Shown here piece after piece: positions 1-64,000 of a stretch of DNA of 64,000 nucleotides. How positions within the stretch are numbered: position 1 is the stretch's first letter; each line of letters opens with the position of its first letter. The notes below the pieces were generated by a model. It saw only the letters and a program-made list of their open reading frames with translations, made no database searches and was not told the origin of the DNA. This DNA is from Sphingomonadales bacterium (lineage in GTDB: Bacteria; Pseudomonadota; Alphaproteobacteria; Sphingomonadales; Govanellaceae). The DNA is taken from the NCBI GenBank assembly GCA_019455285.1, contig JACFMS010000003.1, positions 72,909 through 136,908 on the forward strand, written 5' to 3'. Made by a program: the position numbers and the translations under genes.

Positions 1-863
1 CCGAGCCTACCACTTTTGGCCTGAAGCTGGCGCAGGCTTACGCTGAATTTACCCGCAACCGCGCCCGCCTGGCCGCCGCGCGCGCGGAGGTGGCGACCTG
101 CGCCATCTCCGGCGCGGTCGGCACGTTTGCCAACATCGACCCTTACGTGGAAGAACACGTGGCGAAAGCGCTGGGACTTGCGGTGGAGCCGATTTCGACC
201 CAGATCATCCCGCGCGACCGCCACGCCATGTATTTCGCGACATTGGCCGTCATCGCCAGCTCCATCGAGCGGTTGGCGGTGGAAATCCGTCATCTGCAAC
301 GCACCGAGGTGCTGGAAGCCGAGGAATATTTCTCGCCTGGGCAAAAAGGCTCCTCGGCGATGCCGCACAAGCGCAACCCCGTCTTGACCGAAAACTTGAC
401 CGGCCTGGCGCGCATGATGCGCGGCTACGCCATCCCGGCACTGGAAAACGTCGCGCTGTGGCACGAGCGTGATATTTCCCATTCCTCGGCCGAGCGCATG
501 TTCGGCCCTGACGCCACGGTGATCTTGGATTTCGCGCTCGCCCGCCTGACCAACATCATGGCCAATCTGGTGGTCTATCCTGAGAGCATGCAGAAGAACC
601 TCGATCGCTTGGGCGGTCTGGTGCATTCCCAGCGCGTCATGCTGGCCTTGACCCAGGCCGGGGTCAGCCGCGAGGACTCCTACCGCCTGGTACAACTAAA
701 CGCCATGACGGTGTGGCGGGAAGGCAAGGATTTCCTGACCTTGTTGAAGGCCGACAAGGAAGTATCCGCCAAATTGCCGGCCAAGCAGTTGGAAGAGCTG
801 TTCGATCTCGGCTACCACACCAAGCATGTGGATACCATTTTCAAGCGGGTGTTCGGCTCTTAA
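1..863 (+). CDS. purB: Adenylosuccinate lyase, 5'-truncated by window edge
   Basis: Adenylosuccinate lyase acts twice in purine synthesis, releasing fumarate from SAICAR and from adenylosuccinate. The reading frame is already open at base 3, so only the C-terminal 286 codons are visible. The fumarase/aspartase-superfamily signature SSAMPHKRNP is encoded near bases 350-380, on what is known in the family as the mobile catalytic loop. The following helical region and C-terminal domain also match PurB. The stop codon overlaps the convergent TetR gene by 4 bp, leaving no room for a separate terminator. The other purine genes in the window (purC, purS, purQ, purL) start about 8 kb away, beyond a catabolic cluster. 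Identification is firm; only the N-terminus is missing. Confidence 0.96.
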   Translation, partial: EPTTFGLKLAQAYAEFTRNRARLAAARAEVATCAISGAVGTFANIDPYVEEHVAKALGLAVEPISTQIIPRDRHAMYFATLAVIASSIERLAVEIRHLQRTEVLEAEEYFSPGQKGSSAMPHKRNPVLTENLTGLARMMRGYAIPALENVALWHERDISHSSAERMFGPDATVILDFALARLTNIMANLVVYPESMQKNLDRLGGLVHSQRVMLALTQAGVSREDSYRLVQLNAMTVWREGKDFLTLLKADKEVSAKLPAKQLEELFDLGYHTKHVDTIFKRVFGS

Positions 864-1537
864 GGCTTGCGATTGGGATTCTCCGCCAGCCGCCGCAGGC
901 CGAAGGCGGCATATTCAATGAACTGCCGATAGCCGGCGTTGATTTCCTTCGCCGACACCAGCCCCTCGGAAACCAGATCAATGCGCGGCGTTTCCGAGAA
1001 GATGAAAATGCCGCAGCCCAGCGTCAACATCATCCCCCAGTTCAGGTGAACTTCGTCGATGGTCGGCAGCGCCAAGCGAAACGCGTTGTTGAAGTGGCGC
1101 TCCACCTCGCCCATGTGGCGGTGGAAAATTCCGGCGAGACTCGGCGTCAGCGTCATTCGCGCCACCAACATCGAGTAGTAGCGCCAGCCCGGATCACCGC
1201 TGGTGTGATATTCAAGCCATGGCCGATACATGGCATCGAGCACATCCTCGACGCTGGGCTGGTTGCGGGTGCGCGTTAGCACATCCGCCAGCGCTTTCAG
1301 GCGCGCTTCATTCATCGCCGCCACCCGCCGGGCGATCACCGCTTCCACCAGGCTTTCCTTGTTGCCGAAATGATAGGTGATGGACGCGGCATCGACCTTG
1401 GCGTCGATGGCCACTTGGCGCAAGGACACGGCGTTTACCCCTTCGATGGCGAACAGCCGTTCGGCCGATTCGAGAATCGCCACATCCGCTTTCTTGGCTG
1501 CCGTCTTGCGAACCGTCGATTTGCGCCGTTGCCGCAT
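860..1537 (-). CDS. TetR-family transcriptional regulator
   Basis: This 225-residue protein has an N-terminal TetR helix-turn-helix at about residues 18-65 (AERLFAIEGVNAVSLRQVA then ITYHFGNKESL), preceded by a basic stretch (RQRRKSTVRKTAAKK). The C-terminal ligand domain resembles TetR regulators of acyl-CoA or hydrophobic-ligand pathways but is not diagnostic. It is divergent from the TonB receptor at 1733, with 195 bp between them. That is the usual arrangement for a local repressor, so it probably controls the receptor, hydrolase, ligase, MBL operon at 1733-7543 and itself. The 3' end runs 4 bp into purB. The ligand is unknown. Confidence 0.88.
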   Translation of the reverse strand: MRQRRKSTVRKTAAKKADVAILESAERLFAIEGVNAVSLRQVAIDAKVDAASITYHFGNKESLVEAVIARRVAAMNEARLKALADVLTRTRNQPSVEDVLDAMYRPWLEYHTSGDPGWRYYSMLVARMTLTPSLAGIFHRHMGEVERHFNNAFRLALPTIDEVHLNWGMMLTLGCGIFIFSETPRIDLVSEGLVSAKEINAGYRQFIEYAAFGLRRLAENPNRKP

Positions 1538-1620
1538 TCCTCACCTGTTACGAGTCGAATTCCTGTCAGTCCGTCTTCATGGCAAAAATGCCCCAAAATC
1601 CAAGCTCCTGTCAATTCCTG

Positions 1621-1650
1621 TTGACAAAAAATTCAACATGTATTGAAATT
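1621..1650 (+). promoter_or_regulatory. Candidate promoter with imperfect palindrome upstream of TonB receptor
   Basis: A consensus -35 hexamer TTGACA at 1621-1626 is followed 17 bp later by TGAAAT at 1644-1649, a 4/6 match to a -10 box. An inverted repeat, AATTCAA (1630-1636) and TTGAAATT (1643-1650), lies across the spacer and -10. That is where a TetR repressor would block polymerase. Both assignments are inferred from sequence and position only. Confidence 0.35.
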
Positions 1651-1732
1651 AAATCACATACTATAAAACTGAAGACTAGGGACGGCAGGTGCCAGTGCGC
1701 CGCAAGACAACATCGTCAAGGAGGAGATTCAG

Positions 1733-3973
1733 ATGAGCAAAGCTGTGCGCGCAGAATCATCTGCGCTGACAACCGGACGGCCGCCCTATGGCCGCGTCAT
1801 ATTAGGAACGGCGGCCATCGGGCTGGCGTTGACGGCGCTCGCCCCCATGGCCGCCGCGCAAGAAATGCCGGGGCTGGAGGAGGTGGTGGTCACCGCGCAA
1901 AAGCGCACCGAGAATTTGCAAACCACCCCGGTGGCGGTCACCGCCCTCAGCGGCGACATGATGGAATCGCACGGGCTGAGCAACCTGTCCGACATCGCCC
2001 GCATGACCCCCAGCCTGACCTTTGAAAAAATCGGCATCCGCAGCCCCTTCGTCTTCCTGCGCGGCGTCGGCACCGGCGCCTTTGACATCGGCTCCGACCC
2101 GTCGGTGTCGATCTTCATCGACGACCTTTACATTCCCCGCTTCACCGGTCTGCAATTCGATCTTGCCGATATCGAGCGGGTGGAAGTGCTGAAAGGCCCG
2201 CAGGGCGCGCTGTTTGGCCGCAATACCGAGGGCGGCGCCATCAGCGTCATCACCCGCCGGCCCACCGATACCCTGTCGGCGCGGGCCGTGCTGGAAGCCG
2301 GCAATAAGGAATATCTGTCGTTTCGCGGTTCGGTGAGCGGCCCCATCGCCGGCGATCGACTGCTGGCCCGCGCCAGCGTCGCCGGCAAACGCCGCGACGG
2401 CTGGGTCGAAAACACGCTGACCGGCGTTGACCACCTGGATGAGAAATCCTATGGCGGCCGGCTGCAACTGGAATACCGCGGCGAGGATTTAACCGCGCTT
2501 TTTACCGCCAGCTACAGCCGCGACAAGCCCAATGCGGCAACCTTCATGAACGTCACGCCGGCGGTGTTTCTGCTTTCTCCCGCCTCGCCGTTCTTCGGCC
2601 AGGTGCCGAGCACCTTCGACCCCGAGCATCAGGCCTTTGATACCGATGGCTTCCAGCGCCGCAAGGGCGTCATCCTCTCGGCTAAGCTCGACTGGGACAT
2701 GGAGTGGGCGACGCTGACCTCGGTCAGCGGCTATTTATCGCACAAGTTCAGCGAGCTGCATGACCTGGACGGCACCGAGGCCTTCGTTCTCAACCGCTAT
2801 GCCGATGAGGAGAGCGACACCTTCTCCCAGGAACTGCGCCTGACCTCGGCCAAGGATGGTGCGTTCGATTGGATCATCGGTGCGTTCTATTTCAAGGATG
2901 ATGCCAGCCGTCTTGACCGCTGGTTCCTAGGTCCCGAAAGCTCGCTCTCCCGCATCTTCGCCGGCGGCAATGTGGTCACCATCAACGATGACGTTGATGT
3001 TGATACCGAAAGCTGGGCGCTGTTCGGCCAGATCGGTTATGACATCACCGATGAGTTCCGCCTAACCGTCGGCGCGCGCTACAGCGAGGATAAAAAAGAG
3101 TCGTCGCGCACCACCGACCGCACCCATGCCACGCCGCTGCTGTTTGTGCCCTTCACCGTCAGTCCCGAGGCGAAATGGAACTCCTTCGATCCTCAGGTCT
3201 CGCTGCAATACAGTCCGACCGAAGACGTGATGATTTATGTCTCCTACAGCGAAGGATTCAAGAGCGGCGGCTTCCAGCCGGCGGTGGCGTCCAATCCCAG
3301 CATCGGCAATTCGGTATTCGATCCCGAAACCGTGCAATCCTACGAAGCCGGCCTCAAATCCATGTTCTTCGACAACCGCGTGCGGCTGAACCTGGCGGCG
3401 TTCCATGTCAAATACAAGGATCTGCAATTCCTGTCGGCAAACGGCGTCCTGCCCAACGGCGCGCCGCTGGTGGTCACCACCAACGCCGCCGATTCCCATA
3501 CCGACGGCTTTGAGGTGGAAATTCAGGCCGCCGTCACCGAGAATTTTATGATCACCGCCGGCTATTCCTATCTTCATGCGGTGTTTGACGAATATGTGGA
3601 TGGCTCCGGCGCCAGCCAGGAAGGCAACCAGATCATCCGCACGCCTAAGCATCAGGGGCATGCCAGCGCCACCTATACCGTGCCTCTGCGCTCGGGCAGG
3701 ATCAACCTTACCGGCGATATCAGCGCCCGCTCCCGCATTTACTTCGATCCCAACAACGTCAAGTCGGTATCGCAGGAAGGATTTGCGCTCCTCGGCGCTC
3801 GGGTGGAATATGAAAGCGAGGACGGCGATTGGAAAGTGGCGCTGTGGGGCCGCAACCTTGGCAACAAGGACTACTGCTCCAACTCCATCATCTTCGCCAA
3901 TTCGACCGTCGGCGCCTGCACCATCGGCGAGTTGCGCTCTTACGGCCTGAGCTTATCGTACGCGTTGAACTAG
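1733..3973 (+). CDS. TonB-dependent outer-membrane receptor
   Basis: This 746-residue outer-membrane receptor would use TonB-ExbBD energy to import a substrate too large or scarce for porins. An N-terminal export signal ends near residue 42 (LAPMAAAQ). A TonB-box-like EEVVVTAQK segment follows at 49-57, then the plug (about 60-175, with RVEVLKGPQGALFGRNTEGG). The rest is a 22-strand-type barrel with typical motifs (YSEGFKSGGF, YEAGLK, GRNLGNKDY). A strong AGGAGGAG ribosome site precedes the ATG. It is first in a run with an FAH-family hydrolase, an acyl-CoA ligase and an MBL hydrolase, so the substrate is probably an organic acid or ester rather than a siderophore. The substrate cannot be read from the sequence. 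Confidence 0.93.
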   Translation: MSKAVRAESSALTTGRPPYGRVILGTAAIGLALTALAPMAAAQEMPGLEEVVVTAQKRTENLQTTPVAVTALSGDMMESHGLSNLSDIARMTPSLTFEKIGIRSPFVFLRGVGTGAFDIGSDPSVSIFIDDLYIPRFTGLQFDLADIERVEVLKGPQGALFGRNTEGGAISVITRRPTDTLSARAVLEAGNKEYLSFRGSVSGPIAGDRLLARASVAGKRRDGWVENTLTGVDHLDEKSYGGRLQLEYRGEDLTALFTASYSRDKPNAATFMNVTPAVFLLSPASPFFGQVPSTFDPEHQAFDTDGFQRRKGVILSAKLDWDMEWATLTSVSGYLSHKFSELHDLDGTEAFVLNRYADEESDTFSQELRLTSAKDGAFDWIIGAFYFKDDASRLDRWFLGPESSLSRIFAGGNVVTINDDVDVDTESWALFGQIGYDITDEFRLTVGARYSEDKKESSRTTDRTHATPLLFVPFTVSPEAKWNSFDPQVSLQYSPTEDVMIYVSYSEGFKSGGFQPAVASNPSIGNSVFDPETVQSYEAGLKSMFFDNRVRLNLAAFHVKYKDLQFLSANGVLPNGAPLVVTTNAADSHTDGFEVEIQAAVTENFMITAGYSYLHAVFDEYVDGSGASQEGNQIIRTPKHQGHASATYTVPLRSGRINLTGDISARSRIYFDPNNVKSVSQEGFALLGARVEYESEDGDWKVALWGRNLGNKDYCSNSIIFANSTVGACTIGELRSYGLSLSYALN

Positions 3974-3993
3974 AAATAGGCGGAGTTCCGAAC

Positions 3994-4995
3994 ATGCGGC
4001 TAATAACCTATACGCGAAACGGCGCAGCCGGCATCGGCGCTTGGTTTGACAGAGATCGCCAGGTGCTTGACCTGAAAAAAGCGGCCATGCTCGCCGCCGA
4101 CCAGGCGGTTGATGAACTTGCCGATATGCAATCCTTCATCGAGGCCGGACCGGCGCGCTGGGAGTGGGCGCGCCGGGCGCTCGCCAGCCCGGCATCGGAA
4201 GCGGTGTTCCCGACCGCCGCCTGCCGGCTGCTGGCGCCGCTGCCGCGCCCGGCTCAGATCAGGGATTTCCTGTGCTTCGAGGAACACCTGAAAGACGCCT
4301 TTGCGATGGCGATTGACCTGCGCAGCCGCATCGCCGACGATCCCGATAAAAAACGCGCCGAACTGAAAGCCAGCGGCATGTTTGACATTCCCCAGGTGTG
4401 GTACGAGCGGCCGATTTATTATACCTGTAGCCGCTTTGCAGTCTGCGGCCCGGATACTGACGTCATCTGGCCAAGTTATTCACGGATGATGGACTATGAG
4501 CTGGAATGCGCCGCCATCATCGGCAAAGCCGGCCGCGATATTGCCAAGGACAAGGCGCTCGACCATATTTTCGGCTATACGATATTTAATGACTTCAGCG
4601 CCCGCGATGAGCAGATGATCGTCATGGAGGGCAAGCTTGGCCCCGGCAAGGGCAAGGATTTCGACAACGCCAATGCTTTTGGGCCCTGCATCGTCACCGC
4701 CGACGAGATCGGCGATCCTTACGCCCTGGTGATGACGGCGCGGGTGAACGGCGAGGAATGGTCGCGCGGCTCCACCGCCGCCATGTACCATAAATTCGAG
4801 GATATCATCGCCTACGTCAGCCGGTCGGAAACCCTGCACCCCGGCGAAGTCTTGTGCTCGGGCACCGTCGGCACAGGCAGCGCTGCCGAGCAGGGCAAGT
4901 TTCTCAAGTCCGGCGATGTCGTCGAATTGCAGATCGACGGCATCGGCATTTTGCGCAATCGAGTGTTCAGCGCCGATGCCCCGCGGACGACATGA
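3994..4995 (+). CDS. Fumarylacetoacetate hydrolase (FAH) family protein
   Basis: This 333-residue protein belongs to the FAH superfamily, metal-dependent enzymes that cleave or hydrate 1,3-diketo acids late in aromatic catabolism. The catalytic fold starts near residue 130. Metal-ligand segments are visible as DYELECAAIIGK and FNDFSARDEQM, with GPGKGKDFDNANAFGPCIV and LHPGEVLCSGTVGTG further on, all typical of FAH/HpcE-like proteins. The ATG at 3994 was chosen because it follows the receptor stop by 20 bp and gives a family-like N-terminus (MRLITYTRNG). Upstream in-frame codons lie inside the receptor gene. Its TGA overlaps the start of the ligase gene. The exact substrate is unknown. Confidence 0.88.
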   Translation: MRLITYTRNGAAGIGAWFDRDRQVLDLKKAAMLAADQAVDELADMQSFIEAGPARWEWARRALASPASEAVFPTAACRLLAPLPRPAQIRDFLCFEEHLKDAFAMAIDLRSRIADDPDKKRAELKASGMFDIPQVWYERPIYYTCSRFAVCGPDTDVIWPSYSRMMDYELECAAIIGKAGRDIAKDKALDHIFGYTIFNDFSARDEQMIVMEGKLGPGKGKDFDNANAFGPCIVTADEIGDPYALVMTARVNGEEWSRGSTAAMYHKFEDIIAYVSRSETLHPGEVLCSGTVGTGSAAEQGKFLKSGDVVELQIDGIGILRNRVFSADAPRTT

Positions 4996-6524
4996 TGGTC
5001 AACGTCTCATCTTTTCTATCCCGCAGCGCCGCGCGGTGGGGCGATCGTCCCGCATTGTGCGAGGATGAAACCGTCGTCGCCACCTTCGCCGAACTGGAGG
5101 CGCGGGCAACCGATATCGCACGCCGCCTGCGCACGGATCTCGGACTCGTTCCTGGCGACCGCGTTGCCGTGGTATCGAAAAACTGCGCGCGCTATCTTGA
5201 ACTGATATTCGCCGCCTGGCGCGCCGAGCTGACCCTGGCGCCCATCAATGCCCGGCTACACCCCAAGGAGATCGCCTATATCCTGGCCGACAGCGGCGCG
5301 CGGCTGTGCTTTGCCGCAACGGAAGATATCGACGCCATCGCCGCAGCGAGTCCCAAGATCGCCCTTGCCGATATCGCCGCGCCGGCGAGCAGCTGGCAGC
5401 GCGCCGGCCAAGCTCAGCCATCTCGCGGCGCGCCGAGTCCGTCCATCGCCTGGCTCTTCTACACCAGTGGCACCACCGGCCGGCCGAAGGGCGTGATGAT
5501 CACCCACGACATGCTGCGCCAAGCGCTGCTCAACTACTTCGCTAATGTCGACTGGATCACGCCCGAGGATTGCATCATCCATTTTGCTCCCCTCTCCCAT
5601 GGCAGCGGCATGTATGCGCTGCCGCACATCGCGGCGGGCGCGGCCAATATCGTGCCGGTGCGTCATCAGTTCACCGCTGACGGCCTGGCCGCTCTGTTTG
5701 CCCGCCATCGCGGCATCTCCATGTTCATGGCACCCACCATGGTGCGCAAGATGCTGGATATGCCAGAGCTTGAATCACTTCCTATCGATAGCTTGAAAAC
5801 CATCGTCTATGGCGGCGGCCCGATGTATGTCGCCGACATCGAGGAAGCGGTGCGGCGCTTAGGCCCGCGCTTCGTGCAGATTTACGGCCAGGGCGAATGC
5901 CCGATGACCATTACCTGTCTCTCGCGCCGCGATATCGCCACCGCCTATGAGCGGCAGGATGCGGCGACGCTGGGCTCGGTGGGCCGCGCTTTTACCGGCG
6001 TCGAGGTGGCGGTGGCGGATGAGGCGGGCGTATTGTTGCCGGCAGGCGAGATTGGCGAGGTGGTGGTGCGGGGACCTATCGTGATGCCCGGCTATTGGGC
6101 AAACCCCCAGGCCACCGCCGAGACCATCCGCCAGGGCTGGCTATACACCGGCGACATGGGGGCGCTTGACGAACGCGGCTTTCTGACGCTGAAAGACCGT
6201 TCCAAGGATTTGATCGTCAGCGGCGGCATGAATATCTACCCCCGCGAAATCGAGGAGGTCTTGCTGCATCAAGATTCCGTCGCGGAAGCGAGCGTGGTTG
6301 GCATGCGGGATGAAAAGTGGGGAGAAAGCGTGGTCGCCTTTATCGTGCCCAAAGCGGGATACGTCATCGACCCTCAGGCGCTGGATGCCCACTGTCTGAA
6401 CAACCTGGCGCGCTTCAAGCGGCCCAAGGAATACCGCGTGGTGGAGGCGCTGCCGAAAAACAATTACGGCAAGGTGCTAAAGCGCGAGTTGCGCGAGCTC
6501 TTGACGCACGGCGATTTCACCTGA
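4992..6524 (+). CDS. AMP-dependent acyl-CoA synthetase/ligase
   Basis: This enzyme adenylates a carboxylic acid and transfers it to CoA. Motifs in order are FYTSGTTGRPKGVMITH (ATP/AMP P-loop), YGQGECPMTITC (adenine/substrate region), GWLYTGDMGALDERGFL and DRSKDLIVSGGMNIYPREIEE (hinge). The C-terminal lysine motif is NNYGKVLKREL, which keeps the catalytic Lys. From the ATG at 4992 it is 510 residues, normal for the family. That ATG overlaps the previous TGA (ATGA), indicating translational coupling; the next codon is also ATG. Long-chain, aromatic and other medium-size acids are all possible. The neighbouring FAH and MBL hydrolases suggest a catabolic role. Confidence 0.92.
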   Translation: MMVNVSSFLSRSAARWGDRPALCEDETVVATFAELEARATDIARRLRTDLGLVPGDRVAVVSKNCARYLELIFAAWRAELTLAPINARLHPKEIAYILADSGARLCFAATEDIDAIAAASPKIALADIAAPASSWQRAGQAQPSRGAPSPSIAWLFYTSGTTGRPKGVMITHDMLRQALLNYFANVDWITPEDCIIHFAPLSHGSGMYALPHIAAGAANIVPVRHQFTADGLAALFARHRGISMFMAPTMVRKMLDMPELESLPIDSLKTIVYGGGPMYVADIEEAVRRLGPRFVQIYGQGECPMTITCLSRRDIATAYERQDAATLGSVGRAFTGVEVAVADEAGVLLPAGEIGEVVVRGPIVMPGYWANPQATAETIRQGWLYTGDMGALDERGFLTLKDRSKDLIVSGGMNIYPREIEEVLLHQDSVAEASVVGMRDEKWGESVVAFIVPKAGYVIDPQALDAHCLNNLARFKRPKEYRVVEALPKNNYGKVLKRELRELLTHGDFT

Positions 6525-6559
6525 GTTTTACAAAAATGTTTTCTTAAGGAGAGTCGGTC

Positions 6560-7543
6560 ATGGCAAAATGGCAATATACCAAAGGGCTGCACGATATCGG
6601 CAATGGCATTTATGCCTATCTCTTGCCCACCGGCTCCTGGGGCTGGAGCAACGCTGGGCTCATCATCGACGGCGAGCAATCCATGTTGGTGGATACGCTG
6701 TTCGACGAAGTGCTCACCGGCGAGATGCTCGGCACGATGAAGAACGCCACCGGTATCGGCGGCGCCGACGTCACCACGCTGATCAACACCCACGCCAACG
6801 GCGACCACACCTTCGGCAACCGCCTGGTGGAGCGGGCCGAGATCATCGCCTCCAAGGCCGGCGCCGAGGAAATGACCGAGCTGCCGCCCGAAGCCGTTGC
6901 CCAGTTGATGCGCAATGCGCCGAACATGGGCGAAACCGGCAAATTCCTGATGGAAATCTTCTCAGGGTTCCACTTCGATGGCATAGAGCTTCGCATGCCG
7001 ACCCGCACCTTTTCCGGCGCGCTTGACCTTAAGGTGGGCGACAAGGACGTCCGCCTCATTGAAGTGGGACCGGCGCACACCAAGGGCGACACGCTGGTTC
7101 ATGTGCCCACCGATCGCGTGATTTATACCGGCGATATTCTGTTCATCGGCGGCACCCCCATCATCTGGGCGGGGCCGGTGAAGAACTGGCTCAAGGCCTG
7201 CGACCTCATCCTTGGCCTCGACGTCGATGTGGTGGTGCCGGGCCATGGCCCGATCACCGACAAGGCGGGCGTGCGCCAGGTGCGCGATTACCTGGCCTAT
7301 GTCGATCAGGAAGCGCGCAAGCGCTTTGATGCCGGCATGCCGTTCGAGGAAGCAGCCCGCGACATCGCGCTCAAAGAGTTCGGCAAATGGAGCGACGCTG
7401 AGCGCATCGTCGTCAACGTCTATTCGCTCTACAAGGAATACCGCGGCGTTACCGAGCACCCCGATATGATGCAGCTATTCAGCAAAATGGCGGAGTACCG
7501 TAAGCAGCATCAGCATCACCATGGTTGCGCGTGCCATTCCTGA
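6560..7543 (+). CDS. Metallo-beta-lactamase-fold hydrolase
   Basis: This 327-residue MBL-fold protein has the metal motif written as THANGDHTFGN, with Asn where many relatives have the second His. Further ligands are in EVGPAHTKGDTLVHVP, IYTGDILF and VPGHGPITD. Such proteins hydrolyse esters, thioesters or lactones; the chemistry here is not identified. A good AAGGAGAG ribosome site precedes the ATG. It lies 35 bp after the ligase and is probably the last gene of the receptor-hydrolase-ligase operon. The C-terminus is unusual: a metal-binding-looking tail, QHQHHHGCACHS, ends the protein. The gene abuts the convergent esterase gene with no spacer. Confidence 0.9.
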   Translation: MAKWQYTKGLHDIGNGIYAYLLPTGSWGWSNAGLIIDGEQSMLVDTLFDEVLTGEMLGTMKNATGIGGADVTTLINTHANGDHTFGNRLVERAEIIASKAGAEEMTELPPEAVAQLMRNAPNMGETGKFLMEIFSGFHFDGIELRMPTRTFSGALDLKVGDKDVRLIEVGPAHTKGDTLVHVPTDRVIYTGDILFIGGTPIIWAGPVKNWLKACDLILGLDVDVVVPGHGPITDKAGVRQVRDYLAYVDQEARKRFDAGMPFEEAARDIALKEFGKWSDAERIVVNVYSLYKEYRGVTEHPDMMQLFSKMAEYRKQHQHHHGCACHS

Positions 7544-8473
7544 CTACTGTGCCGGCAGGTTGGCAAGCGCCTGGCGGTAGAATTCCCAATTGCTTTCGCC
7601 AAGGCCTTGAAAAATTCCATTGGGATTATGGCCGACTCCCGGCACGACGAGAAAGGCATGGGGAATGTGAAGTTGGGTCAAGTGGTCGTGGAATTTGCGG
7701 TTGTTTTGATAAACCTCGTCGGCATCGCCCACCACCTGACGAATGAGGGTGCCGGTTTGCAGTCCGGCGGCGTTTTGTTCCGCCGTCACCCACGGGCTTT
7801 GCGCCTTGAAGTATGCCTGATCGCCGCCGTAGGTCATGTCCAGCAAAAGCTGCGCTTCCTGCGGATCGGCGCGCGGCGCTTCATGAACCTTGAACTCCTC
7901 CTGCAACGGCCCGCCGGCAATCATTGATACTGCGGCAAAGAGATCGTGGTATTTCAATCCCAACCGTCCCGCGCCATAGCCGCCCATGCTGAATCCTTCC
8001 AGGATGCGGCCCTCGCGTGCGGCAATGGTGCGGTAGCTGGCGTCGATGTGCGGGATCAGTTCCTTGATCACCACGGTTTCCATCGGCGTCTTGCCGTCCT
8101 TGGAATTGCACCACATGCCGTCCGCCAATCCGTTGGGGAAGACGATAATCATCGGCGCCATCTTGCCGGCGCGCATGGCGCCATCAAAGTGACGCGTCAA
8201 TGGCTGTAGTCCACGCATGCCTCCGCCGCTGCCGTGCAGCCAGTAGAGTACCGGAAAGCGGCGATCTTTTTCCGTGTCGTAAACTTCCGGCGTGTAGATG
8301 AAGTAGCTGACCTTGGTCTTCGCCGCCGCGCTGTCAAATAGTACCTGCTGCAAGCGCGGCGCTTCGACATTGGGCATTACCCATTGGCGCGCTGGCTGGG
8401 CAAAGCCGACTTGAGCGCCAAGGAGAAAAATACTCACAGCGATAACGAGAATTTTCCAGCCGTCCCTTTGCAT
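7544..8473 (-). CDS. Secreted alpha/beta-hydrolase esterase
   Basis: This 309-residue hydrolase of the esterase D/feruloyl-esterase-like group has an N-terminal signal peptide (hydrophobic 8-20, cleavage near GFAQ, residue 25), so it is probably periplasmic or secreted. The nucleophile elbow is GFSMGG with Ser162. VLYWLHGSGGG (about 75-85) forms the oxyanion region. GDADE and PGVGHN near the C-terminus supply the likely Asp and His. It is convergent with the MBL gene with zero bases between them. An extracytoplasmic esterase next to a TonB receptor and acyl-CoA ligase fits release of an acid from an ester before uptake and activation, but this is inference. Confidence 0.87.
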   Translation of the reverse strand: MQRDGWKILVIAVSIFLLGAQVGFAQPARQWVMPNVEAPRLQQVLFDSAAAKTKVSYFIYTPEVYDTEKDRRFPVLYWLHGSGGGMRGLQPLTRHFDGAMRAGKMAPMIIVFPNGLADGMWCNSKDGKTPMETVVIKELIPHIDASYRTIAAREGRILEGFSMGGYGAGRLGLKYHDLFAAVSMIAGGPLQEEFKVHEAPRADPQEAQLLLDMTYGGDQAYFKAQSPWVTAEQNAAGLQTGTLIRQVVGDADEVYQNNRKFHDHLTQLHIPHAFLVVPGVGHNPNGIFQGLGESNWEFYRQALANLPAQ

Positions 8474-8596
8474 CTGCGTACCTCTCCATGGACCTAAAGG
8501 AGACCTTGTCTTCGATAGTTCTTCATACGCAGACTAGAAGGCTTTCCCGGCGCTGGGCAACAAAAATAGTTTGAATTAAAACAGATTGCCGTCAAG

Positions 8597-8629
8597 GAAA
8601 AGGGGCGCTTCATGTAAGCGCCCCTTTTC
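8597..8629 (-). terminator. Strong intrinsic terminator after the ATPase zeta gene
   Basis: A perfect 14-bp inverted repeat (8597-8610 and 8616-8629) encloses a 5-base loop. Arms read GAAAAGGGGCGCTT and its complement. Read on the minus strand, the hairpin ends in a T-rich stretch, fitting a factor-independent terminator 25 bp downstream of the gene at 8654-8980. Confidence 0.8.
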
Positions 8630-8653
8630 GCCATCCCCTGGTTTTTTTACGCG

Positions 8654-8980
8654 TTACTTGGTCTCGGACATAATCTGCTGCCGGGCGACGTCCATCTGAT
8701 GGGTCATCTCGCGCCGGATCTGGTGGTCGGAGAGGGAAACGCCCTTGGCGTCGAAATCGCGGCGGATTTTGCGGAACACGTCCTCGTCGCCGGCTTCCTC
8801 GAATTCGGCCTTGACCACCTCCAGGGCATAGGCGTCGGCGTCGGCGCCGGTAAGTCCTAAATGGCCGGCCGCCCATAGGCCCAACAGCTTGTTGCGCCGG
8901 GCCTGCGCCTTGAACTGAAGCTCCTGGTCGTGCGCGAACTTGGATTCAAAGCTTTTTTCGCGGTCCTTGAACTGCGTCAT
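8654..8980 (-). CDS. F1-ATPase inhibitor zeta subunit (DUF1476)
   Basis: This 108-residue, highly charged helical protein matches the DUF1476 family. In Paracoccus its member is the zeta subunit that inhibits F1FO-ATP synthase in the hydrolytic direction. Recognisable segments are the N-terminal FKDREKSFESKFAHDQELQFK, known in the family as the inhibitory helix, followed by ARRNKLLGLWAAG and DVFRKIRRDFDAKGV. The family is essentially alphaproteobacterial, which is one reason for placing the organism there. It stands alone, with its own terminator downstream and about 160 bp of upstream sequence facing purC. Confidence 0.88.
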   Translation of the reverse strand: MTQFKDREKSFESKFAHDQELQFKAQARRNKLLGLWAAGHLGLTGADADAYALEVVKAEFEEAGDEDVFRKIRRDFDAKGVSLSDHQIRREMTHQMDVARQQIMSETK

Positions 8981-9157
8981 CCCCTAACTCCGGTCAAATA
9001 CTCTTAACGACCTTCCTAGCCGCTTGACGACGGCAAATCAATAGCTTCCGCCCCCTTTCACGATCGTTGTATTGCCGCCCCAATTCGGCTATGGTCCCGC
9101 CGCATCAAACGCGCCTTAAAATCTTAAACTTCAGCAGGAACGATGAGGGTACTTCAC

Positions 9158-9904
9158 ATGTCCCGCCGCCGTCAGGTCTACGAAGGCAAGGCGAAAATCC
9201 TCTTTGAGGGGCCGGAACCCGGCACCCTCGTTCAGTATTTCAAGGATGACGCCACCGCCTTTAATGCCCAGAAAAAGGGCACCATCGTCGGCAAGGGGGT
9301 CATCAACAACCGGATTTCCGAGCACATCATGACGCTTTTGGGCGATCTTGGGGTGCCGACCCACTTCATTAAGCGCTTGAACATGCGCGAGCAATTGATC
9401 AAGCAAGTGGAAATCATGCCGGTCGAGGTGATCGTGCGCAACATCGCCGCCGGCTCGTTCTCCAAGCGTCTCGGCGTCGAGGAAGGCACCCGGCTGCCCC
9501 GCACCATCGTCGAGCTGTGCTATAAGTCCGACCAGTTGGGCGATCCCCTGGTGGGCGAGGACGTGGTTACCGCCATGGGCTGGATGAGCCCCCGCGACCT
9601 TGATGACGTGATGGCGCTCACCCTGCGCATCAACGACATCATGACCGGGCTGTTTGCCGGCATCGGGGTGCGGCTCATTGACTTCAAGCTGGAGTTCGGC
9701 CGCTTTTATCCCAACGAGGACGAGGTCCAGATCATCCTCGCCGACGAAATCAGCCCCGATAACTGCCGGTTGTGGGATGCCAAGACCAACGAAAAGCTGG
9801 ATAAGGACCGCTTCCGCCGCGATCTCGGCGGCGTCGCCGAGGCCTACCAGGAAATCGCCCGGCGGCTCGGCATCCGCATCGATCCCCAACAGGTCGAAGC
9901 TTAA
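9158..9904 (+). CDS. purC: Phosphoribosylaminoimidazole-succinocarboxamide synthase
   Basis: PurC joins CAIR and aspartate using ATP to make SAICAR in purine synthesis. The sequence shows [28 protein letters not shown] at the N-terminus and [19 protein letters not shown] in the middle. [10 protein letters not shown] and [19 protein letters not shown] in the C-terminal half are SAICAR-synthase signatures. I chose ATG 9158 ([10 protein letters not shown], 248 residues) because it aligns with the family start and has GAGGG 9 bp upstream. An ATG at 9143 would add five residues and cannot be excluded. purS follows 26 bp after the stop, so purC-purS-purQ form one transcription unit. Confidence 0.95.
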
Positions 9905-9930
9905 GGGTTTGAAATAGAAGGAAATATCCC

Positions 9931-10173
9931 GTGAAGGCTCGGGTTCATGTAACCTTAAAGAACGGTGTTCTCGATCCCCAGGGCAAGGCCATTCAGCACG
10001 CCCTATCGGCCTTAGGGTTTGCCGGCGTCGAGGATGTCCGTCAGGGCAAGGTCATCGAGCTGGAGCTGACCGAAGCCGATGAGGCCAGGGCCCGCGCCGC
10101 GGTGGAGGAGATGTGCAAGAAGCTCCTCGCCAACACGGTGATCGAGAATTACGCCATCGACCTGGTGAGGTAG
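9931..10173 (+). CDS. purS: Phosphoribosylformylglycinamidine synthase subunit PurS
   Basis: PurS is the small bridging subunit of the three-part FGAM synthase (PurL-PurQ-PurS) and helps ammonia pass from PurQ to PurL. The 80-residue sequence is typical: KARVHVTLKNGVLDPQGKAI, the family hallmark LGFAGVEDVRQGK, and CKKLLANTVIENYAID at the end. It sits between purC and purQ, only 6 bp before purQ. Its presence fits the short form of PurL encoded downstream. Confidence 0.95.
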   Translation: MKARVHVTLKNGVLDPQGKAIQHALSALGFAGVEDVRQGKVIELELTEADEARARAAVEEMCKKLLANTVIENYAIDLVR

Positions 10174-10179
10174 CGGCCC

Positions 10180-10869
10180 ATGCGCAGCGCCGTCGTCGTC
10201 TTTCCCGCCTCCAACTGCGATCGCGACATGATGGTGGCCTTGGAAAAGCTCACCGGCCGGCCTCCCCTGAAGGTCTGGCACGGCGACGCCAACTTCCCCG
10301 AGGTTGACCTGATTGCCCTTCCCGGCGGCTTTTCTTTCGGCGACTACTTGCGGGCTGGGGCCATGGCCGCCCGCTCCCCGGTCATGCGCGAAGTCATCGC
10401 CCGGGCCAAGAAGGGCGTGGCCGTCATGGGCATCTGCAACGGCTTCCAGGTCTTAACCGAGGCCGGGCTGCTGCCCGGCGCGCTGATGCGCAACGCCGCC
10501 TTGAAGTTCGTCTGCCGCGACGTCCACCTGAAGGTCGAGGAGTCGCAAAGCGCCTTTACCAACCGCTATGCCCAGGGCCAAGTGATCCGCATCCCCGTCG
10601 CCCACCACGATGGCAACTATTTCGCCGACGCCGATACCCTGGACCGGCTGGAAAACGAGGGCCAGGTCGTCTTCCGCTATTGCGACGAGGCCGGCAACGC
10701 CAGCATGGACGCCAATCCCAACGGCTCGCAGCGCAACATCGCCGGCATCCTCAACGAGCGCGGCAACGTGTTGGGTATGATGCCGCACCCCGAACGCCTA
10801 ATCGAACCGGCGCTCGGCGGCAGCGACGGCCGCGGGTTCTTTGAAAGTCTGGTGGAGGCGTTGCATTGA
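10180..10869 (+). CDS. purQ: Phosphoribosylformylglycinamidine synthase, glutaminase subunit PurQ
   Basis: PurQ is a class I glutamine amidotransferase that supplies ammonia to PurL. The 229-residue sequence shows [15 protein letters not shown] and the nucleophile elbow [19 protein letters not shown], with the catalytic Cys in [17 protein letters not shown] near the C-terminus supplies the catalytic His and Glu. It is tightly packed behind purS. A 104-bp gap holding a large palindromic repeat separates it from purL. Confidence 0.96.
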
Positions 10870-10882
10870 TGGCAACTCTCCA

Positions 10883-10963
10883 CGTCATTCCCGCGAAAGC
10901 GGGAATCCATTCTGCCGCCATAACCCATCCAGTCCATGGATTCCCGCTTTCGCGGGAATGACG
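10883..10963. repeat. Palindromic intergenic repeat between purQ and purL
   Basis: Two 27-bp arms, 10883-10909 and 10937-10963, are perfect reverse complements around a 27-bp centre. The arm core is ATTCCCGCGAAAGCGGGAAT, itself palindromic. This is the dispersed repeat known from many proteobacterial genomes that, read through, yields peptides such as IPAFAGMT or FPRKRES. In an operon it would fold into a very stable mRNA hairpin and could attenuate or stabilise the transcript. Confidence 0.85.
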
Positions 10964-10973
10964 GATTAATCTC

Positions 10974-13178
10974 ATGAATAAACACGTCAAAATCACCCCC
11001 GAAATCGTCGCCGAGCATGGCCTGACGGCGGAGGAATACGAGCGCGTCAAGCGCGCCCTGGGCCGCGAGCCCAATATTACCGAACTGGGCATCTTCTCGG
11101 TGATGTGGAGCGAGCATTGCTCCTACAAATCCTCCCGGGTATGGCTGAAGAAACTGCCCACCAAGGCCCCGTGGGTGATCCAAGGCCCGGGCGAGAATGC
11201 CGGGGTGATTGATATCGGCGACGGGCTGGCCGCCATTTTTAAAATGGAAAGCCACAACCACCCGTCGTTCATCGAGCCCTACCAAGGCGCGGCGACCGGC
11301 GTCGGCGGTATCCTGCGCGACGTCTTCACCATGGGCGCGCGCCCCATCGCTAACCTCAATGCGCTCCGCTTTGGCAGCCCCGACCACCCCAAGACCCGCC
11401 ATCTGGTGTCGGGCGTGGTGGCCGGCATCGGCGGTTACGGCAATTGCGTCGGCGTCCCCACCATCGCCGGGGAATGCACCTTCCACGCCTCCTATAACGG
11501 CAATATCCTGGTTAACGCCATGACCGTGGGGCTGGCTCCCACCGACAAGATTTTCTATTCCGCCGCCGCCGGGGTGGGCAATCCGGTGGTCTATGTCGGC
11601 TCCAAAACGGGGCGCGACGGCATTCATGGCGCGACCATGGCGTCGGCGGAATTTTCCGACGACAGCGAGGAAAAGCGCCCCACCGTGCAGGTGGGCGATC
11701 CCTTTACTGAAAAGCTCCTCATTGAAGCCTGCCTGGAACTGATGGCGTCGGACGCCATCGTCGCCATCCAGGACATGGGGGCGGCGGGCCTGACCTCCTC
11801 CTCGGTGGAGATGGCGTCCAAGGGCGGGGTCGGCATCGAGCTCGTTCTCGACCACGTGCCGCAGCGCGAAACCCATATGACGGCTTACGAAATGATGCTG
11901 TCGGAAAGCCAGGAGCGCATGCTCATGGTCCTCAAGCCCGGCTCGGAAGCCAAGGCGGAAGCGATTTTCAAGAAATGGGATCTCGACTTCGCGGTCATCG
12001 GCCGCATCACCGACAGCGGGCACCTGGTATTACGCCACCAGGGCGCAGTGGTGGCCGATATTCCCTTAGGCCCGTTGGCCGATGACGCGCCGGTATACGA
12101 GCGCCCGTGGGAGCCGACGCCGCCGCCGGCCGAGGTGCGGGCGGCGGATATGCCGGCCCCGGCCAGCCTCGGCGCGGCCTTGACCACCCTCCTGGGCACG
12201 CCGGACCTCTGCTCCAAGCGCTGGATCTGGGAGCAATACGACCATATGGTGATGGGTGACACCGTGATCCGCCCCGGCGGTGACGCCGCCTTGGTCCGGG
12301 TCCATGGCACCAAAAAGGGCCTGGCGGTGACCACCGATTGCACGCCGCGCTATTGCGAGGCCGATCCCCGCGCCGGCGGCGCGCAGGCGGTGGCCGAGAC
12401 CTGGCGCAACATCACCGCCACCGGGGCCACGCCTCTTGCCATCACCGACTGCATGAACTTCGGCAACCCGCAGCGGCCGCGCATCATGGGTCAGTTCGCA
12501 GCTTGCATCGAGGGCATGGCGGAGGCCTGTCGGGCGCTCGATTACCCCGTCGTCTCCGGCAACGTCTCACTTTACAATGAAACCAACGGCAAGGGCGTAC
12601 AGCCGACCCCCGCCATCGGCGGTGTTGGACTTCTTGCGGATATAGACAAGCGCGCCACCATCGATCTCAAAGACGATGGCCATGTGCTGGCGCTGGTGGG
12701 CGAGACCCAGGGTCACCTCGGCGCTTCCCTCTATCTTCGGGAGATCGCCGGCCGGGAAGAGGGCGCGCCGCCAAGCGTGGACCTGACCGCCGAACGGCGT
12801 AATGGCGACTTCGTGCGCCAGGCAATTCTACAAGGAAAAATAAAGGCTTGCCATGATGTGGCCGACGGCGGGGTTCTGGTCGCGGTGGCGGAAATGGCCC
12901 TGGCGGGCAAGCGCGGCGCGACGCTGAAGGCCGCCCCGGCCGGCATCCCTGCCCATGCCTATTTCTTTGGCGAGGATCAGGCCCGCTATGTGCTGGAAAT
13001 CGCCCCCGCCGACCTGCCGGCCCTGGAAGCGTCGGCCACGGCGGCCGGCGTGCCTTTCGCCGTCATCGGCGAGAGCGGCGGCCAAGCGTTGACGATCGGG
13101 TCGGAACCTCCCATATCTCTGGGTGAGCTGCGGCATACCCATGAAAGCTGGTTGCCGAGCTACATGGGCGCAGCCTAA
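10974..13178 (+). CDS. purL: Phosphoribosylformylglycinamidine synthase subunit PurL (small type)
   Basis: PurL converts FGAR to FGAM with ATP and ammonia from PurQ. At 734 residues it is the small bacterial form that needs separate PurS and PurQ, both encoded just upstream. Recognisable stretches are [15 protein letters not shown] near residue 40, [23 protein letters not shown], and [18 protein letters not shown]. The C-terminal AIR-synthase-like half has [19 protein letters not shown]. The start at 10974 lies 11 bp after the palindromic repeat, so the hairpin ends almost at its ribosome site. Confidence 0.97.
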
Positions 13179-13217
13179 TATCGCCCAACGCTTTGTACAG
13201 TAATGGAGTGCGTCACC

Positions 13218-13457
13218 ATGGCCATGCAGATCGAGGACATCGAACGCCTAATCAAAGAGGCGCTGCCCGATGCCAAGGTCACCATCGAGGATCTGCGCGG
13301 CGACGGCGATCATTATGCCGCGCAAGTGGTATCCGCCGCTTTCAAAGGCAAGACCCGAGTCCAGCAGCATCAGATTGTTTACGATGCGCTGCGCGGTAAA
13401 ATGGGCGGCGAACTCCATGCCCTGGCCCTGCAAACCACCGCGCCGGAAGGCGCTTGA
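13218..13457 (+). CDS. BolA/IbaG-family protein
   Basis: This small BolA-fold protein has about 79 residues from ATG 13218 (MAMQIEDIERLIKEALPDAK). ATGs at 13203 and 13224 are alternatives, but the family alignment favours 13218. Family features are the helix ending LPDAKVTIEDL, GDGDHYAAQVVS and the segment RVQQHQIVYDALRGKMGGELHALAL containing the conserved His. BolA proteins form [2Fe-2S]-bridged heterodimers with monothiol glutaredoxins. The next gene is exactly such a glutaredoxin, 32 bp downstream, so the two products probably work together in iron-sulfur handling. Confidence 0.9.
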   Translation: MAMQIEDIERLIKEALPDAKVTIEDLRGDGDHYAAQVVSAAFKGKTRVQQHQIVYDALRGKMGGELHALALQTTAPEGA

Positions 13458-13489
13458 TTATCGCCAATCTTTTACGAGAGTTTTGAAAA

Positions 13490-13828
13490 ATGAGCAGCAA
13501 TCCCGTTCGCGAGCGGATTTCCAAGGAAGTCAGGGAAAACGACGTCGTCCTTTACATGAAGGGTACGCCGATGTTCCCACAGTGCGGCTTTTCCGCCGCC
13601 GTGGTGGAAATTTTGGAGTATTTCGGCGTGCCCTATAAGGGCATCGACGTGCTGCAGGATCCGTCCTTGCGCCAGGGCATCAAGGAATTCGCCAACTGGC
13701 CGACCATCCCGCAGCTTTACATCAAGGGCGAGTTCGTCGGCGGCTGCGATATTGTGCGCGAAATGGCCGAAAACGGCGAATTGGCTCAGGTGTTGAAGGA
13801 CAAGGGCGTCAAGACCAGCACCGCGTGA
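13490..13828 (+). CDS. grxD: Monothiol glutaredoxin, Grx4 type
   Basis: This 112-residue CGFS glutaredoxin has its active site as MFPQCGFS with Cys32, followed by YKGIDVLQDPSLRQGIKEFANWPTIPQLYIKGEFVGGCDIV. That segment contains the WPTIPQLY and GGCDI glutathione-binding motifs. Such proteins bind a glutathione-ligated [2Fe-2S] cluster and pass it to target proteins, usually with a BolA partner, which is encoded immediately upstream. The convergent globin gene begins 6 bp after its stop codon. Identification is firm. Confidence 0.96.
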   Translation: MSSNPVRERISKEVRENDVVLYMKGTPMFPQCGFSAAVVEILEYFGVPYKGIDVLQDPSLRQGIKEFANWPTIPQLYIKGEFVGGCDIVREMAENGELAQVLKDKGVKTSTA

Positions 13829-13834
13829 GAGCCA

Positions 13835-14266
13835 TCAGGCCGTCTCATATTTTGCCGCGCTGCCTTCCGCCGCTTCGATCATCACCGCCGACAGCGTGAT
13901 ATAGGCCACGCCCCAGGCTTCCCTGACCGCCGGGGTGAAGGCCGCGCCCAGCCCCTGTTCTAAAGTCCAGATCAGGGCTTCGCCGACGGTTTGATAATGG
14001 CCCGGCTGGACGTCGTACCCCTTGTGGCGGCGGCCCAGCTCCTGCACCGCCGGCACCAACGTTTCCAGCCGATCGAGGCCGGCCACCACCACGCCAATCA
14101 TGGTTATCAATTTCCGGCCCTGTTCCTTCATATCTCCCTTAAACAGCGGGCGAAGGGCGGGATCGAGGGTAAACAGGCGGTCATAAAACAGCGCCGCCGC
14201 CTGATCGGCGATGGGCTGCACCAGCTTGAAGCTTTCCTGAACCTGGCGAACTTGTTGGGGTGTCAT
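13835..14266 (-). CDS. Globin-family haem protein
   Basis: This 143-residue single-domain globin resembles the globin part of flavohaemoproteins and neuroglobin-like bacterial globins. Visible features are VRQVQESFKLVQPIADQAAALFYDRLFTLDP at the N-terminus (helices A-C) and LGRRHKGYDV with the proximal haem His. HYQTVGEALIWTLEQGLG and the C-terminal helix complete the fold. No reductase domain is attached. ATG 14266 was chosen because GGGAGA lies 7 bp upstream; an upstream start at 14299 would add 11 poorly conserved residues. Likely roles are oxygen or nitric-oxide binding; the sequence does not decide. Confidence 0.88.
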   Translation of the reverse strand: MTPQQVRQVQESFKLVQPIADQAAALFYDRLFTLDPALRPLFKGDMKEQGRKLITMIGVVVAGLDRLETLVPAVQELGRRHKGYDVQPGHYQTVGEALIWTLEQGLGAAFTPAVREAWGVAYITLSAVMIEAAEGSAAKYETA

Positions 14267-14359
14267 TGTTGTGTCTCCCTGCACCGTAAGACCGCCCATA
14301 CTGTCCGCAAGCCATGAAGAAAATGCTAAAGGCCTGCCCTTAGGTAGAATATTATTATC

Positions 14360-14436
14360 AGGTTATAACCTTATTTACTTATTAATAAAACCAGGTTATA
14401 ACCTGTAATAATTTTATTATAAACAGGTTATAGTCT
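14360..14436 (+). promoter_or_regulatory. Three phased palindromic operators before the mobile mystery A/B genes
   Basis: AGGTTATAACCT occurs at 14360-14371 and 14393-14404 as perfect 12-bp palindromes. A degenerate third copy, AGGTTATAGTCT, at 14425-14436 ends one base before the ATG of the HTH gene. Start-to-start spacing is 33 and 32 bp, about three helical turns, in an AT-rich stretch. The layout suggests cooperative autorepression by the HTH protein, with the last site covering the translation start. Confidence 0.7.
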
Positions 14437-14437
14437 G

Positions 14438-14902
14438 ATGAAAAATACTCATCGCAGGATAGCGCGCCGCCGGCTTGACGAACGCTTAGGCACATTAGGT
14501 GCCCCGGAGCGTTTCACCCCGCCCCCCAAAGGATGGATACAGGCCATCCGCGACGCCCTGGGCATGACGGCGGCCCAGTTGGGCGCACGATTGGGGGTAA
14601 AGCCGCAGACCGTCGCCGACTTGGAAAAGTCCGAGGCTCAGGGAACCATTCAACTCAATACGCTGCGCAAGGCGGCAGAGGCAATGGACTGCACCCTTGT
14701 TTATGCACTGGTGCCCAACGGGTCGCTGGAGGGCATGGTTCGTGCTCGCGCTGAAGCCATGGCCAAGGACGCCTTAGGACGTATCGGCCATACCATGGCG
14801 CTGGAGGGCCAAGAACTTCCCAAGGCGAGGCGGCAAGAGCAGATCGATGAGTATATCCGTCTCCATCTTAAGGAACGGAATTTATGGGACCGAAAGTCGT
14901 GA
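14438..14902 (+). CDS. Mobile mystery protein A (HTH regulator/antitoxin-like)
   Basis: This 154-residue protein matches the 'mobile mystery protein A' family. A basic N-terminus (RRIARRRLDERL) is followed by FTPPPKGWIQAIRDALGMTAAQLGARLGV, an XRE-type helix-turn-helix at about residues 32-62. The family is known as the constant partner of a Fic-domain 'protein B' and occurs sporadically, often on mobile DNA. It overlaps the next gene by 19 bp. Three palindromes abut its start, so it probably represses its own operon, like an antitoxin. The function of the pair is not established in what I can recall. Confidence 0.88.
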   Translation: MKNTHRRIARRRLDERLGTLGAPERFTPPPKGWIQAIRDALGMTAAQLGARLGVKPQTVADLEKSEAQGTIQLNTLRKAAEAMDCTLVYALVPNGSLEGMVRARAEAMAKDALGRIGHTMALEGQELPKARRQEQIDEYIRLHLKERNLWDRKS

Positions 14903-15486
14903 CTGATCTTTATGACACGCCATCGGACGCAACGCCCTTGGCGCCGTCAGAACGCGACGGCCTGCTACAAAGCTGGATCACCTTTCGCCGCGATCTTAAT
15001 GAAGCAGAGCAAGCCAACATCACCGCTGGGTCGGCTTGGGCCCTCCGGCAGCGACGGAGAGACATTCTGACCGATGATTTCGTGCGCTTGCTGCATCATA
15101 AAATGTTTGGCGGCGTGTGGGCTTGGGCCGGCAGCTACCGCAAAACCGAGTGCAACATCGGCATTCATCCCGCCCATATCGCGCTGGAGGTGAACGTTAC
15201 CCTGAGCGATGTAAAATATTGGCTTGAACACGGCGCTTACTCAACGGATGAGATCGCCATCCGCCTTCATCATCGTCTGGTCACCATCCATCCCTTCGCC
15301 AACGGCAACGGTCGCCATACCCGGCTGATGGCGGACCTGCTGGTGGTCCGGCAGGGCAACAGCCCCTTCACCTGGGGACGTGATAACCTGACGGAGCCCG
15401 GTTCTACCCGAAAACAGTACATTGCCGCTCTTCGAGCGGCGGATAATCACGATATCGCGCCCCTTCTGGCATTCGCCAGGTCATAA
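14884..15486 (+). CDS. Mobile mystery protein B (Fic-domain protein)
   Basis: This 200-residue Fic-domain protein has a core motif HPFANGNGRHTR at residues 136-147, containing the catalytic His136. Asn140 stands where many Fic enzymes have an acidic metal ligand. KMFGGVWAWAGSYRKTECNIG and the C-terminal YIAALRAADNHD fit the family. Fic proteins usually transfer AMP or another nucleotide to a target protein and several serve as toxins. The gene overlaps the HTH gene by 19 bp, so the two are translated together. Whether it is an active toxin is inference. Confidence 0.9.
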   Translation: MGPKVVTDLYDTPSDATPLAPSERDGLLQSWITFRRDLNEAEQANITAGSAWALRQRRRDILTDDFVRLLHHKMFGGVWAWAGSYRKTECNIGIHPAHIALEVNVTLSDVKYWLEHGAYSTDEIAIRLHHRLVTIHPFANGNGRHTRLMADLLVVRQGNSPFTWGRDNLTEPGSTRKQYIAALRAADNHDIAPLLAFARS

Positions 15487-15501
15487 GGTAAAACGCAAGG
15501 C

Positions 15502-15524
15502 GGGCGGCTCCAGGGGAACCGCCC
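15502..15524. terminator. Shared hairpin terminator between mobile mystery B and rpsD
   Basis: Arms GGGCGGCTC (15502-15510) and GAACCGCCC (15516-15524) pair with one mismatch or wobble around a 5-base loop. A T-rich run follows on the plus strand at 15533-15539, and the minus strand reads GCGTTTT beyond the other side. It lies between two convergent genes and probably serves both. Confidence 0.6.
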
Positions 15525-15553
15525 ACTTGAAAATTTTTATAGGAGATAGGAAC

Positions 15554-16171
15554 TTAGCGCGAGTAGAACTCGATCACCAGGTTGGGTTCCATCTGCACCG
15601 GGAAGGGCACGTCGGAGAGCACCGGCACCCGAACATAGGTCGCTTTCATGTTCTTGTGGTCAGCCTCGATATAGTCCGGCACCTCGCGCTCGCCTGATTG
15701 CGTCGCCTCGAGCACCAGCGCCATGTCCTTGGATTTGTCCTTCAATTCCACCACATCCCCGGCCTTCAAACGGGCGCTGGGGATATTGCAGCGCTTGCCG
15801 TTGACCTTGACATGGCCGTGGCTGACGAACTGGCGGGCGGCGAACATGGTGGGCACGAACTTGGCGCGGTAGACGACAGCGTCCAGGCGGCTTTCCAAGA
15901 GGCCGATCAGGTTATCACCGGTGGCGCCGCGCATCTGCGCCGCATCGGCGTAAATGTTGCGGAACTGCCGTTCTTGAATATTGGCGTAATAGCCTTTGAG
16001 CTTCTGCTTGGCGCGCAGCTGGATGCCATAGTCGGAAAGCTTGCCCTTGCGGCGCTGGCCGTGCTGGCCGGGGCCATATTCCCGGCGGTTGACCGGGCTT
16101 TTGGGGCGACCCCAGATGTTTTCGCCCATCCGGCGGTCAAGTTTGTACTTGGAATTCTCACGTTTCGACAT
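15554..16171 (-). CDS. rpsD: 30S ribosomal protein S4
   Basis: S4 is a primary 16S rRNA-binding protein that helps nucleate the small subunit and monitors decoding accuracy. At 205 residues it is normal length. The N-terminus ([23 protein letters not shown]) and [22 protein letters not shown] are typical alphaproteobacterial S4. The S4 RNA-binding fold is visible in [34 protein letters not shown]. It is a stand-alone gene here rather than in the alpha operon. Its 5' leader on the minus strand contains a GGCC-GGAA-GGCC tetraloop hairpin near 16228-16239. Confidence 0.97.
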
Positions 16172-16334
16172 TTTTACGAACCGCTTTCTATGGTTGATTG
16201 TTGTCTATAAGCGCCACGGACGACATTGGCCTTCCGGCCACGCGACCGCGCGGGCTCTTCACCCGTTCACGAACCGGCGCACTATAGCGACCAAACCTTA
16301 GAAGTCAACGGTGATGGGAAGGCAAAAGCCGCCC

Positions 16335-16814
16335 TTAAAACGGAATCTCGTCGTCAAGGTCGCCGCCACCCTTGGGCGCGCCGCCCCTGGACCCGCCAAA
16401 GCCGCCCGAGGAGCCGAAATCATCGCCGCCGGCCGGGGCGTAGCTGCCGCCACCCTCACCCTTGGCGTCCAATAGCGTCAGTTCGCCCTTGAAGCGTGAA
16501 AGCACCACCTCGGTGCTATAGCGCTCGGCCCCCGACGACTGATCGGTCCACTTGCGGGTCTGCAACTGGCCTTCGAGATAGACCTTGGAGCCCTTGCGCA
16601 AATACTGCTCGGCGACGCGAGCGAGGTTTTCATTGAAGATCACCACCCGGTGCCACTCGGTGCGCTCCTGCCGTTCGCCCGTGTTGCGGTCCTTCCAGCT
16701 CTCCGAGGTGGCCACCGACAGATTGACCACCGGCTTGCCGTCCTGGGTGTGGCGGACCTCAGGGTCGCGGCCCAGATTGCCCACCAGAATGACCTTGTTG
16801 ACGCTGCCAGCCAT
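16335..16814 (-). CDS. ssb: Single-stranded DNA-binding protein
   Basis: SSB coats single-stranded DNA in replication, recombination and repair. The 159-residue protein has an OB fold ([56 protein letters not shown]). A Gly-rich linker follows, then the acidic tip DDEIPF, which binds partner proteins. ATG 16814 follows an AGGGGG ribosome site; a longer frame upstream has no family similarity. It is divergent from uvrA with a LexA box between them, as in E. coli, so it may be weakly SOS-regulated. Confidence 0.96.
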
Positions 16815-16935
16815 GAAGACCCCCTTTAATTTAAGTCGACCTTGAAATTTCCCGCACCTTAGCCAATCGTTCCCCGCACCGCCAGCGCGAATCGTCGTAT
16901 AAGGAAAGGCTGTCAGTCGAGCCAAGAATCGGCTC

Positions 16936-16961
16936 TTGACAGATTAGAACAAAATTAGAAC
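16936..16961 (+). promoter_or_regulatory. LexA (SOS) box in the ssb-uvrA intergenic region
   Basis: GAAC at 16947-16950 and GAAC at 16958-16961 are separated by exactly 7 bp. This is the complement of GTTC-N7-GTTC, the direct-repeat LexA site known in alphaproteobacteria. A TTGACA at 16936-16941 is a plausible uvrA -35 element, so bound LexA would overlap the promoter. uvrA begins 30 bp downstream. Confidence 0.78.
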
Positions 16962-16990
16962 ATTTGCCAGCAGTCGTTCAGAGTAGTCTC

Positions 16991-19864
<2,874 letters not shown>

Positions 19865-19875
19865 GGCACATAAGC

Positions 19876-20490
19876 ATGAGACAAAATAAGGACTTGTCGG
19901 CGCCTTTGGAATTTGAACAACCAGAAACCATTGTCGCCATGTACTTTGATGCATCTCTGCGCGCCCGAAAGCGTTGGCGAGAATCAGGCGATTCTTTCTT
20001 TAAAAAGGAAGAATACATAACCTCTGTTTTCATGGCGCTTGCAGGATTTGAGGCGTTCCTGAATTGTTACTTCAGTGTAGTAGCTAATGAATTAAAATCA
20101 AGAAATCAGGAAAAAATTATAAAATTATGCAATGATAGATTTTGCTCATTGATCGAAAAGGCGAGAAAACTACCACTTCTGTCTTTTAATGCTGACGTAT
20201 CCAAATTTGGCCGCATTTTTGATGATATTGATAGTTTCATTAAAATTCGTAATGAACTTATGCATCTCAAACATACATGGAAGAGCGTTGAAGTTGGGAA
20301 TATACGAATAGAAGGATTAATAACTCCATTTTCTATTTGCTCAGGAAAGCATACTGATCCTTTGTATCTTATAATAACGATTCGAAAGTATATTAAAAAT
20401 GTCTTTCGCCTAGCGGGCGTAACCAATACTAGACACTTTATCGATAGATGGACAAAACATATCTCCAGATGGCGCGTTCCACAATATTGA
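19876..20490 (+). CDS. HEPN-like domain protein, AT-rich
   Basis: This 204-residue hypothetical starts at ATG 19876, chosen because GAGG lies about 10 bp upstream; a GTG overlapping the uvrA stop at 19861 is an alternative. It is mostly helical. An early helix contains ALAGFEAFLNCYF and a later one contains IKIRNELMHLKHTW. The RN-x3-H arrangement (R125, H130) is the hallmark of HEPN domains, many of which are RNases in toxin or phage-defence systems. The gene is far more AT-rich than uvrA before it and the toxin-antitoxin pair after it, suggesting recent acquisition. The HEPN call rests on this motif and helical context, not on a search. Confidence 0.6.
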   Translation: MRQNKDLSAPLEFEQPETIVAMYFDASLRARKRWRESGDSFFKKEEYITSVFMALAGFEAFLNCYFSVVANELKSRNQEKIIKLCNDRFCSLIEKARKLPLLSFNADVSKFGRIFDDIDSFIKIRNELMHLKHTWKSVEVGNIRIEGLITPFSICSGKHTDPLYLIITIRKYIKNVFRLAGVTNTRHFIDRWTKHISRWRVPQY

Positions 20491-20545
20491 CCCTGCTCAT
20501 TCTCTCTGTTATCATCGTTTACATTGTTAACAACGGAAACATCCT

Positions 20546-20809
20546 ATGTCCGAATCGACGCCGTTAGGGTTTCGGGTGCCGCCGGAGAAGGCGGCGGCGC
20601 TGGAAAAACTGGCCGCCGCCACCGACCGGCCAAAATCCTGGCTGTTGGAGCAGGCGCTGGACGCCTATCTGGAAACCAACGCCTGGCAGGTTGCTCATAT
20701 AGAACAAGGGCTTGCCGACCTTAAAGCCGGCAAGGCGGTGCCCCATGACAAGGTCGCCGACTGGCTGAAAAGCTGGGGCGGCAGTGCAGAACGCAAGCGG
20801 CCGCGATGA
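20546..20809 (+). CDS. CopG/ParD-like antitoxin
   Basis: This 87-residue protein has an N-terminal ribbon-helix-helix (TPLGFRVPPEKAAALEKLAAATDRPKSWLLEQALDAYL), the fold used by CopG/ParD antitoxins to bind their own operator as dimers. The C-terminal part (EQGLADLKAGKAVPHDKVADWLKSWG) is the usual toxin-binding tail. Its TGA overlaps the ATG of the following ParE-like toxin (ATGA). The pair sits behind the AT-rich HEPN-like gene, in a short accessory patch between uvrA and the cytochrome b561 gene. Confidence 0.88.
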   Translation: MSESTPLGFRVPPEKAAALEKLAAATDRPKSWLLEQALDAYLETNAWQVAHIEQGLADLKAGKAVPHDKVADWLKSWGGSAERKRPR

Positions 20810-21087
20810 TCATCGTCTGGTCGCGCACCGCGGTTGCCGACCTGGAGGAGGTGCGTCGTTATATCGCCGACGACAACCCCAAGGCGGCGCAGGAAACCGC
20901 GCTGACAATCCTAGAGGCGGTGGAGCAACTGGCCGCCTTCCCCATGAGCGGCCGCGCCGGCCGCGTCCCCAACACCCGGGAACTGGTGGTCACGGGTACG
21001 CCCTTTGTCATCCCCTATACCGTGCGCGGCAAGAAAATTGAAATCATTGCCGTGCTGCACGGCGCGCGCCAATGGCCGATGACATAG
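20806..21087 (+). CDS. ParE/RelE-family toxin
   Basis: This 93-residue toxin of the ParE/RelE superfamily begins MIIVWSRTAVADLEEVRRYIADDNPKAA, with AFPMSGRAGRVPNTRELVV and the C-terminal GKKIEIIAVLHGARQWP that is typical of ParE-like toxins. ParE members poison DNA gyrase and RelE members cut mRNA; the sequence leans to ParE but does not prove it. It is translationally coupled to the antitoxin by an ATGA overlap. The convergent cytochrome b561 gene starts 9 bp after its stop. Confidence 0.9.
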   Translation: MIIVWSRTAVADLEEVRRYIADDNPKAAQETALTILEAVEQLAAFPMSGRAGRVPNTRELVVTGTPFVIPYTVRGKKIEIIAVLHGARQWPMT

Positions 21088-21096
21088 AATACATAT

Positions 21097-21630
21097 TCAT
21101 CCGCGTCGCGGCAGCATGCGCAAGAGCGTGTTGTCGCGCACGATATAGTGGTGGAACAACGCCGCGGCGGCATGCAGGCCGATCAGGTAATAGCCGACGG
21201 TACCACCAATTTCGTGAAGTTCCTCGATGGTTTCCGCCAGCTCCTTGTCCGGGCCGATGAGCGCCGGCAGCTCCAGCCCGAAAAAGGGAATGGGTTTTGC
21301 TTCGGCGCTGAGTATTAGCCAGCCCAATATTGGCATAGCGATCATCAGGGCGTAGAGCGCGCCGTGCACCAGCTTGGTGATCAAGGTCTGCCAAGCCGGC
21401 GGCGCGGGGGTGATTGGCGGCGCCGTCTCGAGCAAACGCCCAGCCAACCGCACGATGGCCAAGGCAAGCACGGAAAGCCCCAGCATGAAGTGCCACATCT
21501 TCATCGCTTCGCGCGGATCGCTGCCCTTGGGAAAAATTTCCCGCAGCTCCATGCTGGCGTAAACCGCCACGAAAAGCAAAAACATCGCCCAATGCAGCAC
21601 AATCGTAAGAGAGCCGTACCTGTCTTTCAT
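21097..21630 (-). CDS. Cytochrome b561 (CybB family)
   Basis: This 177-residue integral membrane dihaem cytochrome has four predicted helices: TIVLHWAMFLLFVAVYAS, MWHFMLGLSVLALAIVRLAG, KLVHGALYALMIAMPILGWL and GGTVGYYLIGLHAAAALFHHYIV. Each carries a His suited to haem ligation, the CybB pattern. CybB proteins pass electrons from ubiquinol, in E. coli to superoxide. ATG 21630 (MKDRYGSLTI) was chosen because it matches family length; an upstream start adds 21 unconserved residues. Confidence 0.9.
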   Translation of the reverse strand: MKDRYGSLTIVLHWAMFLLFVAVYASMELREIFPKGSDPREAMKMWHFMLGLSVLALAIVRLAGRLLETAPPITPAPPAWQTLITKLVHGALYALMIAMPILGWLILSAEAKPIPFFGLELPALIGPDKELAETIEELHEIGGTVGYYLIGLHAAAALFHHYIVRDNTLLRMLPRRG

Positions 21631-21783
21631 GTCACACTCGTCTCGTAGACTTGGGGCTTGGTTAAGGGTAATCCAACGCCGGCTATTTGGCAAATATATC
21701 GAGAAGCAAGGCCATCGCCTTGCCTGAAGCGCTTTTGGTACTTATTATCATTATCAGAAACGTCGACGCGCGAGAATGACATC

Positions 21784-22131
21784 ATGAGAAAATCCATCGC
21801 CGGAAAGTCTGGGCTTTTACGCAACATGTTCGCGGGAACCATGCTGCTGTTGCTGTCCGCCTGCGGCGTTTCGGAGGAGATGCCGGATACCATCAGCTAT
21901 GCCTGCGATCAAGGCGTCGTCGCCAAGGTCGCCTTTTCGCCGCAGCGCGACCGGGCGCGGCTGGAGATCGGCGCGCTGTCTTATGATTTGCAGGCCATCG
22001 ATGCTGACAGCGGCATCAAGTACAGCAATGATAAAATGCTCTACTGGGCAAAGGATGACGAGGCCGAGATCAGCGGCGTCGAGCTGCTCAAACCCTTAAA
22101 GTGCAAGCGCCGGGACGGCGAGGATTCTTAA
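21784..22131 (+). CDS. MliC-family lipoprotein (C-type lysozyme inhibitor-like)
   Basis: This 115-residue lipoprotein has a signal peptide ending in a lipobox, LLLLSACG, with the lipidated Cys near residue 28. The mature part matches the MliC/PliC fold: [53 protein letters not shown]. In this family the YSN and W/E-containing segments form the loop that blocks the lysozyme active site. It would sit on the outer membrane facing the periplasm and protect peptidoglycan. Its stop codon overlaps the convergent ilvD end by 4 bp. Confidence 0.82.
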
Positions 22132-23975
22132 GGTTGGCGGCCCACGCCGGTCACATCCCGCACCGCGCCGCGCGCGGCGCTGGTGGTGAACGCGGCATAG
22201 GCTTGTAGCGCGGTGGAGACTTTGCGCTGACGGTTGGCCGGCGCAAAGCCGTTGGCGCTCTGGGCGCGTCGCCGCGCCGCCAACACATCTTCCGCCACCG
22301 CCAGATGAATGGTGCGCGCCGGTATGTCGATCTCGATGCGGTCGCCGGTTTCAACGAGCGCTATGAGCCCGCCTTCCGCCGCTTCCGGCGAGACGTGGCC
22401 GATGGACAGGCCCGAGGTGCCGCCGGAAAACCGCCCGTCGGTAATCAGCGCGCACGCCTTGCCGAGACCCTTCGATTTTAAGTAACTGGTGGGATAAAGC
22501 ATCTCCTGCATGCCGGGACCGCCCTTGGGACCTTCATAGCGAATGACCACCACCTCGCCGGCTTTCACCTCGCCCTGCAAGATGCCGGCCACCGCCGCAT
22601 CCTGACTTTCATAGACCCGCGCCGCGCCGGCAAAGCACAGGATGCTATCGTCGACGCCGGCGGTTTTGACGATGCAGCCGTCGGCGGCCAGATTGCCTTT
22701 CAACACCGCCAGACCGCCATCCTTGCTGAACGGCGCGGCGGCCGAACGGATGACGCCTTGCTCGCGATCCACGTCCAGCGCCTGCCAGCGGTTTTGCTGA
22801 GAAAAGGCGGTCTGCGTCGGCACGCCGCCCGGCGCCGCCCGATAAAAATCGTGCACCCGCGGGTTGTTGGTGCGCCGCACGTCCCAAGCCTGCAACGCCT
22901 CGGCCATCGTGGCGCTGTGTGCCATCGGCACATCCAGATGCAATAGATCGGCCCGCGCCAGTTCGCCCAGGATCGCCATCACGCCGCCGGCGCGGTGCAC
23001 GTCCTCCATATGCACGTCGTCCTTGGCGGGAGCCACCTTGCACAGCACCGGCACGCGGCGCGACAGGCGGTCGATATCATCCATGGTGAAATCCAGTTGC
23101 GCCTCGTGCGCCGCCGCCAGCAAGTGCAGCACGGTGTTGGTCGATCCGCCCATGGCGATATCCAGGGTCATGGCGTTCTCGAACGCTTGTTTGCTGGCAA
23201 TGACGCGCGGCAGCGCCGTGGCGTCATCTTTTTCGTACCAGCGGCGCGTCATCTCGACGATCAGGCGGCCGGCTTCCAGGAACAGCGCCTGGCGATCGGC
23301 ATGGGTCGCCAGCAGCGAGCCGTTGCCCGGCAGCGACAATCCTAAAGCCTCGGTCAGGCAGTTCATGGAGTTGGCGGTAAACATCCCCGAGCAAGAGCCG
23401 CAGGTGGGACAGGCCGAGCGCTCGATTTCCTTGACCTCCGCATCGGACCACGCCTCATCGGCGGCGGCGACCATGGCGTCCACCAGGTCCAGCGCCTTAC
23501 GCTGGCCTTTGAGCACCACCTTGCCGGCTTCCATCGGTCCGCCCGAGACGAACACCGTCGGAATATTAAGCCGCAGCGCCGCCATCAGCATACCGGGCGT
23601 GATCTTGTCGCAGTTGGAGATGCACACCATGGCGTCGGCGCAATGGGCGTTGACCATGTATTCCACGCTGTCGGCGATCAGTTCCCGCGACGGCAGGCTG
23701 TAGAGCATGCCGTCATGCCCCATGGCGATGCCGTCATCCACCGCGATGGTGTTGAATTCCTTGGCGATGCCGCCCGCCTGCTCGATCTGGCGCGCCACCA
23801 GTTGCCCTAAGTCCTTCAAATGCACATGGCCCGGCACGAATTGGGTGAAGGAATTGACCACGGCGATGATCGGCTTGCCGAAATCGGCATTGCTCACGCC
23901 GGTGGCGCGCCACAGACTGCGCGCGCCGGCCATGTTGCGGCCATGGGTGGTGGTGCGAGAACGATAGGGAGGCAT
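22128..23975 (-). CDS. ilvD: Dihydroxy-acid dehydratase
   Basis: IlvD dehydrates dihydroxy-isovalerate and dihydroxy-methylvalerate in branched-chain amino acid synthesis, using an iron-sulfur cluster. At 615 residues it matches the E. coli-type enzyme. The Cys-bearing segments are visible: [17 protein letters not shown] and [27 protein letters not shown], plus [24 protein letters not shown] near the C-terminus. It is a single-gene unit: the upstream MFS gene ends 88 bp before it on the same strand, and the lipoprotein gene converges at its 3' end. Confidence 0.97.
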
Positions 23976-24063
23976 GTTCTACCCGCTTTCTTGAGCTTTA
24001 CTGTCCCCCTCAATGGCTACCAGCCGAGGGGGAGATGACGGATAACGCAATTATCCCTCAAAA

Positions 24064-25341
24064 TCAAACAGGGTGGGGATTTTTTGAGGCCTCTGCCGCC
24101 GCCAAATCGGCAGGCTTGGGGTAGGGCTTGAAAAACAAGAAGAAAATGGCGCTTATCAGTAGGGCCGCGATGATCGCCGGGGCAACCGGGGCATAGCTGC
24201 GGGTCAGATCATAGCTTAAGCCCACCACCGCCGGGCCGAGGGCGCTGCACAGAAAGAAGCTGGCGTTCAGCTGGCCGAAAATGGAGGCGAAATAGCGGGT
24301 GCCAAAATAGCGGCTGACCAGCACCGCCATGACGTCGATCTCCGCCCCAACCGCGAACCCAAGCAGCGCCGCGCCAACGTAGCTCATCGTCCCGAGAGGG
24401 GCGAGGAACAACAGCCCGATCCCCGTGGCAGTGGCGAGCGCGGCGATGGCGGCGATCAGCGGTCCCCAGACATAGTCCAGGAGATAGCCGGTCGCCAGAC
24501 GGCCGATCACCAGCGTCACGCCAATGCTGGCCTGCACGGCGGCGGCGGCTTCAGCCGACAGCCCGCGATCGGTCAGCAGCGGAATAAGGTGAGCGACACC
24601 GCCGGAATAGCCAATGGCGATGAAACCGAACCCCGCCACCATCATCCAGAAGGTAACCCCGCGCCGTGCCTGACGCGGGCTGATGCCGAAAACGGGCGCG
24701 GCCGCGGTTGCCGGCGTCTGCTGACGGTAGCCGCTGTCGTTGGTCAATCCCAGTTCCGACGGATGATCTTTGAGCAGCCAATAGACCACCGGCAACCCGA
24801 CGATAAGCGAGAGCATCGCCAACGCCACATACGCCTGACGCCAGCCGAGTTCGCTGACCACATGCTGCGCGAATACCGATGTTGCCGCCAAGCCGAGCCC
24901 GATGCCGGACAAGGATAACCCCAGCGCCAGCCCGCGTCGGCGCTCGAACCAGTTGCAGATGACTTTGGTATAGGCGATGGGAGAAGCGCCGCTGCCCAGC
25001 ACGGCGATCATGAAGTATGACGCATAAAGGTGCGCCAAGGCGCTGGTGAGAAAATATTGCGCCGCCAGCACCGCCATGCACAACGGATATGAAATCAGAA
25101 TAAGACGCCGCGCGCCGAAGCGATCGATCAATCGCCCGGCCAGCGGCGCCGAAAGAACGATGCCCGCCACATGAAAGGTCAGCGCCGCCGAAGCTTCCGT
25201 TCGGGACCAGCCAAACTCGGCGATCAGTGGTTTCATAAAAATGCCGAACGAGGCCATGACCAGCGGCATGGTGCCAAGCCCCAACCCCAGCACCGAGGCC
25301 AGTACGATCCACCAGCCATAAAATATCCGGCGCTGCGCCAT
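24064..25341 (-). CDS. MFS transporter (monocarboxylate/oxalate-formate antiporter type)
   Basis: This 425-residue major-facilitator protein has twelve predicted membrane segments. The first, WWIVLASVLGLGLGTMPLVMASFGIFMKPLIAEFGWSRT, is typical of the oxalate/formate and monocarboxylate transporter group. A loop 2-3 motif, GRLIDRFGARRLI, and its second-half counterpart GRLATGYLLDYVWGP are present. It starts 17 bp after the acyl-CoA ligase stop and ends the minus-strand catabolic operon 24064-31899. It probably imports, or exports by exchange, the acid activated by the ligases. The substrate is not identifiable. Confidence 0.88.
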   Translation of the reverse strand: MAQRRIFYGWWIVLASVLGLGLGTMPLVMASFGIFMKPLIAEFGWSRTEASAALTFHVAGIVLSAPLAGRLIDRFGARRLILISYPLCMAVLAAQYFLTSALAHLYASYFMIAVLGSGASPIAYTKVICNWFERRRGLALGLSLSGIGLGLAATSVFAQHVVSELGWRQAYVALAMLSLIVGLPVVYWLLKDHPSELGLTNDSGYRQQTPATAAAPVFGISPRQARRGVTFWMMVAGFGFIAIGYSGGVAHLIPLLTDRGLSAEAAAAVQASIGVTLVIGRLATGYLLDYVWGPLIAAIAALATATGIGLLFLAPLGTMSYVGAALLGFAVGAEIDVMAVLVSRYFGTRYFASIFGQLNASFFLCSALGPAVVGLSYDLTRSYAPVAPAIIAALLISAIFFLFFKPYPKPADLAAAEASKNPHPV

Positions 25342-25358
25342 GTGCTTTTTCCTTGCGG

Positions 25359-26945
25359 CTATCGCGGGATCTCGATGCCGGCGGCCTCGCGATCCCAGGT
25401 GTTTTCATTCAGCGGGTTGACTCGCAGCTCCACTTTGCGCACGTGCTGGGTGGATGGCGTGCGCGGCAGCACATCGACGAATTCGATATAGCGGGGCACC
25501 ATGAAACGGGGCATGCGCGGAATGAGAAAACGAATGAGTTCCTCCGGCGTCAGCGTTGAGCCTGGCCGGCGGGTGGCGACGATCTTCACCTCGTCCTCGC
25601 CATGCTCGGAGGGCACGCCGATGGCGGCCACGCCGGTCAAATCGGGATGCTGGGAGACGATCGCTTCGACTTCGAACGAGGAAATATTTTCGCCCCGGCG
25701 GCGCATGTAATCGCGCTTGCGATCGACGAAATAATGATTGCCCTCGGCATCGCGGCGCATGGCGTCGCCGGTGTGCAGCCAGCCGTTGCGCCAAGCCTCC
25801 CAGGTTTTTTCCGGTTTGCCGAAATAGCCTTGGCTTAGCGTCCACGGCTGATTGGTGCGGACAATGAGCTCGCCCACCTCGCCCACCGGCACTTCATAAT
25901 CCAGATCATCGACGATCCGCACCTCATAGCCCGGCTTGACCTTGCCGCAACTGGTGAAATTGTCGGTGACATTATTGCGGCCCAAGGGTACGCCCGCCTC
26001 GGTCATGCCGAAATGGGTGTTGACGATGACATTGAAGCGCTTGCGGAAGGCGTCGATGTCGCTGATCATGGTGACATACTTCAAGCTGTGTTTTTTATCG
26101 TCGTCGGATGGCGGCAGCGCCAGCACCCATTTCGCCATGGCCGGCAACAGAATACTGATCGTGCACTTGTGGTTATCGACATCGCGCCAAAAATCCTGGG
26201 TCCTGAACTGTTCGCGAATGACCACCCGGCCGCCGAATGCGACCATCGCCAGGAACGGCACTTTGCCGGTGCCGTGAAACATGGGAAATGGTGCGTAAAA
26301 GGCGTCGTCCGGCCCAAGATAATTCAGGGTCTGAATGGAATTCATGTAATAGCCCCAGGGAATCATCACTCCCTTCGACGGGCCGGTGGTGCCGCCGGTA
26401 TATAAGATGCCCGCCAGGTTCCAGGGCTTGGGTGCCTCCACGTCCTCTATGCCAGTACTTGTCGTCAGCAAGCGATCGCCATCAATCAGCGTTGGCTTGA
26501 GCCTGGGCAATTCGGCGCGCGCCGACATGACGATCACGGATTCCAGATTGGGCAGACGATCAGCGACGTCCGTTAGACGGTCCAGGTACCGGTCGTCGAT
26601 CAGCAACACCTTGGCCCCGGAATCCGAGATGATGTAGTGCAGCATATCGCCAAGATAATTGGTGTTGATCGGCACCTCGATCGCTTTGAGCCAGGAAAGC
26701 CCTAGCCAGGACGCCGCGGTATTGATCGCCGGCGGCATGAAGATGGCCACCCGATCGCCTTCCGCCACGCCCAAACTGCGGTAGACTTGCGCCCATTTCT
26801 TGACCAGATGATGGAACTGTTGATAGGTGTATGATGCCCCATCGACCTCCTCGACAAAGCTGCGATCAGGCGTTGCCGCCGCACGCTGGGCGAGAATGAG
26901 CGGCAACGTGTCCTTGGGGCCGATCTCTATCTGCAAGCTCGTCAT
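25359..26945 (-). CDS. AMP-dependent acyl-CoA synthetase (CaiC-like)
   Basis: This 528-residue adenylating ligase is of the crotonobetaine/carnitine-CoA ligase-like group. Motifs are ILYTGGTTGPSKGVMIPWGYY, NTHFGMTEAGVPLG, GWLHTGDAMRRDAEGNHYFVDRKRDYMRRRGENISSFEVE. The C-terminal motif is RTPSTQHVRKVELR, so the position usually held by the catalytic adenylation Lys appears to be His, with one extra residue nearby. ATG 26945 (MTSLQIEIGPKD) has a GGAG site just upstream and matches family length; the longer start at 26978 overlaps the previous gene. It is one of two ligases in this operon. Confidence 0.9.
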   Translation of the reverse strand: MTSLQIEIGPKDTLPLILAQRAAATPDRSFVEEVDGASYTYQQFHHLVKKWAQVYRSLGVAEGDRVAIFMPPAINTAASWLGLSWLKAIEVPINTNYLGDMLHYIISDSGAKVLLIDDRYLDRLTDVADRLPNLESVIVMSARAELPRLKPTLIDGDRLLTTSTGIEDVEAPKPWNLAGILYTGGTTGPSKGVMIPWGYYMNSIQTLNYLGPDDAFYAPFPMFHGTGKVPFLAMVAFGGRVVIREQFRTQDFWRDVDNHKCTISILLPAMAKWVLALPPSDDDKKHSLKYVTMISDIDAFRKRFNVIVNTHFGMTEAGVPLGRNNVTDNFTSCGKVKPGYEVRIVDDLDYEVPVGEVGELIVRTNQPWTLSQGYFGKPEKTWEAWRNGWLHTGDAMRRDAEGNHYFVDRKRDYMRRRGENISSFEVEAIVSQHPDLTGVAAIGVPSEHGEDEVKIVATRRPGSTLTPEELIRFLIPRMPRFMVPRYIEFVDVLPRTPSTQHVRKVELRVNPLNENTWDREAAGIEIPR

Positions 26946-26971
26946 GACGAATCTCCTTCGATAAAGCGTAC

Positions 26972-27664
26972 CTAACACCGAGCCTCTTCATGGACGCGCG
27001 CCAGCGCACCGCAAGAAAAGGCTGGGCGTATGGTAAAAGCGGATATTTTCGATGCTTCGTACTGTTTCTTTTCCTGCGCGAACGCCTTGGTATGCGCAAA
27101 ATCCTGATGCCCCCAGAGCATCGCCTTGCTGGCGTAAACTTCCACCATCAGGTAGCGCTGCGGCGTATCCGTCCGGTACATGTCGGCATAGAGAAAACCA
27201 GGTTCCTTGGCTGACACCTTCTCGCCCACGCGGCCGATCGCTCCCAGAAATTGCTCCTCCTTGCCGGGCAATATGTAGGCGGCGGCAAAAGCGCCAAAAG
27301 GCGCATCACCAATATACCGGCTGCCGCCAAACATGGCGGAATCGAACGGCTCCGTCAGCGGCCGGCGGCGCATCGGCGGGTCGGAATAGACGGGATAGAT
27401 GAACTCACGGCGGCTCTCAGGCATGAGCGCGCCGAAGATGGCGCTTAATGGCTCATTCTCATGCGGCACGGCATCGCCCTTATACATTTCCACCAGCAGA
27501 AACTTGTTGGCGTGCTTGGTGAAATACAGATCGACATAAAGGCACATATCCGACGCCGCCGCCTGGGTGGCGTAAGCGCGAAGATTATCTATAAAGGCGT
27601 CCGCCTCTCCTTCCGGCGCAAAGAGCACCGATATCCGGCCCTTCATGTCATGCTCACTCGTCAT
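26972..27664 (-). CDS. Tandem ABM-like (dimeric alpha+beta barrel) domain protein
   Basis: This 230-residue protein has two related halves. Each has a strand-helix-strand pattern ending in an ABM-type motif: YVDLYFTKHANKFLLVEMYKGDAV in the first, YADMYRTDTPQRYLMVEVYASKAMLWGHQDFAHTKAF in the second. ABM/EthD-type domains form dimeric ferredoxin-like barrels found in small monooxygenases, isomerases and haem-degrading enzymes. Here the two halves could make one pseudo-dimer. It is coupled by ATGA to the DUF35 gene upstream. The reaction is unknown and the domain call is by eye. Confidence 0.62.
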   Translation of the reverse strand: MTSEHDMKGRISVLFAPEGEADAFIDNLRAYATQAAASDMCLYVDLYFTKHANKFLLVEMYKGDAVPHENEPLSAIFGALMPESRREFIYPVYSDPPMRRRPLTEPFDSAMFGGSRYIGDAPFGAFAAAYILPGKEEQFLGAIGRVGEKVSAKEPGFLYADMYRTDTPQRYLMVEVYASKAMLWGHQDFAHTKAFAQEKKQYEASKISAFTIRPAFSCGALARVHEEARC

Positions 27665-28050
27665 GCCGGCGCCGGTTGAAAACGCGGCAACGTGACGGTT
27701 GGCGTGACGCGATCAAAACTGACCGTCATGGCCATGCCGCAACGCAGTGTTTTATGATCGCCGGGCATCGCGGTGAGAATCTGCGGACCTTCGGCGCACC
27801 GGGTCAAGGTGATGGTATAGGGAACCTGCTCGGCGAGTTCGGGATTCAAGCCATAGTGCACCACGGTGAAGGACAGCAGCGCGCCCTTCCCGCTCGATTG
27901 CCGCCACGTCAAGGGGTTGCCGCAAGTGCAATGAGTGTGCCGGGGGTGACGCCAGGTCGCGCATGCCTCGCAATACCGCAGCATCAGCGCGCCCTGCGCG
28001 GCCGCCTGCCAATAGGGCTTGGTGTCCGTCGAAGGAGAGGGAATGATCAT
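27661..28050 (-). CDS. Zn-ribbon OB-fold protein (DUF35), partner of thiolase-fold enzyme
   Basis: This 129-residue protein has an N-terminal rubredoxin-like zinc ribbon, YCEACATWRHPRHTHCTCG (CxxC...CxC), followed by a DUF35 OB fold (GKGALLSFTVVHYG). DUF35 proteins are known as obligate partners of thiolase-fold enzymes, for example in the Ltp2-DUF35 aldolase of steroid side-chain degradation and in benzylsuccinate-pathway thiolases. ATG 28050 overlaps the stop of the thiolase-fold gene (ATGA), fitting a 1:1 complex. A TTG two codons earlier is possible. Confidence 0.88.
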   Translation of the reverse strand: MIIPSPSTDTKPYWQAAAQGALMLRYCEACATWRHPRHTHCTCGNPLTWRQSSGKGALLSFTVVHYGLNPELAEQVPYTITLTRCAEGPQILTAMPGDHKTLRCGMAMTVSFDRVTPTVTLPRFQPAPA

Positions 28051-29219
28051 GAACAAACCTCATGCGACAATAAGGCGACGGCCTGCGCGCCGCCGACGGA
28101 GAGCGCGCCAAACCGCGCATTCTTGACTTGATTGACTGCCTGACCCCGCAATTGTCGGACCAACTCGATAACCAGATTCATGCCTTGCAGGTAAACCTCC
28201 GCCAGCAGACCACCGCTGGTATTAATGGCGATACCCGGATCCGCGATGCGCTCCACCGCTTCGCCATGGCCGCAAAAGCCTAAGTTCTCCAGATCGTAGA
28301 GCACGGAAGAGGACGAGGCGTCGTAAATGCCTAAAACATTAATGTCGGCATGGCGAACCTTATGGCGGCAGAGCAGGCGATCCATCATGCCGATGCCGAT
28401 GCGCGGCGGCAGTTCGGTAAAATCGAAAAAGAAGTTGCTGTAATTGGGCGACAGGCACTGATCCGTGTCCCAAATATAAACCGGCCGGGTTTTGGCGCGC
28501 TGCGCATACTTCTTGCCCACCACCACAAAGGCGCACGCGCCGTCGGATTCCAGACAAAGATCAGCCTTGCGCAACGGCGTCGCCAACATGGGACTTTTCA
28601 GATAGCCGTCAAAATCCATCGGCTTGTCGCGCATCAGGGCATTGGGATTGCGCGTCGCATAGTCCCGCTGACGGGTGACAATCGTGCCCAGGGCGCGGAT
28701 CATTTTATCTTCCGAAATGCCGTGACGCTGCATGTAGGCCTGCGCCCATAAACCGAAAGCGCAGGACGGCGCCGCCATGCCGTAAGGTCCGGTGAATTCG
28801 CCGCCAAAGGGGCTCGCCCCTTCGGCCAGCACATTGCCTTCCTCATTGCGCGGCGGTATCGGCATGTGGCCCAAGCGCAGCATCGAGCGGCCGTTGAACG
28901 AACGATAGCAGACAATGGCTTCCGCCTGTCCCATCGCAATGGCCGAGGCGGCGGCCGCCAGCAAGGTGACCGCCGAGGACGCGCCGCTGGCGCTATCCAA
29001 GGCGAGACGCACCTCGGTGATGCCCAACGCTTCGGCAACGTTGCTTTGCGGCACGTTATCAAACGAGAAGCGCATCAGTCCGTCAATATCGGACGCCGCC
29101 AGCCCGGCGTCGGCGATGGCCAGGCGAATGGCATTGAGCGCCATGTCGATCTCGGTTTTCCCAGATGCCCAGGAATAGTCGCTTTCGCCCACGCCAATAA
29201 TGGCAGCCGCTTGGCTCAT
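28047..29219 (-). CDS. Thiolase-fold protein, Ltp2/SCP-x-like, without catalytic Cys
   Basis: This 390-residue thiolase-superfamily protein is of the SCP-x/lipid-transfer type. The usual nucleophile position reads LDSASGASSA, with Ser76 in place of Cys. The usual GHP histidine block near the C-terminus reads GGLLAEVYLQGMN. Thiolase-fold aldolases such as Ltp2 also lack the Cys, use Tyr residues and need a DUF35 partner, which is encoded next (ATGA overlap). A retro-aldol role on a CoA thioester is therefore more likely than thiolysis, by analogy only. The operon context supports degradation of an acyl-CoA with a branched or cyclic side chain. Confidence 0.85.
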   Translation of the reverse strand: MSQAAAIIGVGESDYSWASGKTEIDMALNAIRLAIADAGLAASDIDGLMRFSFDNVPQSNVAEALGITEVRLALDSASGASSAVTLLAAAASAIAMGQAEAIVCYRSFNGRSMLRLGHMPIPPRNEEGNVLAEGASPFGGEFTGPYGMAAPSCAFGLWAQAYMQRHGISEDKMIRALGTIVTRQRDYATRNPNALMRDKPMDFDGYLKSPMLATPLRKADLCLESDGACAFVVVGKKYAQRAKTRPVYIWDTDQCLSPNYSNFFFDFTELPPRIGIGMMDRLLCRHKVRHADINVLGIYDASSSSVLYDLENLGFCGHGEAVERIADPGIAINTSGGLLAEVYLQGMNLVIELVRQLRGQAVNQVKNARFGALSVGGAQAVALLSHEVCS

Positions 29220-29238
29220 CTGCTCGTCCCTTTATATA

Positions 29239-30828
29239 TTATCGTTCAACGCGGATTCCCGCCGCCTTGACATCGAATGTCGAAGCGGAAAGGGGATAAT
29301 CCTTCAGTTTATGTTTCTCGATCTTGCCCAACGCCGTGCGCGGCAACTGCATTCCGGTATCGAAATATCTTGGCACCATGAAGTAGGCCAGATGCCGGGC
29401 GCAATGGCTGACCAACGCCGCATGATCGAGCGGCGGCGCGCCGGGCGACAGTTCGAGAAAGGCGCGAACTTCTTCCTCGCCGCCAGGCCCCTCCCGGTAT
29501 CCGACCACGGCAGCGCCGCTAACCCCGGGATAATTCTGGAGCACGGTTTCCACTTCATAGGTGGATATGTTCTCGCCGCGTCTTTTTAAGGATTCTTTCA
29601 CCCGGTCGGTGAAATGAAGATACCCCTGCTCGTCCCGCCAACCCAGATCGCCGGTCTTAAACCAGCCGTCCTTGAACGCGTTAGCGGTCGCTTCCGGCAT
29701 GTTGTAATAGCCCAGCATGCGGTCATAGACATGGTGCGTCTTGATCCACCACTCGCCGACTTTCCCCGCCGGCACGTCCCGCCCTTCCTCATCGACGACG
29801 CGCAGCTGATGTCGGGGGTTTAGTCGTCCGGCGGTGCAGATCCTGGCGGGCGCCGGCAATCCCACCATGGCTGATTCCGTCGCGCCATACCCAGCCACCA
29901 GCTTACAGCCGAATCGCTGCTCAAAGGCGTCAATCATCTCGGTGGTCACGCCAATGCACATGACGATTTTCAAGGCAATGTCACGGTCGTCAGGCCGCGG
30001 CGGCAATGCGAGCAGGCCGCGCAATAGAAACGGCAGGGCGCTCCAGTGCGTAGCCTTATATTGGTGCAATTCGTTTAGCAGATTCTCGCGCGGGAACTCG
30101 CGGCGCACCACGGTCTTTCCGCCGCTGATCAGACAACCAAGCGGTCCGAAGATGATGGCGTTTAAATGAAACAGCGGGTAGAACGTATAAAAAACCGAGT
30201 CTTCATCCAGAAAGACGCTATGGGCAATATCCCATGATGTCGAAGATAGCTGCTGATGCGGCAGCACGACGCCTTTTGAGACGCCGGTGGTGCCGGATGT
30301 GAACAACATCATCCAAGGGTCAGCGCGTTCCATGGCCAGCTTTGGCAATGGGTTCTGCTCCGCCATTAAGTCGGCGTAGCGTTCTTCCTTCGGCTGAGAA
30401 GGGATATAATTGCGCCCGACCACGATGGCTAGCTCCAACGCGTTGCCATCGCTCAGGGCTTCGTCGACGCGGCTTAAGAACTGGCTCCCGGCAATCACGT
30501 ATTTTGCCTTGGTGATGGCGAATACATGCGCCAGGCTTTGCCCTTTGAGCGCCGGATTGGTGGGTACCGCAAGTGCGCCGATATAGGCCAGAGCGAACAT
30601 GCTCACTAGTATTTCCGGCTCATTGCCCATCAGGATGATGACGGGGTCTCCCTTGCCGACGCCGCGCTTGGCCAGCGCCGCGGCTAAAGCCATGGATTGA
30701 TCATAAAGGCTAGCATAGGTAAATGTGACGTCATCAAACACCGCCAATACCCGCTCGCCCTCCCGGCGCGCCTTGTCGGCCAACAGCAGGGGCATTGGCA
30801 TGGGTCGCTCTAGTTCCGCTTCCATCAT
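29239..30828 (-). CDS. AMP-dependent acyl-CoA synthetase
   Basis: This 529-residue ligase has the complete motif set: MLFTSGTTGVSKGVVLPHQQL, YGATESAMVGLP, GWFKTGDLGWRDEQGYLHFTDRVKESLKRRGENISTYEVE and the C-terminal LPRTALGKIEKHKLKD, which retains the catalytic Lys. It resembles crotonobetaine-CoA ligase-like (CaiC) enzymes. It is the first enzyme gene of the minus-strand operon after the TetR-hotdog regulator gene, and the thiolase-fold gene follows 19 bp later. ATG at 30828 or the adjacent 30825 are both possible. The acid is unknown. Confidence 0.92.
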   Translation of the reverse strand: MMEAELERPMPMPLLLADKARREGERVLAVFDDVTFTYASLYDQSMALAAALAKRGVGKGDPVIILMGNEPEILVSMFALAYIGALAVPTNPALKGQSLAHVFAITKAKYVIAGSQFLSRVDEALSDGNALELAIVVGRNYIPSQPKEERYADLMAEQNPLPKLAMERADPWMMLFTSGTTGVSKGVVLPHQQLSSTSWDIAHSVFLDEDSVFYTFYPLFHLNAIIFGPLGCLISGGKTVVRREFPRENLLNELHQYKATHWSALPFLLRGLLALPPRPDDRDIALKIVMCIGVTTEMIDAFEQRFGCKLVAGYGATESAMVGLPAPARICTAGRLNPRHQLRVVDEEGRDVPAGKVGEWWIKTHHVYDRMLGYYNMPEATANAFKDGWFKTGDLGWRDEQGYLHFTDRVKESLKRRGENISTYEVETVLQNYPGVSGAAVVGYREGPGGEEEVRAFLELSPGAPPLDHAALVSHCARHLAYFMVPRYFDTGMQLPRTALGKIEKHKLKDYPLSASTFDVKAAGIRVER

Positions 30829-30906
30829 AAAGTCCGCCTAACGTTAAATTCAGCGCCTGTTGTGCCGAAAAAGATTCAGCGCCGCGATCAACGGCGAGAC
30901 TGGTTG

Positions 30907-31899
30907 CTACTTGCCATAGATGGCGCGCGTCAGGCACAACGCTTCCTGGTGATTCTCCAGCGTCACCTTGACATCCCAAATCTCGATCTTGCGGGTAAAC
31001 AAGCTGCGCTCCGCCTGGCACAAAATGACGCCGCCGGCAATGGGCGGAAAAAAGCGCAACGATAAATCCTGCAGCACCCATTCGCCCTTGCGCGGCTGCG
31101 GCACCTCGCGGAAAAAACTCTCGCAAGTCCAGATGACCAGCCCGGCAATGGCGGCCGTCATCTGATGGGTGCCGTAGAGAATGGAATGCGTGGGCACATG
31201 GGCGCGGGTTTCCACCTTGTGCTCTCCCACCGAGCAGGTTTCAAAGCGCCATTCGCGGGCCACCTCCATGCTGTCGGCGCGCGAGACATAGTGTTTGACC
31301 ACTTTATCCTTGCTGCCCCCCGGCGGTACGGCGCTGGTCAAATAGTTCAAGATATGGCCGGTCAGCTCTTCCGCCGACAACGGACCAAAAGGACGATACC
31401 AATAAGGAATTTCGTTAAGCGCGCCCCAGATCAGGTGCTTGAGAATTTTCGGCGGTATTTCCCGGGTGATCTGCTGTTGTTGCTGCGCTTCCTCGATGGC
31501 CCGCGACATCACCTCGTCATGATGGTGCCACATTTCCTGCAGCGCCGGGCTGTGCGGCAGGCTGGCGTCATGCGCGCTGCGCATCGCCAAACGAAACGAA
31601 GACGGAAAATACCGCGTGGCATCCAACTGCAGACGAATGAAGCCTTCGATTCGTTTTGTCGGCGGGTCTTGCGGCCGAACGAAGGCGGCAAAATTGCCCT
31701 TGAAGAAGTCCAGCAGTCGCTGGTTGATGCCTTCCAGCAGGTCCGCCTTGCTTTTGGCGTGGGCGTAGAGCGTGGGGCGGGTGATTTTCAGCGCATCGGT
31801 GATGTCGGTGATGGAAGTGCCGTCGTAGCCTTTTTCGGCAAAAAGATCGGCGGCGACATCGAGAATCTTATCGCGTGATATGCGTCGCGGAGCGGCCAT
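30907..31899 (-). CDS. TetR regulator fused to a C-terminal hotdog-like domain
   Basis: This 330-residue protein is much longer than a normal TetR (about 190-220). Residues 8-60 are a clear TetR helix-turn-helix (ILDVAADLFAEKGYDGTSITDITDALKITRPTLYAHAKSK), followed by a helical ligand domain to about 190. Residues 200-330 look like a PaaI-type hotdog fold: PTHSILYGTHQMTAAIAG (central helix), GEWVLQDLSLRFFPPIAGG and RSLFTRKIEIWDVKVTLENHQEALCLTRAIYG. No acidic catalytic residue is obvious in the helix, so the domain may bind acyl-CoA as a sensor rather than hydrolyse it. It is divergent from a TonB receptor and heads the ligase operon. Confidence 0.8.
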   Translation of the reverse strand: MAAPRRISRDKILDVAADLFAEKGYDGTSITDITDALKITRPTLYAHAKSKADLLEGINQRLLDFFKGNFAAFVRPQDPPTKRIEGFIRLQLDATRYFPSSFRLAMRSAHDASLPHSPALQEMWHHHDEVMSRAIEEAQQQQQITREIPPKILKHLIWGALNEIPYWYRPFGPLSAEELTGHILNYLTSAVPPGGSKDKVVKHYVSRADSMEVAREWRFETCSVGEHKVETRAHVPTHSILYGTHQMTAAIAGLVIWTCESFFREVPQPRKGEWVLQDLSLRFFPPIAGGVILCQAERSLFTRKIEIWDVKVTLENHQEALCLTRAIYGK

Positions 31900-32204
31900 G
31901 CCTATCCAACCGTCATCTGAAAGAATTTGACATAACCGTCCGGAATCGCCCGACGCTTACCTAACATATTATTTTTTAATATTTTTTTCATCCGGTCAAG
32001 ATTCTCGGTTTGGCAATCATACTGATCGGTTAGTTATTGACACATATTTAACTAAACGGTAAGTTTTAGTCAATGGCCGCATGGCGCAAAATTTAAGGCC
32101 ACGGCAGCCCCGGTAGGTTCCATAGAGCAGACAAGAGCTTCCTCCGTCGATATGCCGAGGAAGCGCCAACAAAACGACCGATGAGCAATTTAGGGAGACC
32201 ATCT
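31900..32204 (+). promoter_or_regulatory. Divergent promoter region with candidate TetR operator
   Basis: This 305-bp AT-rich region lies between the TetR-hotdog gene and the TonB receptor. TTGACA at 32037-32042, with TAAGTT 17 bp further (32060-32065), is a plausible receptor promoter. An inverted repeat, TCGGTTAGTTA (32026-32036) and TAACTAAACGG (32049-32059), matches at 9 of 11 positions and brackets the -35. That is a natural repressor site for the neighbouring TetR protein. A GGGAG ribosome site precedes the ATG at 32205. Confidence 0.55.
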
Positions 32205-34448
32205 ATGTCCAACCATTCTCTTGCGATCGACAACCGCGCACTAGCAGCCGTCGCCGGCGCGTCCATGGCCTTGACCGCCAGCGTCGCCTTATTTCACGCC
32301 TACCCCGCCGTGGCGGCCGAGGAAGCTCGGCTGGGGATCGAGGAAATCATCGTCACCGCGCGCAAACGAGAAGAAAGTCTGCAAACCGTTCCCCTGGCGG
32401 TGACCGCGATCAGAGCGGAAGATCTGGAAGTCAGATCCGTCCGCAACATCGCCGATGTGCTGCGCCTGGCGCCCAACGTCACTTTCGCCTCGGGCGGCGC
32501 CGCCGGCGGCTCAGCGGCGCAGGTTTATATTCGCGGCGTCGGTCAAGGCGATTTCGCCATCACCAGCGACCCCGGCGTCGGTATATACGTGGACGGCGTC
32601 TATCTCGGCCGCTCCACCGGCAGCCTCCTTGATGTGCTCGATCTGGAGAGGGTCGAAGTTTTGCGCGGCCCGCAAGGCACGCTCTTTGGCCGCAACACCG
32701 TGGGCGGCGCGGTAAGCTTCACCTCGCAAAAACCAACCGGCGAACTTGGCGGCTATGTACAGGCGACGGTGGGTCGCTACAACCGCATCGATGGCCGCGC
32801 GTCGCTTGATTTTCCCATCATCGCCGATCGTTTGGCGGCAAAGGTCTCCGTGGCATCGCTCAATCGCGACGGTTATCAGCGCCGCTCCATCGACGACCTG
32901 GACCTGGGCGATCAGGACGCCTTGGTCGGGCGCGCGGTGTTCCTGCTGAACGCCTCGGAAAATATTGATTTTACCTTGACCGTGGACGGCACAAGACGGC
33001 GTGAAGAATCGGTACCGCAAAGCCTGGTAGGCATCGCCAATACGGCCCTTCTCGGTCTTTATAACGCCACCGTCGGCGCCTCTCTGGGCACGCCACTGAC
33101 CGCCGCCTATATCACCAATGACCGTTATCTGACCCACGCCACCGGCCCCAGCGTCAGCAATGTGGACAATTGGGGCGTCTCCGGCGTCATCGACGTTGAT
33201 CTCTCGCCGGTCAGAATTAAGTCGATCACCAGTTATCGCGATCTGGAGCTGCTGTTTGCCCGCGAAACCGATGGCTCGCCGCTGCCCTATCTGGAAGTCA
33301 TCAATGATGACGAGCAGACGCAGTTCAGCCAGGAACTGCAACTGACCACGCCGCTCTTTAACGACCGCGCCGATCTACTCGTGGGGCTCTATTACTTCCG
33401 CGAGCGGGCATCTGATAACAGCATTGCCTGGATCGCCTCGGGTCTGTCCGACTTCATTCCCATGGACCTGTCCCGGCTTGACAGCAACAACGTCAAAACC
33501 AACAGTTACGCGGCCTTCAGCGAGCTGAACGTCAATGTCATCGACAAACTGCGCTTCACCATCGGCGCCCGCTACACCCACGAGAAAAAAAGCTATGACG
33601 TCGTCGCGGTTCGTGCAAATTTGGGCACAACATTCGTCGGTCCGCTCAGTCTGTCTGACGACTGGTCATCCTTTACCCCAAAAGTCAGCCTGGATTTCCA
33701 GGCGACGGATTCGGTTATGCTGTATGCCTCCTTTTCCAAAGGCTTCCGCAGCGGTGGCTTTAATAGCCGCGCCAATTCCGACGCCGACGTCACCAGCTAT
33801 GATCCGGAAAAGCTCGACAACTTCGAGATCGGCTTGAAATCCGATCTCCTCGACCGTCGCCTGCGCTTCAACGCCACCGCCTTTTACAGCAACTACAAGG
33901 ATATGCAGGTCAACGTCATTCGTCCGGTGGGCTTGAGCTTCATCAATACCATTGATAATGCCGCCAAATCCCGCATCAAGGGCGTGGAGCTGGAAGCGGT
34001 GGCGGAACCGGCGGAAGGGCTGGTGTTCAACGGCGCGGTGGGCTACGCCGATGCGGAATACCGCAAACTTGATCCGGGCGTGACCTTTACCATCGACAGC
34101 AAGTTGATTGAAACGCCGAAATGGACCGCCAACGTTGGCATGCAATATGGATTTGCGGTGGGGAACCTCGGCCAGCTGACGCTGCGCGGCGACTACTTCT
34201 ACCGCAGCCGGGTTTATCACGACGTGTTTAACTCGGAACTTATTGCGCAACCGGGCTATAGCCTGATCAATGCCCGCGCCACCTTGCTGACGGCCAATGA
34301 CGCCGTGGAAATCGCGGTGTTCGGCACCAATCTTACCAACAAGACCTATAATCTCTTCGGCGTCAACGCGCTGACGAGCCTTGGCATCGCCTCGGTTCAA
34401 TATGCCCGGCCGCGGGAATGGGGGGTGGAAGCGAAATATCGCTTCTGA
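32205..34448 (+). CDS. TonB-dependent outer-membrane receptor
   Basis: This 747-residue receptor starts at ATG 32205 (GGGAG upstream; an earlier ATG at 32181 lacks a site). A signal peptide ends near residue 38 (HAYPAVAA), followed by the TonB-box-like GIEEIIVTARK and a plug with RVEVLRGPQGTLFGRNTVGGA. Barrel motifs YASFSKGFRSGGFN, NFEIGLKSDLLD and GTNLTNKTY are typical of sphingomonad-type receptors. It is divergent from the ligase/thiolase operon and shares a candidate operator with it. Its cargo is therefore probably the compound that operon degrades. A terminator follows directly. Confidence 0.93.
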   Translation: MSNHSLAIDNRALAAVAGASMALTASVALFHAYPAVAAEEARLGIEEIIVTARKREESLQTVPLAVTAIRAEDLEVRSVRNIADVLRLAPNVTFASGGAAGGSAAQVYIRGVGQGDFAITSDPGVGIYVDGVYLGRSTGSLLDVLDLERVEVLRGPQGTLFGRNTVGGAVSFTSQKPTGELGGYVQATVGRYNRIDGRASLDFPIIADRLAAKVSVASLNRDGYQRRSIDDLDLGDQDALVGRAVFLLNASENIDFTLTVDGTRRREESVPQSLVGIANTALLGLYNATVGASLGTPLTAAYITNDRYLTHATGPSVSNVDNWGVSGVIDVDLSPVRIKSITSYRDLELLFARETDGSPLPYLEVINDDEQTQFSQELQLTTPLFNDRADLLVGLYYFRERASDNSIAWIASGLSDFIPMDLSRLDSNNVKTNSYAAFSELNVNVIDKLRFTIGARYTHEKKSYDVVAVRANLGTTFVGPLSLSDDWSSFTPKVSLDFQATDSVMLYASFSKGFRSGGFNSRANSDADVTSYDPEKLDNFEIGLKSDLLDRRLRFNATAFYSNYKDMQVNVIRPVGLSFINTIDNAAKSRIKGVELEAVAEPAEGLVFNGAVGYADAEYRKLDPGVTFTIDSKLIETPKWTANVGMQYGFAVGNLGQLTLRGDYFYRSRVYHDVFNSELIAQPGYSLINARATLLTANDAVEIAVFGTNLTNKTYNLFGVNALTSLGIASVQYARPREWGVEAKYRF

Positions 34449-34476
34449 TCATAAGCCAGAGTAGAAAAAGCCTATC

Positions 34477-34507
34477 AGGCGGCTGCTTTGTCAGCCGCCT
34501 TTTCTTT
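34477..34507 (+). terminator. Intrinsic terminator of the TonB receptor gene
   Basis: AGGCGGCTG (34477-34485) and CAGCCGCCT (34492-34500) form a perfect 9-bp stem with a 6-base loop, followed by TTTTCTTT. It is a standard factor-independent terminator 29 bp after the receptor stop. Confidence 0.85.
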
Positions 34508-34749
34508 CGATAGAATCAATTAGCCTTGGCTTATTCCATGAATTCTATGCGATTGGGTGAACAGAGAATAAGCGCCAGCCTTCCATCACAGAATGGCCCG
34601 TCATGTCACCGGATGGTGATGCCGTAGGCGCTTCACGAGAAGCGCTTGCCGACGGACAGGCTTCATGCGGCGCACTGGCGGACGCGCGCCTAGCCCCACT
34701 CGCGGCCCTGCTTGTCCCGGCTCTGGCCGGACGTCTATAGGAGGCTGGA
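34508..34749. other. Gene-free stretch downstream of the receptor
   Basis: I see no convincing gene here. A GCGCTTC-ACGA-GAAGCGC hairpin at 34628-34645 lacks a T-run and could weakly terminate the TDT-carrier gene arriving on the minus strand. Nothing else stands out. Confidence 0.4.
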
Positions 34750-35829
34750 TCACCCCCGGAAGGCCAGCGTCACCCGGCGGAGTAACCCCGCCACGCCCAG
34801 AATCCACGCCGTGAGTGCGACATAGACCATCACCTCCGGAATCGGGTCGAGGAAACCGTATCCCATCGCGCGGTCGAACTGATAGGTACTGGTCGTGTAC
34901 ATGCCCAGTGGAAAGACCATGCCCCAGATCGCCGGTTCATAGGTGAAACGATCGCGCATCCAGAGATAGCGCCAGGTCATCAGCGCAAACAAAAACGGGA
35001 TCCACCAGCTGGCCACTGCCCAGAAGAAGAAGGTGAAGCCGCGCAGGAACGGCAGGAGCGGGCCGAGCAGCGGCCAGGTCTCACCCCGCAGGATGAGGAT
35101 CGATCCCGCCAGCGCGGTAATCGCAACCGCCCCCATGTTGATCCAGTAGGGCGGGCTGAAATCCTCGCGGGTCATCGGCACGAAGGTGAGCCGGTAGAAG
35201 ATCAACGGGATGATGGCGAGATAGAGCATGCACCCGATCAGAAACATTGTGATCACTTGAAACTGGATCGCCTCGGGCGGAGGCGTGCCGACATCGATCA
35301 CCCCGCGCAGCACCACCACCGACTGGGTCGAGACGGCGGCGATCAGCCAGGCGCCGTTGATGCCGCGGGCCAGGCTCGGCTTGCGCGCCCGCACGGTAAC
35401 GGCGGTGAAGAAGGTGTACATGATCGCAAACCACAGGATCAGCCCGAGCCACCATAGAACCGACCCAATACCAGTAGCGCCTATCACCACAACGTTCTGC
35501 GTGCCCAGAACGCAGGTGCCCGCCACGATGGTGAAAAAGCCCGGCGCCCGCTGGTGGTCCGAGATATCGCGGACCAGCTGCGCGCGAAACCGCACAGCCC
35601 GCAGGATGGTTAATGCCCAGAGCGCCGGCCAGGCAATCCAGTTGGCCGCGATCAGCGCCAGAGCGACCGGGCGAAGCCCCATGAAATGGCATGCAATCGA
35701 CACCACGCCGGTCGCCATCACCAGGGCGAAATACCCCGGAAACAGCGAGGACGCGCCATCGAGCAGGAGCGCCTTCAGGCCGGCTTGCCCGGCTTTCAGA
35801 TCCATGGCTGATGCATCATCCCCGCGCAT
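34750..35829 (-). CDS. TDT-family carrier (TehA/Mae1/Ssu1-like)
   Basis: This 359-residue membrane protein of the tellurite-resistance/dicarboxylate transporter family has about ten hydrophobic helices. LFPGYFALVMATGVVSIACHF at the first and APGFFTIVAGTCVLGTQ further on are close to the family signature. Members include TehA, the malate permease Mae1, sulfite pump Ssu1 and SLAC1 anion channels, so substrate prediction is open. ATG 35829 overlaps the upstream gene end; an internal ATG at 35805 (MDLKAGQAG) just after that stop is equally plausible. It appears to be co-transcribed with the small membrane protein gene 35816-36181. Confidence 0.85.
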   Translation of the reverse strand: MRGDDASAMDLKAGQAGLKALLLDGASSLFPGYFALVMATGVVSIACHFMGLRPVALALIAANWIAWPALWALTILRAVRFRAQLVRDISDHQRAPGFFTIVAGTCVLGTQNVVVIGATGIGSVLWWLGLILWFAIMYTFFTAVTVRARKPSLARGINGAWLIAAVSTQSVVVLRGVIDVGTPPPEAIQFQVITMFLIGCMLYLAIIPLIFYRLTFVPMTREDFSPPYWINMGAVAITALAGSILILRGETWPLLGPLLPFLRGFTFFFWAVASWWIPFLFALMTWRYLWMRDRFTYEPAIWGMVFPLGMYTTSTYQFDRAMGYGFLDPIPEVMVYVALTAWILGVAGLLRRVTLAFRG

Positions 35830-36181
35830 ATCTGAGCATCAATTCGAGCTGCAGGAAGAAAAGAACAAAGGCCATGTTCAACCCCCAGGTGACGATTGTC
35901 CATCTTGCAAGGGTACCCCAGAATGGACTGGAATTCGGCGCACACCGCCAGATCGCGACCAGAATCCCAATCGTATAGGCCGCCGAGATCAATATAAGGA
36001 CTTGATGAAAGATCACTTCTCCAGCATCTAGCGCCATTGTATCGAGTATGACAAGAGCCATGCTCATCGCAACGCCATATCCCCAGAAGACAACCGGCAG
36101 GGACATCTGTCCACGCCATGCGCGCAATTCAGGAGCGAAGAACAATGATAACAGAGAATTCCCAGACTCAGTTGGCGTCAT
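35816..36181 (-). CDS. Small membrane protein of unknown function
   Basis: This 121-residue protein has three or four hydrophobic segments: LPVVFWGYGVAMSMALVILD, VLILISAAYTIGILVAIW and WTIVTWGLNMAFVLFFLQLELMLRY. I do not recognise a named family. It overlaps the TDT-carrier frame by 14 bp and is coupled by an ATGA overlap to the short frame upstream, so it is probably an accessory to the carrier. Confidence 0.62.
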   Translation of the reverse strand: MTPTESGNSLLSLFFAPELRAWRGQMSLPVVFWGYGVAMSMALVILDTMALDAGEVIFHQVLILISAAYTIGILVAIWRCAPNSSPFWGTLARWTIVTWGLNMAFVLFFLQLELMLRYARG

Positions 36182-36462
36182 GGCCGCACCCTTTGGTTCA
36201 AGTATGAACCGTTGCGCAGCGGTTTGAAAGGAAATCTGTCCTCATCACCCGCTGGCCCACGGAGCAGCAAGGCGGACTGGCCGAGCAGCCGGGGGCGTCC
36301 CATGCTTCTTTGCTCTTCTGCAGTTTTGGCTCCCAAGAACAGCCGGACGGCAGTCTTCCATGTCTCCTCAATATTCAGGTAGCTATAGCGCTCAATGATA
36401 TTAGGGACCTGTTTGAGGATATCCTCAACCGATTTATCCGGGTAACTTCCGCCAAACGTCAC
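36178..36462 (-). CDS. Hypothetical short protein upstream of the carrier genes
   Basis: This 94-residue frame begins MTFGGSYPDKSVEDILKQVPN, has an amphipathic middle (IERYSYLNIEETWKTAVRLFLG) and a basic, less ordered end. Its TGA overlaps the ATG of the next gene (ATGA), the main argument that it is real. I recognise no family. The C-terminal third looks less protein-like and may be a decayed or truncated gene, close to the left end of the integrated element. Confidence 0.35.
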   Translation of the reverse strand: MTFGGSYPDKSVEDILKQVPNIIERYSYLNIEETWKTAVRLFLGAKTAEEQRSMGRPRLLGQSALLLRGPAGDEDRFPFKPLRNGSYLNQRVRP

Positions 36463-37049
36463 TATAGCTGTGGTTTCTGTCTTACGAGCACGATTGACAG
36501 CTTCGACGAGCGTCGCACAAATATCGGGATATTCAGAATGCCGGTGAACTGTTCTTCGCCGAAACGGGATGTCTTTATCGTCAGTTTAACGGGAATTCCA
36601 GCCAATCTCCTGGACCGGTTAATGGGGGATAGGTCAATCTATAACTGCAAATCCAATCGAAGTAGTCTCGATATCGAAACCACAGATACGCACCATAAAT
36701 TTATCCCCTTGGCCTAAGTCTAATTGTTATGTAATCGTGTAAATTGCAGTAAATCGATAGGTGGTCGCTTTTCGCAAGCAAAATAACCCTTCGTATGGAC
36801 ACGACATCCCAAGGTCAGCTGTCGGCTTTTTCTAAATCTCCTGTCATTTTGGCAGGGGATTTTAATTTTCGGTACCGACGCCATCGCGGGCTGGAGACTG
36901 GCCCGCAAATCAACCCTGCCAATGCCTACAAGACGTCTCCAGAGACTGCCTGTAACAACGCCCCACACCGCAAAACATACCGACAGTTCGCCGGCTTAAG
37001 GCCGAACGCGAAATTTCATTTAACTTATTGATATATATAAAAAAATTGG
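36463..37049. other. Gene-poor flank left of the integrated element
   Basis: About 590 bp of lower-GC sequence with no convincing gene. Several short open frames on both strands lack ribosome sites and recognisable products. It is the chromosomal side of the element's left junction and ends in an AT run just before the tRNA-derived repeat at 37050. Confidence 0.4.
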
Positions 37050-37063
37050 TGGCGGAGAGGAAG
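37050..37063 (+). repeat. attL: 14-bp copy of the tRNA-Ser 3' end
   Basis: TGGCGGAGAGGAAG is identical to 61114-61127 at the 3' end of tRNA-Ser(GCU). It marks the left junction of the element; flanking bases differ on both sides. Confidence 0.75.
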
Positions 37064-37143
37064 TCCCCCAAACCTTTGATTTTTCTGAATTTTTGTTATC
37101 CAAAAATATCATTATTTCATAGCGATATACAGATACAATTGAC

Positions 37144-37207
37144 TGGACATGTCCATCTACGTCCGGCAGAATCCAACCTTAAAATGTAGGTTGAAATGTA
37201 GGTTGGA
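37144..37207 (+). promoter_or_regulatory. Integrase upstream region: palindrome and tandem arm-type repeats
   Basis: A perfect 12-bp palindrome, TGGACATGTCCA, lies at 37144-37155. TGTAGGTT occurs at 37185-37192 and 37197-37204, 12 bp apart. TCCAACCT (37172-37179) is inverted relative to AGGTTGGA (37200-37207). The same tandem TGTAGGT motif recurs near the right end (61041-61060), so these are probable arm-type recombinase sites. The palindrome may be a regulator site for the integrase gene. Confidence 0.6.
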
Positions 37208-37224
37208 ATGAAGCGGACGATCCA

Positions 37225-38469
37225 ATGGCCAAGAAAACGGAACGGCTAACTGACCTTGCCGTAAAGCGCCTAAAGGACCCCGGCTACCATGCCGATGGCC
37301 GGGGGCTATATTTGCAGGTGGGACAGAATGGTTCCAAATCCTGGCTGCTAAGGTTTACCCGGGACGGGAAACAGCGGTGGATGGGATTGGGCGCCTATCC
37401 TGTGGTGTCCCTCTCCGAAGCCCGGCAACTGGCCAGGGACAAGCTTAGGCTGCTGAACGAGGGGATTGACCCTATCGAGCTTCGGAAGTCTGAAGTTACC
37501 GCCAGAAAGCTGGACGCCGCCAGAACCATCACCTTTAGAGGGTGCGCCACAGCTTATATTGCCGCCCATGAGCCAAGTTGGCATAACCAAAAACACGCCT
37601 CGCAGTGGACCAATACCCTCAAGACCTATGCCTTTCCAAAGGTTGGCGAACGCCCGGTACAGGACCTGGACACAGAAAGCATCCTCTCCATTCTGGAACC
37701 GATATGGCAAATTAAGACGGAAACAGCCTCCAGGATACGTCAGAGGATTGAGGTCATCCTGGATTGGGCCAAGGTCCGAGGCTATCGCACCGGAGAAAAC
37801 CCCGCCCGCTGGCGGGGGCACCTAGACAAGATCCTGCCAAAGCGAAGCCGCGTGCAAAAAGTTAAGCACCATGCTGCCTTCCCTTATGCGGACCTGCCGG
37901 TCTTTTTCCATAAGCTTCAAGCCCGCCAGGCCATCTCAGCCAGGGCGTTGATGTTCACCATATTGACAGTCGCCCGCACCAGCGAGGTGCGGCTGATGGC
38001 CTGGTCCGAAGTTGACTTTGATAAAGCTGTTTGGAACCGCCCAGCGGAGCATATGAAGGCCAAGCGCCCCCATCGGGTGCCCCTGACGGATTTAGCCATG
38101 AATATTCTGAAAGGTATGCGCCCCTTCCAAGAGATGGGCCACAAATACGTCTTTCCTGGCCTCAAGCCCGAAAAGCCTATGAGCGAGAACACAATGCTTA
38201 AATTCCTCCAAGAGGAGATGGGGCAGGACAATGTCACGGTGCACGGCTTCCGATCGACTTTTAGGGATTGGGCCGCGGAAATGACCAGCTACCCCAGGGA
38301 ACTAGCCGAATCCGCCCTGGCCCACATCATTGCCGACAAGACGGAGGCCGCCTATCTACGTGGCGATATGTTTGAGCGCCGCCGGGAGCTTATGGGTGCA
38401 TGGGAGGGCTACTGCCTGTCTCATGACGCCAAGGACAAAATAGTGCCAATGCGGCGGCCGCGGCGCTAG
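37225..38469 (+). CDS. P4-type tyrosine integrase
   Basis: This 414-residue site-specific recombinase has an N-terminal DUF4102 arm-binding domain (LTDLAVKRLKDPGYHADGRGLYLQV) and a central core-binding SAM-like domain (about 100-200). The C-terminal catalytic domain has Arg251 (VARTSEVRL), Lys280 (MKAKRPHRVPL), His340-x-x-Arg343 (HGFRSTFRDW), His367 (ALAHII) and nucleophile Tyr377 (AAYLRGD). All active-site residues are intact, so the element could still be mobile. P4-like integrases typically target tRNA 3' ends, in keeping with the tRNA-Ser repeats at the element ends. Confidence 0.96.
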   Translation: MAKKTERLTDLAVKRLKDPGYHADGRGLYLQVGQNGSKSWLLRFTRDGKQRWMGLGAYPVVSLSEARQLARDKLRLLNEGIDPIELRKSEVTARKLDAARTITFRGCATAYIAAHEPSWHNQKHASQWTNTLKTYAFPKVGERPVQDLDTESILSILEPIWQIKTETASRIRQRIEVILDWAKVRGYRTGENPARWRGHLDKILPKRSRVQKVKHHAAFPYADLPVFFHKLQARQAISARALMFTILTVARTSEVRLMAWSEVDFDKAVWNRPAEHMKAKRPHRVPLTDLAMNILKGMRPFQEMGHKYVFPGLKPEKPMSENTMLKFLQEEMGQDNVTVHGFRSTFRDWAAEMTSYPRELAESALAHIIADKTEAAYLRGDMFERRRELMGAWEGYCLSHDAKDKIVPMRRPRR

Positions 38470-38515
38470 GCCAGGCCAACAAGCCTTTCCCTACGGTGCA
38501 TCAAAAACCATACAG

Positions 38516-39001
38516 ATGAAAGAAGCCTCAATGTCAGATACAGATTCGTCTCAAGCTATAAACGAGCCACCCCTCCACGAGCTTCGTGATCAACAGGACA
38601 TGCGAAGTTCCGAAGGGCATCCCATAAGCATCATTGATGCATTCCTGAAATGCTTTGATGAAAACGGAACACAGGTGTTCCAGATCCCCGGCCATGTCAT
38701 GACTGCATTAGCCAAGCGTTTTCAATATTTTATGGATGGTAACGCCCCAACACTAGATGAGGCTTTTGGCAATAAAACTGGACAACAACGTAACAAAGTG
38801 AAGATGGCAGCAAGAAATGGGGAGATCCTTTTTCATTTTCTCGATGAACTTGAGCGCGCTAGGAAAATCCCAGCTAAAAACCGGAACAGCACTCCGTTTG
38901 AAATCGCTGCAGAAAATACCGCAGAAGCCTTTGATACATCTGCTGACCATGTGAAGAAAATTTACAAGCTTTCGGGGCCTAAATCGCATCAAGGCGTATA
39001 A
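38516..39001 (+). CDS. Hypothetical protein downstream of the integrase
   Basis: This protein has up to 161 residues; ATG 38531 (MSDTDSSQAI) is an alternative start. It is acidic at the N-terminus and helical later (IIDAFLKCFDENGTQVFQIPGHVMTALAKRFQYFMDG; RNKVKMAARNGEILFHFLDELERARK). No family is recognised. It lies 46 bp after the integrase on the same strand, with lower GC than the metabolic genes that follow. An element-maintenance role is possible but not shown. Confidence 0.65.
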   Translation: MKEASMSDTDSSQAINEPPLHELRDQQDMRSSEGHPISIIDAFLKCFDENGTQVFQIPGHVMTALAKRFQYFMDGNAPTLDEAFGNKTGQQRNKVKMAARNGEILFHFLDELERARKIPAKNRNSTPFEIAAENTAEAFDTSADHVKKIYKLSGPKSHQGV

Positions 39002-39043
39002 AGCGCCCCCGGACGGTTGAGGACTTGCCTATGGGCAATCATA

Positions 39044-40129
39044 TCAACGATTCAGGCCTCTCAGCGCCTGGTCGATCACATGTTGTGCCCGCTCCCATAC
39101 GGCGCGGCGCCAATCCGCATTATTGGGATAAAATGCCTCGCGCAATGCGGCGGTAATTTCCTTTCCCTCGTTGCTGGCGGGATCACCGTGCTGCCACAGC
39201 CAATGGTCGCGCATCATGCAATCCATCACATGCTGGAACGGATAGGTGCCGAACTCCAGCACGATAGGCGCCACGGCCTTGTCTTTCAACAGACGGCGGT
39301 AGCCTTCGGTGGGATGGCCGTGGGTGGTGTAATAGTCCCCCTTGCCAGCAAGCGCTTCGTCCACAGGCGCGTTGATCCAGCCGCCATACCAGCCCCTTGC
39401 CACCGCCAGCGCCTCCCCAGTGTCCATGGAAGCGGCCATGCCATAGCCATATGGCCCCACGCCGGAATGGAAGTCCACGATCCCCACCGTGCGTGCTGTC
39501 GCGGCATGCTCCGCCAACACAGTCAGCAGCGTTTGTGCAGACCATGTTGGCTTCTGCCCGCCATAGCCGAAACCATCCGGATGGCTGTACTGCCCCGTCA
39601 TGATGGCGCGCATTAAGGCGTTGGCGCCGTTTCGTTGCGCATAGGCTTGCAATGCCGTATTGGCCTCATCCCGCGCCGGGCCATCCAACGCCGGACAGTT
39701 GATGGCATCATGAATGGCTTCGTAACCGGGGTTTTCCGGCAGCGGCTGAGCATAGTCGATGAAATTGCGGCACAGGTCCACATTGTCTTCGTTGTTGCGC
39801 CGCCCGGCAGCCGCGCCCCAGCAGTTGGTGCCGTGGATCAGCAGCACCGACGTGTCTGGTGGCAAATCGCCTGGGCCCCCGTTCACCAACCAGCCGGCCT
39901 GGCAGCCAGAGCCCACCATGGCTTCCGCACCATGCGCCCCGGACATCAGCACCAATAGCTTTGAGGCGGAGATGGGACCAAAGCGCACCACTTCAGTGCC
40001 GATTTCCTGGCCATTGGGCGCACCCGTGGGATTGACAAAGGTTTGAGGCGTACCGCCAGCGTATAGGCACGCCGCCTTAAAACGTTCCCGCGCTGTGAAG
40101 AAATCCCTGGAAAAGTATCGGTCCCTCAT
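39044..40129 (-). CDS. DUF2817 family protein (M14 carboxypeptidase-like)
   Basis: This 361-residue protein matches DUF2817, related to M14 zinc carboxypeptidases and aspartoacylases. The likely zinc motif is LMSGAHGAEAMVGSGCQAGWL near residue 65; later segments are LLIHGTNCWGAAAGRRNNEDNVDLCRNF and VGIVDFHSGVGPYGYG with a further His, and PIVLEFGTYP with an acidic residue. It would hydrolyse an amide or ester bond at a carboxy-terminal group. It is the last gene of the minus-strand metabolic cassette, coupled to the transporter gene by ATGA. Confidence 0.85.
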   Translation of the reverse strand: MRDRYFSRDFFTARERFKAACLYAGGTPQTFVNPTGAPNGQEIGTEVVRFGPISASKLLVLMSGAHGAEAMVGSGCQAGWLVNGGPGDLPPDTSVLLIHGTNCWGAAAGRRNNEDNVDLCRNFIDYAQPLPENPGYEAIHDAINCPALDGPARDEANTALQAYAQRNGANALMRAIMTGQYSHPDGFGYGGQKPTWSAQTLLTVLAEHAATARTVGIVDFHSGVGPYGYGMAASMDTGEALAVARGWYGGWINAPVDEALAGKGDYYTTHGHPTEGYRRLLKDKAVAPIVLEFGTYPFQHVMDCMMRDHWLWQHGDPASNEGKEITAALREAFYPNNADWRRAVWERAQHVIDQALRGLNR

Positions 40130-41481
40130 ACTGAGTACTCCACTGGTTTTTTGCTGCGGGCCTGGATACGACGCTTAATGACAGAATGGCGGTGTTCGGT
40201 GATGGGATAACGCCACAACAATAAGGCGGCCATCACAAGCGGCACACCCGGCAGCACCAGGCCCACAAGGGTTAGGGTGATCGTTCCTTGTACCGTCTGA
40301 TTGGCCGGGTCAAATCCGAAGTACTCCAACAACGGCAATGCGATACCGACACTGAACGCCAGTGCGCATTTGGCGAAGAAATTATAAATGGCCATATAAA
40401 GCCCTACGTCATCGCCGCCGCCCTTCCATACCGCGTAATCGGCGGTATCCGCTATGAGTGCTGTCGGCAATATCCAGATGGGCGAAATGGTGACACCCAA
40501 CACGGCGAACACCGCCATGGCATACCACTGATTGCCGCTGGGCACGGCCATAAGAAGCGGCAACGACAACGCCACCAACACGGATGCCATGGCCAGGGCA
40601 CGATGTTTGCCGATACCATTGGCCAGCCGCACAATGCCCGGCGTTGCCAAGGTCCCCACCATGAACTGCACAAACACCAGGACAAGAAAACTTGATTTAG
40701 GCAGCCCCACAGCAAACTCAATGACCATCAGCACGGCGGCATTGTAGATATGAAGGCCTAGCCACAGCAGAAACGTCGCCGACACTACCAACAGATACGG
40801 TTTGTTCCGCCGCAGAATGGATATCGTTTCAACAAGCGAGGGCGCAACCGATGTAGATAACGTATGTCCCGAAGGCACCCTCCACAAAGCGGCACCCACG
40901 CTGACAGGTAAAACCACTACCGTTATCACCAGAAACACCATCAGAATGCTGCCGATGGAAGGCTCACTGCCGGAGAAAATCAAGATGGGCAGCCCCGTGG
41001 CCAGCAAAACGCCCACGAACGTCGCCGCCTCCCGAAGCCCGACAATGCGGTTGCGCTCCCGGTAATCGGGGCTCAACTCGGCGCCCCAGGACAGATAGGG
41101 AATTTGCACCAGCGTCCAAGCCGCATAGTACGCCACGATGGTGACGATTAAATACACCATGCCAACACCGGGGCCCGGCATGAACAGCGCCCAAGTGGCC
41201 GCCACCAATATCGGCGTACCCACGGCGATCCATGGCTTGCGACGGCCAAACCGGCCGTGGGTGCGGTCGCCCAGCGCCCCGATCACCGGATCCAGCAGGG
41301 CATCCCAGGCCCGCGCCACAAAAAAGGCGATACCCACAGCCGACAGGCTAAGTCCCACTTCCGTGGCATAAAATGGTGGGATATAGACCACCAGCGCCAT
41401 ATTGAGAGCAGACAACACAATGGCTGGGGCGGCATAGGCCAACAGCAAAGGGAGATCAAGGCGGCCGTTTTTCTGGCTCAT
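40126..41481 (-). CDS. MFS transporter, GPH (MelB-like) family
   Basis: This 451-residue, twelve-helix transporter resembles the glycoside-pentoside-hexuronide:cation symporters. The MelB-like motif RAWDALLDPVIGALGDRTHGRFGRRKPWIAVGTP appears near residue 55, including the conserved Asp and Arg/Lys cluster. It would carry substrate across the inner membrane after the TonB receptor of the same cassette has moved it across the outer one. It overlaps the DUF2817 gene (ATGA). The substrate need not be a sugar; GPH relatives carry varied compounds. Confidence 0.88.
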   Translation of the reverse strand: MSQKNGRLDLPLLLAYAAPAIVLSALNMALVVYIPPFYATEVGLSLSAVGIAFFVARAWDALLDPVIGALGDRTHGRFGRRKPWIAVGTPILVAATWALFMPGPGVGMVYLIVTIVAYYAAWTLVQIPYLSWGAELSPDYRERNRIVGLREAATFVGVLLATGLPILIFSGSEPSIGSILMVFLVITVVVLPVSVGAALWRVPSGHTLSTSVAPSLVETISILRRNKPYLLVVSATFLLWLGLHIYNAAVLMVIEFAVGLPKSSFLVLVFVQFMVGTLATPGIVRLANGIGKHRALAMASVLVALSLPLLMAVPSGNQWYAMAVFAVLGVTISPIWILPTALIADTADYAVWKGGGDDVGLYMAIYNFFAKCALAFSVGIALPLLEYFGFDPANQTVQGTITLTLVGLVLPGVPLVMAALLLWRYPITEHRHSVIKRRIQARSKKPVEYSV

Positions 41482-41539
41482 GATCTCCCCTATGACATGC
41501 GGTTTGATGTGTTACCTGGCGGGAACAGTCATCATATAC

Positions 41540-43843
41540 CTAGAAATTGGTGCTGGCCACGACCCCGATTTCCCGCGGACGGTTGCGGTATTCGTAATCA
41601 CCAAATACCGCGTTGTAGGTGCCTGTGGTGGCGATCTTGTTGAACAGGTTGTTCACAAACAACTGCACCGACCAATTATCGTCCATGGCGTCTGCCCCGG
41701 CCCTTAGACCCACCAGCGTATATTTGCCGGCCTGACGGTTGGCGGGGTCTGCCGTATCCACCAGGCTGTTGTAGCGGCCCACATAACTGACATCCGCCCG
41801 CACCCAGCCGTCAAAACTTTGGGCCAGCGGGAAGCGGTATTGCACCGCGGCGCTGCCGCTGAATTTGGGCACGCCTGCCAACCGGTCGCCCTTGGCACCG
41901 AACAGCGGCACGGTTTCGCCAAGCTTCGCATCGGTGTAACCGGCGTTCAGGGTAATTTCCAGGTCATCGGTTACTAGTGCAGTCACATCCGCTTCCAGGC
42001 CATAGATGTTGGCGCTGGTAACGTTATCGAAAAAGGTAAAGCCGCAAAACAACTGTTTACGCAGCTGGATATTTTTCCAATCAATCTTATAGGCAGAGGC
42101 ATTGAGCAGCACACGCTTGTCGGCCAATTCGGCTTTGGCGCCCGCTTCATAGCTCCACAGTGAGTCGGAATCGAACGAGACCGGGCTATTGGTAAGATTA
42201 AGCTCATCCAGTTCGGCAGCGCATTCCGGCGTATTGGGAATGGGCTGATTAAAGCCGCCCACCCGATAGCCTTTGGACGCAGTGGTATAGACCAGAAGCG
42301 TTTCACTGGCGCGGAAGGATGCGGTGATTTTCGGATTGAAGCCGTTTTCCTTGGAACTGCCAGCCCTGAAAGTGGCGCCTGGCGCAATAAAAGCGCTCAA
42401 CGGATTGCCGTCGAACACAAAGTTTTGCTTTACATCAAAGTACCGGCCACCCGCAGTCAGGCTGAATTCTTCTGTGATGTCCAGTGTCACTTCACCAAAT
42501 AGCGATACCTGGCGCAAATCCTGGTCGACGTCGGATTGGAAAACGTTGGGAAATACGCCATCCAGCAGCAGGGCCGGGAACTCATTAACCACGGTGGCGC
42601 CGAAGAAATCATTGATGCCTTCATAGGGGGCATCTTGTATGAAGTTCTTATCTAACTTGGAATAATAGACGCCAAGTACATAATTCAACTTACCTTCGCC
42701 GTTAGAGGCAATGCGCAATTCTTCCGTAAAATCATCATATTTGTTGCGGTTCAGCAACTGTGATGATGGGTCCAGTGTGCCAAACACAATGTCCATGAAT
42801 GCCGTCGTGTCCTGCCGGTCCAGGTTCCACCGTTTGAAATACGAGGTGGACGATGTAATCGTAGCTGGACCCAGATCGTAATCGATGACAGCGTTGAAGA
42901 TGTCGACCTTGTCGCGATTGAAGGGTTCTATATAATTTTCCGTGGTCAAATGGTTGCCGGTGATGACCGAACTGGTACCCTTCACCCGAAATTCGCGGCG
43001 CATGTATTTCAACTGTACACGCAAATCTTCCGACAAATCTGCCATCAAGTTGGCGCGCACCGACCAGGAATTGTCGGTATTGAAATCCTTGCGCCCTGGC
43101 ACTTTCTGCGATGGCCCAAAGCCGGGCCCAACCAGATCAACCGTGTTGTCGATAAACCCACCCGTATGACCAGCGGACATCACCACCCGCAGCGCCACTT
43201 TATCTTCCACCAAGGGCGCATTTATCATTGCATCGCCGGAATAGGATTCACCGCCGGACTTGGTGGTGGATAGCCGCCCGCGCAGGTTCACTTCAAACTG
43301 ATTGGCATCTGGCAGCTTGGTAATATAACGAACGGTACCGCCCATGGAGCCTGCGCCATAAAGAGTGCCTTGCGGGCCTTTAAGCACCTCGATGCGTTCC
43401 AGGTCAAAGAGGTTCAAATCCGGCGACGCGCCGTTTTCATTGTTGGTGCCGCCCGCATTGGTAATGGTTACGTCGTCGATGTATACACCTACGGTTTCCT
43501 GCGGCTCGGATTCGGTGGAGCTGGACACACCGCGAATTTTGATCTTCTTACGGTTGTTGCCCGCGTCAAACACTGCGAATCCGGGTATTTTAGGGCCGAT
43601 GTCGAACAAGCCTTGCGCGCTGGACGATGACAGCTCGGATGCGGACAAGGCGCGTATGCTGGCGGGCACGTCCTGCAGGGATTGTGCGCCACGCTTTTGC
43701 GCCGTCACGACGATCTCTTCCAGGCCGCTTTGGGCGTGCGCCGTGGGAATCAAGGCAAAAATACTAACCATGGGCGCCGCCAGCCGCATCCAATACCTGG
43801 GGGCAGGATTGCCGTATTGCTTTGACCTGTCACTGGTTTTCAT
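41540..43843 (-). CDS. TonB-dependent outer-membrane receptor
   Basis: This 767-residue receptor starts at ATG 43843, preceded by GGAGAAGG; a longer frame begins at 43882. The signal peptide ends near residue 38 (LIPTAHAQ), followed by LEEIVVTAQKR and a plug with RIEVLKGPQGTLYGAGSMGGTVRYITK. Barrel motifs YTTASKGYRVGGFNQP and WSYEAGAKAEL place it in the same broad group as the window's other two receptors. It is encoded within a cassette with aldehyde and alcohol dehydrogenases, suggesting uptake of an alcohol or polyether-like substrate rather than iron. Base composition is similar to neighbouring cassette genes. Confidence 0.93.
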   Translation of the reverse strand: MKTSDRSKQYGNPAPRYWMRLAAPMVSIFALIPTAHAQSGLEEIVVTAQKRGAQSLQDVPASIRALSASELSSSSAQGLFDIGPKIPGFAVFDAGNNRKKIKIRGVSSSTESEPQETVGVYIDDVTITNAGGTNNENGASPDLNLFDLERIEVLKGPQGTLYGAGSMGGTVRYITKLPDANQFEVNLRGRLSTTKSGGESYSGDAMINAPLVEDKVALRVVMSAGHTGGFIDNTVDLVGPGFGPSQKVPGRKDFNTDNSWSVRANLMADLSEDLRVQLKYMRREFRVKGTSSVITGNHLTTENYIEPFNRDKVDIFNAVIDYDLGPATITSSTSYFKRWNLDRQDTTAFMDIVFGTLDPSSQLLNRNKYDDFTEELRIASNGEGKLNYVLGVYYSKLDKNFIQDAPYEGINDFFGATVVNEFPALLLDGVFPNVFQSDVDQDLRQVSLFGEVTLDITEEFSLTAGGRYFDVKQNFVFDGNPLSAFIAPGATFRAGSSKENGFNPKITASFRASETLLVYTTASKGYRVGGFNQPIPNTPECAAELDELNLTNSPVSFDSDSLWSYEAGAKAELADKRVLLNASAYKIDWKNIQLRKQLFCGFTFFDNVTSANIYGLEADVTALVTDDLEITLNAGYTDAKLGETVPLFGAKGDRLAGVPKFSGSAAVQYRFPLAQSFDGWVRADVSYVGRYNSLVDTADPANRQAGKYTLVGLRAGADAMDDNWSVQLFVNNLFNKIATTGTYNAVFGDYEYRNRPREIGVVASTNF

Positions 43844-43974
43844 AACCTTCTCCTCCATCATTATTGCTGTGGTTTTCGTCATTTTGCTATCCTCTGCATA
43901 TCATCTTTGGGGCGGCGGAACTTATGGCCGAAGCACCCGTTGTTATGCCAAAGCCACAATCCGCGTGTTGCCTG

Positions 43975-45480
43975 TCACACCAAAAATTCTATAGCTTTCA
44001 GGGTTGTATATGATTTGAGACCCGCCATGCCGAATTCAACGCCAAACCCAGACTGCCCCATAGGCTCGGACGCCAAGGCAAAACCGCTGCCTTCGCCATG
44101 GGGGGCAGAGGCCTGCACCCGCACTTTGCCGGCGCGTACCCCGCGCCCCATCCGCACGCCCCGCGCCAAGCTCTGCGTCCATATGGTGGCCGCCAAACCG
44201 TACTGGGTGTCATTGGCATGGCGGAGCGCCTCGTCTTCGCCTTCAAATGTCTGGACAGTCAGTACCGGACCAAAAACTTCCTGTTGCAAAATGGCTGTGC
44301 CGGGCTGGACACCGGTCAACACGGTAGGCGTGATGAACAACCCACCGGTTTTCTGATGTGCGGCATGGCCGCCCGCCATCACCCGCGCACCATCCTGTTT
44401 CGCTGTTTCAATATGGCGCAGAATATTGTCAAAAAACGGCCGCCCTGCAATGGCGCCAAATCGCGTTGCCGGGTCCAGCGGGTCCGCCGGCTGCCAGTGT
44501 TGCAGGATATCGGCCGCTGCGGCAAAAAACTGGTCTTCCAATCCCTTTTCGATCAACAACCGGCACCGGGCGACGCACACTTGGCCCTGATTCCAAAACG
44601 CATCTTGTATCAGCGATTCAGCGATGGCATCCAAATCAACCCCATCGTTGAACACCACTTGCGGCGACTTACCACCACATTCCAGCAGCACGCGCTTGAA
44701 GCCATGGGCAGCGGAGTTTTCCATTATTTTCGCCCCCGTGGCCGTGGACCCCGTGAAGGTCACCATGTCGACATCGGCATGACGCGACAAGTCACGGCCC
44801 GCGCCATGCCCCAAGCCGGATAATACATTCAACACTCCGGCGGGCAGGCCTGCTTCTGCGGCAATGCCAGCTAAAGCCAGCGCCGAAAGGCTGGCAATTT
44901 CCGATGGCTTCAAGACCACTGAATTGCCGGCGGCCAATGCCGGTGCGATTTTCAGCGATGCATTAATGATGGGAAAGTTCCAAGGCACGATAGCGGCTAC
45001 CACACCTACCGGCTCCATAACGCTTATGCCCAGGGCGGTGTGGTCGCTGGGCGCCACGGCGCCATAAATCTTGTCCAACGCCTCGCCATAGTAGCGGAAG
45101 AAACTGGCCGCCACCGTCACTTCCTGCAAAGCACTGGTGATGGGCTTGCCCACTTCCAGACAGTCCATCAGCGCCAGATCAACCGCTGCCGCCTCCATCC
45201 GCTCGGCGATACCGATCAGCACCGCCTTGCGCGCCAGCGGCCCTTGGCCGACCCATGCCCGGTGATCAAAGGCATGCCGCGCAGCCAGCACCGCCTGATC
45301 CACATCCCTTTGTGAACACGATGGTAACCGCGCCACTACTTCGCCCGTGGCAGGGTTCACGCTGTCGAAGGTATCGCCTGCATCCGCTCTGCGGTACGCA
45401 CCATTAATGAATGGCCGGGGTTCATGCACAAGACCGGCGGCACGGGCATGCCACTGGGCCGCCGTCGTAGGCTGGTTCAT
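43975..45480 (-). CDS. NAD(P)-dependent aldehyde dehydrogenase
   Basis: This 501-residue aldehyde dehydrogenase has an intact active site: LLECGGKSPQVVF with the general-base Glu, and DAFWNQGQVCVARCRLLIEKG with the nucleophile Cys. PWNFPIINASLKIAPALAAGNSVVLKPSE and TGSTATGAKIMENSAA form the cofactor fold. It resembles PuuC/betaine-aldehyde-type enzymes. It lies between the TonB receptor and the GMC dehydrogenase on the same strand (35 bp after the latter). It probably oxidises the aldehyde that the GMC enzyme makes. Confidence 0.94.
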   Translation of the reverse strand: MNQPTTAAQWHARAAGLVHEPRPFINGAYRRADAGDTFDSVNPATGEVVARLPSCSQRDVDQAVLAARHAFDHRAWVGQGPLARKAVLIGIAERMEAAAVDLALMDCLEVGKPITSALQEVTVAASFFRYYGEALDKIYGAVAPSDHTALGISVMEPVGVVAAIVPWNFPIINASLKIAPALAAGNSVVLKPSEIASLSALALAGIAAEAGLPAGVLNVLSGLGHGAGRDLSRHADVDMVTFTGSTATGAKIMENSAAHGFKRVLLECGGKSPQVVFNDGVDLDAIAESLIQDAFWNQGQVCVARCRLLIEKGLEDQFFAAAADILQHWQPADPLDPATRFGAIAGRPFFDNILRHIETAKQDGARVMAGGHAAHQKTGGLFITPTVLTGVQPGTAILQQEVFGPVLTVQTFEGEDEALRHANDTQYGLAATIWTQSLARGVRMGRGVRAGKVRVQASAPHGEGSGFALASEPMGQSGFGVEFGMAGLKSYTTLKAIEFLV

Positions 45481-45515
45481 CGTTATTTGCTCCGTATGGT
45501 CGTAAATTTATTCTG

Positions 45516-47123
45516 TCAGCTACCCGCCCCCCGGATCAGGTCCGCCGCCCGTTCCCCCACCATGATGGCCGGGGCGTTGGTATTAGCGCTGGGCACCACC
45601 GGCATGATGGAGGCATCCACCACCCGCAACCCTGAAACGCCATTCACCCGTAATTCCGGATCAACCACCGCCATGGCGTCAACGCCCATTTTACAAGTGC
45701 CCACCGGGTGATACATCAGAAAGGCGTATTGCCGGATAAAGTCTTCCCATTCGGCGTCGCTGTTTACCGCATTGCCCGGCAGGCGCTCGTTTTCCAGGTA
45801 TTTCTGGAACGCTGGCGCGTTAAAAATGGACCGCGCCACTCGGCAGCCTTCAATCATCTGCTTCATGTCTTCAGCATGGCCCAGCAACTGATGGTCAATC
45901 ACTGGTTTGTCTTCCGGGTTGGCGGAACGCAACAGAATACGGCCACGGCCTTCCGGGCGGCAAACATTCACCGCCAGCCCCACAGCCGAGCGTTTATACA
46001 ACTGCACGCCTTCCGGCGTGAAATCATAGGCTATGGGTGTGTAGGACAACTGTATGTTGGGCCATTCCAACTCTTCGCGGGTGCGGATGAAGGCGATGGC
46101 ATGGCCAATGCTGGTGCTGGCGGGGCCCCGTCCGAACAGCAGGAAATTTAGGCCATGTTTGATGAATTTCAGCGGGTTGCTGGCCTCCATATTCAGGCTT
46201 GGGTGGGTGACATGGTACGACAGGATGACACCCGGATGCTCTTGTAGGTTCTGTCCTACTCCGGGCAAATCATGTTGAACAGCAATGCCGTGATCGCGTA
46301 AATGATCCGCTGGTCCGATACCTGACAGCATCAGGATTTTTGGCGACGCTATGGCCCCGGCGCTGAGGATGATTTCCCGTTCGGCCCGAAAGATCACCCT
46401 TTGGCCTTTGTAATCAACTTCCACAGCCACGGCGCGGTTCTGCTCCACCATGATGCGCCGCACCACTGCATGGGTCTTGATGTCCAGATTGGGCCGCCGC
46501 CGGGCCGGCGCCAGATAGGCCCGCGCCGTGGAATGCCGCCAGCCTTTCTTTTGGGTCGCTTGTGACGGGCCAATGCCTTCCTGCACTTCGCCGTTCACAT
46601 CCGGGTTGTGGGAGATGCCCACCTCCTGGCCTGCCTTGATGAAGGCGTCGGTCATGGGGTTGTGCACCCTGGCATTGGCCACCGACAGCGGCCCGTCACC
46701 GCCACGATAGCGGGAGCCGCCGTTTTCATTGGTTTCCGCCATGTTGAAATAGGGCAAGACATCGTCGTATGACCAGCCGTGGCATCCCATCTGCGCCCAT
46801 TGGTCATAGTCGCCGCGGTTACCCCGTACATACATCATGCCGTTGATGGACGATCCGCCGCCCAATAATCGGCCCGCTGGCCACATATCAACCCGGCCAC
46901 GGCGGGATGGGTCGGGATCAGCCATGTAGGTCCAGTTGTATTTCGGGTTCATGATGGCCATGATTTCCCCTGCGGGGATGCGGATGATGGGGGAATAGTC
47001 CCAACCGCCCGCTTCCAGCAGCAACACACGCACACCCGGATCCTCACTCAACCGCGCAGCCAGGACGCAGCCAGCCGAACCCCCGCCGATGATGATGTAA
47101 TCTGCCGCCTGAAGACTTGCCAC
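45516..47123 (-). CDS. GMC-family FAD-dependent alcohol dehydrogenase
   Basis: This 535-residue glucose-methanol-choline oxidoreductase has an FAD-binding ADYIIIGGGSAGCVLAARLSE at the N-terminus. GMC signature 1 is GRLLGGGSSINGMMYVRGN and signature 2 GAIASPKILMLSGIGP. Active-site His and Asn segments near the C-terminus are YHPVGTCKMG and VPSANTNAPAIMVGERAADLI. It would oxidise a primary alcohol to an aldehyde for the neighbouring aldehyde dehydrogenase. Choline dehydrogenase and polyethylene-glycol dehydrogenase are relatives; the set of neighbours favours the latter type, tentatively. It is divergent from the AraC gene. Confidence 0.93.
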   Translation of the reverse strand: MASLQAADYIIIGGGSAGCVLAARLSEDPGVRVLLLEAGGWDYSPIIRIPAGEIMAIMNPKYNWTYMADPDPSRRGRVDMWPAGRLLGGGSSINGMMYVRGNRGDYDQWAQMGCHGWSYDDVLPYFNMAETNENGGSRYRGGDGPLSVANARVHNPMTDAFIKAGQEVGISHNPDVNGEVQEGIGPSQATQKKGWRHSTARAYLAPARRRPNLDIKTHAVVRRIMVEQNRAVAVEVDYKGQRVIFRAEREIILSAGAIASPKILMLSGIGPADHLRDHGIAVQHDLPGVGQNLQEHPGVILSYHVTHPSLNMEASNPLKFIKHGLNFLLFGRGPASTSIGHAIAFIRTREELEWPNIQLSYTPIAYDFTPEGVQLYKRSAVGLAVNVCRPEGRGRILLRSANPEDKPVIDHQLLGHAEDMKQMIEGCRVARSIFNAPAFQKYLENERLPGNAVNSDAEWEDFIRQYAFLMYHPVGTCKMGVDAMAVVDPELRVNGVSGLRVVDASIMPVVPSANTNAPAIMVGERAADLIRGAGS

Positions 47124-47342
47124 GTTGTTGCTCCTTAATTTTTGAGACCATAAAGGGGACCTGGCGGCAAATCATATGGGAACGTCACATGAAAGTATGC
47201 TAAATGCCCAATTTAGACCCTGACAAGACATCACCATCCCGGGGGTGCTTGACGGCCAAGCCAAGGCCTGCCACTCTTGGCTGCAAAATGTATGGCTCCT
47301 TAAATCCGGAGCCCTCAGACGTTTTTAAAGGCTGGGAACCCT

Positions 47343-48362
47343 TTGGCTGTGGCCCTTCCGACATCCATATTCGACCATATCCCACAACGCCGCGTTTACG
47401 CGGACGCCATGGCGTTGGCCGCCGCCACACCCCCCTTGGGGCGGGGCCGAATCACCGCCCGCCGGGTTCCCACGCCCAGCGAAATCGGCAGGGGTTACGA
47501 AGCCTTATGGTATTTTTGCGACGATCTGGCGGTGATGGTCGCCCAGCGCAGCCTGGAAGCGGAGCAGTGCTTTAATTATATTGGTGAAGGCCTGTTGAAG
47601 CTGCATTTCCGCCTTGCCGGTACGTCCATGCTGCGCTTCCCTGGCGAGGACGCCAGCCGTATCTCCGGCCTGTTTTGCGGCGCCATGATCCACCCCATGG
47701 GGTTGCCCAAGGTCGAGCTTTGTGAACAATCGGACGATGACCGCTGGGTAACTATTTTTTGCCGCCCGGCTGTTTTCAGTAATGTTTTAGGGTTGGACAG
47801 CACAGATTTGCCCGGGCCGGTGGCCGACTTTGCCAAGGGTGTTTCCACGGACTTGGTGCGGGCCCAGATACCCATGGAAAACAATCTGGTGATCGCGGCC
47901 AACGCATTGGCGCAGCTTGATCCGGCGGTGGCCACTGACCGGGTTTGGGCGGAAGCCAAGGTGGTGGACATGCTGTGTGGGGCATTGAACTCCATGCGCC
48001 TAGTGCGGGATGACTGTGCCACTTTGCCGCTCACCCAACAGGACACCCGGCGTATTGAAGACGCTAAAATCATTCTGTTGGATTCATACGCCAATCCACC
48101 CTCGTTGAAAGCATTGGCGCATATGGTCGGTTTGAACCGCAACAAGCTCAACCAGGGCTTCAAGCAACATGTGGGCCAGACCGTAGGCAACTTCCTGCTG
48201 CAAGTCCGCATGCACAAGGCCAGGGAGCTTCTGGAAAATGGTGACTTGCAGGTGACCCAGGTGGCCTATGAAGTGGGTTATGAATTTCCGTCAAACTTCG
48301 CCACCTCTTTCAAGCGCTATTTCGGATATCCACCAAAACGTCTACGCCGCCGCATCATATAA
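47343..48362 (+). CDS. AraC-family transcriptional regulator
   Basis: This protein has about 339 residues, with a C-terminal AraC DNA-binding domain (residues 240-335): LIDSYANPPSLKALAHMVGLNRNKLNQGFKQHVGQTVGNFLLQVRMHKARELLENGDLQVTQVAYEVGYEFPSNFATSFKRYFGYPPKRLRRR shortened here to its two-helix-turn-helix pattern ending in FKRYFGYPP. The N-terminal 230 residues are a sensing domain without a named family. No ATG suits the start: TTG 47343 and GTG 47349 are candidates, with ATG 47409 as a shorter option. Divergent from the GMC gene, it probably activates the cassette 39044-47123 when the substrate is present. Confidence 0.88.
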   Translation: MAVALPTSIFDHIPQRRVYADAMALAAATPPLGRGRITARRVPTPSEIGRGYEALWYFCDDLAVMVAQRSLEAEQCFNYIGEGLLKLHFRLAGTSMLRFPGEDASRISGLFCGAMIHPMGLPKVELCEQSDDDRWVTIFCRPAVFSNVLGLDSTDLPGPVADFAKGVSTDLVRAQIPMENNLVIAANALAQLDPAVATDRVWAEAKVVDMLCGALNSMRLVRDDCATLPLTQQDTRRIEDAKIILLDSYANPPSLKALAHMVGLNRNKLNQGFKQHVGQTVGNFLLQVRMHKARELLENGDLQVTQVAYEVGYEFPSNFATSFKRYFGYPPKRLRRRII

Positions 48363-48442
48363 ATTTGTCTACCCAGGCTTTCCGATCACGTTGTGGAAAA
48401 AGCTTAGAAAGCTTCCGGACCCAAACGGCGCTAACGCACATA

Positions 48443-48470
48443 GGGTACCAGATTCAGAAATCCGGTACCC
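48443..48470. repeat. Inverted repeat between AraC and AlpA-like genes
   Basis: GGGTACC (48443-48449) and GGTACCC (48464-48470) form a perfect 7-bp inverted repeat around 14 bp. It lies in the 194-bp gap at the border between the metabolic and defence halves of the element, and could be a regulator site or weak terminator. Confidence 0.45.
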
Positions 48471-48556
48471 TGACACTTCCTGCCAGTTGTCCTATACCGG
48501 CCAAGGGTGATTCGTTTCACCCAGTCATTGCTTAGGACATGTGTAGGGAACTGAGT

Positions 48557-48763
48557 ATGGCCGTGGATAAGCTTTTTTTGCCGGAGACCGGTTTCGTCCG
48601 CCTCCCCACAGTCCTAGCTCATATCCCCGTCAGCAAGAGTCTTTGGTGGGAGGGGGTCCGAACCGGACGTTTCCCCAAGCCCGTCAAGCTAGCGCCCCGC
48701 GTAACGGCATGGAGAGTTGAGGAAGTTCGCTGTCTCATCCGTAGCCTTGGGCGTAAAACCTAG
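48557..48763 (+). CDS. AlpA-like regulator / excisionase
   Basis: This 68-residue protein with a MerR-like winged helix-turn-helix is of the AlpA family (ETGFVRLPTVLAHIPVSKSLWWEGVRTGRFPKPVKLAPRVTAWRVEEVRCL pattern, with FPKP and the TAWR-type segment as hallmarks). ATG 48557 has AGGGA 8 bp upstream; an in-frame ATG at 48539 is possible. AlpA proteins control integrase genes or act as recombination directionality factors in P4-like elements. It lies 10 kb from the integrase, in the middle of the element, which is unusual. Confidence 0.85.
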   Translation: MAVDKLFLPETGFVRLPTVLAHIPVSKSLWWEGVRTGRFPKPVKLAPRVTAWRVEEVRCLIRSLGRKT

Positions 48764-49089
48764 TGATGACAGCTTTCAACCTGGGCGGTCGCCAGACGCT
48801 GGCGGGTTGAAGGTTAGGGGTACCAGGGGGCGCAGCAATACCCAAAACGCAGTCCGAAAGGTGAAAAGCGTTGCTGCCGGTGGGTCGTCTCCCATTGTAA
48901 TTAGTCACCAACCTTGTCGCGAGGCGCATGATGCGACGACAAGGGCCTGAAGCGACGGGCCGGCTCCGGCAAGCACGCTCATGGCTAGGACCAGCCTCAC
49001 CTATGGTGGGGCTGGTCGTCCTATGCCATCACTCAGGGTCTCACCAACAAGCACTGGTGAGGAGTAGGGGTAAGTTGAGGTAATCGCAG
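48764..49089 (+). ncRNA. Candidate structured RNA region downstream of the AlpA-like gene
   Basis: This 326-bp stretch has no convincing gene but strong hairpin potential. A 13-bp stem (48989-49001 with 49005-49017, one G-T wobble, loop TAT) is followed by CTCACCA (49040-49046) pairing with TGGTGAG (49055-49061). No T-run follows either hairpin, so a simple terminator is unlikely. It could be a structured leader for the gene at 49090, a small RNA, or an origin-like structure. Confidence 0.35.
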
Positions 49090-49365
49090 ATGGTTGAAAG
49101 AAAAAAAAGAACTCCTCAGTCTCAGACAGAGTCTCTGTCTGAACGAACTCAGGTTTCAGACGACAGAACCCCTAACAGCCAACAAAGAACTGAGACCTGC
49201 ATCTGGTGTAATATACACATAACCCGGTGTAAAAACGGCGGCGCGCCGAAAAAATTTTGCTCGGATAATCACCGAATGAGCTATTTCACCGCGGCTCGCA
49301 GATATGGCGACGACGCCTTCCATCGCGGCCTAATCTCCCTGGAAGATTTAAAGCGTTATCTATGA
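49090..49365 (+). CDS. Small zinc-ribbon-like hypothetical protein
   Basis: This 91-residue protein has a charged, Ser/Gln-rich N-terminus (residues 1-35) followed by CIWCNIHITRCKNGGAPKKFCSDNH, a CxxC...C...CxxxH arrangement typical of a small zinc-binding module. The end is RRYGDDAFHRGLISLEDLKRYL. Similar small zinc proteins occur in phages and integrated elements; I do not know a function. A hairpin-rich leader precedes it and a repeat-dense non-coding block follows. Confidence 0.62.
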   Translation: MVERKKRTPQSQTESLSERTQVSDDRTPNSQQRTETCIWCNIHITRCKNGGAPKKFCSDNHRMSYFTAARRYGDDAFHRGLISLEDLKRYL

Positions 49366-49670
49366 CCGTGCACGGTGCTCTGAGGTGGCATCTCCGCCTT
49401 CGGGGTACCCAAGGTGCGGCCCTGGTAGGCACCCCCTAAAACTGGCTTAAATTCCCTTTCGCAAATTTGATTTGAACGAATTATGGGACATGTACGCGCC
49501 TACGCGTGTGCGTGCACGCGAAGGATATGTTCGCGTTCGGATGCGTTCGGATGCGTTCGGATGCGTTCGGATGCGTTCGATTACCTTTGCTATTGCCCTT
49601 AATGAGGCCTACTGACAGCGTATTCAGCTTTGCAGGATCTAGGGAAAACTGCAAATTCACAGGTGGATAG
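49366..49670. other. Non-coding block with iteron-like direct repeats (left part)
   Basis: No convincing gene lies here. The decamer GCGTTCGGAT is repeated in tandem from 49533 to 49579 (four full copies and a partial fifth). Just before it, 49496-49522 is rich in alternating GC/CG steps (CGTGTGCGTGCACGCG). The repeat resembles plasmid iterons in form, which hints at a replication or regulator-binding role within the element. A minus-strand open frame spans it but its product is low-complexity across the repeat. Confidence 0.5.
49533..49579 (+). repeat. Tandem decamer repeat, about 4.7 copies
   Basis: GCGTTCGGAT starts at 49533, 49543, 49553 and 49563, with a last partial copy at 49573. Copies are identical, so the array is recent or maintained. 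The 10-bp period puts every copy on the same face of the helix. Confidence 0.85.
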
Positions 49671-49859
49671 ATGACCAAACCCCGGTCGACGACGTCAGCG
49701 CCGAACCCGTCCAGGCTGGGGGCTTTGAACAAGCTCAAGATGGCGGACTTGTTGGAGGAAAACAGCCAGTTGGAGGGGGTGTCTCCAGAAACCAGGGCGA
49801 AAGCGATCAGAATCGCTTATAACCTCCGCAAAATCCACGCCTACCGCAACCAGTGTTAA
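49671..49859 (+). CDS. Short hypothetical protein within the repeat-rich block
   Basis: This 62-residue frame begins MTKPRSTTSAPNPSRLGALNKLKMADLLEENSQLEG and ends in a helical VSPETRAKAIRIAYNLRKIHAYRNQC. AGGTGG lies 7-12 bp before the ATG. The helix-rich, basic composition is plausible for a small DNA-binding or accessory protein, but I recognise no family, and the frame could be fortuitous. Confidence 0.4.
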   Translation: MTKPRSTTSAPNPSRLGALNKLKMADLLEENSQLEGVSPETRAKAIRIAYNLRKIHAYRNQC

Positions 49860-50241
49860 CGACCAAAACTATGAAGCTCTGGGTTACAAAATGTTACGCC
49901 TCCACGTTACCAGTTCTTCTAATGACATTACAAATTGTCACATGTGAACCGCGTGACGAATTGTTACTCGTGGAGTGAGGAATGTCACACCCGGCCTCGT
50001 GCACGCGCGCATTTAGGGGCCATTACACATCGCTGTGATGAATTTAGGTATATGCTACGAGCATTCTTGTAGGAATGCTTAGGGGACCTATTCGCGGCCA
50101 CATGAACTCTGATGCGTTTGCAACGCGTTTGTAACGCGTTACAAACTGCCCACGTCAATTGGACATCATTTCTAACCGTGTAACAAATACCTATCTGAAA
50201 AATGAGGGCCTTCTGTGCGTTTGCGCGCGCGAGGGGGAGAG
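49860..50241. other. Non-coding block with large palindrome and inverted repeats (right part)
   Basis: No gene is visible. A perfect 20-bp palindrome, GTTTGTAACGCGTTACAAAC, occupies 50127-50146, preceded by an overlapping half-copy (GCGTTTGCAACGCG). An imperfect 15-bp inverted pair lies at 49927-49941 and 49953-49967, inside a wider CTCCACG/CGTGGAG pair (49900-49906, 49969-49975). Many GTTAC/GTGAC/GTCAC motifs recur. The block lies downstream of the defence genes' 3' end and looks like a regulatory or replication region. Confidence 0.5.
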
Positions 50242-52332
50242 TTAGTTGCTCCCGAACAGATCGCCCAGAAACTCTGACCCCGGTTGCAGGCCGGTAACCA
50301 GCAGATACTCCCGGGCCCTGGTGCAGGCCACATACAAAAGGTGGCGTTCAGTGTTATACACCTCCTCCAAATCGGCGGCATCGCTCAGGGCTTCGATGCG
50401 GCCCTGAAGGGGCAGCACCTCGTCATCACAGGCCATGACGGCAACGGCGCGAAACTCCATCCCCTTGGCCTGGTGCATCAAGCCCACCACTATGGCGTCC
50501 GCCTTTGCCATGTCTTGAGTGCTTAATGGCATGGCGGGTATATCGGCCAGATCCACAACGGCTAGCGCCCGGGCCATTTGATGGTCGCTGCGGACGAATA
50601 CGCCGATCTCCTGCGGCGCCATGCCCCCGTTGATCCTGTCACTGATAAAAGCCGCCACGGCCGCAACCTCGTCGTCCTCAGCGTCGAACAACTGGATCAC
50701 CGGCTGCGGCCCATCAAACACAGACACGGTCCCCCCGCGACCTTCCGCATTTCCGTCTACGTCGCTCAGCGCCGCTGGCAGCAGGCGGTCCGCCTGGGTG
50801 CGTATTTGATGTGAGGTGCGATAGTTGATACGAAGAGTGTGGGAGCGGCCGCGAATATCCACACCACACGATTTCCAGGAAAACGGCTGCTGAAATATCC
50901 GTTGGCCCAGATCCCCGGCCAAAAACAACCCATCCGGCCGATCGCCAGCCAAGGCCGAAAGAAAGCGCAATTCGGCAATGCTGATATCCTGTGCCTCATC
51001 CACAACGGCAAAATCAAACGGACGAACGGCATGGCCCCCATAATGCGCCGATAGCTTTGCGAATATTTCCGCCTGGGTGACCTCCCGACGGGCCCGAAGC
51101 TCGCCCCGCACCTGGCTGAAGACAGACCACAGATCTTCCCGCTGACGGCCGCCGATGCGGGTCTTGCGGCCCAGCCGGGCGACATCACGGTAGCCTTCCC
51201 AACTGTCGATTTGCCAGGCATCCACCACGTCGGTCCACTCGCCATAGAGAAAGCCTGGGCTGAAGGAACTCTTAGCCGCCTGCGCGGCGGCTTGGAGTGC
51301 CGCACGGATGCTGTGCTCCGTCGCCAAGGCGGCGACGCCAAAATGGTTCGCATAAAGCTCCTGGCCCAGCTCCGCCAGGGTTTTCACCGCGATGCGATCG
51401 GAAACATCCGGTTCATTACCCGCCAGCACCCACAGTTTGCGGCGCAAGGCCTGAACCAAGGCGGGGGAGAAGGTCGCCAACACCACCTTGGCCCCCGGGT
51501 GCTGCCGCGCCAAATGCACGGCGCGGTGCAACGCCACCACGGTTTTGCCGGTTCCGGCCGAGCCCGATACCCGGGCCGGACCAGAATAGATGCGCTCCAC
51601 CAGCGCCGCTTGCGCCGGGTGCAGGAACACCGCCCATTTCTCCCACGGATAATCCAGCGCCCGTGATAGTTCTTCCACATTGTCCAGGGTGCGGAAGCGC
51701 CGCGCCGCATCCGGGTGCGCAAAGGGGTCTTGCGAAACGGCCGCAATCACCGGCGGCGTCAGTTCCCCCGTGGTGACATAATTTAACAGCGCCTCCACCG
51801 CCTCTTCCGGCAAATGGTTGGCAAGCTCGAAGAAGCTGTCTTCCGAAGCGTCGTGAACATCACCGATCCAGTCCGCCGGCACGCCAACGGCCATCAAATC
51901 ATTATGGCTGAGGTTGCGGAACAACGGCGGCAGAAAGCGTTCCTGGCGCACATCCGCAGCGGCGGCAGAGGCCAACGGCGCAGGCGTGACGATCTCCGCC
52001 ACCCGCTCGCGGATTTCCACCATTTGCATGGCGCCGGTGGTGGGGTGGCGTTCCAGCTTGCGCCGTTCCGCCCAGCCATAGGCGTCGTCGTGATGGCCCA
52101 CATAGGCAAGCAATAGGCTGTCACTGGTTTTATGAAGAATGATGCGGATATCCGCATTCACCCGGGCCGACCAGAAGTTCTTGTCCCTGGCGCCATCCAA
52201 TTTGTGAAGCGACAGACCCGGCGCGGCGGGGTTCATTTGCAGGTCAAAGGCCGTGGTCTTCACCGCCTTCTGCTCCTGCGCGGTTAGTTTGCCCAGGCTA
52301 TCCGTGAAGGTGTTGGCGATGAGGAAGTTCAT
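50242..52332 (-). CDS. UvrD-like helicase with N-terminal RelE-like domain
   Basis: This 696-residue protein has two parts. Residues 1-90 resemble a RelE/YoeB-type fold: FTDSLGKLTAQEQKAVKTTAFDLQMNP, then LSLHKLDGARDKNFWSARVNADIRIILHK and LLLAYVGHHDDAYGWAERRKL. From about 230 comes a superfamily 1 helicase: Walker A GSAGTGKT at 257-264, DEAQ at 445-448, INYRTSHQIR, and the C-terminal HQAKGMEFRAVAVMAC and YVACTRAREYLLV motifs. UvrD-like helicases and RelE RNases both occur in phage defence. The gene overlaps the DUF559 gene (ATGA) as the last gene of the minus-strand defence region. Function is inferred only. Confidence 0.85.
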   Translation of the reverse strand: MNFLIANTFTDSLGKLTAQEQKAVKTTAFDLQMNPAAPGLSLHKLDGARDKNFWSARVNADIRIILHKTSDSLLLAYVGHHDDAYGWAERRKLERHPTTGAMQMVEIRERVAEIVTPAPLASAAAADVRQERFLPPLFRNLSHNDLMAVGVPADWIGDVHDASEDSFFELANHLPEEAVEALLNYVTTGELTPPVIAAVSQDPFAHPDAARRFRTLDNVEELSRALDYPWEKWAVFLHPAQAALVERIYSGPARVSGSAGTGKTVVALHRAVHLARQHPGAKVVLATFSPALVQALRRKLWVLAGNEPDVSDRIAVKTLAELGQELYANHFGVAALATEHSIRAALQAAAQAAKSSFSPGFLYGEWTDVVDAWQIDSWEGYRDVARLGRKTRIGGRQREDLWSVFSQVRGELRARREVTQAEIFAKLSAHYGGHAVRPFDFAVVDEAQDISIAELRFLSALAGDRPDGLFLAGDLGQRIFQQPFSWKSCGVDIRGRSHTLRINYRTSHQIRTQADRLLPAALSDVDGNAEGRGGTVSVFDGPQPVIQLFDAEDDEVAAVAAFISDRINGGMAPQEIGVFVRSDHQMARALAVVDLADIPAMPLSTQDMAKADAIVVGLMHQAKGMEFRAVAVMACDDEVLPLQGRIEALSDAADLEEVYNTERHLLYVACTRAREYLLVTGLQPGSEFLGDLFGSN

Positions 52333-52766
52333 TTTCGATCACTCGCTCCGCGTTGTCCTCCTCCGCAAAGCGGGGGAGGGGAACCGCCGAAGGCGGTGGA
52401 GGGGGCGGCTCCGCGCACAGCTACCGCTGCGATCATGGCGAAAACATTGCCGAGCCCGCGCTCGTTTAGAATGTCCGCTGCCTTGAACCGCAACACTTCG
52501 ATCCCGCGCTGCGCCAGCCATGCCGCTCGTCGTTCGTCATGTGCGGCCTGCGCGGCGCCGTCATGGACTGCTCCGTCGACTTCGACAGCGAGCTGGTGAG
52601 AGGCGCAGTAGAAATCAAGAATGTACGGTCCGATCGGATACTGTCGCCGAAAGCGCAATCCGCCGCAGCGTGTGCCGCGCAGCTGCTGCCACAGCAGAAC
52701 TTCCGGCAGCGTCATCTTACGCCGCAAGGCACGGGCGCGCTTGAATGTCAGGGCCGGCGCACGCAT
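52329..52766 (-). CDS. DUF559 endonuclease-like protein
   Basis: This 145-residue protein has a DUF559 core, a very-short-patch-repair (Vsr)-like PD-(D/E)XK nuclease fold: RARALRRKMTLPEVLLWQQLR, FRRQYPIGPYILDFYCASHQLAVEVDGAVHD with the acidic metal ligands, and WLAQRGIEVLRFKAADIL. The core ends near residue 117. The last 28 residues are encoded by a dispersed repeat (52359-52412) that has entered the reading frame. It is coupled to the helicase gene by ATGA. DUF559 genes are often carried next to restriction-modification genes. Confidence 0.9.
   Translation of the reverse strand: MRAPALTFKRARALRRKMTLPEVLLWQQLRGTRCGGLRFRRQYPIGPYILDFYCASHQLAVEVDGAVHDGAAQAAHDERRAAWLAQRGIEVLRFKAADILNERGLGNVFAMIAAVAVRGAAPSTAFGGSPPPLCGGGQRGASDRK
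52359..52412 (+). repeat. Dispersed GC-rich repeat, copy C
   Basis: CTCCGCAAAGCGGGGGAGGGG followed by ACCGCC-GAA-GGCGGT and GGAGGGGGCGG is the inverse-orientation relative of copies at 52768-52821 and 53614-53667. It contains its own short hairpins and lies inside the 3' end of the DUF559 gene. Confidence 0.7.
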
Positions 52767-52767
52767 C

Positions 52768-52821
52768 CGCCCCCTCCACCATGCTGCGCATGGTCCCCCT
52801 CCCCCGCTTTGCGGGTGAGGA
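52768..52821 (-). repeat. Dispersed GC-rich repeat, copy A
   Basis: This copy lies directly before the DUF559 start codon. It is part of a longer direct repeat of about 90 bp (52762-52856) shared with 53608-53701. Read on the minus strand, the bases before it (52822-52886) encode DDEMMKVLSA-stop, resembling the end of the methyltransferase gene (GDEVMKVFSA-stop). Confidence 0.75.
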
Positions 52822-52886
52822 TCATGCCGAAAGTACCTTCATCATCTCGTCGTCCGCAAAAGATCGGCCTCTTTCAACATATTGCT

Positions 52887-53612
52887 CTAAAACGGTATTT
52901 CCTCATCCTCAATCTGCTGGTGCATAGCCTTAATCTCGGCCATCCGAGCCTTCGTCGCGGAATCACTTGTGAGAATGGACGCGATTTCTTCGGCGACACC
53001 GGCGGCATCCCGCCCCCGTCGCAGAATTGCTTGGTCCTTCGATATGAAGCCTTTTGGGTCTTCATCCATTCTCAAGGAAATAATTTTCATCCCTCGGCCT
53101 AACGCGAAGCCAATCTCCTGCTGTGTCCAAACGCTTTCCGAGAACCCGCGCGTATGGATAGTCAGCATGGCGTCCATTGTAAATAATGCCCGCTCAATTT
53201 CCTTCTGCCATTCCTTTGTCGGTGTTATGTCTTCGTGTGCAACGAACCCCGCAATGTGATGGGATGCGAGCGTTTCCTTCAAACGCTTCGCTTTATCCTT
53301 GTGAATCGCAATATGACTTACGAAGAGGCGGAAAACGTCATTCTGCTGCCAAACCTGAGGTGGGGAGACCGCGAAGGAAGCTATTGACGGTATGTTGACT
53401 TCCAGCTCCTCAGCTATGGCTGTTAAAACCTTGTCATCTGCGTTCTTCAATGCTTCCTTCGAATACACCCATTTGCTGTTGTAACTGATCGGACCGGACG
53501 GAGGAGAAATGCCAAAAGCATTTAGAAAGACGTCAATGTCGGAATAGCCATACTTGGCTTGCAATTCCCTACCAAGCTTGTCGATCAGTTCCAGTCGCTG
53601 TTTGACTCGCAT
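52887..53612 (-). CDS. TIR-domain protein, candidate defence NADase
   Basis: This 241-residue protein has an N-terminal helical domain of unknown type (residues 1-80: LIDKLGRELQAKYGYSDIDVFLNAFGI, then NSKWVYSKEALKNADDKVLTAIAEELE). A TIR domain follows from about 93 to 200: VFRLFVSHIAIHKDKAKRLKETL, then IERALFTMDAMLTIHTRGFSES and VWTQQEIGFALGRG. Glu166 is the probable catalytic residue of NAD-cleaving TIR proteins. Such proteins kill or arrest phage-infected cells by NAD depletion. The gene is bracketed by a duplicated repeat, lies between the methyltransferase and DUF559 genes, and has lower GC than both. Confidence 0.88.
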   Translation of the reverse strand: MRVKQRLELIDKLGRELQAKYGYSDIDVFLNAFGISPPSGPISYNSKWVYSKEALKNADDKVLTAIAEELEVNIPSIASFAVSPPQVWQQNDVFRLFVSHIAIHKDKAKRLKETLASHHIAGFVAHEDITPTKEWQKEIERALFTMDAMLTIHTRGFSESVWTQQEIGFALGRGMKIISLRMDEDPKGFISKDQAILRRGRDAAGVAEEIASILTSDSATKARMAEIKAMHQQIEDEEIPF

Positions 53613-53613
53613 C

Positions 53614-53667
53614 CGCCCCCTCCACCATGCTGCGCATGGTCCCCCTCCCCCGCTTTGCGGGTGAGGA
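53614..53667 (-). repeat. Dispersed GC-rich repeat, copy B
   Basis: Identical to copy A (52768-52821) over its full length. It fills the gap between the methyltransferase stop (53668) and the TIR start codon (53612). Confidence 0.75.
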
Positions 53668-56583
53668 TCATGCCGAGAACACCTTCATCACCTCGTCGCC
53701 CAGGTGGTTGATGACTTTCACCGCGATGCGGCCGGATTTGGGTTTGGGGAAGGGGCGTGACGTATCGCTATGCAGGCTCTCCCAGGCTTCCTCGTCAATC
53801 TCGGCTTTGAGGGTGGTTTTCAGCGCCTTATAGGGATCGTTGGCGCCCAGGAAGTAGGCGTGGCGGACGAAGAAGCTTTCCTCGTTATAGTCGGTATCCA
53901 GCATCCACAGGGCGATGCCGTCGGTGCCCTCGCTCACCACCTCGCCGGTTTGCGGCTTGAACACATCGACGCCATAGACCCGCACCCGGATCATGCCATC
54001 ACCCGCATCCTCGATCTTGATGTCGGGTTCGCCAAAGATCACAAACAGGTTGCCGGTGGCGGTGGATTTCAAATCGCCGCCCATGTGCAGATCGGGGTTC
54101 ATGCGCGCTTTTAAGACCGGCACGCGGCCCAGCTTGTCAAACTCCGCCGAGTGGGCGTCATAGTTGAAGGCGCAGGCAATCAGCACGTCAAACCCGGCGT
54201 CGCCCGCCTCCCGCGCGGCGGCCACCAGATCGGGGCGGCTCACCGTGCCGAACTCCGGCCCGATGAACACCCCGGCGCGGCGTTGTTTATCGCCTTCCAT
54301 AAACACGCCTTCGGCGCAGATGAAATTGCCGGGCCAGCCCGTAAGGCTCGTGAACGTGATGCGGTCTTCCTTGTGGGCCTGCTGCACCCCGGCGGTTTTC
54401 AGGTTTTCCAATATCATGTGGGCGAAATCGGTGACGATGTCGTCCTTACCCGGCGCGCCATACCGGCCTTCGGCGGCGGCCAGGGTATCGATCAGTTCGT
54501 CATCCCAATCCACCGCCAGGGTGCGGTGGGGCGACAGGCTTTCCACGGTGAACGGCCCGGCCACCCGCACCCGGCCATTGTCCACGTAAGGCTTGTCGTA
54601 GAGATATTCAAACTCGGCCTTGGCGGCGATGGAGGCGTCAATTTCCCGCTGCCGGGCGATGCGGGCGTCCCAGAATTGCGCCAGCGCTTTTTTGGCCGGC
54701 GCGGGCCACTGGTCTGGTGCTGCGCGGGGGATTTCCCATTCCATGAAGCCGGCGGCGGGCGCGGCCTCGCCGGAGGGCAACGACACCTCCCCCATTTGCC
54801 GAAAGTCGATGGTCTTGCCGGCGCGGCCGCCGGTTTCCACCTTGAACGGTGTCCCGTGACCTTTCAGCGCCGCGTTGAGCGCAGCGCGTGCCGCATCCAC
54901 CGCGGGCTGCTTTTGATCCCAGATGACGTCAATCTCGGCGTTGTTGGCGATGGATTTCAGGGTGATGTGCGGCACGCGCTCGTAAACAAAGCCGTGGCGG
55001 ATGTCGCCCCGGGTGGGGGTGGTTTTGGGCACTTGCCTTGTCACCTCCCCTTCCTTGTGCTGGCCTTCCGGGCTGTCGGCCAGCAGGTAATAGGGATAGC
55101 GCGCGCCCATCAGGCGCGATCGGGCCAGCGCAATGGCAACGCGGCTGGTATCAATGGTGATCCAGCGCCGCCCCCACTGTTCCGCCACATACGCCGTGGT
55201 GCCGGAGCCGCAGGTGGGGTCCAGCACCAGATCACCCGGATCGGTGGTCATCAGGATGCAGCGTTCGACTGTTTTGGAGCCAGTCTGTACGACATAGATT
55301 TTATCATCAGTGAAGTTACCGGTTCCCGTATCAGTCCAAATATTTGAGATCGGAAGGACACCAGAATCTGAATGAAAGCGGCGATAACGGAAGCTATTTG
55401 AGGCGAGGTGTAGACGTTCTGACCTCGCGAGACGTTGTATTCCTGCGGAATAGTTTGGCTTCCAATGCGAGTTTTTAGGCCAAGGGTCTTGTATTATACC
55501 TCGGTAGCTATACGGTTGCGGTTCTGAAGCGCGTCCCTGAGAAATTAAATTGTCAGGATTATATGGACGCGCTCCGCTTGGAATCGCTTGACCTTCGTCC
55601 TTCTCCTTAACGCTAACACTTCGGTAGCTGAAATCATTTAGTAATAGCCAAGTTGCATTTCCGCTCCCTAACTCAAATGGTTTTTCGCGGTATATTGGGC
55701 GAACCTTGAGCCGTTCTTTGTTTTTGCAGAACCAAACAATGTAATCTGCAACGTTGGATACCGCATTTGCTGAAAACCCGTAAGTTTTTTGTACGACCAA
55801 CGTGCTAATGGCATTCTCTTCCCCAAACACCTCATCCATCAGCGCCCGCACCCGGTGTACGTTTTCGTCGCCGATCTGCACGAAGATGGAGCCGCTTTCA
55901 TGCAGCAAGTCCCGCGCCACGGTGAGGCGATCACGCAAATACGTCAGGTATGAATGAATGCCGTCGCGCCAGGTGTCGCGGAAGGCGCGCACCTGTTCCG
56001 GTTCCCGGGTGATGTGATCCTTGGCGCCGTCCTTCACATCGCGGGATGTGGTGGACCACTGGAAGTTACTGTTGAACTTGATGCCATAGGGCGGATCGAA
56101 ATAGATGCATTGCACTTGTCCCCGCAGCCCTTCCCGCTCCGCCAGGCTGGCCATCACGGATAAACTGTCGCCCGATATCATGCGGTTGGACCAGTGCTGA
56201 TCGTGGGCGTAAAATTCCGTCTTGGCTTCCAGATCAAGGCCGTTGAAATCGGCAAACAGATCGGGCATGGCGGGATGGGCTTCGGCGGCGCGCGCCTTTG
56301 ACACCCGCTTTAAATCATCGATGATGACCTTGGGGTGGACTTTTTCCTGAATATAGAGCGGCGGCGCGTGGACGATCAGGTCGGACCAATCCACCACGTC
56401 CTTGCCGCGCCACACCAGTTGCGGGTCCAGGTCCGGGTTGCGCCGTTCATAGGCCAACTGAATGGGGGTTTTATCTTCCGCCCGCATGACGCTTTCAAAT
56501 TCCGCCGTGGGGATGTTCTTGCGCGTCGCCGCCTCATGCTTCAGCGCTTCCACTTCCAGGGGCTTTTTCGGTTTTTTGGCCAT
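53668..56583 (-). CDS. Type III-like DNA methyltransferase (Mod)
   Basis: This 971-residue site-specific methyltransferase of the N4/N6 beta class has the catalytic motif IV first (CIYFDPPYGIKF, DPPY at 163-166). The AdoMet-binding motif I comes later (VLDPTCGSGTTAYVAEQWGRRWITIDTSR). The long C-terminal half, with TFTSLTGWPGNFICAEGVF and FGEPDIKIE, probably includes target recognition. It pairs with the restriction subunit at 57760-60810, from which it is separated by two short frames. Its ATG overlaps the NYN gene stop (TGATG), so translation is coupled. Confidence 0.93.
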   Translation of the reverse strand: MAKKPKKPLEVEALKHEAATRKNIPTAEFESVMRAEDKTPIQLAYERRNPDLDPQLVWRGKDVVDWSDLIVHAPPLYIQEKVHPKVIIDDLKRVSKARAAEAHPAMPDLFADFNGLDLEAKTEFYAHDQHWSNRMISGDSLSVMASLAEREGLRGQVQCIYFDPPYGIKFNSNFQWSTTSRDVKDGAKDHITREPEQVRAFRDTWRDGIHSYLTYLRDRLTVARDLLHESGSIFVQIGDENVHRVRALMDEVFGEENAISTLVVQKTYGFSANAVSNVADYIVWFCKNKERLKVRPIYREKPFELGSGNATWLLLNDFSYRSVSVKEKDEGQAIPSGARPYNPDNLISQGRASEPQPYSYRGIIQDPWPKNSHWKPNYSAGIQRLARSERLHLASNSFRYRRFHSDSGVLPISNIWTDTGTGNFTDDKIYVVQTGSKTVERCILMTTDPGDLVLDPTCGSGTTAYVAEQWGRRWITIDTSRVAIALARSRLMGARYPYYLLADSPEGQHKEGEVTRQVPKTTPTRGDIRHGFVYERVPHITLKSIANNAEIDVIWDQKQPAVDAARAALNAALKGHGTPFKVETGGRAGKTIDFRQMGEVSLPSGEAAPAAGFMEWEIPRAAPDQWPAPAKKALAQFWDARIARQREIDASIAAKAEFEYLYDKPYVDNGRVRVAGPFTVESLSPHRTLAVDWDDELIDTLAAAEGRYGAPGKDDIVTDFAHMILENLKTAGVQQAHKEDRITFTSLTGWPGNFICAEGVFMEGDKQRRAGVFIGPEFGTVSRPDLVAAAREAGDAGFDVLIACAFNYDAHSAEFDKLGRVPVLKARMNPDLHMGGDLKSTATGNLFVIFGEPDIKIEDAGDGMIRVRVYGVDVFKPQTGEVVSEGTDGIALWMLDTDYNEESFFVRHAYFLGANDPYKALKTTLKAEIDEEAWESLHSDTSRPFPKPKSGRIAVKVINHLGDEVMKVFSA

Positions 56584-57398
56584 CAGTTCTCCAACTCCTG
56601 CGCGTCTTCTCTGCTTTCGGTGCGCAGAACGGAAACCAGCCCGTCGATGTGCTCGAACAGGTCATCTTGAACGTTCTGCCACATGGGGTCGAGGATGAAC
56701 TCGACGCCCTCTCGGCGAGCCAGTTTTGCAGCCGGCACGAAATCACTGTCGCCGGTCACTAAGATGATAGTGTCAGCCTGCTTCTTCAGCGTGATCGACG
56801 TGATGTCGAGACCGATCCGCATATCAACACCCTTCTGGCGCAGACCGAGCGTGATGTCGTCCTCGCCGAAGTCCTTCCATGTCGCGACCAGTTTTTCGAG
56901 GCTTCGCCGTTGTTCTTCCGTAAGACCGGGGAAACAGCCATCGCCTGTCAGATGAGCCTCCAGGAGAGGTAGCCATTCCCTGGTCCTGAGAAGTTGTTTG
57001 GTCAGACGGGCGGGAATCTGCCAATCGCTTTCCTTGGTCACCTTGCCCAGGCGTAAGGCGAATTTCCGCTTCTGGCGGAGTTCCTGAAAAAGTTCTTCGC
57101 GGAATAGGGCTTGGGCGGTCCTGGAAAATTCGATGCGGCGATTGGTCACCGGATTATGGGCAACACCGTCGTAGGGACGGGCATCATAGTAGAACAGCCG
57201 GTAGACATGATCCAGCCAACGGCTGTTTTTTGCCTTTTCGGGCTCGCCGATCAGACGCTGAACATGGCGCTTACAGAGAATACGGGCGGCCTCGGCCACG
57301 GTTTGCGGCGTTCCACAGAAACGGTCGTCAACCACCTTGGGCAGCCGCTTTATGAAAAAGCCCCCGTCTATGAGGACCGCGATACGCCGGGTCCTCAT
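56583..57398 (-). CDS. NYN-domain (PIN-like) nuclease
   Basis: This 271-residue protein has an NYN fold related to PIN/FLAP nucleases. The acidic pocket is visible as VLIDGGFF (Asp11), QKGVDMRIGLDI (Asp192, Asp198) and ILVTGDSDFVPAAK (Asp217, Asp219). The central part (about 50-180) is helical and basic. NYN proteins of the LabA/DUF88 group are predicted RNases. It starts where a decayed DinD frame ends and is coupled to the methyltransferase gene (TGATG). A 17-bp palindrome lies 111 bp upstream of its start, so it may have its own regulated promoter. Confidence 0.92.
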   Translation of the reverse strand: MRTRRIAVLIDGGFFIKRLPKVVDDRFCGTPQTVAEAARILCKRHVQRLIGEPEKAKNSRWLDHVYRLFYYDARPYDGVAHNPVTNRRIEFSRTAQALFREELFQELRQKRKFALRLGKVTKESDWQIPARLTKQLLRTREWLPLLEAHLTGDGCFPGLTEEQRRSLEKLVATWKDFGEDDITLGLRQKGVDMRIGLDITSITLKKQADTIILVTGDSDFVPAAKLARREGVEFILDPMWQNVQDDLFEHIDGLVSVLRTESREDAQELEN

Positions 57399-57763
57399 GG
57401 CCTTTCCCTCTCGATCGGGAAGCGGTCAACAAAAAAGCCCCAGGATTTCGGCACACGCTCGGGATAAATGAGCGGGCGTACTCTCAAGGGGCGGATGTAT
57501 GCCCTATATAGGACATTATGTCCTAATGAACAATGAAAATAGTTGCATGACATGCAACGGCCTTTCGGCGCTTGGAGCCTTCTTTTTATATCAATCTCTT
57601 GATAAATATTGTTTTTTTCTCTGGATTTCTGTCCGAAGCCAAGGTCGACCATTTTGTTAACGTCAACAAAAAGGTCCCGGACAAGCCAATGTTCAACGCT
57701 GGGTTCGATTAGGGCATGGCCTTCAAACGTCTCGGTCAATTGGTGCACCAGTTCGGATTTCAT
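57395..57763 (-). pseudogene. DinD-like gene remnant with internal deletion
   Basis: This 122-codon frame starts like DinD/BRO-type proteins (MKSELVHQLTETFEGHA, VEHWLVRDL). It then jumps directly to FVDVNKMVDLGFG, which in intact DinD proteins lies some 45 residues further on. After about residue 50 the similarity stops; the rest reads through the promoter region of the NYN gene. I interpret it as a deleted remnant, by comparison with remembered family sequence. Its start overlaps the restriction gene stop and its stop overlaps the NYN start (both ATGA-type), so a short product could still be made. Confidence 0.6.
57509..57525 (-). promoter_or_regulatory. 17-bp palindromic operator upstream of the NYN gene
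   Basis: TAGGACATTATGTCCTA at 57509-57525 is a perfect palindrome around one central T, embedded in TATA-rich sequence. It lies 111 bp upstream of the NYN start codon inside the degenerate part of the DinD remnant. The form suggests a dimeric repressor site controlling NYN and methyltransferase expression separately from the restriction gene. Confidence 0.6.
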
Positions 57764-60700
57764 GCCCGCATCCCCTTATTGATTAGGCCGCCCATCAACT
57801 TCCCAAACTCCGCCTCGATCTCGAACACCTCGGTGAATTCGGCAAAGGCCCAGCGGCCGTATTTACCCAAATTATTCACCCCCGGCACCCAGTAGGCGCG
57901 CATGGTGTTGGCCTTTTCCTTGGCGTCTTCGCCCCGGTAGCCTTTGATTTCCACAATCAGGTTCAACGGCTCCGCCTGGCCGTCGTCCACCTGGACAATG
58001 AAGTCCGGAATGTATTTGCGCGGGGTGGAGCCCATCAGGTACGGCACCTCCAGCCCCAGATTCTGGTTCTTGACGTAAGCGCGCACATTCGGGTGCGCTT
58101 CGGCGACGCGGCAGAACTCCGCCTCCCAATCACTGTCGCACACCACCCAGTTGACATGGCATTTGCGGGGATCGGTTTGCCAACGCAACTCCTTTGACGT
58201 GGTGAAGTTGACATAGCCGGAAGACCCGGTGGGATTATAGGCATCCAGAATGGCCTTTACCGGGTTGTCGCCCACCAGGGTTTCGGTGATGGCGGCCTTG
58301 ATGCGCTCCGCCGCCATATCGGCGATTTCCTGATACAGCAATTGCGCCGGATAAGTGCCGCCGGAACATTTCAGATAGCCGCCGTCCAGCCAGGCCTTGG
58401 CAATGCGCTTTAATTGGCCGAACAGATGCAGCTTCGGTTCCGCCCCCGGATCGCGGTACTTGTTGTAAAGCAAATGGCGAGCCAAGTGGAACAGGATGGT
58501 GGAGGGCCGCATGTCTTGCAGATGCTCCACCGTCAGATCAACGCCTTCGCCGATGATGCCCTGGTTCTTGGTCACCGACGGGCCCACCAAGTCAGGCGTC
58601 ATGTGCAGCACATGGTCGGGGCCGAAGTTGGCGGACAAGCGTTCTTCCGGCAGTTCCACCCGGTAGCCTTCCACCCGGGGGAAGGTCATTTCCAGGGCGT
58701 CGCGATCCGGTTTGACGGCATGGACCCGCACCGTTTCCCGCGCCTTGGCCGGCGGCGCCACAACCGGTTTGGCGGCGAAATCAAAGGGGATGCCCAGCAC
58801 ATCGGCGTATTCAACGTTGAACAAGCCGTCTTCGTTCAGGTCATAGGATTGGCGGCGCAAACCCCGGCCCACCACCTGTTCACACAGCAACTGGGTGCCG
58901 AAGGCGCGCACGCCCAGGATGTGGGTGACGGTGTTGGCGTCCCACCCTTCCGTCAGCATGGAAACGGAGACGACGCATCTGATCTGTTCGCCCAGTTTGC
59001 CTTCCTTGCCGACGGTATTCATCACCTCCCGTAACAATGTGGCGTCGTCAATATTATCCCCGGCGCGGCTGTCGCCAGTGCGTTCGATCATCTCGCGGCG
59101 GAAGCGCTCAATTTCATCCGCCGCCATGTCGCGAAAATCTTTATCGAGCGCTTCGCCCGATTCCAGTTGGGCGGAATCGATCAGAATGGTATTGGGCTGC
59201 GGCAAGCGATTGCCATAGTCGTCGTAATTGCGGAACAGCGCCAGGCGGCCGTTTTCCAAGGTGCTGGTACCGTCGTCGTTCTGGCGCTGAAAGCCGGAGA
59301 TGTATTTGTAGATCAGCTCAGACGTGGAGGTGTTGTTGCACACCACAATGAACACCGGCGGGATGCTGATGCCCGCCTGCCGCCACAGGTCAAAGGTTTT
59401 CTGATAGTGGCCGTAGAGCGCTTCCAACGCCGTGATGAGATCGGCGGGCAAACTTAAAGGATCCAGCGTTTTACCGGACCCGCCCCGCCCTTTCTTCGGC
59501 AGCTTCTTGCCGATATGCTCCCACAGATTGCGGAACTTCGGCGTATCGCCGCCGGGGACATTATCCGCCACCGGCACCCGCGGCAGCTTGACGATGCCGC
59601 ATTCGATGGCGTCCATCAGCGAAAAGTCGCTCATGGTCCAGGGGAACAAGGTGCCTTCGGCATAGCCCGAGCCGCGCAGGAAAAAGGGCGTGGCCGACAG
59701 GTCATAAACCAGCGAAATGCCCAGCTTGCGCTTCACCGCCTCCAGCCCCGAAATCCATAGCCGCGCGGCTTCGTTGTTGGCCTTGGCCTCGTCCTTGTCT
59801 TCGCCCTTCAGATCGTCTGCCGTCTCATCGGCGGCATCCTGCACCTTTTCCCGATAGCAGTGGTGGGCCTCGTCATTGAGCACCACAATGTGCTTCATGC
59901 CCATCAGCTCCGGCATGACGCGTTGGAGCATCTGACCTTCGGTCTCCAACGTCTGGAGTTTTTCGCCTCGCCAGCCCTCCAAGGCGTCCCGGGTGCCTTT
60001 GGCGACCGAAATCCGCTCCCGCAACTTGAAGGCGTGATAGTTGGTGATGACGATCTTGGCCCGATCGATGTCACCCAGCATGTCCGGGGGGACGATCTCC
60101 CGATTGCGGTAATAGTTGTCCAGATCATTGGGCAACAGCACCCGCAGCCGGTCCTTGATGGTGATGCCGGGGGCCACCACCAGGAAGCCGCGGGAGAATG
60201 TTTTACTATTTGAGTGCCGCACCGCGTTCACGGTCTGCCAGGCAATGAGCATGGCCATGACCGTGGTTTTGCCGGCGCCCGTAGCAAGCTTTAATGCCAG
60301 CCGCATCAGCTCTGGGTTGGCCTGGGCATTGCCGCCTTTTATGTGGGCCCAGAACTTGGCCACCCGGGGGCCCATTTTGGGCGCCACCTCGGTCAGCCAG
60401 ATGGCGGTCTCCACCGCTTCGACCTGACAGAAGAACGGGCGGACGCCCTCGAATTTATGGTGCCGCCAGTGCTGCAACAGGCGGGCGGTTTCCGGCGTCA
60501 CCAACCATTGTTCGGGGTTGGGCAGGTTGCGCCACGCCTCCACATAGGTGCGAATCTCATTTATGATGGGGGTGGGGTTATATTCCTGTCCGTCAGTGGA
60601 GAGCCTGGCATCCCGCTCCAGGGCTAGGTCACCCTGGTCCTTAGTCTGCCGTCTTTTCTTGGGCTGCGGCACGGGCGTGATTAAATCGGAACGGCGGCGG

Positions 60701-60810
60701 CTTTCAATTATGCGATTGGTGGGCTGGCCATCCTTATCCAATTCCCAGTGTTGGGCCGGGTATTCATATGGTGAGTTGAGAATTGGACGTTCAAAAAAAC
60801 TCTCAGCCAC
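57760..60810 (-). CDS. Type III-like restriction endonuclease subunit (Res, BPTD_3080-like)
   Basis: This 1016-residue superfamily 2 helicase-nuclease has Walker A LATGAGKTTVMAML (176-182) and the DEAH box VVLNDEAHHCYREK near residue 310. VSVMSLTEGWD-type motif V appears as VSVSMLTEGWDANTVTHILGVRAFGTQLLCEQVVGRGLRR. The C-terminal PD-(D/E)XK nuclease region is KYIPDFIVQVDDG and LNLIVEIKGYRGEDAKEK. It cuts DNA in cooperation with the Mod subunit encoded downstream. It is first in the minus-strand defence region, next to the right end of the element. The family name is by recollection; type III-like is the safe description. Confidence 0.93.
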   Translation of the reverse strand: MAESFFERPILNSPYEYPAQHWELDKDGQPTNRIIESRRRSDLITPVPQPKKRRQTKDQGDLALERDARLSTDGQEYNPTPIINEIRTYVEAWRNLPNPEQWLVTPETARLLQHWRHHKFEGVRPFFCQVEAVETAIWLTEVAPKMGPRVAKFWAHIKGGNAQANPELMRLALKLATGAGKTTVMAMLIAWQTVNAVRHSNSKTFSRGFLVVAPGITIKDRLRVLLPNDLDNYYRNREIVPPDMLGDIDRAKIVITNYHAFKLRERISVAKGTRDALEGWRGEKLQTLETEGQMLQRVMPELMGMKHIVVLNDEAHHCYREKVQDAADETADDLKGEDKDEAKANNEAARLWISGLEAVKRKLGISLVYDLSATPFFLRGSGYAEGTLFPWTMSDFSLMDAIECGIVKLPRVPVADNVPGGDTPKFRNLWEHIGKKLPKKGRGGSGKTLDPLSLPADLITALEALYGHYQKTFDLWRQAGISIPPVFIVVCNNTSTSELIYKYISGFQRQNDDGTSTLENGRLALFRNYDDYGNRLPQPNTILIDSAQLESGEALDKDFRDMAADEIERFRREMIERTGDSRAGDNIDDATLLREVMNTVGKEGKLGEQIRCVVSVSMLTEGWDANTVTHILGVRAFGTQLLCEQVVGRGLRRQSYDLNEDGLFNVEYADVLGIPFDFAAKPVVAPPAKARETVRVHAVKPDRDALEMTFPRVEGYRVELPEERLSANFGPDHVLHMTPDLVGPSVTKNQGIIGEGVDLTVEHLQDMRPSTILFHLARHLLYNKYRDPGAEPKLHLFGQLKRIAKAWLDGGYLKCSGGTYPAQLLYQEIADMAAERIKAAITETLVGDNPVKAILDAYNPTGSSGYVNFTTSKELRWQTDPRKCHVNWVVCDSDWEAEFCRVAEAHPNVRAYVKNQNLGLEVPYLMGSTPRKYIPDFIVQVDDGQAEPLNLIVEIKGYRGEDAKEKANTMRAYWVPGVNNLGKYGRWAFAEFTEVFEIEAEFGKLMGGLINKGMRA

Positions 60811-61113
60811 TGTCCCCCCTTACGCCATTTTGTCAGCCCTGGAGGGACGATACAGTCCACATCTTTATATCTCAATATTTTTATACTCAAATCCACTGGG
60901 AGTTGTCGTGTGGGAAAAGGCTCACTTGCACCCGTTCGGGCAAATGAGGCTAAGGATTACCTATCGCTGCGAGGGCGACACCAGACAGCGCCGACAGAAG
61001 CAACAAGCCATAAAGCGTGGCCATTAAGTGCATAAAAATTTGTAGGTTAAAATGTAGGTCGTGAATAATTATTTTAATAATATTCATATAATTCAATAAA
61101 TTATATGAATAAA
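60811..61113. other. Right-end region of the element
   Basis: No gene is visible in these 303 bp. TGTAGGTT at 61041-61048 and TGTAGGTC at 61053-61060 repeat the tandem pattern upstream of the integrase. A perfect 12-bp AT-rich inverted repeat (61082-61093 and 61099-61110, 5-base loop) lies just inside attR, immediately downstream of the tRNA gene. The restriction gene promoter must also lie here, above 60810. Confidence 0.6.
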
Positions 61114-61127
61114 TGGCGGAGAGGAAG
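61114..61127 (+). repeat. attR: 14-bp core at the tRNA-Ser 3' end
   Basis: TGGCGGAGAGGAAG covers the CCA, acceptor strand and first T-arm bases of tRNA-Ser. It matches attL at 37050-37063 exactly. Confidence 0.75.
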
Positions 61128-61207
61128 GGATTCGAACCCTCGGTAGGGCTTTAGGGCCCTACAACGGTTTAGCAAACCGCCGCCTTCGACCACTCGGCCA
61201 CCTCTCC
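61114..61207 (-). tRNA. tRNA-Ser(GCU)
   Basis: Read on the minus strand, this folds as a class II tRNA: acceptor 5' GGAGAGG pairs with 3' CCTCTCC, followed by discriminator G and an encoded CCA (61114-61116). The anticodon loop is TTTGCTAAA within a CGG/CCG stem, giving anticodon GCT for AGC/AGU codons. A long variable arm (TAGGGCCCTAAAGCCCTA) and T-arm GGGTTCGAATCCC are present. Its 3' end is the attachment site of the element; the gene stays intact after integration. Confidence 0.95.
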
Positions 61208-61214
61208 GCCGCCT

Positions 61215-61243
61215 GGGATACTTGGCTTTCTAGGCCTTGTCAA
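61215..61243 (-). promoter_or_regulatory. Promoter of tRNA-Ser
   Basis: On the minus strand, TTGACA (complement of 61238-61243) is followed after exactly 17 bp by TATCCC (complement of 61215-61220). That places transcription initiation within a few bases of the tRNA 5' end at 61207. Confidence 0.6.
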
Positions 61244-61300
61244 CGACAGTGGGGCGCGTGGGCCGCGGGCCAGCGGAGGACGGCGATTAAGGAGAAGGGG

Positions 61301-61570
61301 TTAGTGGCAGGACAGCCATTCCCGCGCCTGGCGCTGGGCTTCGGCGACCTCCGCCGGGCTCATGTCGCGGGCCAGTTCCGCGCGGTCGATGAGCGCCCGC
61401 CGGATGCCGCGAACGCTGGCCAGATTAAACCACTTGTGGGCTTCCACCAGGTCAATGTCGACCCCCTGTCCGGTGGCGTATAACAGGCCCAAATCATAAA
61501 GGGCATCGGCCTTGCCCGCCTCGGCGGCCGCCATGCGCTCCGATATATACCTGTAATCTAACTGTCCCAT
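61301..61570 (-). CDS. SEL1-repeat protein, short
   Basis: This 89-residue protein has one clear SEL1-like repeat: ADALYDLGLLYATGQGVDIDLVEAHKWFNLASVRGIRRA, then MSPAEVAEAQRQAREWLSCH. SEL1 repeats are helical hairpins used for protein-protein contacts. There is no signal peptide. A good GGAGAGGAG ribosome site precedes the ATG. Partner and role are unknown. It is the first chromosomal gene beyond the tRNA at the right end of the element. Confidence 0.85.
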   Translation of the reverse strand: MGQLDYRYISERMAAAEAGKADALYDLGLLYATGQGVDIDLVEAHKWFNLASVRGIRRALIDRAELARDMSPAEVAEAQRQAREWLSCH

Positions 61571-61783
61571 CGCTCCTCTCCGTGTATTTTACGGCTCATG
61601 CAGGCGATTTTTTCGCCCCCGATACGGAGATCGTCAGCCCAGGCGGCTAAAAAATGGTTAACGCGCTCCGGCGGGCCTACATTTTAAGCCGCCACCCGCC
61701 ATCCGCTCTGCCCGATGAGATGTTATGGAAACTTTACTGAAGACCCACCTTACTGCGGGTTCTACCGACGCGACGCGCTAGTG

Positions 61784-62476
61784 TCATAGTTTTCGAATAC
61801 TGTCTGCGGTCTGGCCGAACAATACCTTCCGCGCTTCCTCGGTCATGGTATCTTGACGCAATTCCCGGCCGATTTCCACTCCTTTGCGGGCCGCCGGGCG
61901 CGCCGCGATCGCCTCGTGCCAGCGTGCGACATGGGGAAAGCTATCCAGGGTTTCGCCCAGCCGTTCATAAATCCGCACCCATGGCCAGGCCGCCATATCG
62001 GCGATGGAATAGTCGCCGGCAAGATAGGGGCGGTCGGCAAGTCGCCGATCAAGCACGCCCAGCAGCCGGTTGTATTCGTTTTGATAGCGCGTAATGGCGT
62101 AAGCGATCTTCTCCGTTGAATAATTGCGAAAGTGGCCGAGTTGGCCTGCCATCGGCCCCAAACCAGCGACCTGCCAGAACAGCCATTGCATCACCTCGAA
62201 GCGGCCATGGAGGCCGGTTGGCAGGAACCGGCCGGTTTTTTCGGCGAGATACAATAAAATGGCGCCGGATTCGAAAATCGATAACGGCCCGCCCGCCGCG
62301 GCATGGTCGACGATCGCCGGCATGCGATTGTTGGGGCTGATTTTTAAAAAATCCGGTTTGAACTGCTCACCGGCGCCGATGTTGACGGGAACCAGGGTAT
62401 AAGGCAGCCCGCACTCCTCCAGCATGATGGTGATCTTCCAGCCATTGGGCGTCGGCCAATAGTAAAGGTCAATCAT
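61784..62476 (-). CDS. Glutathione S-transferase family protein
   Basis: This 230-residue protein has an N-terminal thioredoxin-like domain (IDLYYWPTPNGWKITIMLEECGLPYTLVPVNIG) with the glutathione-contact segments NNRMPAIVDH and FESGAILLYLAEKTGRFLP. The C-terminal helical domain is typical (YSIADMAAWPWVRIYERLG). It resembles YfcG/YghU-type enzymes, nu-class GSTs with disulfide-bond reductase activity. That subfamily placement is tentative. It is encoded alone with about 200 bp of free sequence downstream and a hairpin region upstream. Confidence 0.93.
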   Translation of the reverse strand: MIDLYYWPTPNGWKITIMLEECGLPYTLVPVNIGAGEQFKPDFLKISPNNRMPAIVDHAAAGGPLSIFESGAILLYLAEKTGRFLPTGLHGRFEVMQWLFWQVAGLGPMAGQLGHFRNYSTEKIAYAITRYQNEYNRLLGVLDRRLADRPYLAGDYSIADMAAWPWVRIYERLGETLDSFPHVARWHEAIAARPAARKGVEIGRELRQDTMTEEARKVLFGQTADSIRKL

Positions 62477-62531
62477 CGGGATGAATCCTTGATGTGGGTA
62501 GCGATGGGGTACCGCCCATCATAAAAGATGA

Positions 62532-62557
62532 GCGGCCCCCCGCAAGGGGAGCCGCCC
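62532..62557 (-). terminator. Hairpin terminator of the repeat-lipoprotein gene
   Basis: GCGGCCCCCC (62532-62541) pairs with GGGGAGCCGC (62546-62555, one mismatch) around CGCAA-type loop bases. On the minus strand it is followed by TCATCTTTTAT, a weak T-tract. It lies about 30 bp beyond the stop at 62584. Confidence 0.55.
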
Positions 62558-62583
62558 AAAAAACCTGATGCGTCAGGTGGCTA

Positions 62584-62856
62584 TTACTGAGGGGCAGCCT
62601 CAGCCGGAGCCGCCTCAGCCGGAGCAGCTTCTTCAGCCGCCGGGGCCGCTTCTTCAGCCGCCGGAGCCATTTCTTCAGCCGCCGGGGCCATTTCTTCTGC
62701 CGCCGGAGCCGCTTCTTCAGCCGCCGGAGCAGCCTCTTCAGCGGCCGGAGCCGGGGCTTCTTCTTTCTTCTGGCCGCAAGCCGACAGGCCGAAGCCCGCC
62801 GCCGCCAGCACAGCCGCAAGAACCGTAGTACGCATCAACTCTTTGCCGATTAACAT
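62584..62856 (-). CDS. Ala/Glu/Pro heptad-repeat lipoprotein
   Basis: This 90-residue lipoprotein has a signal peptide (TTVLAAVLAAAGFGLSAC) with lipobox Cys near residue 27, then QKKEE and about seven copies of a heptad of the form APAAEEA or APAAEEM to the C-terminus. The mature part is strongly acidic and probably extended, like a spacer between outer membrane and cell wall. ATG 62856 has AGGAGA about 7 bp upstream; an internal ATG at 62835 would also give a signal peptide. No known family or function. The repeat DNA has a 21-bp period and is prone to copy-number change. Confidence 0.75.
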   Translation of the reverse strand: MLIGKELMRTTVLAAVLAAAGFGLSACGQKKEEAPAPAAEEAAPAAEEAAPAAEEMAPAAEEMAPAAEEAAPAAEEAAPAEAAPAEAAPQ

Positions 62857-63068
62857 TCCGTCTCTCCTGTCTTGTCGTAAAGTCAGATTGTGAGGTTCGC
62901 AGCTTCCCGGATAGGATCGGCCACTGACGTCCCCCGATGAAAAATTGGTAATTTCCGCTTTCGCGTCCTATCCAAACCCTGATCTTGTTAACTCTATGAC
63001 GCGCGCATTCTAGCACCAAACTCCCCCCATTCGAAAAGAGTTTTATTTCACAATTTGTTACGACAAGG

Positions 63069-63764
63069 CTAGCGCCCGGCCGCCAACTCGGCGATACAAT
63101 CCGGGGCATCGTGTGTCGGGTCGTTAACCAACCGGCCGACCCGCACCGCCTGGAAGGGCGATACCGCCGGCGGCGTCAAGAGGCGCGTCAACGCCGCCGG
63201 GGCGGCGGGCGACAGCCATAGGTTGCCGCCGGCGCCATCCAGGGCCGCCGGCATACGGTCATGGATGGGGCGCAAATCGGCGCTGGCGTCGACCGTCACG
63301 ATGGCCACGGACAGCACCTCCTGGCCGGCGGAATTCCGCCAGTTCTCCCATAACGCGGCAAAGAAAAACAGCGACCGATCGGGCAACGAGATCAGCCAGG
63401 GATCCTTGGCCTTCGAGTCCGTCCGGCTCTGCCATTCATAATAGCCGGTGGCGGGCACCAGGGCGCGGCGTTGGCGATAGGCTTGACGGTAGGCGGGCCG
63501 CTCTTGCAGCGATTCCGCCCGGGCGTTGATCATGGAGTAGCGGGCATCCGGCCCCCTCGACCAGGAAGGGATCAGACCCCAGCGCATCAGGACGATCTCC
63601 ACTTGATCCACGCCCTGCGCCGCGCCAGAAGGCCGCCGCAGCACCGGAATCGGCTGCGAGGGGGCGATATTGTAGCGGGGCGGAAAATTGGGAATCGGCC
63701 CGGCGACCGCAAAATGCCGCTCGACGGCGCTGAGCGGCGCGGTCAGGATAAAGCGCCCGCACAT
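63069..63764 (-). CDS. SRAP-domain protein (YedK/HMCES family)
   Basis: This 231-residue SOS-response-associated peptidase domain protein would crosslink covalently to abasic sites in single-stranded DNA through Cys2 and so shield them. Required features are present: MCGRF start (Cys2), YNIAPSQPIPVLR, MRWGLIPSWS, INARAES with the conserved Asn, PATGYYEWQ with Glu, and IHDRMP with His. No LexA box of the GTTC-N7-GTTC type is visible in the 39 bp before it. It is divergent from an Lrp/AsnC gene. Confidence 0.94.
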   Translation of the reverse strand: MCGRFILTAPLSAVERHFAVAGPIPNFPPRYNIAPSQPIPVLRRPSGAAQGVDQVEIVLMRWGLIPSWSRGPDARYSMINARAESLQERPAYRQAYRQRRALVPATGYYEWQSRTDSKAKDPWLISLPDRSLFFFAALWENWRNSAGQEVLSVAIVTVDASADLRPIHDRMPAALDGAGGNLWLSPAAPAALTRLLTPPAVSPFQAVRVGRLVNDPTHDAPDCIAELAAGR

Positions 63765-63803
63765 GATCCGACGGGCCCTTGGACAGTAACAGGTGTAGGC
63801 GTC

Positions 63804-64000
63804 ATGAAGCTTGACCGTATCGACATCGCCATTCTCGCCATCTTGCAGGAAGACGGGCGAATCACCAACAAAGCGCTGGCCGATCGCGTCGGCCTGTCGG
63901 CGCGGCCGTGCCTGGAGCGGGTGCGGAAGTTGCGCGCCGCCGGTTATATCCGCCGCTTCGCCGCCGTCCTGGAGCCGGCGAAGTTCGGCAGTCCCTTGAC
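63804..64000 (+). CDS. Lrp/AsnC-family regulator, 3'-truncated by window edge
   Basis: The first 65 codons of an Lrp/AsnC regulator are visible: MKLDRIDIAILAILQEDGRITNKALADRVGLSARPCLERVRKLRAAGYIRRFAAVLEPAKFG. This is the winged helix-turn-helix (DILAILQEDGRI, LADRVGLS, RVRKLRAAGYI) and the start of the linker to the ligand-binding RAM domain. The rest lies outside the window. Lrp-type proteins respond to amino acids and often control their own gene and a neighbour. The ATG lies 39 bp from the divergent SRAP gene, so the two share one short promoter region. Confidence 0.92.
   Translation, partial: MKLDRIDIAILAILQEDGRITNKALADRVGLSARPCLERVRKLRAAGYIRRFAAVLEPAKFGSPL

Follow-up and report, generated by a model that had tools for sequence, protein, structure and literature searches.

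The window analysed here, a 64,000-nucleotide stretch of a Sphingomonadales genome, contains a TetR-type regulator gene whose product continues well past the end of a complete TetR repressor, raising the question of what this additional part is and what it may contribute to regulation. The open reading frame (31899-30907, minus strand, ATG start) encodes 330 AA. A Pfam search assigned residues 12-56 to TetR_N (54.4 bits against a cut-off of 24; 1e-14) and residues 78-190 to TetR_C_24 (55.6 bits against a cut-off of 26.4; 7.8e-15), and both the helix-turn-helix (HTH) and the helical ligand-binding and dimerisation core of a TetR protein are present. No Pfam match was obtained for residues 191-330. 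Some 135-140 residues lie beyond the complete TetR, slightly more than the roughly 120 reported in an earlier note on this DNA, which had rightly recognised the extension. The protein is divided as follows:

31327..31899, minus strand: TetR DNA-binding domain and TetR_C_24 core (residues 1-191), from Pfam and from PDB relatives, including KstR2, up to residue 184
30907..31314, minus strand: C-terminal hotdog-like domain of the PaaI type (residues 196-330) and stop codon, from profile tests with controls, YciA and MenI as best PDB and NCBIfam matches, and purifying selection

The regulator gene heads an operon on the same strand, with a gap of 78 nt to the first ligase gene and short gaps or overlaps thereafter, and it faces a divergently transcribed receptor gene:

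29239..30828, minus strand: AMP-forming acyl-CoA ligase 1 (PF00501/PF13193; below the NCBIfam equivalog cut-offs)
28047..29219, minus strand: Ltp2-like thiolase/lipid-transfer protein (PF22691; PRK07855 at 9.8e-84, below its cut-off)
27661..28056, minus strand: ChsH2_C/DUF35-type OB-fold zinc-ribbon protein (PF01796, PF12172)
26972..27664, minus strand: ABM-domain protein of 230 aa (PF03992)
25359..26978, minus strand: AMP-forming acyl-CoA ligase 2 (PF00501/PF13193)
24064..25341, minus strand: MFS transporter (PF07690)
32181..34448, plus strand: divergent TonB-dependent receptor sharing the operator region (PF00593/PF07715; start as listed, a later in-frame ATG being possible)

The two AMP-forming ligases beside the regulator bear out the earlier reading of an acyl-CoA ligase operon. 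An ilvD gene, which lies 88 nt past the MFS transporter gene, may be separate from the operon. Pairs of a thiolase and a DUF35 protein, such as Ltp2/ChsH2, are the retro-aldolases of steroid side-chain breakdown, and by analogy with them it is a reasonable guess that the operon may serve a bulky acid degraded via CoA thioesters. The Pfam match of the ABM protein spans only residues 126-197, and a full-length relative was found in the congener described below only, among 120 relatives.

Further along the window, a tyrosine integrase with an Arm-DNA-bind_3 domain (37225-38469) is located between the region of the regulator and a GMC/TonB cluster, and the GC content drops to 51% at 36000-38000. 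The cluster at 39044-48362 encodes a GMC oxidoreductase, an aldehyde dehydrogenase, a TonB receptor, an MFS_2 permease and, divergently, an AraC regulator. It is much like the polyethylene-glycol (peg) operon of Sphingopyxis, with a DUF2817 protein in the expected place of an acyl-CoA ligase. A likely defence island follows (50242-60810), comprising a type III methyltransferase (53668-56583), a 1016-aa restriction-like protein (57760-60810), a UvrD helicase and weak matches of the NYN and TIR-like (ThsB) types; a tRNA-Ser gene adjoins it at 61114-61207.

The extension is genuine protein. A congener (G001, a MAG of Proteobacteria bacterium isolate PRO5; QEVO01000009.1, locus L021) encodes the same 330-aa protein with 98% identity (7 substitutions in 330 residues), and 26 of the 34 DNA sites that differ between the two within residues 196-330 fall on third codon positions, which together rule out a frameshift or read-through origin. 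For this one pair, dN is 0.019 and dS 0.398 across the extension, giving a dN/dS of 0.047 that indicates purifying selection and is matched by the TetR core (0.054). Residues 196-330 are therefore a working part of the regulator, and the two parts are equally constrained.

The divergent intergenic region between the regulator and receptor genes (31900-32180) contains two operator-like sites:

32021..32034, no strand assigned: operator-like palindrome O1, ACTGATCGGTTAGT, overlapping a sigma-70-like pair of -35/-10-like elements of the regulator gene; conserved in the congener
32051..32064, no strand assigned: operator-like palindrome O2, ACTAAACGGTAAGT, 30 bp from O1; conserved in the congener

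Each is an imperfect palindrome of the form ACTNANCGNTNAGT; the two are spaced by 30 bp or about three helical turns, and neither has changed at any position in the congener. No shuffle of the window gave as many near-matches to this form. The stricter form ACTNACCGNTNAGT occurs exactly twice in the 3.3-Mb genome, both times here, and not at all in a backward control; having been derived from O1 and O2 themselves, it demonstrates a single local target and says nothing of binding. An operator had previously been proposed at 32026-32059, which was roughly the right place, with the boundaries now redrawn to two putative sites. From the gene position and these sites, we infer that the regulator senses acyl-CoA and controls the operon.

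It may be asked which part of the protein would perceive such a ligand. Among solved structures, KstR2 is one of the best matches to the TetR core (PDB search, E 9e-13), and the regulator scores 30.4 bits against the 200-bit cut-off of the curated FadR equivalog, suggesting a related protein that is no equivalog. KstR2 and Bacillus FadR-type TetR repressors, which share the HTH and a related C-terminal core with the regulator, have CoA thioesters as effectors; they are about 190-200 aa long and, unlike the regulator, carry no further domain. Since the core resembles that of KstR2, a CoA-thioester sensor, the hotdog-like domain need not be the sole sensor, or indeed a sensor. Presumably, Arg162 and Trp166 of KstR2 are needed for its response to HIP-CoA, and the regulator has Lys154 and Trp158 at these places, of which Trp158 is missing from the other TetR relatives compared, these having Leu, Phe, Ile or Met. 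It is thus conceivable that CoA-thioester sensing resides in the core, as it does in KstR2 and Bacillus FadR, leaving the hotdog-like domain only a dimerisation or other structural role. We regard this alternative as rather unlikely, given that the extra domain is under the same constraint as the core, unlike a passive remnant, and that two matching residues may be due to chance.

The assignment of the extra domain to the hotdog fold rests on several sequence comparisons, every one of which, taken singly, falls short of the conventional significance cut-off. A single-sequence search of 177,635 PDB sequences returned three matches up to E 10, two of which are the hotdog thioesterase YciA HI0827 (E 0.3), and a two-sequence profile searched against the same set placed YciA HI0827 first with E 0.019. 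NCBIfam gave a single match, the hotdog protein MenI (E 0.11-0.14); it lies in register, as YciA does, aligning with the last strands, and reaches no curated cut-off. Profiles of the PaaI, YciA and YbgC types were then built from hotdog proteins of the same order. With the PaaI profile, HHalign aligned the two-sequence query co-linearly through the hotdog over 97-108 columns (probability 60-64%, pairwise E 6e-5 to 9e-5), a score matched by none of 1,400 shuffles and none of 168 real decoys, the best decoys spanning 28-39 columns. HMMER gave the extra domain 11-13 bits with this profile, above all of the ~3,750 non-hotdog ORFs in a set of 3,864. The YciA-type and YbgC-type profiles gave no match to the domain over their length; the PaaI type alone did. 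In several genomes of the order, two PaaI-type hotdog genes lie adjacent to each other (e.g. G046:C2:347783-348510 and G058:C2:903904-904622).

Structure prediction, which the earlier note had proposed as a check on its PaaI-like hotdog, contributed less. AlphaFold reached a pLDDT of 50 for the full regulator (2 sequences) and 40.5 for residues 196-330 alone (1 sequence), the coordinates of the latter being unusable, because alignment depth is lacking. The low-confidence model of the domain displays two strands, a 21-residue helix and three strands, which is the hotdog order, while Foldseek and VIA-align searches with it returned low-scoring matches only, with no hotdog among them; we take these structural results as uninformative and do not count them against the fold. 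The PaaI-like claim is supported in part, by the sequence-profile tests with their controls, and the structural route gave no confirmation. That residues 196-330 adopt another alpha+beta fold, or form a TetR-specific extension, might be argued from the marginal sequence scores and from the unrelated folds returned by structure comparison (MAJIN/TERB2 and ParE/RelE-like, low Z); we consider this improbable, as those matches stem from a pLDDT-40 model, the libraries that yielded any plausible match (PDB and NCBIfam) yielded a hotdog, and the controls fail to reproduce the match to the PaaI profile. Residues 196-330 thus very probably have a hotdog fold, of which the PaaI type is the best-supported on sequence grounds, supported though unproven.

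The catalytic residues of the family appear to be missing. In the PaaI register given by HHalign, a weak alignment, the HGG...D motif of the enzymes corresponds to YGT...I, Ile251 occupying the acid position, and in a FabZ-like register set by eye Thr248 takes the place of the glutamate. This fits the previous claim that no acidic catalytic residue is apparent, with the reservation that both registers come from weak alignments. Without the acid and with HGG replaced by YGT, hydrolysis has probably been lost, and, as in FapR, the domain probably binds a ligand without catalysing a reaction. That it is instead an active thioesterase, breaking down the inducer or editing the CoA products of the operon and so rendering the repressor self-resetting, is very unlikely. 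PaaI-type hotdogs are mostly thioesterases, and an alignment by eye puts His234 at the FabZ-type His position, but the position of the acid needed by PaaI, YciA and FabZ enzymes corresponds to Ile251 or Thr248, and YGT stands in place of HGG.

Combining the bioinformatic analyses, we infer repression, a CoA-thioester ligand and a coupling between them, and propose the following, which we hold to be about evenly poised between right and wrong: a TetR repressor with an acid-less PaaI-type hotdog would be released by a thioester from both operator-like sites. A regulator dimer would bind O1 and O2 between its own promoter and that of the TonB receptor, holding down the receptor and the operon that its gene heads. 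Substrate would be taken up via the TonB receptor and the MFS transporter and converted by an operon ligase into its CoA thioester, which may bind at the interface of the hotdog dimer alone or also at a second site in the TetR core; binding would then reset the DNA-binding heads and free the operators. A bolder version, which we think improbable, gives the single-chain repressor two pockets for CoA thioesters, one in the TetR core and the other in the dead hotdog. It would then read a pair of intermediates from one pathway, such as what the two ligases produce, before releasing DNA, and the FapR principle would have been invented a second time, independently, in another family of repressors.

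The architecture appears to be rare. A search for the same domain pairing, also suggested in the earlier note, located it in two related bacteria only, the source organism and its congener: no further member was found among 298 order-level, 385 class-level and 398 phylum-level genomes, or in plasmids and viral contigs, and none of the other ORFs in the fetched loci combined a TetR and a hotdog match. A scan of 84,980 species genomes gave no other copy. It used two degenerate peptide patterns, whose underlying alignment had been padded with two made-up conservative variants to widen them, and would miss relatives differing in both stretches, so that rarity is likely, though unproven. Several candidates were set aside. 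A class-level match of 59 residues (E 5e-4) lies inside a 698-aa frame resembling a cytochrome-biogenesis membrane protein and was rejected. Two plasmid matches align past residue 220, one being an annotated 699-nt TetR gene and the other belonging to an unannotated record, and the long-frame TetRs of relatives proved to be N-terminal frame extensions. In agreement with the earlier statement that a one-piece TetR sensor of CoA thioesters is not known to be described, no description of a TetR-hotdog fusion was found in openly accessible papers.

Compared with the PaaI-type thioesterases (TIGR00369), to whose profile it is co-linear over ~100 columns, the domain lacks the catalytic acid and HGG (in a weak alignment), is joined to a repressor and is too divergent for Pfam or NCBIfam calls. 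The closest known parallel is FapR, the malonyl-CoA-sensing repressor of Firmicutes, whose hotdog lost catalysis and became an effector domain (PMC516016, PMC2698920, PMC3536700); hotdog domains are mostly CoA binders (PMC3536700, PMC2698920), and FapR has been described as the only well-characterised family in which the fold has a non-enzymatic role (PMC3536700). Both proteins have an N-terminal HTH, followed at the C-terminus by a hotdog in FapR and a probable one here, with catalysis lost in FapR and probably here. However, FapR joins a DeoR-like HTH through one linker helix straight to its hotdog, whereas the regulator has a complete TetR HTH and TetR ligand core first, and FapR comes from another phylum and governs lipid synthesis rather than a catabolic operon. 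A TetR repressor enlarged past the usual two domains is known in Mce3R (PMC11667970), but there the extra part is a second TetR unit, in contrast to the hotdog-like domain of the regulator.

A TetR protein with a probably dead PaaI-type hotdog would therefore probably represent the FapR principle in another repressor family. If this is true, dead hotdogs became CoA-thioester sensors on more than one occasion, and the TetR-hotdog regulator would provide a biosensor scaffold of two domains that comes with operators of its own. The regulator also offers a handle on an uncharacterised catabolic operon.

Follow-up and report, generated by a model that had tools for sequence, protein, structure and literature searches.

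Island studies often expect an integrase to lie adjacent to the tRNA gene at which its element has inserted. In the 64,000-nucleotide stretch of Sphingomonadales DNA analysed here (the window), a tyrosine integrase lies at the end away from a tRNA-Ser(GCU) gene, which raises the question of whether the DNA in between is one integrated element and, if so, why its integrase occupies the far end. We find a ~24.1-kb integrated genomic island, 37050 to 61127, at tRNA-Ser(GCU). It probably represents (at a probability of roughly 0.88) an element whose integrase acts on a circular form, recombining it with the tRNA-Ser 3' end from an attP orientation that leaves the integrase distal.

Ends of the island and integrase

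The following features define the two ends:

37050..37063, + strand: tRNA-distal attachment-site copy, TGGCGGA plus GAGGAAG (exact repeat)
37064-37069: element-side core arm TCCCCC, directly after the distal 14-bp copy
37185..37203, + strand: integrase-side candidate arm-type sites TGTAGGTTGAAATGTAGGT, one of two places genome-wide
37225..38469, + strand: tyrosine integrase with Arm-DNA-bind_3, Phage_int_M and Phage_integrase domains (Pfam), presumed catalytic residues conserved
61041..61059, + strand: tRNA-side candidate arm-type sites TGTAGGTTAAAATGTAGGT, kept in the same-genus relative G001
61114..61127, + strand: tRNA-side attachment-site copy, arm TGGCGGA plus 7-bp overlap GAGGAAG, at the tRNA 3' end
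61114..61207, - strand: tRNA-Ser(GCU), intact target gene with encoded CCA (ARAGORN)

The sequence-only reading had placed the same 14-bp sequence at 37050 and at 61114, where the minus-strand tRNA-Ser has its 3' end, with both island ends visible. This holds: TGGCGGAGAGGAAG is an exact direct repeat (37050-37063 and 61114-61127, same strand), its second copy is the CCA end of tRNA-Ser(GCU), and a pair of arm-type sites accompanies it at each end. The 14-bp match alone is modest evidence. With up to two mismatches it has four matches in the window, a number also reached by 1 of 100 shuffled sequences; the only such match between the island ends, at 52314, has two mismatches. The whole genome holds one further exact copy, rejected as a second target: it lies inside a frame identified by reading as TonB-receptor-like, and the 3-kb locus contains no tRNA. 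By contrast, the arm motif TGTAGGTTNAAATGTAGGT (≤2 mismatches) occurs at exactly two places in the 3.3-Mb genome, one per island end, a pattern as expected of integrase arm sites, and because such pairs are absent elsewhere in the genome the island ends are convincing. The locus shows the arrangement by which tRNA islands are recognised, namely an intact tRNA at one end, a 3' fragment displaced to the other end without change of orientation, and an integrase inside.

The integrase gene is complete and, as first estimated (~160 bp), starts close to the left copy, 161 bp inside it, its three Pfam domains being of the arm-binding type. Residues R251, K278, H340, R343, H367, and Y377, which we take to be the catalytic ones, are conserved across 96 aligned integrases, that of the window included, at a rounded frequency of 1.00. 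Its sole NCBIfam match, PRK09692, falls under the cut-off of that model, and among six proteins compared with PHROGs it alone received a named function.

Cargo and comparison with a relative

Behind the integrase, the island carries the following genes:

38516..39001, + strand: 161-aa protein of unknown function (h161) adjoining the integrase; G001 homolog with 81% aa identity over residues 36-159
39044..48362: metabolic cassette, with DUF2817 protein, MFS_2 transporter, TonB receptor, aldehyde dehydrogenase, and GMC oxidoreductase (- strand) and AraC regulator (+ strand)
49090..49365, + strand: 91-aa protein, partial homolog in G001
50242..52332, - strand: UvrD-like helicase, third gene of a Res-Mod-UvrD block
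52329..52766, - strand: DUF559 protein
52887..53612, - strand: TIR-domain protein, identical to its G001 counterpart (100% aa)
53668..56583, - strand: type III-like Mod methyltransferase (PADLOC MTase_III, 1263.6 bits)
56583..57763, - strand: variable Mod/Res slot with NYN-domain protein and 122-aa protein (DUF3800 and Bro-N proteins in G001)
57760..60810, - strand: Res helicase-nuclease, BPTD_3080 family restriction endonuclease (NCBIfam, 1374.3 bits)

Res matches PADLOC REase_III weakly (34.5 bits) and is separated from Mod by two genes; the Res loci surveyed were the best 80 of 572 confirmed. A reading of the metabolic cassette as a Peg-like (polyethylene glycol) operon was set aside; the phrase is absent from the papers listed by the literature search. 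A Pfam scan of 17 island frames (10 + 7, the remaining frames being mostly smaller) detected no conjugation, relaxase, coupling-protein, or type IV secretion genes, in agreement with the initial impression that conjugation genes are lacking, and no phage structural, packaging, primase, or AlpA genes. No excisionase was recognised by Pfam in these frames or by PHROGs in the six proteins.

Of 60 genomes searched, only G001 has more than a short match to both flanks. Its left-flank alignment has a local score of 50, versus a maximum of 26 in 1,000 shuffles, and 93% nucleotide identity, and the homology ends at 37055, within the first six bases of the repeat. The comparison with relatives thereby supplied the left boundary but not the empty tRNA-Ser site, which was found in none of the 60 genomes, the site in G001 being occupied by a related mosaic. 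The segment from 34678 to ~36957 (SLAC1 channel region), also absent from G001, was rejected as part of the island, since it lies outside the repeat, and is regarded as a separate 2.3-kb difference.

At the same tRNA, G001 carries the defence block, ~94% identical at the nucleotide level outside two divergent stretches, a value close to that of the left flank. The tRNA-side arm sites are kept as well, while the bases around them have diverged. No window-type integrase was matched in G001 at E ≤ 1e-40 (genome) or 1e-4 (58 kb read), and no exact distal 14-bp copy was found at its locus. The metabolic cassette as such is missing from that locus, which contains other cargo and distant homologs only. 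In G001, h161 and the 48.4-kb region have homologs that lie next to each other, which makes 38996-48392 look like a separate insertion. The cassette and the defence region described in the sequence-only reading are both present, but do not form a single unit. Finding the same genes in a relative without integrase or repeat was to count against an island; G001 corresponds to this in part, with the defence block only and without the cassette. Since G001 has this block and the tRNA-side arm sites without the integrase, the block can be maintained in the absence of the mobile module. The island is best read as a mosaic, the integrase end of which was apparently lost or replaced in G001.

A different history, overlapping with this mosaic view so that their odds are not exclusive, would have a defence block long resident at tRNA-Ser in this genus, joined later by a smaller integrase element that brought the metabolic cassette, so that the outer ends merely resemble those of one island. 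It would readily explain both the similar divergence of block and left flank in a relative devoid of integrase and cassette, and the apparent insertion at 38996-48392. However, the same arm-site pair stands at both outer ends and nowhere else in the genome, its tRNA-side copy is kept in G001, so that the outer ends fit a single integrase system, and the sole repeat match between them is the imperfect one at 52314. We consider such a stepwise assembly possible but rather doubtful.

Polarity among related integrases

The integrase set comprised 96 sequences including that of the window, drawn from the top-scoring 60 loci of a longer match list and a further listing of 36 places, which added 34 (G000 and G013 were in the set already). 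A target was assignable in 71, and all 71 target tRNA-Ser; 41 have the integrase beside the tRNA (proximal), and 30 are the mirror image of this, with the integrase at the far end (distal). Distal islands are undercounted, because in 20-kb loci a tRNA more than ~19 kb from the integrase would be missed and several loci end at contig ends. The distal integrase is a recurrent alternative polarity in the window's integrase family. Its position away from the tRNA had been correctly noted, but what had been presented as unlike most islands is no peculiarity here (30/71).

The distal islands have a consistent anatomy. An exact 14-bp copy of the island's own tRNA 3' end is present in 28/30 (L167 has one mismatch; L154, distal by tRNA position alone, has none), and in 29/30 the copy (≤1 mismatch) lies 165-282 bp upstream of the integrase in direct orientation, versus 0 of 2,827 internal 420-bp control windows. 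In 28/30 the overlap is identical to that of the own tRNA, compared with 0.15% for the overlaps of other targets. The six bases after the distal copy are within one mismatch of TCCGCC in 23/30, compared with 0/30 at the corresponding position within the tRNA. In the proximal islands (n=41), tRNA-Ser lies 131-280 bp upstream of the integrase, and the far copy is exact and in reach in 14/41, with GGCGGA (≤1 mismatch) before 7 of these 14. The resulting core consensus is GGCGGA-N7-TCCGCC, the 14-bp repeat being one arm plus the 7-bp overlap; its mirror arm is often imperfect and is missing (>1 mismatch) in 7/30 distal islands and 7/14 measurable proximal ones. A core within two mismatches of this consensus is also found upstream of 18 of the 25 integrases left without assignment, but of only 1/41 proximal ones (L272). 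One of the 18 is the tandem core of G013, where two integrases stand back to back around one core at one tRNA. Of 20 distal islands tested for arm-like repeats at both ends, 11 stood above control windows, three had weak repeats, and six showed no shared 9-mer. Integrases 95-96% identical are found at different serine isoacceptors, with matching overlaps. The idea that distal cargo is read through from the tRNA promoter was discarded, as the nearest frame points the same way as the tRNA in 11/20 distal islands, without bias.

Tandem arrays at one tRNA, such as that of G013, make it conceivable that a distal integrase results from the loss of an adjacent conventional island or integrase, or from inversion after integration, but the direct repeat near the integrase start in 29/30 distal islands and the arm-like repeats at both ends in 11/20 render this very improbable. 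A chance 14-bp match with no element at all, although the repeat is short and its window count attainable by shuffling, is practically negligible given a copy at the exact CCA end, arm-site pairs at both ends, and the same anatomy in 29/30 distal islands against none of the controls.

In a quick tree of the 71 integrases, built without bootstraps, leaving out the 25 others and having one long branch (L192), nine polarity changes are needed, six of them forced by well-supported (starred) branches, versus a mean of 23 when polarity is shuffled; a single distal clade is rejected (AU p 3e-31). The window integrase itself has its top identity match in the distal L260 (55.3%), closely followed by the proximal L258 (54.6%), which is its nearest row by tree path (support 97). 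Integrases of opposite polarity are at most 61.6% identical to each other, so that no flip has been caught in the act.

Proposed recombination and known systems

Judging from these ends and their relatives, the integrase would recognise one core arm on each side of the overlap GAGGAAG, GGCGGA and a near-mirror of it (TCCCCC in the window), and would also bind the paired arm-type sites on both sides. Strand exchange within the overlap would duplicate one arm plus the overlap, generating the 14-bp repeat. With the tRNA-matching arm of attP facing away from the integrase, the latter would come to lie at the far end after integration, the tRNA keeping a restored 3' end followed by the cargo. The island may still be excised and transferred today. 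No circular form was found in plasmid or phage records, where the best matches listed were 51% (plasmids) and 48% (phages) identical. Among ten such records, four look proximal-type from reading of the record alone (phages DMCA, Acica, and Alfacinha3 and a Blastomonas plasmid), five have no recognisable site, and Azospirillum p1 carries an integrated distal island; weak left arms were seen, by reading, in three phages.

More generally, the polarity of tRNA-Ser islands may be an evolvable switch, an idea to which we give even odds: with a near-palindromic attP core, the 7-bp overlap alone would set the sense of integration, and rare integration across a mismatched overlap in the reverse sense could fix a new overlap, so that lineages flip repeatedly. 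Such a switch would have consequences for integrase regulation and for the back-to-back stacking of islands on one core. Near-identical integrases using different serine isoacceptors make this target and polarity rule directly testable, and a recurring integrase-distal class would be missed by island detection that looks only beside tRNAs. In the literature searched, as far as its accessible text goes, we found no description of polarity switching within one tRNA-integrase family, although earlier mention is possible.

In common with the tRNA-targeting islands defined by Islander (PMC4383910), the island has an intact tRNA, a 3' fragment displaced without change of orientation, and an internal tyrosine integrase, and it adds to them the tRNA-distal integrase as a recurrent class; which end the integrase occupies is not discussed in the available text of that paper. 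A study of KplE1 intS describes InTr shapes in which integrase orientation relative to the tRNA varies, argues that this is relevant to integrase regulation, and cites a survey supporting the expectation of an integrase beside the tRNA (PMC2951348); its own survey kept only integrases that have a tRNA next to them, which leaves integrase-distal islands outside it. Plasmid pPDL2 of Sphingobium fuliginis carries an integrase element for which recombination with a seryl-tRNA gene, at its 3' end, was shown experimentally (PMC3516476), a similar sphingomonad target by its description, although its attP is reported at the int1 3' end. Two tyrosine integrase families of streptococcal IMEs target rpmG, one with the integrase adjacent and the other with it at the opposite end (PMC5357655); there the two ends correspond to different families and a protein-gene target, whereas here related integrases switch repeatedly at tRNA-Ser. 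Finally, the ICEBs1 attachment site has a 7-bp crossover flanked by 5-bp inverted repeats, and its secondary sites, one gene being used in both orientations, have mismatched overlaps that leave ends differing in crossover sequence (PMC3715440). Those secondary insertions are rare and poorly excised, in contrast with the widespread reversed polarity observed here.

The island and its two ends

The sites, genes and repeats that define the island are the following (window positions):

37050-37063, plus strand, left copy of the 14-bp repeat
37185-37203, candidate arm-site tandem pair on the integrase side
37225-38469, integrase gene
50242-60810, defence block
61041-61059, candidate arm-site tandem pair on the tRNA side
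61114-61127, plus strand, right copy of the 14-bp repeat
61114-61207, minus strand, tRNA-Ser(GCU)

The 14-bp sequence TGGCGGAGAGGAAG, which a sequence-only reading had reported at 37050 and at the tRNA-Ser 3' end, is present as exact copies at both places, the right one being the 3' end, CCA included, of the tRNA. The whole genome holds one further exact copy, on contig C12 within a TonB-receptor-like frame and with no tRNA near it. Close to each island end lies a candidate arm-site tandem pair, TGTAGGTTNAAATGTAGGT, a pattern that, with up to two mismatches, occurs at exactly two places in the 3.3 Mb genome, namely the two island ends. The tRNA-side pair is exact in G001, the sole same-genus genome among the 60 searched, though the neighbouring bases on both sides have diverged. 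These pairs are evidence for both ends that is independent of the 14-bp repeat. The tRNA-Ser island is well supported. The integrase starts 161 bp from the left repeat copy, in agreement with the complete gene noted about 160 bp inside it, possesses arm-binding, central and catalytic domains, and keeps R251, K278, H340, R343, H367 and Y377, which are conserved across a 96-integrase alignment (window included).

Comparison with a relative and a mosaic cargo

Contig 3 of G001 is 93% identical to the window as far as 34677, lacks the following 2.3 kb (34678-36957, which lies outside the island and holds a gene for a SLAC1-type channel) and resumes homology at ~36958, running by local alignment to 37055. 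This last match, missed by BLAST and clear by local alignment, scores 50 versus a maximum of 26 in 1,000 shuffles, and no other of 413 windows attains that score. It ends at GGTGGCGG, 6 bases into the repeat, which supports a left boundary at 37050. The proposed comparison with relatives could be made for the left boundary; the G001 tRNA-Ser site is occupied. The defence block also lies beside that tRNA (~94%, except 55269-55812 and 56584-57804), together with ~30 kb of other cargo that includes Fic, DNA-methylase/ParB-like, peptide-transport and PF00144 hydrolase genes; no match to the island integrase was found in G001, and the metabolic cassette is not present beside its tRNA-Ser. Because G001 shares the defence block without integrase or metabolic cassette, the 24-kb unit appears to be a mosaic of a shared defence block and a newer metabolic cassette, the integrase end having presumably been lost or replaced in G001.

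Gene families recovered both cargo components named in the earlier reading. The metabolic cassette comprises DUF2817, MFS_2, TonB receptor, aldehyde dehydrogenase, GMC oxidoreductase and AraC genes; the best solved relative by sequence of the GMC oxidoreductase (45516-47123) is the chloramphenicol-inactivating oxidoreductase 8b7s (E 3.7e-190). The defence block encodes Res (BPTD_3080), NYN, a 122 aa protein, Mod, TIR, DUF559 and a UvrD-like helicase. Res, Mod and the helicase recur together as a three-gene block interrupted by two variable slots (50242-60810; survey loci L041-L120), also in other phyla (phylum per record title). Among the best 80 of 572 confirmed Res loci, some cut by contig ends, Mod occurs in 74 and UvrD in 52. 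Gaps between tblastn ends of more than 300 bp separate Res from Mod at 50 of the 73 loci where the distance could be measured, and Mod from UvrD at 43 of 51. Slot contents are NYN plus the 122 aa gene in the window versus DUF3800 plus Bro-N in G001. The TIR gene is flanked by 94-bp direct repeats, 95% identical (52762-52855 and 53608-53701), that include the Mod 3' end and a palindromic repeat, and inverted copies (~78%) of part of this repeat enclose the DUF559 frame. At E<=0.001, genomes G000 and G001 have the repeat at this locus alone, and no copy was found in genome G003. Next to the Bro-N gene of G001, the region where Mod starts is present twice, as a second 94-bp duplication (88%; C3:47991-48084 and 48966-49059, in L029). 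As with TIR, the insertion of an accessory gene goes together with a duplicated end of its neighbour. Mod is ~94% identical to G001 in nucleotides outside 55269-55812; this divergent stretch is probably the target-recognition region, i.e. a specificity swap.

Two mirrored integrase classes at tRNA-Ser

Integrase matches occur in 146 of 296 genomes of the same order (E<=1e-40) and, in a class-wide draw, in 33 of 385 (E<=1e-100). From these we assembled 96 integrases: the best 60 places of the order-level search, 34 of the 36 listed class-wide places (the other two being already in the set), Azospirillum argentinense p1 and the window. A target could be assigned for 71, and it was tRNA-Ser every time. 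In the proximal class (n=41) the tRNA lies 131-280 bp upstream of the integrase gene with its CCA facing it; in the distal class (n=30) it lies 4.6 to 24 kb downstream, on the opposite strand, with its 3' end toward the gene. The distal position noted earlier for this island stands. It is an uncommon feature, yet no oddity: related integrases that use tRNA-Ser repeatedly sit at the far end, as a mirror-image class (30/71).

Upstream of the integrase gene, 28 of 30 distal islands repeat the final 14 bases of their tRNA without a mismatch; L167 has a copy with one mismatch and L154 none. Of 2,827 control windows, 0 held such a copy. The shared run stops exactly at base 14 in 26 of the 29 with a copy, the exceptions being L167 (internal mismatch) and L260 and L274 (longer runs). 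After the repeat, distal elements read TCCGCC within one mismatch in 23/30 (exact in 14), where the tRNA reads GGATTC or AGATTC. Among proximal islands, the far copy could be measured in 14, and 7 of these have GGCGGA (<=1 mismatch) just before it. These arms point to a common core in both classes, GGCGGA-N7-TCCGCC or a degenerate form, mirrored between them. Twenty distal islands, the window's among them, were tested for runs shared between the integrase and tRNA sides: 11 have one that <=5% of internal control windows reach, three have weak runs and six lack a shared 9-mer. Nearly all runs found are separated from the tRNA by 50-78 bp and from the integrase gene by 21-104 bp; like the tandem pairs, they may be read as arm-type integrase sites. 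A systematic alignment of cargo with the tRNA by distal polarity was rejected (in line in 11/20 distal islands).

Changes of polarity and comparison with known elements

On a quick tree of the 71 resolved integrases, built without bootstraps and with one long branch (L192), polarity requires 9 changes, 6 of them forced by branches with support >=95; shuffled labels require ~23, and a topology that unites all distal integrases in one clade is rejected (AU test, p 3e-31). An earlier tree of 61 order-level rows gave 4 changes with unresolved rows ignored. By tree path, the row closest to the window integrase is the proximal L258 (support 97), whose identity of 54.6% is slightly below that of the distal L260 (55.3%). 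The opposite-polarity pair closest in identity is L173/L176 (61.6%), and three genomes hold both polarities. At G013:C1 ~595117 (L167/L211), a distal island and a proximal-clade integrase lie back to back on one shared palindromic core, GGCGGA-CTTCGTC-TCCGCC. In the pairs L163/L166 and L156/L164, integrases 95-96% identical occupy different isoacceptors, the overlap (the N7 between the core arms) matching in each.

Known tyrosine integrases exchange strands across about 7 bp, flanked by inverted core arms in the cases described (PMC8371274, PMC10111431, PMC3715440). The 14-bp repeat would accordingly consist of one core arm plus the overlap, as the sequences fit a 7-bp exchange, and with near-mirror arms the overlap is the sole strongly asymmetric part of the core. 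Polarity may have regulatory consequences: a study of tRNA-adjacent integrases proposes that orientation decides whether the integrase promoter overlaps the recombination site (PMC2951348). In the distal island the gene still starts next to an attachment site, one without the tRNA. ICEBs1 uses mismatched secondary sites, one gene in both orientations, and is left with different overlaps at its ends (PMC3715440). We invoke a similar mismatched integration for changes of isoacceptor and polarity in tRNA-Ser integrases, where the same process as ICEBs1 secondary integration would switch isoacceptor often and polarity rarely.
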